Part shown: positions 1 to 64,000 of the stretch, one piece after another
Layout: the number at the start of each line of letters is the position of its first letter
How positions within the stretch are numbered: position 1 is the stretch's first letter
Origin: Zychaea mexicana
Lineage: Eukaryota; Mucoromycota; Mucoromycetes; Mucorales; Lichtheimiaceae
Direction: 5' to 3'
DNA: 64,000 bases
NCBI RefSeq assembly: GCF_025766255.1
Contig: NW_026516674.1
Location: 558,001 to 622,000, forward strand
Position numbers and translations under genes: made by a program
Notes under the pieces: generated by a model
The model's database searches: none
The model's input: only the letters and a program-made list of their open reading frames with translations
What the model was told of the DNA's origin: nothing

Positions 1-1350
1 TCTTCTTCCTCAGCCTCAGGCTTGACCTCTTCTTCGACGAATTCCTTTTCAGTCTTTGCCTTTTCCTTTTCATCAAAGGCGGTCTTGGCTTCCTTTTCCT
101 TCTTGGCCAATTCAAGCGACTCGTTGCGGATTTCTTCGGCCTTGGCGATGTCGTCGGTCACCAGGAGGTTGTCAAACGTGGTGCCGGACTTGACTTGCCA
201 CAAATCGAAGCCAAGGTGAGCAAAGCTGTAAGCATGGATTTCATTGTCGACCTTGTACTCGGGGTTGTCGATTTCAGGGTGAACCCAAGGACCTTGGTAG
301 TCAGGGTTGGCGACACGCTTGGGCGTCCAGGGACCTTGAAAGTCAGGGTTAGGAATGCTACATAACCGGTGAGAAAACCATCCATTGTTAATCCTTGATT
401 CCTGTATCACACAATTACGCTCCCAAGCACACCCATGAGTACTTACGAAGGAGCTTCCCAATCGCCATCCATATCTTCATCCCAATCTTCAGGCTTGGTA
501 GCTTCGGGATCAGCAATGAATTCAGGAACATCATCCCAGCCTTCTGGCTTCTTGTCCTCAGGATCATCGATCTCGGCCTCATCAACCCAGTCTTCAGGCT
601 TCTTGGCCTCAGGATCCTTGATGGTCTTGGGAGGCAAGAAGTCCCAGTCCTCGACCAATTCGCCAGCAGCCTTCTCTTCACCATCGACGAGCACCTGGTA
701 GGTCTGGTCGGGCTTGACGACGAGTGTGTAGGTGTGGGTGTACAAGTCCTTGGGAGCGGAGACGGTCTTTTTCAGGTTGTGGTTGACACCGTTGTAGTTG
801 AGAATGGCGTGGACCATGGCCTTGCTGCCACAAAAGTCAGGACCAAACATGATGTTGTATTCGCTGTCGCCGTGGAAGTTGTTGGGGTCAAACTTATCAG
901 AGAAGAGCTAAAAAAAAAAGCCATACATAAGCACGTTGTTGGTTTTAAGTTTATATGATACATGTACACACGCGCGCCCCGCGCGCCCTTTCATATAGTA
1001 TAAGCACCAAATCTATTTACCTTCATGTAGCTACCACCACAGTCAATGTTTTGGTCATTCTTGACATCGAATTGGATGACAAGATCCTTGCCCTTGCTTT
1101 CAAATGGCTTAATGCCAGTCGACACAGAGTAGAAGCGGTAGTCTTCGGTCGTTCTCAGACCAGCGCTCTTTTCCTCGTCGGCAAACCACTGGCCGGGCGA
1201 CACCTCAAGCTTGCCAAGGTCTTCACGATGGCTTGACACGGTCCAGCGATCCTTCCAGCCCTCGTTGTCCGAAAAGGTTTCGTGCAAGAAGACTTCAGCA
1301 GAAGCAAGGGCGGCCAAGCCAAGCACGACAGACAAGGTAGGAATCTTCAT
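1..1350 (-). CDS. CRT1: Calreticulin, ER lectin chaperone (C-terminus beyond window)
   Basis: Calcium-binding lectin chaperone of the ER lumen that helps fold N-glycosylated proteins. Three exons are visible on the minus strand: 1350-1021, 907-447 and 357-1, with clean GT-AG junctions and matching phases. The start at 1350 gives an 18-residue signal peptide ending in ALASA. The lectin domain follows, with the conserved cysteine pair (NIDCGGSY and FCGSKA). The P-domain arm has three acidic repeats of the KKPEDW type and then the NPDYQGPW-type repeats. Three plus three repeats is the calreticulin number; calnexin has four, and no membrane segment is seen. The visible 382 residues stop inside the acidic C-terminal tail, so the ER retention signal is not in view. 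Identification is firm; the symbol is the family name. Confidence 0.95.
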
Positions 1351-1460
1351 TTTAAACTGTGGAGATAGATAGAGAGAAAGAGAGAAAAGTTCCTTTTTCA
1401 AAGAAGTAGTGTGTAAAGGTACGAAAGAAGGTGGTTGTGAGAAGAGGAAGCTTCGAGCAC

Positions 1461-1498
1461 TTTATATATTTATAGGAAAACGGTCGGAATTGACGTGG
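1461..1498 (-). promoter_or_regulatory. Calreticulin core promoter: TATA box and UPRE-like site
   Basis: Upstream of the calreticulin start lies a TATA element (read on the minus strand from about 1474 as TATAAATATATAAA). Further upstream, 1491-1498 reads TGACGTGG on the plus strand, the core bound by Hac1/XBP1-type bZIP factors in the unfolded protein response. Calreticulin is a classic target of that pathway. The sites are seen directly; their function is inferred. Confidence 0.45.
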
Positions 1499-2095
1499 CA
1501 ACTTGAGGAATTCAAGCCAATAGTCTCCAGTTCAAGCGATGGCACAATATGATTGGCCTGTAAACTGGGAAATTTATGGCTGCTGCTTTGTTTTTTCTGG
1601 CATACCCACGGACCCCGCGAAACGCGTTCGAATGCTTGCTGCCATGGGAATGTTTTTTAGCCAGAAACGCAAGTCCACTAATGATTGCTACGTACGAACA
1701 CAGCGGTTGCTATCGTCTCTTTTGACTGATGGTCGGAGCTATCCAGGCACACACTTCTTTTGGTCACTTTCCATCCGCAGCAGACGGGACAACCAGTCAG
1801 ATTCCCTTATTTCCCATCATCGTTGTTTTTTTCTCCGTGTTCTACTACCATGTTACAATACCGATTGGTGTCAATTTGATAAACGTGGAACGATTTTATT
1901 GGGCTTGGGTAACATGAATGAGGTTGGTCGAAATAATTTTTCCACAAATGTAGTCAGTGTATTAGTGATGATTTCAAATGTTTCAAAACAGTCATAGAAA
2001 ATAGATTTAATACTTACTCCAGAGTCCGTGGCTTCCGCGCTGAGTAAAAGCACTGTCCTCTTGGCCCCAAGATACAATCGTAGTGGAATTTTCGA
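1499..2095. other. Intergenic, calreticulin promoter side
   Basis: About 600 bases between the divergent-side promoter of calreticulin and the 3' end of the decayed Fanzor gene. An open frame at 1539-1997 (+) has no recognisable features, runs through promoter DNA and is not called as a gene. Confidence 0.5.
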
Positions 2096-5000
2096 CTAAT
2101 TCCTATCATTTTCTAATGCTAAAATATTGTTTTCCGGTTCCTCCTGTTCTTCTTGATCTTCTTGAAGTTGCGCTTGTTGAGGGAGCTGTCCACCTGGTGG
2201 TAGGAATGCCTCTGGTCGAAAGTCTGGATGTCCATCATTATTCATATAGGCTATGCCTATGCTTCTTATGTTCAATGCCGCATTTTTATCCCGGTCTACA
2301 ATCTAGATGAGAAAACAAAACTCTTTTAGCATATGATAGGCAGAATCCTTCGTGGGTTTAAAGGGTGAAAACATACCACAGCCTTTGGATAAAGCTCTGG
2401 ATGGTTATTACAAGCTTTAATCTTCCACATCACCCAATCTATTATGGTATTCCATGCCAATTTAGTACAGCAGAACACAACTACTGATTATATACCTTAT
2501 TAGTAGAAATTTGCCTTTACCTGGCGGTGGTGGGCGTGCCTGTATACAGTCACTTGCCGGATTCAACTGGTCTCGACAGTACTTTTATTTTCCTTTACCT
2601 CTTTGGAATGAAGCCGCCTTGAGGTCCTTCAACCCAGTACGTTGCACGTTCTCTTGTTTTTCTGCATGGATACATAGGTAAAAATGATCCCGTCAGTCGT
2701 TGTAAGTGGGCTTCTTAAAGCGGGAATTATGTATAGCAATCAGATATTATATTATTACGTACCTGTGTCCGCAAACCTCCTCGTCATATGGAATACTTGT
2801 TAGCCGTTGCTGACACCCTGCGTGAACTTGAGAAGTGTTGTACTCGTCCGTCAGTATCAGCAGCATGTGTGAAGCCAATTTTTTAATAAGTCCCTAAAAT
2901 ATACATTACTCATAAGTGTATGGCAACCTCTTTGCGCATTCTCTCTTGTAAATATACTAACCAAATGGGGGATTGGGGCCCATCCCGGGAAATGCGGCAT
3001 TCTGCTGGAGCCATAGAACACAATCGTTGGTCGTTGATTTGGGTGCCAACGCTCGCGTTCTCGCCTCAAGCGGGCAGCTCTTTTGCGAGATCGGTGCGAC
3101 GTTTTGTGTATCCATTTGATAGGCTCTCCCTATGTTTCAGTTTTTCAAAAATGATCATCAGCGTATTATCAGATATCACGCGAGAAAAATGGAAAAAGGG
3201 AATCGCTTACAGCTGGGTGAGGAGGAGTGACACCTAGCAGCTCATCTTTGACAAGATCTTGTTTTCTCTGCCGGCTTGAGAATAACAAGCTCCTGATTTC
3301 TCTGTGTTTGAACCCAGACGAGAAACGACGCATTCTATATTCTTGCCGTTATTATATGCCCTTGTCACCAACTCGCCTAGCATTGATTAGCCCTTCTTCT
3401 CCTTCCTTCTCCTTCCTGCTACTTACCGAAGTCGAAATCGATTCAGATTAGCGATATAGAAAAGAAAATCTTCTGAACGTGAGACATAGGGCGAGTTCTC
3501 TGCGATGGAGTCATAATCCTCTTGGATTTCGGCTTTCTGCCGATTTTTGTTTTCTAATTTATATTCCCAAAAGACACCCGTTTTCGCACTTTGCATTGAT
3601 TTTTTTTAGTCAAGAGCTCAATGTAGTGTGAGGCTTATCTATTATATACTCTTTTTCAAGACAACTTACTGGTACTTTCGCGTGGTAACTTCAATTGGGT
3701 TGTGTACAGGTTCTTCAGCAGTCGATACTCCTGTGATCATCGACGACACACCTATATCATCAATTACAAACGTAAAAATCAGTGGGAAAGAAATGATGCA
3801 ACAAGCCCGCAAACTATTGTACTCTTCGTAGTACGCCATACCAGGATCGACTCCAACAATTCGACTTTCTTCGGCACGCTGCTGAGTTAGGCCATCCGGA
3901 TTCAACTCGAGTCTGTATACACCATGGCTCCAATTTGTTAAGTCTTGACCTTCGGGAAGGCGTCTAATTTCATCGTGTGTACTTGGAAATAATTCTTCAT
4001 GGCGTGTACATAGTATTGTTTTGTCGTCAGCGTGACATTCAGCTTTAGCTCACAAACTCCAAATTATTAAAGCAGGATTTATGCTTGCCTGGACTATTCC
4101 CGATAAACTTTTCGAACTGGACGTGTACCATACATCCATCCGTAGTCGCTGTATGCTTGAAGCTTAGCGCGTTGTGTGCAAAGGGGTTTTGATCTATAAA
4201 AAAAATCGTATAAAAAGGATCAGGATGCGCATATACATAGAATGTATAATATTATTCGCTAGCCACCACTAAAAGCACTCACAATCTTGACCGTATCGGC
4301 GGCGGTTTGGTTTTATGTGATCAATATCGAAAACCGTTTCCCATAGCTCCTGGCACCAGAGCGGATTGCTTTCGAGTGTCTGCATCTTGAAATCGACAAC
4401 GGTGACCCGCCCTATACACACACAGAAATATAAGAGTAAGATTTCAAACACTAATATATGGGAGAAGCAAAGATACAAAAGCTGACCAATACCTCTGCGA
4501 GCAATATGAGCGGTGCCGGATTATTTCGATTCTCCATTCGTGCTCTTCTCACTAACAAATACAAAGTACGAGTATCCAACCGAAAGAACCCCGTTTGATG
4601 GGAACCTAATGGCAATAGTGGCCAAGGGCGTGCTCGTGGATAAGTTCGTTCGGAATATTGAAGCAGGTCGTACGACAAATGCAGAAGGGAGATGCATAAA
4701 TCTTCTCCCATGTTGCGAGACCGCACACGAATTATGTCTGTGTCATGGAGCAGCTCTTGAAAGCGACCATGAATGAAGCTATCAACCAGTTCACAACAAA
4801 GAATCAGCATATATATCGCAAACTGTTATCCTGTTTAATATAAGCTTACCGATACAATCTTCCCAATGATTGATCATGAACTACAGTCAACCCCGTTAAC
4901 GTCAACCCCGATAACGTCAACCCCCGACAGCGTCAACAGATTCGCTGGTACCCTTTCAAATTTAGCAGTTAAAGATTTGCCTATGCTCTACCCCCGGTGC

Positions 5001-6204
5001 TCGTCAACCCTCGATATGGTCAACACTTTTGCTGGTACCCTGAGGGTTGACGTTAACGGGGTTCGATTGTACATTGTTGGGATATTCGGCTTCATATTAA
5101 AAAATGTTACTTGTTAATACTCGTGCTGTTCCGACATGATATTAGGACAACGAGTTTCGTAATGTATCATATTGACTAGTAAGTACAATAATATGCATAT
5201 GTAGGATTCTTTCTACCTGCTCTTTCCAGTTGATTTCGGTTGTGTAGGAGTTGTTGTAAAGCACCCTTCCAAACTCGATTCATGTAATCCTTGATATTTA
5301 GGACATGCTCTCTCATATCTGGCATAAAATAAAAACGATGAGCTATCATATCTATTTTCCTTAGCTTCATAGTGCTTTTATATTCTGTACTTGAGCCATA
5401 CTTTGCAGCGCCATGCCAGCAAAATTGTTTGCTAGCGAATCTCTCAATGACCCAGGAGCAATATCCTCTGGCTCGAAGTATTCTAATATATCATACAGTA
5501 CACATGCATCAAATAAACAACGTTTAAACCATTGTCACTGATATACTGCTCTGTTAGATTTTAAATTGAAATGTTGCAATCACTTACGTTCATTATTGTG
5601 TGGTTTAGTTCTTTCTGCGACAAAGATTGCTGCCGTGCGCATTAGGTCTTCTTTCCATGGTAGCTATTGGATTATCGGATGTTAGCACGAATTTTGGAAT
5701 AAATATGTAGATAAATATTGAACATACAGGAGGAACTCACGTTCAAAAAGAATCCTGGTAATTCGTCGTGGAATCCGTACGAAAGCACTTTGAACGCAAT
5801 GACCCAAAAGCCTTGCAAAAACAACGGAGGTGCATTATGATAATAACCCTCAAAGTGACGCCTGAGGTGCAAAGAAACAAGATTGTAAACATCTTGTTTT
5901 CGGAAAGAAACCAGTTCTGATGTTTGTCTTAGGATCGTCTACAAAAAAGATGTACAATCATCAGCCTCAACATTCAGGAAGGATAATAATAAGCTAAGGA
6001 AGTTAAAAGTGAACGTACTCGGAAAAAGTGGTATTCGCCATGAAGAAATGCTCTAACCGAGCAAGGTCGAGTTACGACCCGCGTTCTCTCGCCAAAGCCG
6101 TTGAACTCTACAAACGGCTCTGGGATAGCGGGAACAGGCTCTTGGACAGCGGGAGGAGGGGGTTCTTCAGGGATCTGTGGAGGCTCTTCAACAACTGATG
6201 ACAT
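2096..6204 (-). pseudogene. Fanzor-type (TnpB-like) RNA-guided nuclease gene, probably inactivated
   Basis: Eukaryotic TnpB homologue, about 845 codons. Exons on the minus strand (inferred): 6204-6019, 5938-5741, 5663-5588, 5482-5391, 5307-5217, 4880-4850, 4778-4477, 4411-4283, 4193-4089, 4048-3842, 3751-3670, 3588-3427, 3334-3211, 3129-2962, 2893-2763, 2661-2521, 2480-2377, 2302-2096. Phases fit from the first exon to 2763. Seen motifs: RuvC-I RIVGVDPG split by an intron (3842/3751), followed by a TTRKY helix start; a VFYGSSRM segment at the RuvC-II position; TDEYNTSQ followed by VHAGC, then CGH and CC/C pairs of a zinc ribbon; and RuvC-III DRDKNAALNI near the end. Lesions: exon 2661-2521 is not open in a phase that suits both neighbours, and in the frame that joins best it carries a TAA at 2585-2587. 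The first zinc cysteine is also a histidine. The N-terminal half has no named domain. The 4088-4049 intron would use a GC donor. The family assignment rests on RuvC motifs and zinc ribbon order, not on a search. Confidence 0.7.
4884..5069. mobile_element. Pogo/Tc1-like MITE, 186 bp, TA target duplication
   Basis: Non-coding element flanked by TA on both sides (4882-4883 and 5070-5071). Its terminal inverted repeats are about 25 bp: the left end starts CAGTCAACCCCGTTAACG, and the right end, read in reverse, starts CAATCGAACCCCGTTAACG (one mismatch and one indel). Inside are further copies of the GTCAACCCC unit. There is also a direct repeat of 23 bases (4932-4954 and 5019-5041, sharing GCTGGTACCCT). 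CAGT/CAAT ends and a TA duplication suit pogo/Fot-type or other Tc1-mariner elements. It sits inside an intron of the Fanzor gene, touching its 3' splice site. Confidence 0.75.
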
Positions 6205-6781
6205 GCGTATTTTAAGAATGGGAGAGATTTGGAATGAGCCGAAAAAGAAAGAAAGAAAAAGAAACTGACGGTTTTATACGGTGAGGTGATGGTTTCATGC
6301 AAAGTTGTCATTCTCATGGGACCATTGTATATGTATATCATATGACGTGTTGATTTAGCTCAGAGGCATGCTTTGAATATTCATGTTATCGGCTTACCAT
6401 ACAGAGCAGGAAGTGCAGCGCGCATGAATGATTTGGTGCACAAAGTGTCCTCATTGTCATCCACGAGGGTTCGGCTGTTAAGACAGAAAACCATCAAACA
6501 ATAAAGAAATGTATCCACACTGGAATGAGCTTCGACGAATGCCTTTTATCATCCGTGATGGCAAATAGAATAAGAACAAGTTGTTATTCTTTCAGTGATA
6601 AATAGGTCAACTTCAATCCGAGTTTATATCAAGTCATGCCGAGTGTTACTCCTTACTCTTTCCCAATCGCCCACCGCACGCCCGCTTCGTTTTGCTCAAA
6701 AAGAATGCATGGTAAGTTACAATAGAAGCAAATGAGGACTTCCCAAGTAGTAGACAGTAACCCTCTATATTTTTTCCCCAG
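6205..6781. other. Shared upstream region of two divergent genes
   Basis: About 580 bases between the start of the decayed Fanzor gene (minus) and the Myb-like gene (plus). No ORF is supported. A GT at 6712 and the AG ending at 6781 could mark a 5' intron of the plus-strand gene. Confidence 0.4.
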
Positions 6782-7175
6782 ATGACCAAGTCAACTACCA
6801 AAGATCCTTTCGCTGATCAAGAAGTGACTACATGGAAGTCCCAAAAGGCTCGCGCCTGGGAGCAACGGCATATGGTACGAGTAAGAAAAAGGAAATCACA
6901 AAAACTTGTGCTCACTCATACATCTCTTTTAGAATGCGGAACAGTATTATCTTCACCAAGTGGATCCAGGCACGATGATTAACATTGGACAATTTAATGT
7001 TGCAGAAAAGGAACAATTTCAAGAAAGGCTTCACGAATGGGAGGAGAGAAATCTCGTCCAGAGTTCTGCGTGGGGGGGGGCATTTTCTCTTTCAATACCA
7101 GGCAGGACTGGAGTACAGTGCCGCGAACGCTACAAAAACATGGTCAAGGAAGGGTATACAAGCAGTTCAAAATAA
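6782..7175 (+). CDS. Small Myb/SANT-like DNA-binding protein, possibly truncated
   Basis: Two exons, 6782-6874 and 6933-7175, encode about 111 residues. The second ends in a Myb/SANT-like third helix, FSLSIPGRTGVQCRERYKNM: regularly spaced aromatic residues precede the PGRTG.QCRERY core that marks this fold. The start is the ATG directly after a possible AG acceptor, so a short 5' exon may exist. The frame stops at TAA 7173-7175 but stays open in the same frame for about 40 more codons. There a second repeat seems to begin (ESWGTQETRQLENHID) before a GT at about 7299. The gene may therefore once have carried two repeats and now be cut short, or the annotated stop may be the true end. Its target is unknown. 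It faces away from the Fanzor gene, with no shown functional link. Confidence 0.5.
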
Positions 7176-7892
7176 TCTTCATCCATAACTACTGCGGCAC
7201 TGCCTGACACTGAATTATCCGAATCGTGGGGAACCCAGGAAACACGACAACTCGAGAACCACATCGACTGCATTTATCAGCAATCGCATGGAAAGAGGTA
7301 CTCCTTTTCTACTGTTGTTTACCGGGGGTTTCGATAAACTAAGAGTATGATGATCTAAAACGTTCTGTCCTGGAAAACGCGAAGCCAAGTGACATCAACA
7401 TCAGCGGCCAGATAAGCAGTCGAAGTACAAACAAATGGCTTGCCAGTTGATTCCAAAATACCACCAGCTCCAGCCCATCGACCCGTACGTCCAAAGAAAG
7501 ACGTGCCCATTTTGTTTAAAAAGTTTTTTAAAAAAAGCTAAAGCCGCTTCTCTTGTTTTTGAAACAGCTACCAACAAAAAGAGGAACACCCAACAAGCAA
7601 GACCAACAAGTGAAAAGAGTTAGATTAGTCCTGTCACAAAAATCTATGAATTTGGATGAATAAAAGTCTTCTGTTATTATAGTACTGGGAGTGGGATAAA
7701 GACAAATAAGCACGTTTTAAACTTAGTGCCTGCATGTGCTTCATTGTCATTCATTTACTGAACGAGTATCTTCGATATGTCATTGTCTGCACTCAAAAAG
7801 CATATGACATAATTTGTCAAAGCTCAGCTTTATTGGATATTAAGGTCTAATTTCATTGGCTCGCCCAGCCTCATACGTACTAATCCTGCCTT
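7176..7892. other. Region downstream of the Myb-like gene
   Basis: Contains the in-frame continuation described for the Myb-like gene. A further plus-strand frame at 7435-7623 (62 codons, with CPFC) could be a relic exon of the same gene. Nothing else is recognised. Confidence 0.3.
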
Positions 7893-8620
7893 TTATTGCT
7901 TGGCTTTCTTTCCTTCATCGTCTGCCGCTTGTTCAACCAATAATGTGAGCATGCCACTCTTCATACTTTCAGGCAGAGCAGACACGGGCCGACGATGAAT
8001 CGGGTCTACAAATACATGGGTGAATCCGCCCACCATGCTCGCTTCTTGCTTGTCGCCTTCAAAGATGCCTACTCTGTAGGTGACGCTGGAACGCCCGATC
8101 TTGGTGATGCTCAGGCCTGCATGCAAGAGGTTCGGATAGGATGCCGGAGCATAGAAATTGGCCGAGGAGGCAATAACAAGGCCAATGGGTCGTGTCTTTG
8201 TCGTATCGTTGGGATCCAGCCCACAGTTACGTATTAAGTACTCGTTCACTACTGTGTCAATGTAAAAGTAGTAAATCGAATTGTTGATATGGCCGTAGTT
8301 GTCGTTGTCGCTCCATCTATTATATCATGTCTGGGTTTAGCCCTCCTTATTTCCCTTCGTCCACACACTCTGACACGCTGTTTCTCTCTCTCTGTCTCTC
8401 TTGTTCATTAAACCCGTCTTTTCATTTGTCCATTCTTATAAACGCAAGTGCGTATTGTCCAAGAAAGAAAAAAAAAGGCACACCTGGATTGAATGGGCAA
8501 AAAGTATTTGTAATTGCTACGATCTCGGAATGTAGGGGGTTTAGCTACTGCTGCTGTCGCTGAAGGTGTTTTGGTACCCATGTGTCGGGCAACCTGGGCT
8601 AATCGAGCTTGACCGGTCAT
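7893..8620 (-). CDS. Hotdog-fold acyl-CoA thioesterase (4HBT family)
   Basis: Predicted thioesterase hydrolysing acyl- or aryl-CoA esters. Exons 8620-8484 and 8316-7893 join in phase (CAG donor side, TAG acceptor) to give 186 residues. The junction recreates the signature WSDNDNYGHINN at about residues 46-58. This is the D..GH.NN motif of 4-hydroxybenzoyl-CoA thioesterase-like proteins, whose aspartate is catalytic. The following helix and sheet segments (IGLVIASSANFYAPASYP) fit the single hotdog fold. The start is ATG at 8620. The N-terminal 45 residues are rich in Ala, Thr and Lys and precede the domain; they could be a weak mitochondrial presequence. The C-terminus is lysine-rich. The substrate cannot be told. 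Confidence 0.85.
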
Positions 8621-8772
8621 TGATTGCAAGTAGCTTTATTTAAACGGAGGGAGAAACGGGGAAGCTTTAGGTTTTAACAGAAGGATGTGAGTCTAACTGG
8701 AAACGCTTTATATTGCCCTGGTTATAAGAGCCAACCCCCCAGATTTATTAGGAGTCCGTTGGATGAGTGAGG

Positions 8773-9078
8773 ATGTTCGACCACACATACTTCCATACGC
8801 ACACAGTTGGCCGCACTCATAATAAGAAACATCTTGAGATCCTATTCCTTCCAGCTACTATAAGGGCCAAAACGGTATATGCTCCTTCGTTGCTTACTAT
8901 GACCATGGCAAGTAAGTGCAGGATGAAGCATGTTGACATCTTCTCTTCTAATGCGCCTGCCTCACCCACACGGGAGTTAAAAATCTGGGGGGTCCACTCA
9001 GGCAATATCAAAAATGCTTACATTAACAGTATTGCGGAAATCCAAAAGCATGTGAGAACAATAGAAAACGCATTATGA
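8773..9078 (+). CDS. Hypothetical small ORF, 101 aa
   Basis: Open frame from ATG 8773 to TGA, between the thioesterase start and the TBC gene end. The second half (SPTRELKIWGVHSGNIKN onwards) looks moderately protein-like, with mixed charged and hydrophobic residues. There is no signal peptide, membrane segment or known motif. It lies in the region expected to hold the thioesterase promoter. It could be chance. Confidence 0.2.
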   Translation: MFDHTYFHTHTVGRTHNKKHLEILFLPATIRAKTVYAPSLLTMTMASKCRMKHVDIFSSNAPASPTRELKIWGVHSGNIKNAYINSIAEIQKHVRTIENAL

Positions 9079-9186
9079 ATTTAATTACACACAAAGAAAG
9101 AGAGATATACACTGTGTTTTGTAGCTGTTGTTGGAGGTATGATGGATGTGGTGGTATAGCGAGTGGTATTATATGTATTATGAGAA

Positions 9187-11748
9187 TTACGATGATGGTG
9201 GTGGTGGTGGTGGTGACAATGATATTGTTGATCTATCTACAGTGACGCTACTTCGCGGTGTACTAATGGCATGCCACATACGACCATAGATGGAGGATGA
9301 CTTTGATGCGGATCGTCGAATATCCACAGATGCCGATCGCACTTTGTTGTCAACAACAAATGGAGTCGTGGATAAGGGCTGCGCTAGGATTGCGTCGTTG
9401 TCGTTTTGGTATTGTTGTTGATCCTGATTGGCCTCATACTCGACAAGTCGAATCTTTGCTTCTGCTAATGATCGCTCCAATTCGCGTATCCGCATCACTA
9501 GATAAGTGTCAGACAAAAAGTCCTTGTTGCCTCCTGCTTCTTGTTCAATGCGACGGAAGTCGTCTGTGCTCCTACGTCGTTGAAGAATCTTTGGTGATCC
9601 CTCTGTTTGCGGTATGTGCTGTTCGTGGTGACTGATGATGCTCTTGTTGTCGTAGCTATAATTATTACTGTCGTTACTGATGTTCATGGCGGTAGCAAGG
9701 TCTTGTCGAACCAATTGAGTATGATCAAGCATCAGCTTGGAAGTTTTGGCCTTGATTTGAGAAAGCTGCTCCTTGAGCTCTGCATTGTTGCGCGTGACCT
9801 CAAGCCACTCCATATCTTTTTGCTTCTTTTCCCTCATGAGCTCATCCATATCTGCTTTGGTGGTGATGAGCCGCTCGACCAATGCCATCTGGCCATCGCT
9901 CACCATATCCAGTCGCACCTGTATATCTTCGTGCTCTTGCGTCATCTTTTCACACTGTTGCTGCAACTCAAAGTTCTCCACCTTGAGTCGAACAACCTCG
10001 GTCCTGAGCTGCTCTTGTTCGTCGTCCATAAGAAGCAATCCGTTGGAGCACGAAGATGCATCTTCGTCAGCAGACGATGCCAACGACAAGGGGGACAGTG
10101 TATTGTTGTCTGAAAACGCGAAATCGGCTTGACTGCTGCCTCCAATACTGTTGCAAGAAGATGACGACACGGACAATGCATAGTAGCTTTGTCGCTGCTG
10201 CTGCTGCTGCTGTGATTGCTGCTTGCTTTTTTCTAGTTCCAAGATGGTTATTTTCAGTGCATCCCGTTCGCTTTCGACGTCCTGCTTATCCATCTTGAGC
10301 TCTACCAACTGGTTGATCGTTTGTTGGTGTTTGGTATTCAATTGAGCTAGTGTCCAGGATAGCTTTTGGATTTCTTGTTCGTGGTGGTCTAGAGTGACGT
10401 ATTTGTTCGTATTCACCATGGCAGCAGCAGTAGCAGCAGCTCCTGCAGCAGCGGATGCTCCTCCAACACTATGTGTTCTCCGCAATGATGAAGACGTCGA
10501 ATCCATACTACGCTGACTACAGATGCTAGGTGATCGTTTCGCTTTACGTTTCCAGAACCTCTGCTGCTGATGCTGCTGCTGTTGTTGTTGTTGATGATGC
10601 TTTGGTTCGCTGCTGCTTACGATACCATGCGTGCTGTGATATTGATCGGCGAGGGAATCCATTTTGGCGCGAGTGATGACGGCAGAGAGAGATGTGGCGT
10701 CATGAATGACTTGAGCGTCATCGTCAGCATAAGGCTCAATGAGTTTGCGTGAAGTAACGTGGTCAAGGAGATCCTCAAACTCCTCTGTTTCCTGCAGGAT
10801 TCTATCCTGGGAGCGGCGTAGCATGGCAATCGCGACCCGCATGATCGTCTCTGCTGCGCCTTCGGCAAATACAATGTCATAAATACGATGCACCAGAGAC
10901 ATTGGAAAAACATATGCAAAAAGTGTCAGGAACCATTGGGAGGCGTACATGGCAGCATGCACTCCGTGCTTGTTCATATGTTTGGCAAGATTCGGTAAGA
11001 GTTCGTTCAGCAGACTGCTGAATTGGTACAATCTGAGTTGAAGGCCCGCCATATTAAACGTAAACATCGGTCGCATTTCGTACGTTTCCATCAGCCTTTA
11101 AAACATAAAACAAACAATTTAGAAAAAGGAGTTTTTCTTAATCTTCTAGGCCACGATGATAATAGAACTACAAGCAAATAGTATACGCCCACTGGGCTTG
11201 CTTATCATTAACAAAACACGCACCGAACAAAAACGCAGAATGCTTGTACTTCAGGCATCTATAAATAAAAAAAGGGAGAACATGTGATTCGTTGGGTTGT
11301 GAGCGCCATGTGTCAGAAAGCAAAAAAAAAGAGGGAGAGGGCTTCTCAACCAGCATCATCACACTATTTTACCTTTAACAGCAACGGACCGACGAGAAAG
11401 GCAAGGCCCTGACAGTATCCCACTTCAGTGTCGTACAAACTGTATGCTTCCAGGACCCGACGCATTGCCAGCTGACCCGCGCCATCTTCCTGTTTAAACA
11501 TGTCGATGCATGGGAACGTTCGAGCCAAGTCGCGCTTGATCATTCTTTCATGAGGCGATTGTTCACGGCACAGCTGGCCATAGACCGTCTCTAAATGCAA
11601 TGAAGCAGATTTACACATGGCTTGCCAGACCAAGCCTCGTACGCCATCCGGAACACCGGCCCGTAACTTGACAGAGAGTAAATGGGGCGTCATGGTTGCT
11701 ACACGATCGAAATCTTGGATCACAGCTTCCCATATAGAGAGATCTTCT

Positions 11749-11798
<50 letters not shown>

Positions 11799-12302
11799 TG
11801 CCGTTACGAGCTTGTGGACTGTCGATAATTGCGCTTTTAGTTCGTTGGATTGGAAACTGATGGCTTTGGGGTCTTTTTCCAATAGTGCGGTTTGTCGTTG
11901 GATTTGGGCAAGGATAAACATGGTCGAGTCCTAATTTTAGCACAAAAAAATCAATTGAGCTGATGCCATGTAAAAAACGTAATAATTTTTTGGGAAATCA
12001 TTGCTGTTGTTAATAATTACTTGAGGTGGCAATCGTGCGTTCTCTTGCTCTAACTTGATGAATAATCCTTCATCGTCATTATTGATTTCATTGTTGGCTT
12101 TCCGTGCACTGTTATTGTCGATGCTGCTGCTGCTGCTACTCCTGCTGCGTGCGCTCTGTCGGTTTGTAAACATAGAAGCATCTGCTGCCGTGCAATCTGC
12201 GTTTGTTGATGTAGTCCTGCTGCTGTTGACCTTATTGTCATTATTACTATTATTGGCTCTGCTCTCATTATGCTTGTAATTGCTGTCTTGACTGCTTTGC
12301 AT
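9187..12302 (-). CDS. GYP5: TBC-domain Rab GTPase-activating protein (Gyp5/EVI5-like)
   Basis: GAP that speeds GTP hydrolysis by Rab/Ypt proteins, acting in Golgi and exocytic traffic in this family. Exons 12302-12021, 11930-11373, 11258-11224 and 11095-9187 join in phase to 927 residues. The third exon is only 35 bases. A short serine/asparagine-rich N-terminus leads to DSTMFILAQIQRQ and a run of 17 Gln. The TBC domain follows: RAGVPDGVRGLVWQ, then RDLARTFP with the arginine finger, then TEVGYCQGL with the glutamine finger. Domain order and both catalytic fingers are intact. The C-terminal half holds another Gln-rich tract, a long coiled coil and a proline run before the stop, as in Gyp5 and EVI5. 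The symbol marks the nearest yeast family, not proven orthology. Confidence 0.88.
11748..11798 (-). repeat. Trinucleotide CAA/CAG tract, 17 glutamine codons
   Basis: Uninterrupted mix of CAA and CAG codons in the TBC gene, just before the catalytic domain. The mixed codons should slow slippage compared with a pure CAG run. Confidence 0.9.
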
Positions 12303-13071
12303 CGTGTTACTGATGGTATTTGGGATATAATAGGCCGTATATATATATTTAGATGAAGCGGGAATAGAAAGAAGAGTAAAGTATAGTCCCCTGGAAGATC
12401 AAAACGCTTTTTCAAGTGAAATATAAATGCGTGATGATGATTTGGAATGTAGCGTGTGAGAGAGAAATAGAAAAGAAGAAGAAAGAAAGAGAGACAGAGA
12501 CAGAGACAGTGAAATAAGACTGGAAAGTGAGGAGGCTGAAAAAATGCAAGGGGGGGGGCTTAAAGAGAGCTGGTGCGCGTGCGGACCAGTCAGAAACACC
12601 ACCCGAAAGGAGGCGGTTGCTTTTTGAGGGGATCCTGAACAGCAGCAACAAATTAGCACCACCCACCCCACTCGCATCTTGGCCATACCGAGCAATACAA
12701 CAGGCGTGAGCGCTTTTCTGAGAATGTTGCGCGTGTGTTTTCTCCTTGATCTCATATAACAGGTCTCCCTCTTTTCATATATTGTCATCGAATGAGCACC
12801 ACTCTAGCCGTTGCTGTTTATTGTTTATGCTGCTATTGCTGTTACTGAGGCGTATGCGCTGTCGTTGTCGTCATGGTGATCTCTAGGTTGCCCTGGTAAT
12901 CCCCAAAATTGTTTATTTTTATTGTTATTATTTACACAGTGCAAAAAGCATCTTATTTGTCCACTCCCGTCAGCTGCCATCCCACTGCGCGTGTCAACGG
13001 CGATGGAGGGATTTCAAAAAAGGAATAGCCTAAGCCAGCAGGTAACGTATAAACTTTTAGCTTTCTTCTCT
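12303..13071. other. Intergenic between the TBC gene and the glycosyltransferase-like gene
   Basis: Contains purine-rich simple sequence near 12470-12530 (GAAAGA/GACAGAGA) and TATA-like runs near 12340, the likely promoter of the TBC gene. The 13053-12953 (-) interval may be an alternative last exon of the glycosyltransferase-like gene. Confidence 0.4.
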
Positions 13072-14889
13072 CTAGTCAAGTTTACCAAGTACTCGTTCCA
13101 CCCCTTCCCCATATATCATAAACAACGTACCTTGACCTGCTATCAGTAAATCCAAGAGTGGCGACAACAATCGCTCATAATCCACCATTTGCGTCGACAT
13201 GAGCGTGTCGCCATCCAACACTTCTTTTGGTGCTAGTTCCAATTGGCTTTCAATCGCCCAAGACGCGTTAATCATTTCCCACAGATAAAAGTCCTTTCGA
13301 TAAAACACACACGGGAAATAGTCTAATATGGGCTTCAGGATCCTTGCAACGTCTTCTTGATTTTCACGTAGCAATGGATCAGCCGTTGGAGTGGCATTGC
13401 TACTGTTATCCTCGTCCTCGTCGTGCAACATCATGTATACGATTGGGAACCGTTCATCGACGTGGCGGCGATAATCCTTGCACATATCCAGCAAACGCCG
13501 ACGATCCAACAGGGGCTGCTCCTCCGATGATCCTTGCTTCTTTAATCGTTCTTGGTGTTCGTCCAGATAATCGCGTAATGCGGATGCCTGAACTGGCATT
13601 GCTGCCGATACCGCTTGATCAATAGGCATATTGCTAAACAACTCCATTGCCGCATCCCTGATAGCATTCATCCGCCGTCGGTTCATCAATGCTCTTGCCG
13701 CTGCTGCTCTTGTTTCCATTGTAGTTGTACTATTCTCTCCTTCCAGCTGATCGCCACCATCTGCATACAACCATTTGTCCGACTCTTCCTGAGGCACCAT
13801 CCGATTCAAATGAACTGTCAATCCACTGAACCCGCCTGCACCTCCCAACGCGTGCACGATAGTTTCTGCTGCAGCCCTCATTGGAAAGAGTTGGTCAGGT
13901 CGCACTAGCATGGTGGACGTCATGGCCACGTTCAAAATCTGCTGCTGATCTTTGACTTCCAGAGCTTTACGAAACATCCATGCCCCCAAGGCATTGCAAT
14001 GTACGTATGGGCTTTCCAACTTTTTCAGATCGCTCAGCGTGAATATACGCTTTGGTGGAGCTGGCAGGGATGAATCGACAACGACGTCCAATAGCTTTCT
14101 TCCATGGCCATTTACCGCTGATCCCGTTCCTTTTTGAAACCATTGCATGAAAAACCAAGGGTTTTTGCTTTTCGTCTTTTGCTGCTGTGCGTTGTTGCGT
14201 AGATGCGAATTGTGCGTTATCTCAACACGCTCATAGTATTCGGCTTGCTCGTATTCGATTGTCGGCAGCGGCGTTTCCCTTGATTCTGTTGGTGATGATG
14301 TTGTTGTAGCTGCCACAGGTCGATCAAAGATCCGGATCCCGAACGTCTGTTCCAGAGGGCTAAAATCAAACAACTTGGACCATGGGATATGGATCCATGT
14401 GCTGTTGCCGTACGCGAGTCGTAATGGAGGAGCTTTGACTGTTCGATTCGTCTCGTATGCAAGTCGGACTGCCATCCGTAATGCTTCATGCTGTTCTAAA
14501 TAGTCTCTAAAATAGTTCATTACAGTGCAGAATTGTTTGTTTTAATATTGTATGTATATGGAACTTTTTGTAAGAATTCATTGTTATCCCTCTTCATTCC
14601 CACCACGCTTTTTCAATTTTTACCCATGTGGACTGTATGATAAAAATCGTTCTTCTTGAGTCGTCGGTGGCGACGGCAGTGGTGGATGCTCTAGTAATGG
14701 AGGAGGAGGTGTTGACAAGGAGGTGTTTTCTGCGCTATTAAAAGGATTTGACAGCCAGTGTGGAGCGTTGCTCGGTTCTTGCAAAAGATTTTGGTTGTGT
14801 ATACGGGGAATGATGGTTATCCCAATGATAAAGCCTACGGATAGCAGTAAAGCAAGTCCTACTATTGCTCGATGTAGTCGTCGTAACAT
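13072..14889 (-). CDS. Type II membrane protein, O-fucosyltransferase-like glycosyltransferase
   Basis: Exons 14889-14624 and 14506-13072 join in phase. The N-terminus has a short basic tail and one membrane segment (about residues 9-27, VGLALLLSVGFIIGITII), a signal anchor typical of Golgi glycosyltransferases, followed by a Pro/Ser-rich stem. The junction recreates LSYSPHGDYLEQHEALRMAV and then AYETNRTVKAPPL. This is the start of the fungal GDP-fucose O-fucosyltransferase-like fold (a YxPH...Q...N segment at the nucleotide-sugar lobe). The rest is long, with insertions and no clear C-terminal signature. A consensus donor (GTACGT) at 13130 and an acceptor at 13054 would replace the last 19 codons with a 33-codon exon ending at 12953. 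Activity is unproven; 'glycosyltransferase-like' is the safe reading. Confidence 0.6.
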
Positions 14890-17800
14890 ATGTGTTTGTG
14901 TATATGAATATATGAGGGCGTGGGCTCTAGATATTTACAGACGCGTATGTCAAAAGCAGAAGAAGAACTGAAAGGAAAGGAAAGAAGAAGAGAGAGAGGG
15001 AGAAAAGAATCAAACAAGTAAAAGAGATACGATAAAATAAGGGGAACGGAAGGAGGATTGCGATGGGAGAAAGGAAGAAAGAAAGATTAAGGGGCCGTCC
15101 CGGAAGATGGACTATTTTTTTGGCTGCATGATCCTGTATAGGCTTTGCTTCTAAAACTGTCGACTGGCGCCGCTGGCCGTCGCCACGTCGCCCATTATTA
15201 GAACATTCAGCCCGTTTTGCACAGTGTATCTGTGCCACCATTACACAAACACCAGCATCCGCACTGTTGTTTTTGGGATTATGCATGACCGAGCCTTATC
15301 CGAGAGTGAGAGAGTGAGAAAAAGTGGCTGAGATCCATATATAGTATTGAAGTGGAATGCCATGGTGTATTCATTACCCAACCATTATAAATTATGGTTC
15401 GTAGTAGTACAAACTTCTCAAAGTCCCTGCTTTTGGTGTTTTCCATATAAAGGAAAGAAAATAGCATCGAATCACATCCTTTAATTGATGAGCGATATTG
15501 ATAGCAATGTAAATCTTCAAAATTGTTCATAGACATGTTGAACAACTGCCTACAATAGGCCATTACCATCAAGCGAGGAATTTTTCCAAGACTGCCGACT
15601 GATGATGATGTGTGGAGATATATCATCTGTTAAATTAACCCTTATTTTAAAGCATCATTTCAAGTACTGTAAGCTTATATGATAAATCACTAATTCGACT
15701 TTATCTGTATGTTTGCGAGAAAAACACGAGACCATATATTTCGACTCTGAACATGATGAAGAACTGTCGTCAGAGATTCAAGACTGCAATCTGGTGCTTT
15801 ATGAAGCCTTCAAAAGCTTCTGAAAGCTTTTCATAGTGTTTGAAGACTTTAAAAACTTTAAATTACAAATACAAAAATGTACCACTGGAAGATTTAGTAG
15901 CCCCTACTTGTGAAACGGCCTTAAGCCTGGGATCAACAGATACATTATCCAATTCGGCTGCTGTAAAGCTATTATTTAGCAAAGATATCGAAACTTACGA
16001 TATAACAGTGTTTCACTTTGATAGCTCAATACATAAACAGGATGTCAAACAATGTACAACGATGTCATTATTTCCAAATAAAAACAAAAGATATATATGT
16101 CTCTTTTTCTCCTTTTCCTCTTTGCTCTCAACCCAATTCGCCAAATTGAAAACCTTCAACAAATGACAATTCGCTGTTTATGATGTAAGTCCCCATGTAT
16201 ATTACTTCCTCGATTGGCTAGTGTATTCGGTCCAAACAATGAGTCCCTGGTAGGTTTACAAGAGAGATAATTACTATTTGAATCAGCTTTGTACGCTCCG
16301 AATGCTCTCCGTGTACAAGTAAACGTCCCATTAACGCGTTTCCTGTACGCTTCTTATGCAGAAATGACAATATCAAGACGAGATGCAAATAGATCATGTT
16401 GATAGCAACATACACAACAACGATCTTGGTAGTCTCGAGCTTGTCTGTGCATGAAAACTTTGCGAAGGCTGTTCATACTAGGAGCTCGGTTGCTTTGTAC
16501 GATAAAAGGTCGATCTTACGGCGAACAGCGTGGAGATAGCTAGGAGTGATCCAACAATGTTTCTCTCGGAAGCATATGAGAAATGCCAATTGGCAGCGCT
16601 CAATTCCCGAAATCAAAAATTCAACCTACATCACCTAAAGTTCAGGATAAAAACCTCTGTGCTTTGATCTCGGCTGATATTTCTATGTTTTAAAACGCCT
16701 GATGAGTCGCTATTTCCCTCTGAAAATACAACGTAGCGAGATTAAATGGACACAGGATCCTCCAGAAGCGCCGATAGTACCGCACGAGCACTTTGAGAAT
16801 ATACAGCACCTTGGTCATGTGATCGATTACAAGCACGTTTTTGGATAATCTACGGGACATGCCTGACAGAAGGGAAAATAGACAATCATATATCTGGCTA
16901 CAAAGTGCCAGATAACGATCACCGCGTCTACACATAAGAGTATTCCACTGGCGCGTGATGTGGAAAAATTTACGAAATTACCGAGTCTTGTTTTTCAAGT
17001 TGACAAAAAAAAAATTAGAATACGAACGGTTCTGGCGATACAATGATAAGCTTATTGATAGAACATGATGTGCGTGATCATTGTAGTTACTCATGATATA
17101 GTACGAGCGACTATGTACAACGTACAGGGTCAATCCACGATTGGGTCAATGGAAAGCCAACTTCTATAACCGGTCCGGTAGAGAGTGAGAAGGTGCCGTA
17201 TTTTAGCATTGCTGAGGTACTGTTGAATCAAAAAAAAAAAAAGGAATTCGGGCATGTGGGATGACTCAAGAAGGAAAACGTTGACGGATAGCGCTAATTA
17301 ACCGACATGAATATTAAAACAGACAAGCGAGTGTGTTGCTGTTTAACAATCATTCTTATTTCTCTATTAGCAGCAGTAGTTAAGTAGATAGATCTATCTC
17401 ACATTCTGCATTGATTTTTGCTCTAATACAGCAAAGTCCTATCTTTAATTGCTTTTCCCGTTAAAATCGTACTCTGCTTTCTTCAACAATTCTATAAGCA
17501 ACCTCCAACATTCTCACCATTCACTTCGTTTGTAGCAATCGAGGATCTATACTTGGTCATAGAGAGCAAGCTACAACCACAACATAGTAAATATTGCTAT
17601 GGTTTTATGTTTCAAGAATTTGAGGTCTATAAGCAACACCATACAAAACTAAATAAATTATTGAAAAAAGTTTAGTGGCTGCATTATTGTTCACGCACGG
17701 ACCCATCTCAATCAAATCCAGTACATGGAATTAAACACAAATGCCAGTGCGGGATTGTCTGACAACGCGATATGTGTCGTAACGATCGTTTTAACTTTAC

Positions 17801-18990
17801 CAGGATGTTTGATCATTGCCGTTCGTTGCCAAGGAGGTGCCAATTAACTTTTTGCTGCTTATTTTGTTTGATTTCTCTTTTCCAAATCTTACTTTATTGC
17901 TACGGGCAGTGAGGTGTTAGGCAGTCTTCTCTGTCAACGCATCGGGGTCATTGTCTAGGTCGTAATTGTTATTATTACTGCTGCTGCTGCTGTTATGTTG
18001 TCGGATTTCATTTTTGCCTGAGAGGACGATCTTCTTTCATCCTTTACCAGCACGGGGATAACTTTGTGATAAAGATACAATGAACTTGCTGAAGTTTAGG
18101 TTTTTGTAACTGCCACATGATGTTAATAACATTTTAAGTTATAATTAAGCAACCGTATTTGCTTATTTGTTTACTCATATAAAATCAATCTATGCACGAA
18201 AAGGATCACCAAAAAAGAAAGTTCAATATGGTATGATCCCCTTGTATATCTTTTTACAGAAATAAGGTTAATATCACAGTGAAGAGGGAAAAGAAAGCAA
18301 AGTGGATGGGAAGCAGCAAAAATTATCGTTTCTTGACAGCCTAGTCTATGCTAGGTATTACAAGCAAAGCCATCGAGCGGGTGAGCCATCTCTCGACGCA
18401 ATGCATTCCCCTCGCATTGTTCACATTCCAGACTACTACACGTGCTTACTAGCCTTGTCTTTTTTGATGACCATTTCAAGCTACTCGTTTTATATAACTT
18501 GCTGTCTTTACTAGCAGTAGCGACGCCGAGCATATCGAAACAGTCAAAGGTCATACAAGGAGGTCAACATATTTTTCCCTGCGAGTGCGACATAAAGCTA
18601 CGTACAGTGCAGCAGAAGAATGAGGGCCGAAGAAATAAAAGTGTTCCATCACAGATCTGCTTCAAAACTCATCAATCGTTTGGATGTTGAAAGAGGTTTC
18701 TTTTGATCAATCACTATTAAGAGTATCTTTCACTGGGGATCTGCATCGTCCGTTTGGATTTGCGACTCGCAGAGACTTCAACTGATTGTGCAGTCTAAAC
18801 GGTATAGAACAAGTCGTTGCCGCTTGCTTATGATTTCATGCAAACTTTGTGCTAGCCGACTATGCACGCTGTCTGTATAAAATTGATCTCCCGCTCTTTT
18901 ACATCCACACATTTGAACCACGCGCTTTAAAAGACTGTCTTTCTGTTTTGCAGCACAAGGGTGGTGATTCGCTTAAAAAATCCATACATT
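14890..18990. other. Gene-poor, AT-rich stretch
   Basis: About 4.1 kb without a supportable gene. Short frames at 15279-15626 (-), 15840-16166 (+, TTG start), 16690-16935 (-) and 18302-18514 (+) lack motifs, good starts and splice partners. The DNA holds A-rich runs (17229-17241), GCT/CTG microsatellite near 17980 and TA-rich segments. This is the kind of sequence left by old transposon decay, but no terminal repeats were found by eye. Confidence 0.4.
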
Positions 18991-19017
18991 TGTAAGTAAA
19001 AGAAAGTAAATCAGTAC

Positions 19018-19332
19018 ATGAAAGATGGATCATTTACAAAGGGAAACTATACAATGGGGTGGAAGGGGAGCTTACGGTGGCAACAGTGCTGCCAGACCGG
19101 CCATCTAGATGTCCCAGTTGTAAATCTCGGAGGACTCATCAACATTGGATGCGTCAAGGAGACGGTCGTGTTCTTCAATATAGGCATCAATTACCCTGCC
19201 AATCTCCACTTCCAAAATCACAAATTACCACTTGGGCCTTTTGGAATCTTACAAAGCCTTGAAAGGTCTGTGGTAAACCACACTACTTTGAGATTGATCC
19301 GGACAACTCAACCCACTCCGACGTCTTCGTAA
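19018..19332 (+). other. Relic-like ORF cluster with a CPSC segment
   Basis: Two overlapping plus-strand frames. One (from 19059) carries RCPSCKSRRTHQHW, a treble-clef-like cysteine pair, and is then closed by a stop, after which the same frame reads on with KVCGKPHYFEIDPD. A TATAAAA element lies near 18876. The pattern suggests a broken gene or transposon fragment; no family is recognised. Confidence 0.25.
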
Positions 19333-19440
19333 CCATTAAAACGCAGTAGAGAGAACACCACACACACGGATGAATCAATTAATACATAATTAGCACCATA
19401 TCGATAATCTCTCAAACATGGATTACCAATCGAGAATAAC

Positions 19441-19788
19441 TCAGGACCAACCATTGTATACACATTGTCCTATTCTCGAGTTAGTCAGCACTTCCTTTGA
19501 ATCTAGCTTATCTGAGTTGAGCGAAGTGCACCTGTCAAAAAGCGGATACCAATTCCAACACTGACAAAGGTGAGACTTCACCAAACAAGGAACACACTGA
19601 TCAAGGCAAAGATGACTCTTTACAATTGCAAGACAACGTCTATTATCATAACCGACAAACTCAACCTTCCCATCCTTCTTCATCTTTGAAACATCCGAAA
19701 TCCGGCATGTCCGCGATCCATTCATCAGTTCATCCAAACGGAAGTCGAGACAACATCTACAACAGTATATAAAGGGTTGTGAATTCAT
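19441..19788 (-). CDS. Hypothetical cysteine-rich ORF, 115 aa
   Basis: ATG-to-stop frame on the minus strand with 11 cysteines, several paired (YCCRCCLDF, CLDQCVPCLV, CQCW). It looks like a small zinc-binding or repeat-derived protein. There is no signal peptide. It converges with the broken plus-strand frame at 19018-19332. It may be a transposon remnant; no family is recognised. Confidence 0.25.
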   Translation of the reverse strand: MNSQPFIYCCRCCLDFRLDELMNGSRTCRISDVSKMKKDGKVEFVGYDNRRCLAIVKSHLCLDQCVPCLVKSHLCQCWNWYPLFDRCTSLNSDKLDSKEVLTNSRIGQCVYNGWS

Positions 19789-20482
19789 ATAATAAAAATC
19801 ATTTTATATTTGACTCTCACTGTATTTCATATTGTCTGTTATTTCTATCTTTTACTCTTATTACCTATCCACAACCCACGTTTATCACAGACGGTCGTGG
19901 ATTAGTTTGTACTCGTTTTTATGGAATGACATCGACGCGCTTTATTATTGCCAGATACTGATTCAGCTATATATTGTAATGCTGCTAATTACATTGGTGA
20001 AAATATTTCCAAGGCACCACCAATAGCAGAATACTTATTCTCCTCCATGATCAAACTTGCGTGTTTTTCAGTTGTCTAAAGAGCCTTCTATATATGATCT
20101 AACAGGAAAAGACGGTAGTACTCTTCTAAGGATGCACGGACATAAACCAGCAGAAGTTGTCACTGCTTGCGCAATCGCTTGAGGAACCAATCAATATGTA
20201 GCGATCTTGACGCGTCACAGTAATGTCATCCGACCTTTTCGCGTCACTTATACACGTATACATACTGTCAAAGTGATCATTTGGCACTGCATCCCTCTTT
20301 CTCACCTTTTTTATTTTTTCTTCATTTCTATACTTCTCTTTGATGTTTAAGACCAACAATTTTTCCTCTAGCTGTTCAAAGTGGTGAGTTACGTGTTCCA
20401 TCGCTATATTTAAGAGTCTGTAAGAAGGTCAATAGCACACAGACTGACACACTGTAGTAAGCATACTTTACCGCTGTAGTCC

Positions 20483-23400
20483 ATGTCCAGCAGCAACCAA
20501 CGACCTGCAGCATTGCTGCTTGGTGATGGGGTTGTAGCAAGAGCAAGGACACGACGCCAAACAAATGACGATGATCCGGCCATCATCCTGGGGCTACTAG
20601 ATGAAGTACTCCTCGAGAAACTTGATCGCTTCCTGGAAGATCATCCGATAGTTCAGAAAAAGCAATACGCACCAAGATCGAAGATAAGCATAACTTGCCG
20701 TACGGGACGATGCAGAGTGTAGCGCGACTTGCGAACGAGCAGTACCAATTGAACATCAGCGCACAAGAAGCTGGCAATCTGTTGCGTACACGCGGTTGTG
20801 ATCCCAAGAAGCACTGGCAAACATTTTGGCTACAAAATCTACATGATCGCCTGTCGAGGGAATTGACTGACAACGACTCAGAAGACGCAGAACAGGAAGA
20901 GCCCGAGGACGTCGAACAGGAGGGCGGGCATGAATTACAAGAGAACACCGACGAGTCCGACTTGTTGTATCGTACGACAACACCGATGGGATTGCCAAAC
21001 ATATTACGCTCAGACGTCAATGCAAAGTTATTCCATCATACAGTCATCAGCAAAGCTAAAGCAATCACGACAAACATTTCAAATCTCAGCACCATTGTCA
21101 ACGCAACCATGTGTAAGCTGGCAAAAGATGACATTGTTCTCCATCAAGACGGAAGTGTTCGAATCTCGCCTGCCTTGACGAAACTCGATTTGCAGACGCT
21201 TCTACCCAACGAATACAAGATCAAAAACAAGACTGCACTAGACCAACAGCGTGAAATTTGTGTACCTATGGTCAATCAAGATTTAAAAGTGCTTAAAGAG
21301 GAAGAAAATGGTTCCAGATCGCCTCATCAACGTGATATCGAAGGGCTGTTATCAAAACGACATCGGCTCTATCTGAATTCGCACCACTTTGGGACAAAAA
21401 CCAGGACGACTACCGACACTATTCACCCTGTATGGCATACCCTTTGTTCCAAGAACCCCGGCTTGCCAGCAGCACCATCAGGCTTGTCAGGAACGATCGA
21501 GGCGTCGATAAACGAGTACAGCACCAACCTCAACAACATGTGGGCGAGCGATAAGATTTTTAAAGCAGCCCTACATCATCTGACATTGGATCTGTTGCGC
21601 ATCAACTTGGCGACAAAAAAAGAGAAGGAGAACGTCGAAAAGGCCGAAAAACTTGTCAAGGATGCGCGGGAGCATGAGGAAAAAAACAGAAATACACCAA
21701 TCAAGTATACTATCCTACAACTGCGGTCTAAGCAACGCCACGAGTGCCGGCAGATAGCGAGGCACCTACAATTAGAAAGTCAATATCCAGAACAAACAGA
21801 AAAATTTGCTCAACGAATCAAAGCATGTATGCATCGGTTAGACAAGATCGTCACCCAGTTGAAGGAGAAGGTATGTTTCTTTTGAAATGGACTGTATGTA
21901 GAGTGAATTCTACCAGCAGGTGTATCCTAATATCGCCATTGTTGAGTTGCTTTATAGAAAGCCCCTGTTGGAGAAAGCATTGAACCAGAGGAGGAGGAGG
22001 GACCTCGAATAAAAGATGACCAAACCAGCCTTGCTTTTGGTGATGAGGTAAAGCTTGCTTTCTATGTTACACACTCTGCTCAAACCCTCTTCATGATTTT
22101 CCAAGTTTATATGTTAGAGACTCTAATTAAACATGTGGTTATTAGACTGTTGACTATATTGAAGATGAAGATGGTGACAGTGTTGCTTCTAGTAACGACG
22201 AGATTGAACTTGAAGAGGTTGGATTTTTTCTCTAAATTAGCTTTCATTATCCCTTGTTATAGCTTTTATCTGATCTATACTGTTTATCTACTAGCATTCG
22301 CTACCTGTCGTTGACGAAAACGGAACCATCCAATTAGGCAATCTGGTTACTACTATGGCTGACCGTGAAGCTGCGCATGAAGATGAAACTCAAGATATGG
22401 AACTGTCGCAACAAGAAGCACAAGTTGATGAACTGTCTGAACAACAAAGAGCCCAGGATAGCACACCCAACGAGCAGAAGACATCTTATTCGCGTATCAA
22501 GTCGTTGCAAGGTCTACTGAAAGCGTTATTACGTTCACCGAGTATACCACGAGACCGAGACGTAGAAGAAGCTCAAATCACGGAGTTCACACGAATGAAA
22601 AGCCTTGCTGCATGGGAGGTCGCAGCTGTGCAAAAGATTGCCAACGCACTTTTACCATTCACGCCCGACGACGAAACCCGATGCTTCATGACAGAGCTTC
22701 CATTCGTAGTCTTATCAAATACGATTCTATCTGCTATTGGCTACAAAGACCATATTGTCGATATTCATCCTGATGTTGCACCTCACAAGATCCACGTGCA
22801 GGCATTGACACCAGCAATCATGTACGAGATTTTGACACCTCATAATCGTGGACGGGCTCAAGGTCAATATCAAGTGCTAGATGACCAGACCAATCCCATT
22901 ACATCGCGTGAACGAGCTCGAGATAACCCCGATGCTATGCTATGGTCCTTCTTCGATCAGTCTCGTGTTGAATCACTAGCGGACCGACATCGCATGGAAT
23001 TCTGTAATCGCATTATCGTACGACCAGACAAGACCGTATCAATCGTTGGAATCATGAAGGAAGGCTGTGGGCCGTTGGTCTCTGCATATGAGGAACGTCA
23101 ACGAAAGCGACGAAAGAAGGGAGGTCGGTCAGGAGCGTCAGCAATCATTGGGACGACCGATAAGACGCTTGAACAGTTACAAGCTGATGAAGAGCGGGCA
23201 ACATCGAGCATAAAAGAGCTACAAAGAAGACATGGTGTTCTAAAGAAAAAATACCGACAAACCGCCAAGGAACGCAAAATAGCCAAAAAACGTTTTCAGT
23301 TTGCAACCAAACATGAAAGAATCGAAGCAAGTACCGCACTATCGATACGTGTGCGTGAAAATCGGCAAGCTAGGCTCGCTATGCTGCTTAATCATCGTGA

Positions 23401-25250
23401 TTTGAAGAATGAAAAGAGTCGTAGATACAAGACCCAAAAGGTAATATTATCCTCTCTGGATTTCTTTAACACATGTACTGGTTGTTGATTGATACGTTCC
23501 CATTATTGTAGTTTATCGAGCAGGCGAAAAACAACAAGAAAGACAATGCCGCTGCAACTACTGTCCCAGCAATAATACCGACTGTGCAAAAGCCTCAGTG
23601 CGAAGATACAGCTGCTAATATTGATCTGTCAAATTATTGCCCATTGGGTCAAGTCTACGGTGGTACAGACTACGGTCATGTTATAATGTCCCAGACAACA
23701 GCCTTAACCAAACAAGATGTTCTTTTCCACGTCTCTCTCTACAACGCGCAGCAAATTCATCGGCAGCAGCCAAGATTAGCCGAAGCAGGCTCGCTTGGAG
23801 CAGATGTATCAATCAACCAAGCGTCCGACACGTCTTCACCCTCTGCAATCCCGCGACACGATGCCACACAAGCAAATATGAAGAGGGAAGGCATGGATTT
23901 AGAACCACCACCTCCAGCGAAGCGCCAGACGACCTTTGATTTAAAAAATGCTGTCGGAAGTTCTGAATTGCACCTACAAGAACAGAGTGACGCCAAGCGG
24001 GAAGGATCTACATTGGAAGAGCAACAACCACCAGCAAAGCGGCAGTGTTTGCATAGTGATGCTACAACATCTCATCAAAGCCCGCCACCGCATATATCCA
24101 AAAAGGAAGCAATACATTGCAGCTGGGTCTTGAACCATGTTGAAAACGGATCCATCACAATGAGCCACAAAGGACGTATACGGATGTCACGACAGAATAT
24201 TCAGCAGATGCGGATTCTGTTGGACCGTGAGATGAAAGCTTCACCGCAGCAAGAGCATCAGGACCAGCGTCAGGACCAGCAGCTACAACAACAGCAGCAA
24301 TATATTGATCTTGAAACGCTTACAGTCAAGGACCTAAAACTACCCAAGCCATTCACAATCACACACGAACAGATCCATGAAGCGACGAAAACAAAAAAGT
24401 TCATGGTGAGGCAGGAGAACCGGCTGAAGAAGGTATGTTCATGTAAAATTGTTGTACGCATACGTGACAGTTTACATACTTAGCTTATCTTGCTTTAATG
24501 TTTATGAACTACATTGATATACAGCCTGAGAATGAAGAAGTGCGGAATGCTCTCCACGACTTACAACAAAACTGCTTCGTTGGCATCTGCGATCCAGTGG
24601 AAATCTTCAAAAGGCAAAAAGTCAGGCTACAGCATGTCGACGTTCTACGCAAGTTTTATTATTCCAACGCTGCCCTCAATGAACACCGTCACCGCGAAAT
24701 TGCTACAAGTCGTCTTTATACGCAACTTGCGACAAAGGAACGCCAATACGTCAGAAGCACAACTTCCAAAAAGCTAGGAATCCCATCCAAAAACCTGCGT
24801 CCTGTCATGTGTGTTGGCCTTGCCGGCACAGGCGTAGGCTCCCATCTACGTGGGCGACCTCGGCGCGGCGGCCGCAAGATGCGCAATGAACATAGAATTT
24901 GTTGTCCGGTGGTATTGCAGGATGAATATCGAACTAGTCAAACCTGTCTCTTCTGCTTTTGTCCACTAGTGATGGCAACGGCAACCAAGGCTACAAAAAA
25001 CGGTAAAATCAAGTCAGTGAAGGTCCATGGCGCTCTCCAATGTGTCAACCCGGATTGCCCTGCGGTGCGTGTCGGGTACACTACCTTTAGTCGTGATTCT
25101 CTCTCGAGTACGGCCATGATCATCGCTGCTGTTACCCAGTTATTCTCCCCTACCAAGTCACCTCTTCCCCCTTTCGATCCTACCAACCCAACACAAGCAA
25201 GTTTTACATTTTCACCTGCCTTTTTGCAGCATCCATCATATCATCTTTAG
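20483..25250 (+). CDS. Large Fanzor-like (TnpB-like) nuclease gene with one frameshift
   Basis: Six exons: 20483-21870, 21958-22047, 22146-22217, 22295-23440, 23512-24432 and 24525-25250. The first exon switches frame near an A5 tract at 20657-20661. One added base would make all six phases agree and give about 1447 residues; as it stands the frame stops at about codon 79. The N-terminal 900 residues have no named domain; they include an acidic linker (exons 2-3) and a coiled-coil Lys/Arg/Glu region. Exon 5 holds the RuvC-I motif YGGTDYGHVIMS (Asp about 952), two copies of a KREG..LE..PPAKRQ motif and a Gln run. Exon 6 holds a glycine-rich VGLAGTGVGSHLRGRPRRGG, then LQDEYRTSQTCLFC, a second CVNPDC pair and FSRDSLSSTAM (RuvC-III Asp about 1397). 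Motif order matches Fanzor proteins, far larger than the 400-700 residues usual for compact members. The frameshift may be an assembly error or real decay. Confidence 0.7.
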
Positions 25251-26427
25251 AAATGGTGCGCTTGTTGCTTCCATGGTTTTTCCTGGACCTGTTTATTGCG
25301 CGCTCCCCTTCTTCCCCCAAACATCGTTTGAGTGCCAATAAATTGGTTGATTTGCTGTCAAAGCACAATAAATTGCGCGTTTTTCCACTCTCAGCAAGGA
25401 GGTGAGCCACCATGTTGGCGACTAGCTGGATTTGAGACGGATTAAACAGACACTAGCGTCAAAGTATTAGGTTATGAGCTCTCATTTTAAAAAGTTACTA
25501 ATGATAATTAACGGAGCTGTTATCTATCACTGCTCATTTAACAGAAGAGAAGAAAAGCGAATGAGAAGTAATCATGATGTTACCTAATCAGGACTAAACA
25601 TTTTACCATCATAGTCATTTTCCAGCAGCTCTAAGACTGACTTTGATAATTCTCCAAAGTTGAAAGCTTTCTCCAGTAAGATCTCTTTCAAATTGGTTGT
25701 TATGTGTAGGACTCTGCAGTATTGGATCAGTCATGCAGACACCCACTTTATTAACAGCAGCTATCAAACCTAGCTGCTGGTCGCGTAGAAGCTTTAAAGA
25801 TGCTGAAAGGTTTCTCTGTAGCCACTTCCCAGTTCAACGTTTCCATTAAAACATCTGTCTGTTTCTAAGGAGAATAACGCGATCTTTGCACAACGCATAG
25901 GTTGGTAGTTTAAACAGTATAAAGAGGGTCAGCTAGACACATAATATCCGTAGCTACCGTACTTTATCATACATTACTGCGTTAGACTACACGGAAGCGA
26001 ATATGTCATTGCTAGATTTCCAGCCACAAAGCTCAAAATCAAAATTCACAACACCAATGTTCGCGTCTGAGGCAACCCTTTATTTTGTGTGCTCGTTGTT
26101 CAAACCTGGTCTTGCTTCACTAATCCATATGAATAAATAAGAAACATACATTTAACCGATGACCATTTTGATGCTACGGAAGACTTGCCATAATCACAGG
26201 AAATACAAAACGCCTGATGGATGGGTGCTACGCCGTTTTCTTTCTGAACCTATCACGTGCGGCGATGAAACAGGCGAATCGGAATAAGCTTTCTTGAAAT
26301 GACGAGATCTACGGCTGGGCAGAGCTAGCCAATAACAGCCAACATCGGACTTCTTTGTGCCTGTTTGCTTATAATCCTCGGGTGCGATCTTTCCCACACA
26401 GGTCGTCTTCTTTTGACACAATTAGTA
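25251..26427. other. Intergenic downstream of the Fanzor-like gene
   Basis: About 1.2 kb. A minus-strand frame at 25204-25413 overlaps the Fanzor 3' end and has no motif. In characterised Fanzor and TnpB elements the guide RNA arises at or beyond the 3' end of the nuclease gene, so 25100-25500 is where such an RNA would be sought. No terminal repeat is evident by eye. The right part is the promoter of cysteine synthase. Confidence 0.35.
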
Positions 26428-27957
26428 ATGAACAGACTGAGCTCATTTGTCCGTGCCTACTCTACCGTCCAACCTGGCCTGCGCCCCGGTGTAAGTTTTG
26501 AATACATACTCTACGCTTTGCTACTCATTGCTTCAAGGTGATTAACACGCGAGTAATTGACTTTTATTTGGACAGATCACCAAGGGCTTTGTCGGTGCAA
26601 TTGGCAACACTCCTTTGGTAAGTTGAAGTTTCTCGCTCTGATATATACTGATAGCCTAAAATTCAGACCTACTGATAATCGAAATACAATGCGCTTCTAG
26701 ATTCGTTTGAACCGCCTCAGTGAGGAAACTGGCTCGGACATTTTGGCCAAGGCCGAGTTCATGAACCCTGGTGGTTCCGTCAAGGACCGTGCTGCTCTTT
26801 TCGTCGTCAAGGATGCTGAGGAGAAGGGGTTGATCCAGCCCGGAGGTACTGTTGTTGAGGGTACGGCTGGTAATACGGGCATTGGGTTGGCTCACGTCTG
26901 CCGTGCCAAGGGTTACAAGTGCGTTATTTACATGCCCAACACCCAGGTAAACAAACTTAAAGAAATTATACAATTTTGGAGAGAAAAACACAAGATGAAA
27001 ACTGAACAAGGAGAAAACTGATGTGAAGAGTCGGTGGTGACATCCCTTTATAGTCGCAAGAAAAGATTGATTTGTTGCGTATGTTGGGTGCTGAGGTGTA
27101 CCCCGTCCCTGCTGTCGCCTTCGACAACCCACAAAACTACAATCACCAAGCTAAACGCCACGCTGAAAGCTTAAGCAACGCCGTCTGGACCAACCAATTC
27201 GATAACATTGCTAACCGACGCGCACATATCGAAACTACTGGCCCTGAGATCTGGGCCCAAACCGAAGGTCGTATGGATGGTTTCACCTGTGCCACCGGAA
27301 CCGGCGGTACATTCGCTGGTACTGCCCGCTATTTAAAAACCCAAGACAGCAATGTCAAGGCATACATTGCTGATCCTCCAGGATCCGTTTTGCACAGCTA
27401 TGTCCAGAGTGGCGGCAAGTCGTTCGACCGCGAGGGTGGTTCCATTACTGAGGGTATTGGTCAGGGCCGCATTACAGACAACATGGCTCAGGACGTGGAT
27501 ATTGTCGATGGTTCGTTCTGCGTCCGCGACGAAGAGTCAATCAACATGCTTTACCGGTTGTTGGATGAGGAGGGTATCTACGTTGGCGCAAGCTCTGCAC
27601 TGAACGTTGTTGCCGCTGTCAAGTTGGCCCGTGAATTGGGAACTGGTAAGATCAAGATTTATTAAATTGCTTGGGTGAAATAAGTTCATGCACTGAAAGT
27701 GTTTTTGTTGCTCTGTGCGTATAATGTAGGCAAGCGCATTGTGACTATCCTGGCCGATGGTGCCTACCGATACCAATCGCGTCTCTTCAGTAAGTTCTAT
27801 TTCGAGTATATTAGAATACGTGGGAAACAGAAAAGATGTGATCACTTACGAACTGTTTTCTGCTCATTTGCGTTTACTAGGCCGCTCGTGGCTAGAGTCC
27901 AAAAAGCTCGATAATGCCATTCCTGAGCATTTGCAGAAGTACATTGTTTTGCCGTAG
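26428..27957 (+). CDS. Mitochondrial-type cysteine synthase (PLP-dependent)
   Basis: O-acetylserine sulfhydrylase-like enzyme, PLP fold type II. Six exons: 26428-26490, 26576-26617, 26701-26946, 27054-27645, 27730-27789 and 27881-27957, all GT-AG and in phase, 359 residues. The N-terminus [15 protein letters not shown] is Arg/Ser-rich and fits a mitochondrial presequence. The core has AIGNTPL, then [11 protein letters not shown] with the PLP lysine, then [12 protein letters not shown] for the substrate loop and [11 protein letters not shown] for phosphate binding. It resembles the second fungal cysteine synthase (fission yeast Cys12, budding yeast YGR012W) more than cystathionine beta-synthase, as no heme or CBS region is present. 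It might use O-acetylserine or O-phosphoserine; this cannot be decided here. Confidence 0.9.
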
Positions 27958-28255
27958 ACTAATATCTTAATATATCCATTGTTTGCCCTCAAAGAAAGAA
28001 ACATCGATGTTGTATTTAAATAAATCTTCTTAGATATAGAAAATGAATAACAGGGGAGTTACGGTGTTGCTTTGATGAGAATCTGTCAACATAAAAGCAT
28101 GATTAGCCAGTACACTTTTCAGATTACTAGTAAGTGTTTGTTATCTCTGACAGGGCGCAATGGTACGAATACTGATCATGTTCGCGACGGAATTTCAATA
28201 AACGAGTCCTCATAAGTGTGCGCAAGCGATCGGTTTCAGGTTCTCTCTGTCAAAC

Positions 28256-28861
28256 ATGGGCAAAAAGAAAGCAGCTAATCAAGGCCCCACGCAACAGCAT
28301 TTGCAGGCATACCAGCGAATGAACTTTTTACATCAAGCATCAATCCTCATGTCTACTACATTCACAACGCTGCCGAATAAGAATTCGAAATCCACTGAAA
28401 AACAGCATCAGCAGCAATCACTTGCGCCTCTCGGCCGATATTACAACAACAATATGAAAAAAATTGGCAGAAAGCTTGTATTGCGATCGTAAGAATAATT
28501 AAGAACGAGTGAAAAGAAAGAGAGATGTATATGTCTGTTGAGGCCTTTTTTCTCTAAACTTGGAACGTTTACTTATGTAGTGACCCGAGTGTAAAACGGG
28601 CCATTTGTAAACGATGTGACACAGCATTGATACCAGCCTTGACAGCCTCAGTGCGAACCCGAGGTAAGATATGTAAACGCATGTAATTGGCTCTTGGAAG
28701 ATATACCCAATGTTGTGCGGATTGATCTAGGTACACCGACTGCCGTAGTGACAACGTGCAAAACATGCGGTACCCAGAAACGATTGGTTGCGAATCCCAA
28801 GCATCAGCTTTTCAATGACAAGACAGAGAACATTTTACCTACCTCACAAACAGAACCATAA
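28256..28861 (+). CDS. RPR2: RNase P/MRP subunit, Rpr2/Snm1/Rpp21 family
   Basis: Protein subunit of the ribonucleoprotein that trims the 5' leader of precursor tRNA. Exons 28256-28488, 28581-28663 and 28731-28861 join in phase to 148 residues. The first exon encodes a basic N-terminus (MGKKKAANQ) and a helical region with NFLHQAS, the hallmark start of Rpp21-type proteins, then MKKIGRKLVLRS. The second and third exons supply the zinc ribbon: ICKRCDTALIP, and then TTCKTCGTQKR, four cysteines as expected. Size and layout match the family. The neighbour 350 bases downstream is a TFIIIC subunit, so two tRNA-production genes sit in tandem; this could be chance. Confidence 0.88.
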
Positions 28862-29207
28862 TTAATCTTTCATCTCATAAGCGCACTATCACCTGTGCCA
28901 ACTAACTATGCCCTATTCATATCCCTCTCTTTCCCTTCCATTACCATATAATCATCATCATCACCATAATTGCTGTAGATACTTCTGTTTGATCATTCTG
29001 TACCTGTCTATCATAGTAAAAACAATCGCTCCGCATCATTATACTTTACAGCATATACACTACTGCAAAAACAATGGCAGTTTCAGCAGAATGTGTTGAG
29101 TGGCAACATTAAAAGCTGCTTCGCGATAATTTACATTTTTGGAAACTGCCGTTTCTTCCGTCTCAGCGCGATACGCGCCTTCTTTTTCCTTTACCTTTCC
29201 GACAAAT
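28862..29207. other. Intergenic between RPR2 and TFC1
   Basis: About 350 bases with a pyrimidine-rich stretch (28920-28945) and no supported gene; the likely promoter of the TFIIIC subunit gene. Confidence 0.4.
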
Positions 29208-31834
29208 ATGGATCAATCTTTCAATCTGAAAGTTCCCAATCGCAAATACGTGCTAGTCGAATACCCTGGACGGGTCAAGAATGTTGATCGAGCACTCAAA
29301 TCCCTTGGTGGCGAGAAAACTATCGCAAACGTTAGATCCAGCAGAGAGAGAGGAAAAAGCGGGAAAGCGAGAGACTCGCGTGTTATTGCTGTTGTTGATT
29401 CATAAAAGTTAATCAATCTATATTATTCATTTTTAGGCTTTGAACAAAGAGGTCAAAACGATCGAACTTCGTTACCGCCCTGAAGATCCTTTCTCTCACC
29501 CGGTCGTAGGAGACGTTGTACCGACGAGTTCACTCTTGCTAAAAGTCACCAAACGTAAAAAGAAAAACCAGCCTGATGATGAAGCAGCGTTTAAAGCAGA
29601 AGCTCTTGGTACTATTTTGAAGAGTTGTCGCTTTCGTGGTATGTATCTTTTAACCTCTATCGAAACGACAAGAAGAAGGCGGAATAAGGGAAGGGTCAAG
29701 ATGGAGAGAGGGAAGAAATGTAGAGGAGCTAATAGCTTTTATGGATCCTATTGTTCGCTAACGTTCAACTTAGCAATGGCCGACTTCCAATATCTGGTGC
29801 CAAAGGACGAAAAGTTTAGTCGATTGCGATCCAGCCTGGAAAAAGGAAACGGTAAATGATAAATAGCCGATCACAGGAGTCCGCATATATCTCGATTACT
29901 AATCCACAACATCTTTCCATATTGGATGCTACTGTTACTGCTGTTGTTAGTGAACGAGATATTGAATTACAAATTGGATGAAGAGGACAATATGACACAC
30001 ATTCCGCCACCAGTCTTTAGTATGCGTGAAACACCATTTGATTATGCGTAAGTAACTGTGATATAATTTTCCAAGAAACTGTTGTTTGTTCCCGATATAT
30101 TTTTACTAATTCTATAAACCAGCTATCATCAATTCCAACCCATTTTGCGCGTTCGAGTTCGACAACGCGACGGCAGTGTAAGTAACTAGAGTGGAAGAGC
30201 TGGGGTGGAAGGAAGAAAGAAACTTGGCTTGGTCAATAGTATCAGAGAGTAAGAACATGAGCTAACAAAACATAATTAATAGTATGCAATTAAGCTTGTT
30301 AATCGGTTTAAACGCACAGCACTTGAACTTATTTCTCTGTCATTTGAGGATACTGAGATTCCTACTAGTCCCAAATTCGACTTAACTGTCTTGAAAGCAG
30401 ATGAACGGGCTCTTGCAGATGAAATTAAAAAGGTGAGAACGAAAAGCAAAGATTAAGACACTGATATACCCTGTTTCGTCATTTATATCAATTATGTCCG
30501 TATAAAACACTAAAATTATATATAATAGCTATTCGAAGAACGGCCTGTTTGGACTCGTGTAGCTCTCCTTAGTAATATTGCACATTCAAAACACAGTTCG
30601 TTGCGAGGGTATGTTAAATATTGATAACGGTATTATCAGGGGACGTATGGGAGGGCATGTTTACTTATTTTTATAATCACCTACAGAGCTCTGAACGCCA
30701 ATGCGTATACCTTCCGCACCGGGCCATTCCGTGAATGCTGGATAAAATACGGAATTGACCCAAGGAAAGACCAAAAGTATCATGTGTAAGTCACCTACAT
30801 AATGCACTATGATGTCTGCCTAGTCCTTTCAACTACGCCTTCTTATGATGAGACGTTCATACTAGATATCAAAACGTGGATATTCGTGGTACTATGGAAT
30901 TATCGCATTCAAGAATGGGGCGCAGGGGAACAAACCGACTTTTAGAAGCTAAAATACATAAGACGCCTTTATCAAACGAAGTGAAGTAAGTCCTGTAAAA
31001 GGAAGGCTTTTCTTCAATATGCTTTTTCAGTATACGATTTTGCAAAGCGTCTGTAATATTAACGACAACAAATATAATACATGACACAATAGTGAAGAGC
31101 AACGGACGAGTCATTTATTTGACGGTCGAGGCGCGGTACCAAAGAGTGCATTATTGTGTTTATGCGACGTGACTGATACCGACTTTAAGACTTTGATATA
31201 CTCTCCTGGCTACATGAAATCCGTGTGCACTAAGCGTAGCGGATTTTATTACGACTGTGTGTACGATCGGATCCGTGTCTTGATCAAAAAGAAAGTGTAC
31301 GAATACAAATTGACTGGCAAAGCAGCAAGCTTAACAAATGCTACCCAGGGGCTTGAAGAAGCAATAGCCAAAGAGATAAAAATGAGGAAATATGATGAGT
31401 CCACTGGATTTGTCGACAAAGGAGATCATGAAGAAGAGGACGACGAAGGAGAAAAGGGATTGAGCAAAGAGGAATCGGTACGTGGAAGGAGATGATGATG
31501 GCAGAAGACTGTTAGAATTATCAAGCAGTGAAACTCATATGTTCCTTTTGTAGTTTGCGAAAACTCTGCGAGAAATTCAAGGTATGGAGCTAAAGAGCAA
31601 GTTAGCCAATTGATGTTTAACTCTAATGTCCTCCTTTCTTTAGCACAAGGATTTGGTTTTGGCTCTATGGATCTGGAAAAATTAGCAGAGTTCGACTTTG
31701 ACGTTCTTTATGGCGAAGAAGCTGACGAAGACATTGTTGAGCCGGAAGATGTGGAAGGAGAAGCAGTAGGAGAAGATGAAGAGGAGGAGCGCGAAGACAA
31801 ATCACTGTGGGAATTAAACGATTTTGACCTGTAA
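29208..31834 (+). CDS. TFC1: Transcription factor IIIC subunit Tfc1/Sfc1 (GTF3C5-like)
   Basis: Subunit of TFIIIC that helps recognise the A box of tRNA genes for RNA polymerase III. Twelve exons were traced: 29208-29330, 29437-29638, 29774-29851, 29951-30047, 30123-30177, 30283-30432, 30529-30608, 30687-30785, 30866-30985, 31093-31477, 31554-31581 and 31644-31834. All phases agree, giving 535 residues. The N-terminus (VLVEYPGRVKNVDRALKSLGG) is the dimerisation domain start of tau95/GTF3C5. The middle has ELRYRPEDPFSHP and later PPPVFSMRETPFDYAYHQ. The DNA-binding part includes ERPVWTRVAL, ALNANAYTFRTGPFRECWIKYGIDPR and MELSHSRMGRR. The C-terminus is acidic (EEADEDIVEPEDVEG), as in yeast Tfc1. 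Exon 11 is only 28 bases. Confidence 0.93.
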
Positions 31835-33004
31835 AGTCCAAATATCCCGTTGCCTTTTATTCTTTTTTAAACAAAATTTTATTCATAACTAATTTATCAT
31901 GGATGCTATTGTTGCTAAAGAGCGCAGCAGCTATCACGAGTCTAAATAGCTTGTTTGTGAGCGGTGTGGACGCCGAAGCACTGGCGAACTACATGAGGTT
32001 TCCAGGCTGCTTGGTGAACTTCCTCAATTTATCGATATTGAGTTCCACCATATCGTGCTTGATGATAATTTTTTAAAAAACCAAAGTTTGCAGGAGTTTC
32101 ACGCGCTTGCAGAACATATATCTGTATTGAATAGAGAAGCTGCGTAGCCATGGAACAAAAGTAATCATGTAGTAACACTCACTTCATTTAAATTTAGTTT
32201 ATTACATTGATCTTTTCTTTTTTATCAAAAAATAACATTTCACTTCAAGGCAGGAGCTGTGCTCTCCCCGTTTATCTGATACGTTTCGTCAAGCAGACTA
32301 TTACCGAAACTGTATAGTCATTCTATATCGTGGCTGTACCTTCTTGCACAAACCAGTTTGGTACTGTTTTCTCATGTGGTACTATTCTTTAAACAGCCAA
32401 CGGGAAAGATGACCTGAAAAAGTGAATGAAAAGGATGATTTATTATTAAATCAGAATTATTTTGTAAACAAGAATACAAGTACTTCTAGAGGTCTTGTCA
32501 CCTTGCTCCGAGCCGTCATGCCGTGCCGAACATGAAGCACTCTAATGCTTACTGCTCAATATGTCATCAGTGCCTGGAAGAATCTTTGCTAGAACAACTT
32601 TAATTTTAAAAATAATTGCATGACATCCATACTTTCATGATGAGGTACACAAAGCTGGCAAACTGAGTTCTTTCAGCCGGTTACCTGTGGCAGTTACCTT
32701 GTTGATAGAATTGTTCGCGTATTCAAATGCTCGAGTATCATCAAGAAAAGGTAACGAAGAAAATGTACGTTGTTGAAACATAAATAAGTAGTAGTCAAGT
32801 CTGTCGATCTGAAACGGGTGTCTCATGCAACAGCACCGAGTCAACAGATGACATAAACCAATGATGGGATGACTATTGACTAATTTGGAACAACCCCCTT
32901 GCGATTGGGTCAACTTGAGTCAGCTTTTGATATTGAGGGCAAATAGTTCCAAATTAAGCACTGCTGGTACCATTCTTTTTTCCTTCTTTTCTCCACTTGC
33001 GATC
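31835..33004. other. Intergenic between TFC1 and PDX2, with one relic-like frame
   Basis: About 1.2 kb. A 66-codon frame at 31950-32147 (+) without an ATG reads LVCERCGRRSTGELHEV onwards and could be an orphan exon or decayed gene piece. Nothing else is recognised apart from the likely PDX2 promoter. Confidence 0.35.
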
Positions 33005-33787
33005 ATGAGCCCTATTGAAAACAAGACTACTTTGAAGCTTGGTGTTCTTGGTACGTGAAATCTCGGTACAAAGAAGTGTGTCGATTCAGAAGTTTAGTGA
33101 TCCGTCTTGTACGCACTGATCGAGCTTGTTGATCTAACGATGTTCCGGCAACCCCTTTTTTTCCCACAAAATATGACAGCTTTGCAAGGTGCATTCCTGG
33201 AGCATATCCACATGCTCGACAATTTGCCTACAGTCTCTGAGGCCATTCCAGTCCGTAATCTTGAACAACTGCAATCAGTGGATGCACTCATTATTCCCGG
33301 AGGCGAATCGACCTCTATGGCCTTGATTGCTGAACGCTGTGGTCTCCTCGAACCCCTCCGAGAGTTTGTTAAGACAAAGCCAACTTGGGGCACTTGTGCA
33401 GGCATGATCATGTTGGCCAACGAGGCTACGAGTGCAAAGAAGGGAGGACAGCAGTTAATTGGTGGTCTTGCTATCCGTGTCAACCGGAATCAATTCGGTA
33501 CCCAGAAGGAGTCTTTTGATACCAAGTTGCACATGCCTAAATTAGTAGGCGAGACACCTTTCCATGCAATCTTTATTCGTGCACCCATCATTACTGATGT
33601 GCTATCAGACGATGTCAAGGTCGTTGCTCGTTTGGAACAAAAGGTCGGCCAGACCGAAGCTGAAACCATCGTTGCAGTCCGTCAGGGTCATCTCTTTGCC
33701 ACCGCATTCCATCCCGAATTGACCTATGATAACCGACTTCACAGCTACTTTGTAGACATGGCTCTAGAGTGCCATAGCAATAACTAA
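33005..33787 (+). CDS. PDX2: Pyridoxal 5'-phosphate synthase glutaminase subunit (Pdx2/Sno)
   Basis: Class I glutamine amidotransferase subunit that feeds ammonia to Pdx1/Snz for vitamin B6 synthesis. Exons 33005-33050 and 33180-33787 join in phase to 217 residues. The short first exon encodes MSPIENKTTLKLGVL and the junction recreates GVLALQGAFLEH, the invariant PdxT opening. PGGEST follows at about residue 50. The catalytic triad is visible: Cys in TWGTCAGMIML, and His and Glu in TAFHPELT near the C-terminus. Length matches yeast Sno1 and bacterial PdxT. No Pdx1 gene is in the window. A GT-initiated frame inside the intron is not coding. Confidence 0.94.
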
Positions 33788-34554
33788 GTTTAAATCATGA
33801 TTTGTATTAGTTCATACGCATCCATTTACATCCACATTCCCCATCTTATCCTATATTTCTTCTGTACACATTCTCCTAGAAAACATATCATTAGAGCATA
33901 TATACTCCATTCGCTTCAAAGTCAAAGGATTTTCTTTGTATGAGCCGGTAGGCAGTAGCCTTTTTTTTAATGTGTTTCTTTCTCACACACACATTCTCTT
34001 CAATTTTCTTCCTCCACACTAGAAGATTTCAATAAACGGTACATGATTGACACCCATTAATGCACTGTTATGTGTTTTTTGAATGAAAGAGTAGAACGAG
34101 ACAAACAGCGAGACACAGCAAAGGCAAAAGGCTCGCTGTACTATGTGAGAATCTCTGCAGCACCTGGCTTAAATCAACCAGTCGATATTTTAAAAGATCT
34201 GATACTTCGCTAAAATAGAATAGCAATAGCACGATGGTTGGAAGATGGATTGCTAATTCGAATGCTGCTATAATAGGATTTGGCATGACTGTTGGAGGTG
34301 CTCATTTTACTATATTTTTCTCACGACTAAAGCTTCTTTGAGTGGCTAAGATGTCGTATATCTTTGCCGGATGGTATACTCACTGTGGAAATATACCATA
34401 CTATCGAACAAAAATAAGCAACTCAGCGATGCATAGAAGATGGATAAAATACAGATAATGTTTTGATTGACATGTATGTTGTATAAGTATATATTTACAT
34501 CCAGTTATTATGATTCAAGGGGAGGGGAAATCTAAACAATTCTATTTTACGTAT
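33788..34554. other. Convergent intergenic region
   Basis: Lies between the ends of PDX2 (+) and the acyl-CoA ligase (-). A minus-strand frame at 34068-34286 would give a 72-residue hydrophobic peptide, but it has no splice or promoter support. Otherwise nothing is recognised. Confidence 0.35.
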
Positions 34555-36709
34555 TTATAATTTAGCCTTAGCCTGGGCAGCGTCTTCCTTCTTTGCCATC
34601 TCGCGAACCTGTCGGCGCATGATTTTACCGCTGCCATTCTTGGGGACTTGGTCGATGAAACGCACACCACCCCGCAAACGCTTGTAGTTGGTGACATTCT
34701 TGGCCACATAGTCACTAATTTTCTGGACGAAAGCATCATCAGCTTTAACACCAGCTTGAGGAACAACGTAAGCACGGGGTAATTCGGTGGCCTGGGCAGT
34801 GTCGAACACGCCAATGACACAGCAGTCAGCAACTTCAGGCAAGCCCAACAAAAGAGCTTCGAGTTCAGCGGGAGCAACCTGGAAACCCTTGAACTTGATC
34901 AATTCCTTTAAACGGTCGGTAATGAAGAATTCTTGGGCCTTGCTATCAAAACGGCACACATCTCCCGTTCTCATCCAGCCGTCCTCAGCGAAAGTTTCAG
35001 CATTGGCCTTGGGGTTGTTCAAATAGCCCTTCATAATAGAGGGACCTCTGTAGTCGGGGAAAAAACGAGCCATCCATTAGAATCAATGCATTTTTCCCGA
35101 TAAATACCAGCCAGAAGTTACTTTTCTCACCTCATCAAAAGTTCACCTTCTTGATCAGGACCAAGTTCTACATGCACAAATAAATGAATCCGGAATTGAG
35201 TCAAAAGGGTTTATAGCAGAACTTTTCACCGCACAATCTCGATCGCTTACCCTTTCCAGATACGACGTCGACAATCTTGCACTCGTGGTTCGGGCAAAGT
35301 ACACCGATAGAGCCGGCTACACCACCAGTAGACTTTTGAGTGATAACGCCACTGGTCGTTTCGGTCATACCGTAACTATAGCAACCAGTCAGTAAAACAA
35401 GCAACCATGTCTTAACTCCTGTATCTCCCATGACAACTACGTTACCCTTGTTTTAAAAGAGCGGGCATGCGTTGGGCAAGTGCGTCAATGTGTTCCTTGC
35501 CAAGGGGGGCAGCACCGCAGCCCAAAAGACGGACGCTGGACAAGTCGTACTTGGTAACGATAGGATGCTTGGCCAGAGCAACAGCTAGAATAGATGAGTT
35601 CAGACCAGTCAGTACGCGAAGAGGTCTCTTCTATTTGCTTTCCCAATATACATACCAACTGGTGGAACAATGCTAGCAAGCGTAATTTTGTACTTTTCGA
35701 TCAGTTCGCAGAACATCTGGATCTCGAAGCGGGGAATAACCACAACAGGTGTGACAGCATAGAACGCATTGAGGCACAAGACGGTCAAACCAAAGATGTG
35801 GAAGAAGGGCAAGAAGCCCAACACAACGTCGTCAAATTCTTCCTCATTATCTTCCTTCATGCCCATCATGAGAAGAGTTTGTGAGACAAAGTTTTCATGG
35901 GTCAACATGACACCCTTAGCCAAACCAGTGGTGCCACTGGAATAGCAGATGAATGCGACATCTTCCTTGCTGTTGATGCCCTTGAAAGGAGGAAGGATCT
36001 GGCGCTCGCCGAGCAGCGAATACACGGATTTGTAGCCATCGACTTCCTTCTCACCATACAAAAAGATGCGGTCCTTGGGGATGCCTACTTTGGCGCACAC
36101 CTTGGTGAGGACAGGCAGCAGCTCAGGAACAGTAACGAGAGCCTTGGCACCCGAGTTTGAGATCTGGTGGTGGAACTCAGCTATTATGGGGAAGGAGAGA
36201 CAAAAAGCGGGATGGTTAATTGGGGTTCTAAGCGCGGGTTTTTCTGACTTTATTGGTGCACGTCTTACCTTCAGTGTACGCAGGGTTTCTAAAATATCGT
36301 ACCCAATCGCAGTTAGAAAAATTTGGGACCTGATATCAACCACTGTGAAAGATTTTTCCTTCTTGTCTCTTTTTAATGGATGGAGTAGATTGCTAACTTA
36401 CCCAGGAGTGACGGTGACATTGGCACCGAGTAAAGAGAGGTATACTACGATGTGATCGTACTGGTTGGGAGCAAAGGACGCCACGATATCGCCCTTCTTC
36501 AAGCCGACCTTGTCTTGCCATCCGGCAGCCATGCGGCTAGCCAGATTTTTAACTTGGGAGAACGTCAACGAACGGCCGGAAGGACCATCTATCACGACCT
36601 TGCGATCCTGAGGATGTGCGGTATTGTATTCGTTTTCCGAGAGGAGGAACGAGTAGACATCAATGTCGGGTAAAGGGATAGGAGCGTATGAGGACTTGAA
36701 GACAACCAT
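34555..36709 (-). CDS. 4-coumarate-CoA ligase-like acyl-CoA synthetase, peroxisomal
   Basis: ATP-dependent ligase joining a carboxylic acid to CoA through an acyl-AMP intermediate. Seven exons: 36709-36402, 36288-36269, 36180-35656, 35584-35446, 35375-35251, 35167-35131 and 35047-34555, in phase, 548 residues. The second exon has just 20 bases and rebuilds TPGNPAYTEAEF, a conserved 4CL segment. Motifs: [19 protein letters not shown] (P-loop), GYGMTE across the 35446/35375 junction, GWMRTGD, then [15 protein letters not shown], and NGSGKIMRR with the adenylation lysine. The last three residues are AKL, a type 1 peroxisomal targeting signal, so it probably acts on fatty, aryl or jasmonate-like acids in peroxisomes. 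The substrate is unknown. Confidence 0.92.
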
Positions 36710-37791
36710 TATTTGTGAATGAAGGATGGATTGGAAAGGAGAAGGGAAATAGTGACATTTTGTGGGGAAGCCCTCATAACCTTTTTATTAAGTGGAGTGG
36801 GAATATGAGTTACATAATTTTCTTCAGTGTCATTCGCTGTTGCAAGCGGTAGAAACATTTTCCGAAATTGCTTACCTGATCCTCTTTGCCATGTTCATGA
36901 AGCTGCTAACCTTATACTTTGCTTCGTGTCCATATCGCAAAAGGCACGTTACAGTGAGAGGGTAAAGCTGCCCTCTTCCTTCTTAAGAGGTCGCAGCATA
37001 TGCGTGAACTGCACCCTGATGTGCTATATCAGCAATGCTGTTCTTCGTTTACATAGAGAATACGCTCGCTTCAGTTTTTTTCCGTCGTCCGCAAGAACAC
37101 ATTTCCGTTTGATATGAATTTGTAATGCTTTGTGGCGGACTCCACATGTATAATGACTATGACGTATAACTAGCCTAACCTCGTGGGGCTTACGATCTCT
37201 GAGATTTGAATCTCAAGTAAAGTCCTTCAGTATCATCAGAAACTAGATCATCTCGTCCGTGGAGGCAATCTGAAAAACGATCGGGTAATCGCGTTCGAGA
37301 AGCTTGCCCAAGCACTAAACCCAAGCGCCAAAGTCGCGTACTAAGCTTTTTTATTTGCATCCAAATCGGGAAGGAGAGTGAGAGAATAGACTCTTGGGTG
37401 AGAATTGACAACGGCCATCTTCAACCAAGTTCGGATCATCTCCAAAAAAAGCTACACTCCAGAGCGTGCGACTATGGAGTCACACACATCCACGTCCGTT
37501 CCTGAGCTTCCAGATGTTTGCAGCTCCAATCTTGGGAATTCAATTTGTGTAACGGAGTGAATAATCGAAATATGCCAACCGCGTCAAGGGTCGTCGAGAT
37601 CCAAATCAGGCAATATGCGCTGCATCTCGTTCATGCATACCAGACTGGACCGGTATACATCATCTTGATATGTTATCGCGCACCCCCTTTCACATATACG
37701 CTTATATTATTGAACGGCTTTCGATGCCTTCTCTTATCCCTTCCTTCCTTTATTTTTCTCATATCTGCGTATTACAGGATATCCACCGGCC
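36710..37791. other. Divergent promoter region
   Basis: About 1.1 kb between the acyl-CoA ligase (-) and the GDP-mannose transporter (+). No gene is supported. Frames at 36827-37117 (+) and 37190-37411 (-) have no motifs. Confidence 0.4.
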
Positions 37792-39291
37792 ATGGCACAA
37801 TCCACAGAAAAGAAGGATATATGCCTGTTGGCCGTCAACACGTCTGATGACAATGCCAATTCACCCTCTTCACCGCCGCACCCCGCTGTTGTTCCATCAC
37901 GGCACGTTAACTTGCCGCCCTTTGTGCAGGCAAGCTTGCCTATTTTCAGCTATTGTACTGCCAGCATTGTCATGACGGTAACGAACAAGTATGTCGTTAG
38001 CGGCGACTTTAACATGGTGTTTTTGCTCTTGACTGTTCAGGTATAAATTCAGGACTATGGCTCATCGGGGCCCTATGTTTCTTCTACTCTTTCGTATGGC
38101 AAGCATGTATTGATTTCAATGCATATTAGAGTGTTGTCACTGTTGCGTTTTTGCAAGTGTTCAAATTCCTCAATTTGATCAAGTTTCGCGAATTCAATGT
38201 GGATGAGGCCAAGAAATGGTTTCCCATCACGATCTTTTTGGTGGCTATGATTTACACCGGTTCCAAGGCTCTGCAGTTCTTGCCCATCCCTGTGTATACG
38301 ATCTTCAAGAATCTGACCATTATTTTGATTGCATATGGAGAAGTTATCTGGTTTGGTGGAAACGTCACCGGCATGATGATGACCTCGTTTATTTTGATGG
38401 TACGTACATTCGCTCTCTGTTGGCATGAGTTCCATCATCTTGCAAAAAACTAATCACCATAGCTTTGTTTCTTCTTTCCCTCGATATCTTGAAGACGTTC
38501 TCTTCGGTTATTGCAGGTTGGAGTGATGTGTCTGATGCCATTTCATCAATGTCCAACATGTATTATACCCAGAGAACCCCCGGTGTACCTCTTGTAGGCT
38601 ACTTTTGGATGCTTTTCAACTGCTTCTCATCAGCCTCTTTTGTTTTGTACATGCGCAAGCGAATCAAGTTGACGAATTTCAAGGATTTTGATACTGTCTA
38701 TTACAACAACTTGCTTTCCATTCCACTATTGTTGCTGCCTAGTTTGGCTCTTGAAGATTGGTCTGTCAGTAACTTTGAAGTGAATTTGTAAGTGAAGATG
38801 AAAGCATTTGAAAGTCTTTGTCGTGTAGACTCTGTGACTAATTTAGTGTACATTAGCCCCGTGGAACAACGACAAGCGCGCGTTTGGGCAATGGTATTTT
38901 CTGGAGCATCCGCTTTTGGAATGTCTTATGCGTCCGCATGGTGTGTCAGAACCACCTCGTCGACGACATACTCCATGGTCGGCTCACTAAACAAGCTCCC
39001 AATTGCTATCTCTGGAATCGTTTTCTTTGGTGACCCAGCTACATTTGCCAATGTGTCGGCTATTATGATTGGTAGGTCCTTGACATGTTCGAGCTTTTTA
39101 CCCTTTCACCTAAGATCATCGCGAAAGAAAATACTGACATTTCAATGCTCCTTTTTAAAGGCTTCACTGCTGGCCTTGTTTATTCGTATGCCAAGGCTTT
39201 TCCTAGTAAATCGGATCCCAAGGTGTCTTCAGCATCCAGCCAAAGTTATTCAGATGCTACAAAGTATGACGAAAAGAAGGACAGCTTGTAA
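37792..39291 (+). CDS. VRG4: Golgi GDP-mannose transporter Vrg4
   Basis: Nucleotide-sugar antiporter carrying GDP-mannose into the Golgi for mannosylation of proteins and lipids. Exons 37792-38040, 38130-38399, 38495-38787, 38857-39071 and 39161-39291 are in phase, 385 residues. A hydrophilic N-terminus of about 45 residues precedes about ten membrane segments. The two family signatures are present: YYNN (FYNN in yeast) in [14 protein letters not shown], and [12 protein letters not shown] (GALNK in yeast), the GDP-mannose binding motif. The conserved [15 protein letters not shown] in the first membrane pair and [10 protein letters not shown] also fit. The tail is Ser/Lys-rich and cytosolic. 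The acceptor at 38494 was chosen because it keeps phase and yields [13 protein letters not shown]. Confidence 0.94.
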
Positions 39292-39596
39292 TTCTCATCA
39301 TACAATCTAGCTTGGCATTCTCTTTGCATTTTTTTCTTATTGCACGCATCACGCTCTACGGAGGCTGAGATTAATGCTCTTTTAAAAACCAATACATCAT
39401 TATCCTCTCACAAAGAACTTCCAAATCTCCAAAGTAACGTTAGGTGGATAGAAATAGTTGGTATGTATTTTAAACGACGTTGATATATGTGTACTCTCAT
39501 ACGTATCTGGGAAACCGAACAAAGCTGGCAGCTGGGCTATAAAAATTGCCAGAAATGCCAAAAGAGTTCCCTTCCATATTCTACTGATGATGACAA

Positions 39597-41005
<1,409 letters not shown>

Positions 41006-42034
41006 AGTGGAGAGAGAAGAAAGTAAAAGCTACTGCTGCTGTTGTTGTTGCTGCACTGAATCACGAGGAACACAAACGGGCTTTTTGGTGCTTCCCTAAT
41101 TTGCGGCATTTTGTGCCTTGCATTACATGATGGTCACTGCAACAGAAACTCGGAATTTCATGCATAATTGTTATGGTTTGCAATATTCTATTTGATGTCA
41201 AATGCTGCCCATAGTCGAGTCCATACATCATACTTCTGTTAGGCTCATCATACGATTGTTTTTTTGAGTTAACGGCTTCTGTTTTTGCTTAAAGATACAG
41301 ATCGTTATGTAGTGAAGCATAGGTGTAGGTGTGTGCTTGTTTTGAACGTTTGTTGATAAACAAAGTCTGCCCCTCCTGCACAGTATACCTAACTCATAGC
41401 GATGGAAAGTATCTCGTATAATTTTGGCTTTTGCATTGTTACCTCCGCAACAAGGACAAGTACGAAAGTCTGTAATCAGAGTAGAAAAAAGGCAGATTCG
41501 CGTTACCGTTCTTAACAAGCGTTTTTTGCGTGTGTCTTTTTCAATAGAAAAAGGAGTCACATGCTAATGTACGCAGTAAAGACCTTTTTGTTAGAGACTT
41601 TTTAAGATGATGAATATCAAAATTCACACGTTATAAACCACGATTCCATTGATATAGTGTTCATAGTAAGTGGTTTTTCAATTTACACAAAACGTTTTTC
41701 CGTGGCCCTTTATAATGAAATATGAGTATTATTGTAGTGGTATATGAGAGAGATGAAACGTACATGTCACGTTCTGAACGAGTCTTAGACTACAACAAGA
41801 GCTCTACTGTAAGTCTGCTATCATTAGTGACGCATAATAACATATAAATATAAACAGCCGTCAAAAAGAAAGCTTGACACGAAACACCCCTCTGCGAGAA
41901 AACGTTCCTTTCCATGGTTTTATTTTACGAGAGAGGACATATCAGTAACCCGATTATGTTGCAGCACCTAACAAAGTAAAAATATAAATACTGAGAATTT
42001 TAGTGTCGTCTTTTTCTCCAATTTGATAATTCTC
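41006..42034. other. Divergent promoter region of RAB2 and the CoA-transferase
   Basis: About 1 kb. A minus-strand frame at 41228-41560 starts only with GTG and contains CPCCGG; it has no other support. CTG/TTG microsatellite lies just upstream of RAB2 (41035-41055). No gene called. Confidence 0.4.
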
Positions 42035-44017
42035 ATGCTAGCAAACGCAGAACAGACATCCGCTTCCTCTCAAAAGTACGCAGTTCCTGAAGAAGCACGA
42101 CGCTTATTGAAGCTTCTGATCAGAAAAAATCCAGCACTACAAATCCCGGAGAAGTTCGTGGACAGTAACATACATTTTAAAGGTGATGCTCTTCCTGCAT
42201 TACCTGGCGGCCTTAAATCGGGTGCTTTCAGTGCTGCATGCTCTGCAGCATTTGGCGCTGTCGCTGATCAAATCGCACAAGATCGATACGGGTACTTATT
42301 ACAGCAATAAACGACTCGACGTGGAGTATTTTCATTTTAACTCCTTCTTTACGGTGCATACAAATGCTTAAACTATATCTTTAGAGGCGAGGCCAGCAAT
42401 ATCACCATCGATACCGATCACGCAGGATACTTTTTAGCATCTCCTCTACTTTGCAAATACGAAAACGAAGCACCTGATTGGGAAAATACGGATCTACGAA
42501 GCAAGCCCTTATATGCATGTGCCACGGGTATTTATCCCACCAAAGATGGGCGTTGGTTTCAACTACATGGTGACTTGGATTGTATCCCAATGCTCCAAAA
42601 TGTGGGAATTCTCAACAGCCCGGATGATACATCGACTCTTGAAGAAGCACGAGAAATATACTCGCAATGGACAATGCTGCACAATGCTGATGAATTGGAG
42701 GCAATGATGGTGAAATACCGTCACAGCGGCAGTAAATGCTATAAGCCCGAAGAATGGCTTGCAACCGACATGGTACACGACAGCTTTTTCGTATCAAAAC
42801 TATCCTGGCAGCTTCACTGAGTCATATATTTTAAAAGGGAAAAGCATTAGCGGATAAGCCATTGTGCGATGTCCGTCAACTTACACCGCCTGAAAATCCA
42901 ACACCGTATCCTTCCGCTAGCAAAAAGCGAATCTTAGAAGGAATCAAAGTTGTAGAAATGGGTAAAGAGCAAGATTGAAAACCTTAAAAACCATTACTGT
43001 AATACACCTCCACCATGTATACTAAGCGTATTACCAATACATATAGTTCGTATTATTGCCGGTCCCGTAATTGGAAAAACCTTAGCCGAACTTGGTGCCC
43101 AAGTGATCAGAGTCAATCCACCTCACTTGCGCGACCTCACATGGCTGCAGCATACATTAACAGCTGGTTCACACACAGTCTCTCTAGACGCACGACAGCC
43201 TAAACAGAAGGCTCAACTCGAAGAACTAATCGCTCAAGCTGATGTATTTATTGATGGATACCGCCCGGGGTCGCTAGAGCGCCTTGGCTTTGGCAAGCAA
43301 CGTGTGATGGAGCTGGCGGGTCGCAATATTATCTATGTCGATGAGAGCTGTTACGGAGTCGAAGGTGACTGATTATATAAAATAGAACGCAATTCGTAAT
43401 ATTCAATTTTCTTTTTTTGCATAGATAAAAATTAGTATTAACCGAAATTTCGTTACTATCTGTTTTCGGTACTAGGGCCATATTCTGGAAGACCTGGCTG
43501 GCAACAAATTGCAGATGCAGCAAGCGGTGTTTCTGTTGTTCAAGCACAGACCCTGGGCATGGATAATCACGCTTTACTTCCACCTTTACCGATCACTGAC
43601 CTTCTCACTGGCGTACTAGGTGCTACTAGCACCCTTTGTGCTCTTCGCGACCGTGCCAGAAAAGGTGGAAGCTATCGAGTAGTAGCATCGCTAACGGCAT
43701 TGGATATGTTTTTCATATCGGAAGAAGTGGGAATCTATCCGTCTGAGATTGTGCAGAAGGTCGAGCAAACATTCGGTTTTGGAGTCATCCAAGCCTCAGA
43801 CCATGTCCGTACATTAGCTGCAAGAATCACCAAGGCATGGAAACTGAGGCGCCCGGACCACATGGATTTCGAAGGACGATTCTTTGCTGGATTCGATAAC
43901 GGACCGTTTGGTCGCATGAAAATCGTTGCACCAGTTGCTCAACTGGACAAATATCCATCCAAGTGGGATGCCTCACCAAGACCATATGGATATGATCAAC
44001 CCACATTTCTTTATTGA
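42035..44017 (+). CDS. Class III CoA-transferase (CaiB/formyl-CoA transferase family)
   Basis: Transfers CoA between carboxylic acids through the interlocked-dimer CaiB-type mechanism. Exons 42035-42291, 42385-42772, 42838-42961, 43047-43364 and 43476-44017 are in phase, 542 residues. The start at 42035 gives MLANAEQTS. Diagnostic pieces are rebuilt at junctions: EEWLATDM/GKALADKPL, VVEM/VRIIAGPVIGKTLAELGAQVIRV and GVEG/PYSGRPGWQQIADA. Later LPPLPITDLLTGVLGATS is the second CoA-binding segment. The arrangement with an N-terminal half-domain before GIKVVEM is typical of the roughly 500-600-residue fungal proteins of this family. The acyl donor is unknown. It converges with the Atg22-like gene, with 290 bases between them. 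Confidence 0.88.
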
Positions 44018-44305
44018 TAGCTCCTTTGTTTTTCCGGATTACGAGAATAAAAATATCTGCTAGCTACTATAAGTTAGAAGGGAAAAGAGGTGGTATGAAT
44101 GTATAGAATTAGAAGATTCAAGTTAAATTTTTCTTTTGAACAAGAAATGTCTATACTACATAGGTAACTAGAAAAACAATCGTCAAGAAGATGAACAAGT
44201 TACAGTGCAAACACTCACTGTTGTTATTGTTGTTGCGACAACAACAGCATAGCATCAAGGGTGTAAAGTACAAGTGAAAAGTAAGAAACAGAAAAATGAG
44301 GGCAA

Positions 44306-46268
44306 TTAGGAGTACTGGCCAATCTTTTCGTTTATATTTTCAGCACCACTTATTGTAGTGTTTCTTTCATACTCGGCTAACTCCTTCTTGGCTGCATCTA
44401 CATCGATAAAAAGAACAATAATTGTGGCCAATGCAAATAAGCCGAGTACAAAAGGCCAGCCCATCCAAACGCTTGAAGAAGACTCTGAGATAGCACCAAC
44501 AACCACAGGTCCGATCCAGCTAATAAAGAACATAGACATACATCATTTGCTGTAATAAGTACCTTGATCAATTTTTCTTTTTTTAAAACACGAATATATC
44601 TCCAAAGGTAACTTACGAAGAAGCTTTGTTTACAACGCCAAACAAACCGAAAAACAGATTTTCCTTTCCCTTTGGAACTAGTTCCGCTAGCATGGTTTGT
44701 TGCCATGCCCAAATGGGTGCAGTGAACAAGCCGGACCAAGCAGCTAGGGCCCAAAGCTCCCACGTTGTCTAATGAAAATAGGATCTTTAGGATAAACTGA
44801 TCTTTTCAATTCACATAATGCATGGTGAATTAAATGACATAACTACCTTTAAGCCAAAGTTATCCATGCCGATACCAAAGCAGCCCCACAGTGGGACAAC
44901 CGAGGTCAAAACAACAATAATCAAAAGATTCGTTTTAGTCTTGATGTTGAAGGTTTTAGAAAGGCACAGAAACAATACACAGCCGACGATGGATGTGGTG
45001 GACGTAACAAGGCCCAATAGCGTAACCTGCAGCGCAGAAAAGTTGGTCACCTCGGCAGTAATGATCGAAGTCATTTGATTGATAGTCGATACTGCGTCTG
45101 AGAACATAAAGTATGAAAAGATATACATGAAAAGGTATCGTAGTTTTCTTGCTTCCCTATACAGTAATACTGAATGTTAGACAACGGATGACGAGCAGTA
45201 ATGATAATCACTGTTGTTGTTGTTGTTGTAAACTTACTTGACCGCTTGGATGATGGACTTCCATCCAATGGTCCAATGGTTTTCTCCTGGCGGTAAGGGG
45301 GGACCTCGTCTGCCGGATGGCTGAAACATAAAGTAAGGGATCGCGTTGAGAACCCAAAATGCACCACACACAGCTGTACCGATGAAATTATATATTGGTG
45401 CGTCGCCTAGTATGTTTTCCGGATACCAAGGAGTAAACGCTGCACCCGACAGTGCCACTGTAAGGATCAGAAATCCAATATTAGACCAGGTAGTAGAAAT
45501 GGCAGAGACGTGGTTGCGCCAGCGCTCCACCACGGCCTGCGTTTCTTGGAACGACATTTGCGCGCTTGTGCGTGCTTGACGTACAACTGGCAGATTATCA
45601 CTCAATATAGGGAATGCAGCGCCATAAAACACGAGCGTGGTACCATATGATATCAAGCCCACCACATAAATCGCCATCATGGCGTTCCAATGGCTCCCGT
45701 CATCATTAATGAGCGCCACAGGAGCAATCTGTGTTGCACAAGCAATGACGGTTGCTGTCAATAAAATATATCGGTTCCATCGGCCATAGTCCGCCAGACT
45801 GCCGAACGTGGTAAACAGTAAGAACTGGATCGAGAACGAGATTGACTGCACGTAGAGCGTCATGGATGCGACAGGGACAGAGCCGGATGCATTGGCCCAA
45901 GGGACGTTGCATGGTGCCATTGCGTTCTTTACGTCACAGGGGCCTCCTGTTTCCGGATTAAAGCCGCCGCGATAAGCAAGGTATTGGAGGATCGTCGGCA
46001 TATAACTGAATATGGTGTAACCATTGTTCTTTTACCGGGAATATTATACAAAATAAGAGGTTGCATTTTCTGTTAGGATTCAACAAAGAAGAGAGAGAGA
46101 GAAAGCACACAAACTTACTCCATTGTAGTAGAGGTAGTATCCCCAGAGTTCCCTTTTTGTGGTTGGCGGTTGCTCGTTTACTACAGCAGCTTTGGTGGGA
46201 TCTTCATTATCACCTTCTTTTGAATGGACAGCAAAGGGATCAGCAAATAAATGTTCGCGCAATGACAT
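44306..46268 (-). CDS. Atg22-like major facilitator, vacuolar amino-acid effluxer family
   Basis: MFS permease of the Atg22 family, which in yeast exports amino acids from the vacuole after autophagic breakdown. Exons 46268-46119, 46028-45238, 45156-44847, 44768-44617 and 44519-44306 are in phase, 538 residues. The N-terminus is hydrophilic and ends in TTKRELWGYYLYYNGN, the family opening, followed by NGYTIFSYMPTILQYLA. About 12 membrane segments follow, with FGSLADYGRWNRY as the MFS loop motif and LSDNLPVVRQAR. Later segments include FSDAVSTINQMTSIITAEV and WAWQQTMLAELVPKGKENLFFGLFGVVNKASS, strongly Atg22-like. The C-terminal tail is cytosolic. Fungi often hold several paralogues, so no symbol is given. 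Confidence 0.9.
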
Positions 46269-47130
46269 GGTAATAAAGGGATGAAAGGAAGTCAATGAAG
46301 GAAGGGAACAAAGAAAGGTTGCTGCTGCTGCTACTTCTTCTGTGAAGTAAAAAGAACAAAACACCCGAGCTTGTTTTTGGTCACATACCTTTTTTATAGA
46401 TATTATACCGGTGTAAGGGGGGTGGGGTTGCAAACCGATTCAATGAACAGCAGCGCTGTTGTTGATAGCCCAAAAATATCCGTTTTGTTGCCATGCACAC
46501 AAGCAATCCAAATGTCAACAGCAGCGTCTTGCCAGATAATGTTGTCTTGGTAACATACGAACTAACCTTCTTCTCTCGTACCCATCCTCATTTGTATAAA
46601 AGCAACGGTTTTGTTGCAAGCTTAAGCAGCGGAAAAGGCAAAAAGTGACGCTTCTACCAACGCGATCTGTCGGATCACCCCTATTTTAATTACCAATAAG
46701 TATATATCATTATGGTACATGCATACGTGTCGTTAACCACAGGTAATTAAGACTGATGATATGCTCCTGAATGCCAGCACTGTCACTGGAGGCAACATAA
46801 TGGATATATACGTCGCATAGTTTTATGCCTAGTATGCAATTGAACACCGCAAGTGTATAAATAAGAAGCCGGTGATGACAGGGTAGTGTACATATTGAAG
46901 GTCGGAATGTACCTACCAGCATCAACACGCGGACTCGAACTGGGCCTGGATTGTACAGATACTGATAATGAACAGATGAAAAAATGTATTGTATCAAAGA
47001 TGCAAATGACGCTATTGTGTAATGATAGGATAATAATGACCAATATGATGCTGATGTTTTAAATGCGAGAAAAAAAGAATGGAATGTAAAGATGCGCGCT
47101 GAGAGAAAAGGAAATGGGGGTATGTGAATG
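46269..47130. other. Intergenic, Atg22-like promoter and SNX4 3' region
   Basis: About 860 bases, no supported gene. GCTGCTGCTGCT and CAGCAG microsatellites near 46321-46333 and 46446-46455 lie upstream of the Atg22-like start. Confidence 0.4.
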
Positions 47131-49366
47131 TCAGTGGTGATAAAATGCGTTGTTGTTGTTGTTGTTGTTGTTATTGTCATCGTGATGCTCGTCATGCTGG
47201 TTGTAGTGATGTTGTTGATGCTCGCTGTCGTCACCAGGATCCTTATCACGACCATCAACATTATTGCTACGATCTACCTCATCATCCAATTTGATATTCT
47301 CCAACGCAGGAAGAATACTCTCCCATAATTTCATGCTCTATAAAGTACCAAACCCTTATCGATCAATATACCTTACAACACTCTAGATCAATATAGCGCA
47401 AACACAAGGAGGGGGCCAATTTACCTTGGTATAAAAGGATATATGACTGTCAGCATATGCAGTTAAACCTTGCTTGAGTTCAGTAGTTTTAGTAGTCTGA
47501 AACGTCTCAAACTCTTCTGTCATTTGCTCCGAGAATCCTGTTGTGATGTCGCTCGTTCGTGTCACCTCATCTTGCAGCTGATACATATGAATATTAATAT
47601 TCAACGTATCAAACAGTGCATTGTGAGCCCGGAGCCCCGCATATCCACTCTACCTCTTGAATCTTTTGTTCAATCTCGGCAAGTTTGGCAGGCGAACTAT
47701 TGGCGATCTTATCCCGTTCTTCTATGGCTCGTTGCAGATAGGTCGATAACTCTTCAAAATCAATTTGACTTTCATCGCGTTTCTGAAGTATATCCTACAT
47801 TGGTGGACGTTCAGTAACTACTACAGACTCCTCTGCTACACATATAACCGCAATCCAGTAAATATGTATAAATTACCTTGACAGAATGACAGTAGGCTAA
47901 TAGCTCATGCAGGTCATTCATGAACAGCAGCTCCTCTGTTGAGTTCATTTCTTTCATGTATTTTCCATACGTTTCTGTGGTTTCAGCAAACTGTCTTAAT
48001 GGCATGGCGATACTGGATTCCATAGCTGATATTTCTCTGATACTCCAGGCGAAGTTTGTGTAGTCCCGTATTAAGCCTGATGTTTTTTTTTTTTGAATGT
48101 TAATGATACACGTGTCTGTATGTGAATGTGCATTTTCTCGATTAAAAGAAAGAGACATTACTTGTTTGTCGCTGACTAATTCGTGAGTAGAGTTTTTCGA
48201 TCGTAATAATATTATCTTCAAGCTTATCCACATAATCTTGCATATCCAGAAACCGTTGATCCGGTTTCTTGACTGCTGCAAAAGCGTTCATCAAAACATC
48301 ACCAAGTGTGTCGAAAAAGGTAGGTTTGTCATTGGTCTTGATCGCATGGATAGCACGCTTATCATTTTTCTATTGGATTAACCCAGCATAACCATGAAAA
48401 ACACCTCTGTCAGACTATGTAGAGCACCCATCAATACACGATTCAGGAAATGTACACCCGCAGCAGCACTTACAAAGTCATCAGATTCAAGAAATATTCG
48501 AGTGCATTGGGCTTTCTGAAGAACTGGATGGCTGGCCACGCGGTTGAGAAACCACTGTAACCTATGTTGTAACGCACACAGCCCAAATTGAGTGAGAAAA
48601 ATAGTTCACTTGATTGTACAGACATCTCAAGTGTGAGCACTTACCCATACCGCCTTTTTTCAAGGAACTCTTGACTGAATCGATCCCCATTAAGATATGC
48701 TACAAAGAAAAAACATTTGCTATTTAATTCGGTTCTCTTCGCTGTTATAGGACAGGTATATCTATTTATATACCTAGCCGATGCTTCTCCGGCAGCGGAG
48801 GAACAATGCAGACGGGATATTCGAGTTCTAAAGCATCGTGCAGCCAAACGAAGTCTTGGTAACGGCGTCTTACTGAACGTGGACGTGGGCTGCTGAACGT
48901 TTCAACACTAGTCTAGTTTCCAAGATTATTCTTTCTTGTTAGTGTCGTTATTGTTTGTGCACACGCGCAAAGCAGAACAAGATAACATATTGTGGGGGTT
49001 GAAAGATAACAAACCTCTGTTGTGACGAGATAAGATATATATCCTTGCACCATCGTCGCAGATTGCTTTTGTGGATCTTCAACCCGAACGTTCATTGGCT
49101 TCACTGTTGTATTTGTGAGAGCTGGCTCTGACGTTGTCGATGCGGGTGGATCATAGGTGCTAGTAGTATACGATTGCTGTAAAAGCTTAAGTATACACAC
49201 GATCTTTCACTTTTATTTTTCTTCTGCATAAATAATCGAAAAGAAAGAAACACTTTACTTCATAGTTGTGGAATGGATCAAAACTGGGCGCCGAAGACCT
49301 ATCGTGAGAGTAACCATTGGTTGCATTGGCCCAATCGGGTTCATCAAACACATTCTCGTTCAACAT
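47131..49366 (-). CDS. SNX4: Sorting nexin Snx4/Atg24 (PX-BAR)
   Basis: PX-BAR protein that binds PI3P on endosomes and drives recycling and selective autophagy. Ten exons: 49366-49259, 49176-49015, 48912-48774, 48699-48645, 48561-48474, 48369-48162, 48076-47877, 47794-47654, 47577-47425 and 47337-47131, in phase, 486 residues. The PX domain includes [28 protein letters not shown], the proline loop [13 protein letters not shown] and then [20 protein letters not shown]; the basic RRY.DF segment contacts PI3[17 protein letters not shown] closes the domain. The BAR region is helical, with [20 protein letters not shown]. The tail has nine Asn in a row. Both Snx4 and the neighbouring Atg22-like permease serve autophagy in yeast, but each has its own promoter space. 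Confidence 0.93.
47149..47175 (-). repeat. AAC/AAT microsatellite coding nine asparagines
   Basis: Eight GTT units and one ATT on the plus strand, read as Asn codons in the last exon of SNX4. Likely variable in length between strains. Confidence 0.85.
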
Positions 49367-50175
49367 GGCGTGCGTGTGTTTACAAAGAAAAAAGAAAGAG
49401 AGGAAAAAAAAAGTGTTGGCAGGGCGAGGCTGCCTTTTTCTACCAAGGACTTGGCGCATTTTCAATTACTGCTTTTGGGGGTGATGATGCTGCCTTCATC
49501 TCTCTTGTTTGGCCTCAGATAATATAACCCAATATTATACTCGTATCCGGCAACTGTCAGAAACGACATCACTACAATGTCACTGTTGCTTCACACCGGC
49601 TGTCGACTTTTAGTTTCACACTATCTTTCCATTAAAAAGCAGTTGCAACTTCTGACGTTATGTGTTGAATGCTCTCTTTGTAAATCGTTGGATGTATTCT
49701 GTATACCACCAATTGTTGTCAATTAGGCGCTGGATAAGAAAAGTACATTTGTGGCGGTCTACATACGTTGTAATTAAGTGTTTAATATATGCTTAGCGAA
49801 TCAAAAAACTCGTCGTACTACTAATTAAAAACACGGGGTGAAGGGGATACTGATCTGACTGTAGCACGAATAAATGTCGAGTTTGACACATTGTATTATT
49901 CAGCAGCGTGCACATCTGAATAAGGCCATCGGCAGAAGCAGTAGTAAATGATATATGCCTTCTCTCAAATTCTTCGTTGCAGTATATGCATCTGGCCATC
50001 CACAATAACGAATTCGCCCCAAACTCCCCTATGTAAGACAGTAACGATTAAGTTCGAGCTGATGAGGTCTTACGTAAATCGGCGCGATCATAAAGCAAGC
50101 AAAAAAAAGCCATTGAAGCGTTCCCGTTTATACAAATCGATTTATTATTTTCTTGAGAATACATTCGACAAATGC
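49367..50175. other. Intergenic between SNX4 start and RPL23 end
   Basis: About 800 bases. A minus-strand frame 49999-49793 starts with ATG (MARCIYCNEEF) and would give 68 residues with one CxxC pair; its support is weak. The remainder is AT-rich without features. Confidence 0.35.
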
Positions 50176-50906
<731 letters not shown>

Positions 50907-51249
50907 CCGTTTCTATCCATGTCCTATCCATCTATTCTCGCCCATATTCTATCTTAGTAGATGCTTTCCTTTCGGCATGACGATTGAGTAGAAAGAGAGG
51001 TCCTCTGTAAGCAGTTCTCCCTGTATGTGAGAGGCAACCCCGACGAAATTCGACTCGAGCGGTCTGAGCGCATGAATCTCCAGCTGAAGCGGACCCGTGC
51101 CATCTAATAACACATATGACACGTGTATAAAAGTGATAAAAAAAAGACAAATATCGACATTGTTTTATATTGGCTTCATCGAATTATATAGAATTAAGTT
51201 GTACAGTATAATGGAAAATGGTTTCTAAGTTTCTTTCTTCTCTCTCACT
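50907..51249. other. RPL23 upstream region
   Basis: Promoter and 5' leader of RPL23 next to the end of the Ysc84-like gene. Includes a 52-codon minus-strand frame (51104-50949) discussed in the findings. Confidence 0.35.
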
Positions 51250-52902
51250 TTATTCTAATTGCACATAATTAGCCGGAAACTATATAATATAAGAGGAAAA
51301 TACTTATTAGCCACTACTTGCTATTATCGTTAACGCAAAAAGCCATCAGTCGTAAAAGCTCTACTTACCAATCCCTGTTCCTTGCCTATTCTTCCAGTCC
51401 ACCAATCATCCTGACTATCTGTTTTCTCAACAATGGTGATGATTTGACCCTCTTCAAAACTTAAATCACCAGGCTGATCTCCCTTGTATGCATATAACGC
51501 CCTAGCCACAGGTTCCGAGACTTTGGGAGCCGGTGGAGGTCGCCGTGGAGCAGCTGGCGGCGGTGGTGGTGATGAATAGTGTTGTTGTTGAGGCGGAGGA
51601 GGGCTGCTATAGCTTGGTGGACCTTGCGGCGGTGAGTATGGCTTTTGAGTCGAAGAAGGGCCATAAGTCCGTGGGGCAGGTGGTGAGTTGACTTGTCGGT
51701 TGATCGGAGGGGCACGGAGCGTACCCGGTTTTGAAATGGTCGTGGATCGATACACAGGACCACTGTTGGACCCACCGCCGTTTTCGTCACCTTCTTCACC
51801 ATTCCCTCGGTTACGGTTGTACACAGATGCATGAATATTGCCAAGCGAGTTGAATTTTGCACCAAGAGCACGATACAGTGGATCGGCGTCAGTGGGCGGT
51901 GCAACGCTTCCGTTCAATAATTCCTTGGCTGTAACACGTCTTCCGTAAAACTTTTCATTTGCGTCATTGCGAGTCAATATAACAGATCCTTCCAGCGAAA
52001 CACCTGATATAGTTGAATATGTATGTGTGAGCATATGATCCTTGTCACATATATGGAATGACTGCACGTTCGTTCATGTACCTGCGAAAAGACCTCGTGT
52101 CTTGCTGTATGAATATACAGCTGCAATGTGTTTAAGGGATGCTGAACCAGAAGCTTCGGCGTTGCGACCAATTGGGCCAGCGGCGAGCGAAACGTTACCG
52201 CCAAGAGTAATGTTACCGAATTGACTGAACGTCTTGACCGCCTCCTTTGTGTTGAGCACCAGTACGAAGTCCGTCAGCTCAGCACCTATTTGGCCACCAG
52301 CACCAGCACCGGCAGTTCCGATGGCCGATGGTGCAGACCAAGCTATGTTGTAGAAAAGAGTCAATTTCTCTCTTACGTTTTCCTGAATATTTCTTTTGCT
52401 CACTCACAATTATCGGGTAATCTAAGTAGAAAGCAGGAGGATATGGATGATAAAGTTGTTAGCCTTGATATATCCCGAACCTCGTGTCGCAGAATAGATG
52501 CCGATTAATGAAACGTACCTAGCCACGACAAGGCCACTGCCTGCTCTGCCAGAGAAAAGAAAACCGGCTTTGAGCACAGTGAAAATCGCTAGACCTTGGG
52601 CTTTCTCTAGAATGGATGCTGGAATCACCTTGTCGACCAAACCAGTTCCTGGATCTGGTAAAAAAAAAAGGTTGTGTCGATTAGAATGTCGTCAGTTGTG
52701 TTCAGATCGGCTGGTCAACCTACCAATAAAAGAGTTGAGAATCTTGGCTGCCTTTTTGCATTCACCTAACGACGACACAAAAGGTACGGGTGTGAGTTTT
52801 GTTGATTGCGATTGACAATAGACAGGAAGTGAGTCAAGCGTTACCTCCAAGTTTCGCTGGGATAGGCGAGTTTAATGACAGGGAGTTTACTCTTTTTTTC
52901 AT
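51250..52902 (-). CDS. YSC84: Ysc84/SH3YL1-type actin patch protein with SH3 domain
   Basis: SYLF-SH3 protein that binds actin and phosphoinositides at endocytic sites. Seven exons: 52902-52845, 52765-52724, 52654-52519, 52421-52408, 52342-52082, 52003-51369 and 51279-51250, in phase, 391 residues. Exon 4 has only 14 bases. The SYLF domain covers ECKKAAKILNSFI, IPASILEKAQGLAIFTVLKAGF, GRAGSGLVVAR, WSAPSAIGTAGAGAGGQIGAELTDFV and KHIAAVYSYSKTRGLFAGVSLEGS. A Pro-rich linker leads to an SH3 domain (ALYAYKGDQPGDLSFEEGQ, DDWWTGRIGKEQGL). The last 30-base exon completes it with FPANYVQLE, the standard SH3 ending, which is why the intron is placed at 51368-51280 rather than ending at 51330. Confidence 0.94.
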
Positions 52903-53302
52903 ATCGTGTGGTCTAGTAGGGTAAAACGGGAAAAAAAGAGAGAGAAAGGTAAAATGCCTTATTTGAACTTTAAATCCCCCTTTGGCTGACTTTCTTTACT
53001 GCGCATTGACATGCCGGGTTTCTCTCTTTTGAATCGTGCCTTTTTCTTTTACATACATCGTGGTTTTGTATTGAGAGTTGGGTATACCGAGGCTACAAGG
53101 AGAATATACGCATGCCATTGTAGCACGTGCACTGTTTTTAAGCGGACAAGTAGATAGACTATACATTTGCTGTGCATGCAGAAAGAAGGAAAAGAAAAGA
53201 AAGAGGAATCGATGATGGGGAAGGTTTTTGCATGCTTGAATCGAGAATCGAGAGAATAGTGAAAAGATCAAGAGAAATGGTAAATTAGAAAGGGAGGTAT
53301 TA
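52903..53302. other. Intergenic between YSC84 and the LRR gene
   Basis: About 400 bases: YSC84 promoter side and LRR gene 3' end. Frames crossing it on the minus strand are shadows of the LRR gene. Confidence 0.4.
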
Positions 53303-55579
53303 TCACGATTTATCGGTCGCAGTAGCAGTAGTAGTGCTGGTATTTTGTTTAGATTTGCCAAGCTCCATCTCTTGCAAGACACGCAGCCATTCCGTTCCAG
53401 CTTCACGTCGCATAGACTCGATCTTGCGTCGAAAACTCTGTGTTGCCGGTGACACCGATCGATGCTTTTGCTCGTCCTTCTTGTCTTCGCTGGGCGACTG
53501 ACTACGTCGCACCTTGGATCGAGATCGGCGTTTTCGAGACGACGATGATGTCGATGCTCTGCGTACAAGCTGGTCTTCTTCTAGCTCAGCGACCCGATGC
53601 ATCCGACGACCACCAGCTTCGTCTTCTCCCTGTTGCTTCTGCTCCTGCCTTTTCCCTTCTTCGTCTGGCTGCTGTCCTAGCTTGATAACGCGTTTCGACT
53701 TTCTCGTTTTAGCGCGTGCAATCTTTGGCTGTTGTGGTCGTTGTTCTGTCTTTGTCGAGTCTGATTCGCCACCGCTCGATCCTCCTGTCGCTGTCGCTGC
53801 TGCTGCTGCTGCTGCGCCCGCCTGTGCAGTTGGCCATACCGGTGGCGCAACAGACGCTGCAGGTGCTTTGTAGTGGTCTGTTGTTGTTGTTGATGCGCTT
53901 ACACGTCGTCGCTCGGCAAATGTTGGGCGCGAGCCATCCAATTGGATTTCGAGACCGGCTTGCTTGAATGTACTGAAGATGTCGACACGGTAATCGGGCT
54001 AAATTTAAAGATGAAACAAAATTTAAGTTTCGGAGCTCTTTTTTTTGCGTATGATGTGTGCGGCACACAGTAACAACAACAGCAAACAAAGAGCACTTTC
54101 TCTCTTCTTTACCTGTATGATCGTAAACGGGTTACCCTGAACCCACACGTCCTCCAGATTCGGAAGTGTGGTGAGTCGTCCGATCTCTGCCGAGTCTTCA
54201 ATCCGATTGTCTCGCAGGTCCAGTCTCTCCAACGCCCACAACCGATCCAGTCCTGCCAGCATTGTCAGTCGATTTCCTCGGAGGTCCAGTTCCTGCACAT
54301 TGCCCAGGACAGTGTTGATGCCATTGACGAACGAAACCATGTTGTACGCCAGTTGCAGTGACTGCAAGTTGTATAGGTTCGACAGTGCTGCTGGGACGTC
54401 AATCAGTAAGTTGCTGGACAAGTTGAGATGGGTGACCGACTGTATCCGTCGCAAAGGCTCGTTGTCAAGGGTTGTCAGATTGTTATCCGCAAGAGACAGC
54501 ATTTTCAATTGTTGCCAGGATACGTTCCCCTGCCGTTCCTCCTCTTCCTCTTTTCTGTCTGCTTGTGCTTTTGCTCCGTTTTCCAGATCCTTATTGATCA
54601 CATCTGCTGCATCCTCGACGTTCGCACCCTTGACGACCAAACTGACGAGGTTCTGGCGTAGCTGTGCCCATCCATCGATGAATCTGGGGTGGATACCGGA
54701 AAGTTCTAGAAACGACAGTGTTTGAAACGGGGACAACGACAGTATGACCGACCCATCCTGGGGTAATGGTTGTTCGTAATGCGTGATCGCACGCTGACTG
54801 CTTCGTGTTGTGGCATTGTGCGGATCGATCAGTAGGTTCATTTGCAGTTTGAGCGCCGACACGCGTGCAAAGAATTTGTAAATGTGCATGATATCCTCGT
54901 GGAGCGGCTTGTGCTGTTCCTCCCGGTCCGTCCCTTTTTGCCAGAAATTCCATCCCGTCGATAGCGACAGCGTCGACATGGTCGATGCGATCGACCCTAC
55001 AGACATGATCGAAGGTGCTTTTGCTTCATCGTTGACCGACGTTTCTGTTTCAACCACCCCGTCTTCCGGTATCTCGCCAAGCAGTGCTGGGTCGCCTACA
55101 TCAAAACCGAGATGTTCAAACTGGACAAGCAGAAAATAGTAATGATGGATATCCAGCGACAGTGTGCATCGTGGAGGCATGTATGGAGTCATCGATAAGG
55201 CAGATGCGGTCGGTGACGCGGCCATAAGTAAAGACATGTATGGAACTTGTATACCATACAAAGAAGCTGGTGTGCCTCCCGTCGTGGACGTTTTGAAGCT
55301 TTGGCTGCTACTTAAGACGTCGTTATTTGCGCTTGAGCCACTGCTACCACCGCCAGTGAAAAGCGATGTCATTGCTGTGGCAATGCTCGATGGGGTATTA
55401 TTGCTACTATTATTAATATCGGGTGTTGCTCCTGCTGTTGTTCCGTTACGCTTCTTTGCGCCGTCGTCTGACTTTCTTTTCTTCAGCGAGGGGTTGCCGC
55501 TCGTGAGCCTAATTTCATTGGAATCGAGATAATGCGTAAATGTGCGTATAAATCGGTCTCCTGGAATAGGCGTTGCCAT
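53303..55579 (-). CDS. Leucine-rich repeat protein of unknown function
   Basis: Two exons, 55579-54113 and 53998-53303, give 720 residues. The N-terminal third has a Ser/Thr/Asn-rich low-complexity region and then a folded part (CTLSLDIHHYYFLLVQFEHLG). From about residue 330, LRRs of the SDS22/nischarin type follow: LKMLSLADNNLTTL, VTHLNLSSNLLIDVP, LQSLQLAYNMVSFV, VQELDLRGNRLTML and LERLDLRDNRIED. They are capped by LPNLEDVWVQGNPFT, the usual LRR cap, which runs across the splice into PDYRVDIFSTF. The C-terminus is basic and Ser-rich (RKRRSRSKVRRSQSPSEDKK), possibly nuclear. It resembles uncharacterised ascomycete LRR proteins. No enzyme domain is seen. Confidence 0.85.
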
Positions 55580-58378
55580 CGTGCATATGAGATTGTGAGG
55601 TGTGCAAGCCAAAAAAAAAATAAAAGTAAAAATAAAAAAGAAAGAAAAAGTGTGGCCAGAGGAAAACGTGCAGTTCGGTATTTGAAATAGGATCTTTCCC
55701 TTTCTGAGGGCGTTGCATCAAAATCGTTTAATAATACATAGTCATGTGCCATCCATAATTTACGTCGACGATGATGCTGACACACACGGGTCACTATCGC
55801 TGTCAGGCTTCTGATGCTACTATTGACAAAAAACATATCATGGGTTACCAATATTAAATATAGCGTGTCGACTGACGGTAAAAGAAGACAACATACAGCA
55901 GGGATGGGTTCACATCCGATTGTAAGGGTCGTTTGCAATAAAAAAAATAAGAACTATAATGCTGATGTGCCCTAAAAACAGCACCTACATAAACTTTATG
56001 CAGCATACAGGGTACTATTCTGCAAGAAACTGAGCTGGCTGTTTATCGGTACTGTTGAGGCTTATGCACGCCTCACACATGTACGATCCGCACTGCTTTA
56101 AGGCGTAAGCACCGAAAAACTACAAAGCGCTTACATAGAGCAATGACCCGTGTCCAGATGTGTACATATCATAGCAACAGCCAGTAAGCTATTAAAAAGT
56201 AATGTAGAATGTGTAGTAGCACGCGGAAACCTACTTACTGTCTATGACTTCTACCAGCGGTTCAGGTTTTATGTAATAGAACTTTATATTTGGTAATTAA
56301 TCATTTTTTTGTGACACTATATATACTAAAGTACGCTTTTTGTATTCAGAATATTCCATGTAGTATGAGTACTTGCATACAGCTTTGGTGTGATTATTAA
56401 TGCATACTATCAAGTTGTAGGATGAAAAGAACAATAGTGGACCTCTAACTGATCACACACACTATGAACTGATGGCTGACAGGAATATGTCGATCATTAC
56501 GACATAGCCACAATAGTGTAACCTGGAAAGATTCAGCAAAGCCGCACCCACACGGAATACGTGCTACTGCATGAATGGTACTACCGTGCCTCGTAGATTG
56601 ACAGGTTCGCTACAGCGTATATATCCTTTTGAATTCTCAAGGACTACTGCTGCCATGTCAATAACCGTCCCTGATGTGCGCCGTAACTTATTGTTATTCT
56701 GCAAGATTTAACTTAATTATGATACCGTTTCTTTTATATAGACGGTCAACTCTCTATTTGCTAGGCATACGTACGTACCCGCAGTCTTCCATACTTATCC
56801 ATGTATATGTGATTTCGCGAAATTCATATTTCTATTATTTAATGATAGATGCAAAGTAAACTATTACATGCTATTTAGTGTTACTGTAATTGTTCCGACC
56901 GTATATAGTTTACATAGGAAAAAGTTCATGCACAATCAGATTCCAGATCTGCGCTATCCGACAAACCCAAGTTATCGACAGCATCTTCCTTAGGATCATT
57001 ACCCCGCGAAACATACAGTAGTTCTATGGGATATGGGAACCGCAATGTTTGAGTCATGTGTATAATATATGAGCACTGCTATGACGAGCAGTCTAACATA
57101 TTAAACGAAGGCGGGAGTTTAACCGATGTGAGGTCTTTCCTTACCCTTCACATCCGCTGGCACGCTAGACAAGTGCCATATGCGAAAATTCCCCTTGTCA
57201 TCTCCCTTATTGATAAATCTAATACCAGTCGATACCAGTGGGGATATATTGTAGAAAGTAGGTCAGTTGAACATCTTTCAGGGCAAAAATTGATTAATGT
57301 TTGCCTCAGATGGTGCGCTACTACTTCCATATGGTCGTTGATGTGTGTTAAAATAAAAAAAAAGCGGTATCATCAATTTCTGTATGAGTTACGGTACATT
57401 TTTGCGCGACATATGACAACAGCCATCGATGAAGGAAGAGCGATACGTTGTTCTCCGGTAAAATTAATACCAAAAGTAAGAATTTTAGATTTTTGTCTTT
57501 GTTTTATTTTGCAATAAAATATCGTCAAATACTGTGGAGACATGGTTTTGAAATGATATGTTTATTGAGAAAAAAAACTTTATCGCTATATAATTGATTT
57601 TACAAAGTGATTGCATTTCTACTTTCTCTCGCACTCCGAATATCAACATGCACAAAGAATGATTTGACGTAAAGATCGATTATGACGCTGCAAGACATTC
57701 GATTATCGACGCGTATAATTACTATGATGGGGTAGTATTATATCACAATGTAAACTTTTGCTATTGTATGACACACGTTGGATGATGCATTTTATGCAGT
57801 AAAGAATATAATCTTTAGGCGCTACAGATTTTGCTATTTATGGGCCAAGATAACAGACTAGCATACGCTAAACGATACATGTAAATAATATACAAAAGCC
57901 CAAATAGTTGAAGTTTTTCTCTTTCTTTCTTATGGTCGCTGTTGTTCTCATCTAGAATGTACACCCACGTCCTTACTGAATCACAGAGAGACATGAATAT
58001 TGACTGAAGGCGTGCGTAGCTACGTACGCTGATTACTTAATAAGAATCTCAATGCGATTAGACATAAGCAGTTACAGGAGGCTTCCACTTTTTGCACGCA
58101 AGTTGTTGCTTACAACATGTATTAAGGCACATTAAAAGTTTGCTTTCAAAATAAGTATCACTCTCTTTGTCAACATCACACATGATTTTGATGGACTTGC
58201 GCCACTCGTAGCAGCAGCAACAGCAACACCAGAACCTTTTAAAATTAATCTTGTTGTCGACAGGTAAACGGACAAAAAAACATTGTACTTTAAACACAAT
58301 AAAATACAGCGAGTACCATCGAAAGCATGGTTCTTCAGTTTCTTACATAAGGCTAAGCAGCAGCCCAATTCTGTTAAT
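55580..58378. other. Long intergenic stretch
   Basis: About 2.8 kb of AT-rich DNA holding the LRR gene promoter and the 3' side of the aminopeptidase. Apart from the 57056-57517 frame nothing gene-like is seen: no terminal repeats, tRNA or known motifs. Confidence 0.4.
57056..57517 (+). CDS. Hypothetical ORF, 153 aa
   Basis: ATG-started frame with 153 codons, the longest in this AT-rich stretch. It is basic, with many Arg, Ile and Tyr, and has no signal peptide, clear membrane span or motif. GT and AG pairs inside (for example GTAGGTCAG at 57258 and an AG at 57310) could split it. It may be a real lineage-specific gene, a relic or chance; confidence is low. Confidence 0.25.
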   Translation: MCIIYEHCYDEQSNILNEGGSLTDVRSFLTLHIRWHARQVPYAKIPLVISLIDKSNTSRYQWGYIVESRSVEHLSGQKLINVCLRWCATTSIWSLMCVKIKKKRYHQFLYELRYIFARHMTTAIDEGRAIRCSPVKLIPKVRILDFCLCFILQ

Positions 58379-61041
58379 TTAAATAGGTTCCGTTTCTTCT
58401 TCTATCCACTTCAATGTACGACTATCATTGACGAGTTGTGGCTCAAGGACACGACGACATTCTTGATGATAACTGTTAATCCAGGTACGGTCAGCTTCAT
58501 TGAGTAGGGATGTGTCAAAAAGCCGTCTTCCAAATGGTACAAAGGTGACATGTTCGAATCCAAGATAATTATGACCACCAAAATGATAAGGCGCAGTTTT
58601 TGATTCGTTGACGATCAGTACGTTTTCTAGGCGTATGCCGAATTCTCCATCTTGGTAATATCCAGGTTCTTCAATAACAGAATAGTAAAATACATGTGTA
58701 TATTTAGGTTGAGCTCGGGTATAATTCCTCTCACAACCAATTTGAATGCATAAAATACTCTTGTGACATTGATTAGATCACAATATTTACCATTTGTAAC
58801 CACCATTCCTTGTTTAAATGGAACCTTGGAATATGCTTGGCGACTACCAATACCGTGAGGGCCTTCGTGAACGTTAAGATATGCGCCAACGCCATGTCCA
58901 GTACCATGACGGTAGTCAAGACCATCTTTCCACAGTGGTTGTCTAGCAATGGAATCAAGTTGGTAGCCTAGTTACAAGACAAAATTTAAGCAATCGTACT
59001 GCGTTGAGTATACGACTTTTTTCCGTCCCCCATTATTGCCTTTTCTTGCTTCAGAGGTCGTTATTACCTGTGACACCTGGGGGAAAAGTGGCTGTATCTA
59101 CAGCAATATGCGACTGCATCACCCGTGTAAATGCCCGTTTTTGAAAATCCGTAGGTTTCCCATCGAACAAGTACGTACGCGTGATATCGGTTGTTCCATC
59201 AATATAGTGAGCGCCTGAATCACATAAATACATTTGTTGTGGATCAATGATAGCCGAATGAGTCGGTGAAGGGTTGTAATGGATGATTGCGCCATTAGGT
59301 CCAGTTGCAGCAATCGTATCAAAAGATATTCCGACGTAGGTATCATGCTGCCGACGCATATCCTCCAAATGTTGAACAGCATCCGCCTCATACAAACGTT
59401 CGCGTTTGTTACGTAATTGGTCCGATAACCATGCAAAATGCTTTGACACAGCTACGCCATCGCGTTTATGTGCCTCTCGCATCCCGTTCAACTCTGCTTC
59501 ATTCTTGATTGCTTTGGTCAATGCGACGGGTGATGGTTCTAACCCCACTTTATCCTGATACATCAGATTTTCTTTAGTTGTTTGTAATTTCAAGTAGGTT
59601 TTCTCTCCAGCATGTATAAATACTAGAGATTCCAACTCCCTCGTTCTTTGAAAAATTATAGCTGCGTAGAGTATGATCTTACCTGCCCACCTAGAGCTTG
59701 CACTATTGATAAATTTGTCAATGTCGGATCGATCATAAAGCGTCTATTGGAGGCGTTTTGGTGCTTGAGATCATCCCAAATAGAGTCGTAGGGTTTAATT
59801 TGCACATGAGCGTCGAGCTCAGCGCGCAGTTCAGACGACATCCGCTCATCCGCATTTGCGACATAGAGTACGGTATCCTCCCTGCTCACCACGCAGTACG
59901 CAAAGAAAATGGGACAGCAGTGGATATCGGAGCCGCGCAAATTCAAGAGCCAAGCAATTTCATCCAGTGCCGAAACGACTGTACCGTCGTAGCCACGCTG
60001 TGTTAGAGTCACACGTAGGTCATGTAGTTTGGATTCACGGTTCTTGCCAGCGTACTTGAGGTTGTGCCTATAAATTGGATGGGTGGGCCGTTTGGGTCTA
60101 TCTTTGCGGACACGATCTACAGGATTTTCTTGCACAGGAACTAGCTGCGAGCCTACCGAGGCTAGTTCCTTTTCAAGTGCGGTAGCGTTATCTACGAATG
60201 GTAAGGTAACAATATAGTAAGTACAGTATATATCCTTAGACATGTCTCGCTTATTTTTTCTTACCGATGGTCATGAGAGCAGGGTCGATACCGATGCGAG
60301 AACCTTTGGGTAAGTTCTGTACGATAATTGAGTGTTATATGTCTTTTGGTCGATGTTATAGAAAAAAAAATTGTCCAACTTTGTTACTTTGACAAGATAC
60401 TCCTGCCATGTTGGCACTTTGGGCATCCCTTGCTTCATTAGCTGCCAGTCGCTACTGAGTTCCTGTGACGCTTGCAGAAAATATCGTCCATCCGTGAACA
60501 AAGCTGCGCAATCCTGACTTACGACGGCACAGCCTATATGCATATGAACACAAAAAAAATGATGAATTTTCCCGAACCCGAGTTTCTTATTGCGAAGTGA
60601 TGAAATCTCTCACCTGCTGAACCCGTAAAGCCTGAAATCCACGCGCGTCTGTTGTCACACTCGGCAGTATATTCGCTCTATAGAATTCCGGATACTGGAT
60701 ATCAGGATATACAGACCATGCTATTAAAAGCGCGTCTCCACAAACCTGATGAGCATCTTCAGACGGAATGACACTATAATGTTCCTCCGTCAATGAGTAA
60801 AGCTGTACCTTTTCGAAGAAAAGTGGTGAAATAATATCACTTACAAAGCATCAATCTTTTCAGTTGAGGACGTCATTGCTTGACGCAATGCGTCAAGTCG
60901 ATTGTCAGACACATGAGTGCTGAATGTTCTTTTCAAAGAATTCAGCAGGCCAGCTGATCGACGCATAATTTTTTTTTTCAAAGACAAGCAAGGCCTTGCT
61001 GTATTGTAGGTCAGATTATCCTGTTCTATCTTAAAAGACAT
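58379..61041 (-). CDS. Xaa-Pro aminopeptidase P (M24B metallopeptidase)
   Basis: Removes N-terminal residues next to proline, using two metal ions. Nine exons: 61041-60845, 60773-60746, 60677-60614, 60533-60388, 60316-60265, 60191-59683, 59554-59068, 58967-58791 and 58668-58379, in phase. The second acceptor (TAG before TGTCATTCC) is the only one that keeps phase and gives [13 protein letters not shown]. The seventh exon is taken from TATCAG/GAT, giving [12 protein letters not shown]. Metal ligands are visible: Asp in [13 protein letters not shown] (two), His in [18 protein letters not shown], Glu in [16 protein letters not shown] (two). The end WIEEETEPI matches human XPNPEP1 (ending TQPI). 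Two starts are possible, 61041 (MSFKIEQD) and 60966 ([18 protein letters not shown]); the second looks like a mitochondrial presequence. Confidence 0.94.
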
Positions 61042-61512
61042 TTTCGATTGTGATATATGTGCACACGTGTGTATGATACTACTGCTCTTTATTTCTTCGA
61101 TATTGTCCTATCATTCCTTCAGCAATCGAGGATGCCATGGTATCAATATTTATGTTTAAAAGATCAATTAGACAGTTTATTGTAGAGTATAATTTATAGA
61201 ACGCTGATAAAGTGCGATTGGTGATGAAAGCATGCCCTGCAGTTGACAGGTGGGAGTTATAGCAAGAAACTAATTAAAAACTATACAAGAGCACTGGAGA
61301 CATTAGGTATGGACTAATATCTTTATTGTTAGACGAAAAATATCAGAGAACGAAACTTGTATGTAATACAGCTGCTCGCACTACCATTAGTGCTAGTGCA
61401 GGTTGCTGAATCAGATACAAGCAGCGACACAAAAATGGCGGAGCCTGAAACTTAGACGCTATTGGCAAGCTCGAGATACGTTTGCCTGGACTCCCTCTTT
61501 TCATCCGCCAAC
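61042..61512. other. Divergent promoter region of aminopeptidase P and RPS8
   Basis: About 470 bases. No gene called; frames that cross into 61843 (+) are shadows of RPS8 introns. Confidence 0.4.
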
Positions 61513-62677
61513 ATGGGTAATATATCAATATAGACGAGTACATCCATCCATCCATCCAACTAAACGTACTGACTGTGTTTCTCTCATCCAGGTATCAGTC
61601 GCGACTCCAGGCACAAGAAAGCGTAAGTTTTCCAACAAAAAATCGAATCGATACGTCTTAAGCGAGATTCAACATTGTGGAAGAAATTGGGAGGAATGGG
61701 CCACCGGATATTGTCCCAAATCTCTCTGTCAACAATTTGACATTTGGAAATTTGGGAAAAAGGGGGAAGTAACAATTTGTGCATGCGTGAGTACTAATTA
61801 CATTGTGCATCTCTTTAATTTATTACAGTGCCACCGGTGCTAGACGCTCTCACTACCGTAAGAAGAGAAAGTAAGCAATAATCGAGTTTTATTTTCCTCC
61901 CAAAATTGAACGATCGTCGGTCCCAAAAATGTCAATTGGAAAATTAACCTTACGGTATAATAATTGCTACTGTTTAGGTTCGAGTTGGGCCGCCCTGCCG
62001 CCAACACCAAGCTTGGTGCTAAGCGTGTCCACACCGTCCGTACTCGTGGTGGTAACACCAAGTACAGAGCTTTGCGTTTGGAAGCCGGTAACTTTTCGTG
62101 GGCTTCTGAAGGTCAGGCCCGCAAGACCCGTGTCTTGACTGTCGTGTACAACGCCTCCAACAACGAGTTGGTCCGTACCAACACCTTGGTCAAGGGTGCC
62201 ATCATCCAGGTCGATGCCACTCCCTTCCGTCAGTACTACGAAGGTTTCTACGGTCTTCCTTTGGGCAAGAAGAAGCTCACTGAGGCCAAGGCTGCTGAAT
62301 TCGATGCTGCTGTCAACGCCAAGTCTGAGCAGCGCAAGAAGAAGTGGGAAGAGCGCCGTGCTAACTCTGCCGTCGATTCTCTTTTGGATGACCAGTTCGC
62401 TGCCGGCCGTTTGTATGGTAAGTAACATTAGAAAACAATGCTTGACTGTGTGGATAAAATCTCAATGAACATGCTTTAATAATCGATATCAATCACTTAG
62501 CCCGCATTGCCTCCCGTCCCGGTCAGTCTGGCCGCTGCGATGGTTACATCTTGGAAGGCAAGGAACTTGAATTCTATCTCAAGAAGATCAAGGTAAGAAT
62601 TAGTTGTTTGACTGACTACCGAAATTCATACATGTCTTGATCTGCTTACTTACTCTCTCTTGTAGTCTCGCAAGTAA
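61513..62677 (+). CDS. RPS8: 40S ribosomal protein eS8 (Rps8)
   Basis: Small-subunit ribosomal protein. Six exons: 61513-61516, 61592-61622, 61829-61870, 61978-62417, 62501-62592 and 62666-62677, in phase, 206 residues. The first exon holds only ATG and one further base, and the last only Ser-Arg-Lys-stop, as is common for intron-rich fungal ribosomal genes. The protein reads [18 protein letters not shown], then [38 protein letters not shown] and [19 protein letters not shown], ending [20 protein letters not shown] and [13 protein letters not shown]. The length agrees with human RPS8 (208). Confidence 0.95.
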
Positions 62678-63906
62678 ATTATTTTGCAAGCGTAGATTGG
62701 TATTTTGATGATGATAATAAATTAGGATGGAAACTTTTTCCAAAAGAATATTTCGATTTGCTTTTATGTGTGATGCATTTGCGTGAAGTCCTTTGTTTTC
62801 AAAGTACATGTATAATAGTTTGTGGCTTCAAAATGGATAAAGCAGTCTGCTCAATCGACGCCATACTAAAACCATCAACGATGCTTCAGGTTTGCAGTGT
62901 TTTGCACTTGAAGCCTTGGAATTTAAAAAAACAGATAAACTTTATAGGTACACCGATACAAAGATCCATTGACCAGTGTAACTTGTAGTTCATACATATG
63001 TGTTATCTTAGAATCACTCATATTCTAAATATCAGCGATCTCAATACCACATCGTTCACTCGATAAGAGATAGAAAGTGAGTTGGTTATTTAACAACATT
63101 ATTGTTCTTCCAACCTCTTCCTTAATCCAAGACTATCAGTATCAGTTACCACAGCCGAAACATTTCCAAAAAAATTGATAGTACAACTTGCATCCTCTAC
63201 CAACCGAGCAAACTTTATTATGTACACCGAATATCGTTATGCTATTGCGTGCGGAAAAAAAAAGATGCGAAGAGAAGAGATAATGCATTGGCGACGCACG
63301 GCGACAAAAACATGTACAGTCGATGATACTGTTGTATAGAAACAATCACCAGAAGAATGGTATAGTATTCGCCCGAGAAATTTGTTGTGATGTGATGCAA
63401 GTGCTCATACTTCATCTCGATCAAAGGCAGTTTCAACATAGAAATTGAAACTTGAAAAACAGCAGTGCAAAGAAAAAAAGAGACGTTGGGAGATGTGTGC
63501 TTAAAAATGTTACTTGTTTGTTACTGTGTAAAACGCAAGGTCTGCTTTTGCACGGTTTTCAAACGTCGGTTTTCCCGTCGTCAGTATGACAGTTTTCCGG
63601 TTACATAAAGGGCTCACCGAGCGTTCGAGCTAACAGAAAGTCATGTTGATTGGTTTCTGGCTGATTGCAAAATGCTTCAAGATACTATCGATCAGATTGA
63701 GCAGTTTGATACTAAAAACGAATTTCACTATCTAAACAGCAAATTGCTTTGACGTCGATTTCAGATTGATTAAGGTTCAAGATATACTAAAAGTAATCTG
63801 ATTCATTTTGCAGCTGATCTTTAAATTGACATTGTCTTTCCGTCCTCCTCCATTCCCCCTTTCCCTTTTCCCACTTGATATATTTACATACATACAATAG
63901 AAAATA
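62678..63906. other. Intergenic between RPS8 and the right-edge gene
   Basis: About 1.2 kb, no supported gene. A pyrimidine-rich stretch (63841-63870, CTCCTCCATTCCCCC-type) lies just before the next start and looks like its promoter or leader. Confidence 0.4.
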
Positions 63907-64000
63907 ATGTTCAAACTGGCTGCTACTCAACGACATACCTCACGACACTTGATATCCTTAAGCACATTTTCAAATCGACGATTACCTCGACTCCTTCACA
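63907..64000 (+). CDS. 5' end of a gene with mitochondrial-type N-terminus (cut by window)
   Basis: The ATG at 63907 opens a frame to the window edge: MFKLAATQRHTSRHLISLS then Arg/Leu-rich residues. The absence of acidic residues and spaced Arg/His/Ser fit a mitochondrial matrix presequence. The mature protein is outside the window, so its function cannot be named. Confidence 0.5.
   Translation, partial: MFKLAATQRHTSRHLISLSTFSNRRLPRLLH

Follow-up and report, generated by a model that had tools for sequence, protein, structure and literature searches.

The locus raises the question of whether two divergent genes lying close together in one 64,000-nucleotide window of the 50.3 Mb Zychaea mexicana genome truly belong to the Fanzor family, the RNA-guided DNA nucleases that are eukaryotic homologues of TnpB, and, if so, how they came to be neighbours. 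Both genes (A and B; Table 1) are very probably descendants of Fanzor1-type genes, each the former cargo of a separate mobile element. Their proximity is best read as the product of two separate mobile-element insertions, each with its own copies elsewhere. The family-rich lineage that the initial annotation inferred from this proximity is borne out, with 37 protein matches genome-wide to the last exon of gene B (the window's own included; 30 places after grouping), the weakest of which may represent other Fanzor branches, and twelve right ends of element A.

Table 1. Coordinates of the features of the two genes and their elements within the window
Feature	Position	Strand	Details
Gene A, Fanzor1-like	2096..6204	-	18 exons, about 830 aa; hand-built on copy C112, lifted to window
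Gene A exons 1-9	6204-6019, 5938-5741, 5663-5588, 5482-5402, 5318-5217, 5125-4850, 4778-4493, 4411-4283, 4193-4089	-	
Gene A exons 10-18	3994-3842, 3751-3670, 3588-3427, 3334-3211, 3129-2962, 2893-2763, 2661-2521, 2438-2377, 2302-2096	-	
Gene A exons with RuvC residues	3994-3842; 2893-2763; 2302-2096	-	RuvC-I Asp; RuvC-II Glu; RuvC-III Asp
MITE, 186 bp	4884..5069	.	inverted ends, TA both sides; inside gene A exon 6
Element A, 5,990-bp mobile element	1901..7890	-	boundaries from aligned copies
Element A ends, gene strand	7890 (left); 1901 (right)	-	left GGCAGGATTAG...; right ...CCCAAGCCC
Target duplication, left copy	7891..7897	-	AATAAAA, 7 bp; includes host-gene stop codon
Target duplication, right copy	1894..1900	-	AATAAAA, 7 bp
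Two-exon ORF in element A	6782..7175	+	111 aa, divergent; Myb-like, below Pfam cut-off
Element A 3' end	1898..2020	-	expected guide-RNA location; folding compared with shuffles
LTR (TG...CA)	19269..19889	+	chromodomain LTR retrotransposon family
Element B body with gene B	19890..25344	+	right end 25336 (...GAGTGCC), conserved
Gene B, Fanzor1-like	20483..25250	+	about 1447 codons
Gene B exons	20483-21870 (frame shift), 21958-22047, 22146-22217, 22295-23440, 23512-24432, 24525-25250	+	
Gene B motif sites	23659; exon 24525-25250	+	TDYG; RRGG, DEYRTSQ, C4 ribbon, RD
Candidate guide-RNA scaffold, element B 3' end	25216..25344	+	folds well, z -3.5

The Fanzor motifs reported initially were recovered in both genes, in the same order and at the same positions, as GVDPG ... 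DEYNTSQVHAGC ... DRDKNAALNI in gene A and GGTDYG ... RRGG ... DEYRTSQTCLFC ... SRDSLSS in gene B. The proposed length of gene B holds, while gene A is some 15 codons shorter than the 845 suggested; the glycine-rich segment is present in gene B and weak in gene A. The RuvC-I aspartate motifs are there in both, but that of gene B is DYG rather than DPG, and the ribbon of gene A is HxxC rather than CxxC. The exon model of gene A agrees with two Fennellomyces proteins and includes one GC-AG intron. A frame shift placed before RuvC-I in an early model was discarded, as the relatives show the GC-AG intron at that point, and an intron placed by automatic modelling in the first exon of gene B was likewise rejected, with the element B copies C68 and C190 and a Circinella protein reading through there.

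Gene A has DPG and DRD together with TDG, an HxxC ribbon and a RuvC-II glutamate at the displaced position. The DPG of RuvC-I appears as GVDPG in the window, GADPG in C112, and GVDPG and GLDPG in the Fennellomyces relatives (P0003 and P0004; 43 and 46 % identity). The glutamate stands six residues before the zinc finger in an E-x2-TSQ-x-H-x2-C arrangement shared by A, P0003 and P0004. An HxxC...C ribbon, in which His replaces the first Cys, precedes the RD motif (DRDKNAALN or NRDTNAAKN in A and P0003; the listed P0004 protein ends before it). The Fanzor1 TDG is found as TTDG in A and P0003 and as SDG in P0004, its placement in the WED domain being presumed. With respect to the signature D-x(125,275)-[TS][TS]-xx-zinc finger-x(5,50)-RD, the TS spacing of gene A fits (467 to 667), with His in the ribbon. 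The two relatives were found using residues 395-800 as query, while the whole protein gave no match at E <= 0.001 among 7992 candidates scored. In the PDB, neither the full protein A, nor its C-terminal half, nor its profile, nor P0003 alone retrieved anything but unrelated chains. Of the profile searches that had been proposed as a check, Pfam matched gene A to PF07282 (E 0.0046) at a score of 17.5, below the curated cut-off of 26.3, and gave no TnpB or Cas12 match for gene B; NCBIfam had no match to gene A, and the NCBIfam and PHROGs searches contributed nothing useful. The family membership claimed for both genes is upheld all the same, by the Fanzor fingerprint and TDG in A and by sequence similarity to the Fanzor1 of Spizellomyces in B.

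Gene B matched the Spizellomyces Fanzor1 chain 8gkh in two phmmer searches (E 5.7e-4 and 5.5e-3) and one profile search (7.1e-4), and no other PDB sequence reached E <= 1 in any of the three; P0002, one of its relatives, had no PDB match on its own. The alignment spans DEYKTS, the C4 ribbon and RD, so that E541 and D606 of SpuFz1 have counterparts in B across RuvC-II, the ribbon and RuvC-III, with RuvC-I outside the alignment (PMC10432273, as far as available). Residues D893, E1281, D1338, C1288, C1291, C1320 and C1325 are invariant in all three rows formed by B and the related proteins of Circinella and Lunasporangiospora; E1281 lies six residues before the zinc finger, and the C4 finger is followed by RD. 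TDYG replaces DPG in all three rows, and no [TS]DG occurs in B, P0001 or P0002. These three proteins could thus form a eukaryotic branch separate from Fanzor1 proper, derived from TnpBs with a displaced glutamate and D-hydrophobic-G, a combination that characterises one clade in the available literature. That origin is improbable, considering that the sole PDB sequence relative of B is the Spizellomyces Fanzor1, over both the ribbon and the RD helix. The PDB also contains TnpB and Cas12 structures. Descent from a Fanzor1 remains the preferred reading of gene B, and by our reading DPG is not an absolute Fanzor feature, given that the accessible text calls it 'near exclusive' and that SpuFz1 has N385 two residues past D383. 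With representatives in two genomes of Mucorales and a single one of Mortierellales, the TDYG branch suggests that some Fanzor-like proteins escape the DPG fingerprint as published. The signature spacing of about 390 in gene B can be ascribed to an insertion in RuvC, and the stretch separating RuvC-I from RuvC-II is extended by a long insertion. An insertion inside RuvC is present also in PpFz1, a Mucorales Fanzor1 of Parasitella parasitica with a cyclophilin-binding domain (PMC11423790, available portion), which was itself absent from the sequence-search matches.

Zinc ribbons and RD motifs are short and might be met by chance. The pattern D-x-G / E-x2-[TS]S / ribbon / RD matched A, B and three of the four relatives (P0004, whose listed protein ends early, fails), as against 0/20000 shuffles of A and 1/20000 of B. 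Furthermore, relatives at E 3.5e-36 to 4.5e-81 retain the residues, which already refutes chance and leaves it a vanishingly small probability. The window has 386 open segments that are 60 amino acids or longer, and only the one in the last exon of gene B contains the ribbon part in one piece, that of gene A being split by introns. An hhalign comparison of the A and B profiles was weak, although in correct register (probability 1.7 %, E 0.029), and confirms that neither gene is a recent copy of the other. Structures predicted for P0003 and P0002 from two-row alignments reached pLDDT values of only 31 and 36, too low for active-site geometry to be read from them, and among giant-virus sequences none of the 18 and 146 pattern stretches found with the two alignments was confirmed as a relative.

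The suggestion that the genes encode working programmable nucleases does not hold for the window copies, both of which are frame-broken; among the copies checked for frame, 4/4 of A and 4/4 of B are broken. In gene A a MITE interrupts exon 6, at a site that is empty in the C112, C267, C270 and C273 copies, and exons 8 and 16 show length changes relative to C112. The first exon of gene B changes frame and is one base shorter than in the C68 and C190 copies. The window copies are dead, and their value is therefore as evidence of former activity, not as a tool.

Carriage by eukaryotic mobile elements, a Fanzor1 trait, is evident for both genes from their copies and ends, and for A also from its target duplications. 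Element A is flanked by 7-bp duplications, and three of its copies constitute one amplified deletion derivative. Its divergent two-exon ORF resembles PF00249 (E 0.0035; 17.9 bits against a cut-off of 24.4). A search for inverted repeats yielded ATGAGG(C/T)TGG near both ends, equalled by 76/500 shuffles, and no significant repeat; no transposase was found for element A or element B. The host gene next to element A ends at 7893, its stop codon falling within the left duplication.

Eight insertion sites of element A give the consensus (G)C^AAANNNN, with C at -1 and A at +1 and +2 in 8/8 sites, A at +3 in 7/8 and G at -2 in 6/8. Conservation is confined to one side in the eight sites, and the opposite edge of the 7-bp duplication does not mirror it. 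A dimeric transposase would be expected to leave a symmetric site preference; a one-sided motif is the trace expected of a nuclease that is guided by RNA and needs a motif beside its target. In SPu-1 of Spizellomyces punctatus (a single-ORF element of about 2.1 kb with inverted repeats of 30-33 bp), the conserved CA and the TA duplication together spell CATA, the measured motif of its Fanzor (PMC10432273 and PMC3627910, available portions). As CATA is legible from the SPu-1 sites, it may be guessed, tentatively and against unfavourable odds, that CAAA is the motif read by the Fanzor of element A. If so, the nuclease would help to choose or keep insertion sites, and Fanzor motifs would be readable from any element with several copies. 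The element A family, with its mapped insertions, target duplications and amplified deletion derivative, offers a concrete and testable motif. It shares with SPu-1 the presence of derivatives lacking an intact gene beside gene-bearing copies and a conserved motif at the left insertion point (PMC3627910, in part), but differs in its 6 kb length, 18 exons, lack of significant inverted repeats, 7-bp duplication and C^AAA site.

Element B has one precise 3' end in the window and five close copies, while the 5' ends vary; the sequence past the right end, AATAAATT, is common to the six closest copies. No true left end was found among the copies, and exact and inexact matching revealed no convincing target duplications in six of them. 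The window copy of element B adjoins an LTR, as do C68, C190 and C201, and in C190 a chromodomain (PF00385, E 2.2e-8) precedes this LTR; an ordinary solo LTR upstream of B is unsupported, its flanks being mismatched. A Helitron-like mode of spread, by rolling-circle copying from one end instead of cut and paste, would account for the single 3' end, varied 5' ends, retained introns and the failure to find target duplications. It has parallels in the available text of Bao and Jurka, where the Fanzor families CRe-1 to CRe-3 are 5'-truncated with intact 3' ends and MCi-2 has a common 3' region and differing 5' regions. It is nonetheless a doubtful reading, if a serious one, considering that no canonical Helitron end was recognised, that some 5' breaks may be later damage, and that the start of C57 adjoins, by eye, the apparent end of another repeat.

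By analogy with the family, the ancestral proteins would have bound RNA from the 3' end of their element together with roughly 15 flanking bases and would have cleaved DNA that matched it beside a short motif. Cleavage of this kind at empty sites would favour persistence of the element, with mobilisation presumably by a transposase acting in trans. No guide RNA was found: shuffled sequences fold as well as the 3' end of element A does, and no Rfam family reaches its gathering score within the window. Were the proteins RuvC-fold nucleases that lost or never had an RNA guide, the 3' end would serve a transposase only. This is very improbable given the Fanzor fingerprint retained in A and, in element B, a 3' end conserved to a sharp boundary between copies just 75-89 % alike, the last 129 bases of which fold well. 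In the candidate scaffold the flank AATAAAT pairs with an internal GTTTATTG; two-sided change was seen in 1/12 pairs, too few for covariation. An RNA-guided ancestry is thus preferred for both genes.

Comparisons with known Fanzors draw on the available portions of PMC3627910, PMC10432273, PMC10711439 and PMC11423790, which mention neither a TDYG Fanzor nor a 7-bp AAANNNN duplication, although this does not prove their absence. In the available part of PMC3627910, MCi-2 of Mucor circinelloides resembles element B in its near-identical 3' regions, which carry the Fanzor and span about 6 kb, its differing 5' regions and lack of recognised inverted repeats, and element A in having duplications with fixed first and free last bases. 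These duplications measure 11-12 bp (ATAATTNNNN(N)), as compared to 7 bp, mostly AAANNNN, in A and none found in B. One MCi-2 subfamily carries part of the transposase of a Crypton; B instead has an LTR attached. The same source describes Fanzor1 cargo in further Mucorales elements, namely MCi-5, with putative ATTTAT duplications and Harbinger genes in three copies, and the MuDR-type ROr-4, PBl-3 and MCi-4, with MuDR-like inverted repeats and 9-bp duplications.

The initial annotation placed genes A and B in the Fanzor family within a lineage rich in that family. Membership is upheld by a match of gene B to Fanzor1 of Spizellomyces punctatus (chain in 8gkh) and by the DPG, E-x2-TSQ and [TS]DG motifs of gene A, and the lineage is indeed rich in this family. 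The 8gkh chain was matched by the last exon of gene B, queried as an open stretch (E 5.7e-4), by the spliced protein (E 5.5e-3) and by a three-row profile of gene B (E 7.1e-4), with aligned positions covering DEYKTS, the ribbon cysteines and the helix that holds RD. Protein relatives of the two genes were found only in Circinella minor and Fennellomyces (both Mucorales, Lichtheimiaceae) and Lunasporangiospora (Mortierellales), which makes a Mucorales mould the probable source of the genome. Gene B shares 42 % identity with the Circinella and 33 % with the Lunasporangiospora protein, and the RuvC-I Asp (TDYG), the Glu of DEYRTS, the Asp of RD and four ribbon Cys are invariant in all three. A Fanzor fingerprint given in PMC10711439 comprises DPG in RuvC-I and a Glu six residues N-terminal of the zinc finger; gene B retains this Glu, but its RuvC-I reads DYG rather than DPG. 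A TDG motif was absent from gene B, in which a long insertion separates RuvC-I from RuvC-II. Within this insertion, PPPPAKRQ and PPAKRQ are basic segments that resemble each other and may act as nuclear localisation signals.

Gene A was modelled on the copy on another contig of the genome, C112 (C handles denote such contigs throughout), as 18 exons and 830 codons, with GT-AG introns bar one GC-AG intron, the splicing of which restores the match to the Fennellomyces protein (NSPELFPSTHDEIRRL versus AEPERFPTVRADLHRL). The above gene A motifs and an HxxC ribbon are common to gene A and its two relatives, and RD to the two proteins of this type extending to the C-terminus. The Pfam TnpB-type zinc ribbon (PF07282) matched gene A below the cut-off (E 0.0046), and a PDB search for gene A relatives found none. 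Predicted structures of relatives of the two genes were set aside (pLDDT 31 and 36). As profile comparison gave only a weak likeness between genes A and B, with the glutamate motif in register, the two look like old, separate branches. Genes of this kind are already known, and element A and the TDYG branch represent variants deserving specialist attention. A distant relative of the gene A RuvC-II exon (53 % identity, E 1.7e-8) lies on C45 (44152-44286), with no found element A copy nearby.

Coordinates of features in the window
Feature	Position	Strand	Remark
Element A	1901-7890	-	5,990 bp
Gene A	2096-6204	-	Fanzor1-like
MITE	4884-5069		186 bp, gene A exon 6
Divergent ORF	6782-7175	+	in element A
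Thioesterase family gene	7893-8324	-	PF03061, E 5.6e-11
11-base repeat AGACGGTCGTG	19160-19170; 19889-19899		~100 bp before LTR; LTR end
LTR	19269-19889		621 bp
Element B body	19890-25344	+	
Gene B	20483-25250	+	Fanzor1-like
PPPPAKRQ; PPAKRQ	23905-23928; 24028-24045		gene B
Last-exon query	24468-25247		gene B
Host genes	1-1500; 9190-14541; 27054-62422		calreticulin family, Rab-GAP TBC domain with polyglutamine run, PLP enzyme, SNO glutaminase, AMP-binding enzyme, Atg22-like protein, ribosomal protein S8e

The genome comprises 50.3 Mb in 305 contigs, and the window covers 558001-622000 of C13. Searches of the genome with the right end of element A gave 12 matches and with the left end 11, in 10 places including that of the window. 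Both end points are identical across copies, although for C270 and C267 more than one base could be the terminal one. The window element is flanked on each side by AATAAAA, and perfect 7-bp duplications occur in five of the seven copies with both ends (window, C112, C267, C270 and C258), the others being imperfect (C255, 6/7 bases; C81, 5/7). Copies C258, C255 and C81, which are 96 % alike and occupy three different insertion sites, have one internal deletion in common, joining 3599 to 7528. This derivative seems to have moved after losing most of gene A, and would therefore have been mobilised in trans. No transposase-like ORF was seen by eye in the window's element A, which also carries a divergent ORF with a weak Myb-like match. 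Four other copies differ from the window at codon positions 1, 2 and 3 by 11, 3 and 19 changes in the second exon of this ORF, a pattern that hints at past coding, but by 6, 2 and 4 in the first, where length changes also occur in some copies.

Eight of the ten left-end places were aligned (C2 and C305 left out; C273, left side only), with C at -1 (8/8), G at -2 (6/8) and A at +1, +2 (both 8/8) and +3 (7/8), while the next-highest column (-10, A in 6/8, 0.85 bits) is near noise with eight sites. The opposite edge of the duplication shows no mirror image of this motif, for which T at +5, +6 and +7 (seen in 4/8, 1/6 and 0/7) and G at +8 (4/7) would be needed. According to PMC10432273 and PMC3627910, SPu-1 of Spizellomyces has a conserved CA immediately outside its left end and putative TA duplications, and CATA is the measured motif for the Spizellomyces Fanzor; in our reading, the SPu-1 CA and TA together spell CATA. 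For Fanzor1 guide RNAs, the duplication is also reported to form part of the predicted scaffold. By analogy, and judging from the eight sites, CAAA would be the Fanzor motif of element A, and the guide would begin within the duplication; a transposase preference may instead underlie the same site pattern.

Element B has the same 3' end in six copies, the window included (96-100 % alike over the last 165 bases). More distant copies (78-89 %; C50, 75 %) are alike as far as ...GAG(T/C)GCC and then diverge, with flanks mostly A-rich at the start; C234, with GAGGGTC at that point, dropped out of this alignment. The 5' ends vary: the window copy begins at an LTR, C201 extends ~120 bp further, C68 and C190 extend by more than 1 kb, including a chromodomain (in C190 preceding the LTR; PF00385, E 2.2e-8), and shorter 5' parts occur in C57 and C243. 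A search for target duplications of element B copies gave none that was convincing. This layout resembles that of MCi-2 of Mucor (PMC3627910). The LTR has at least 41 further matching rows in at least 36 places after grouping (best 40 of 119 candidates scored), and pairs ~5.6 kb apart on single contigs (C99, C107, C131, C254) indicate that it probably derives from full elements.

Folding of the last 129 bases of element B surpasses that of every one of 200 shuffles (z -3.5), and in this fold the flank's AATAAAT is paired with internal GTTTATTG; a 96-base version lacking the flank reaches z -1.9, and 9/200 shuffles are equally good. For three stretches of the corresponding region of element A, 194/200, 198/200 and 158/200 shuffles fold at least equally well, evidence against a simple structured RNA in that region.

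The initial reading of working nuclease genes did not hold among the copies compared, as exons of all four gene B copies (window, C68, C190, C201) contain frame-changing length differences and all four gene A copies (window, C112, C267, C270) are interrupted, in C112 by a single stop. Part of the loss listed for C201 is an artefact, because this copy is split by another insertion and the larger part alone was compared; its later exons also show frame changes. The gap in C201 is ~7.5 kb, and its two parts overlap by 6 bp (window-equivalent 20779-20784), apparently a target duplication of another element. The gene A MITE in the window has inverted termini and is bordered by TA on each side, with at least 24 other matches in the genome, 90-99 % alike (best 40 of 93 candidates scored). 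Most long copies of elements A and B show 94-98 % identity, and both families were therefore mobile not long ago; the C273 copy of element A is older (about 89 %). In the window, element A is inserted where the thioesterase family gene has its stop codon; the gene keeps its reading frame because the duplication includes that codon.
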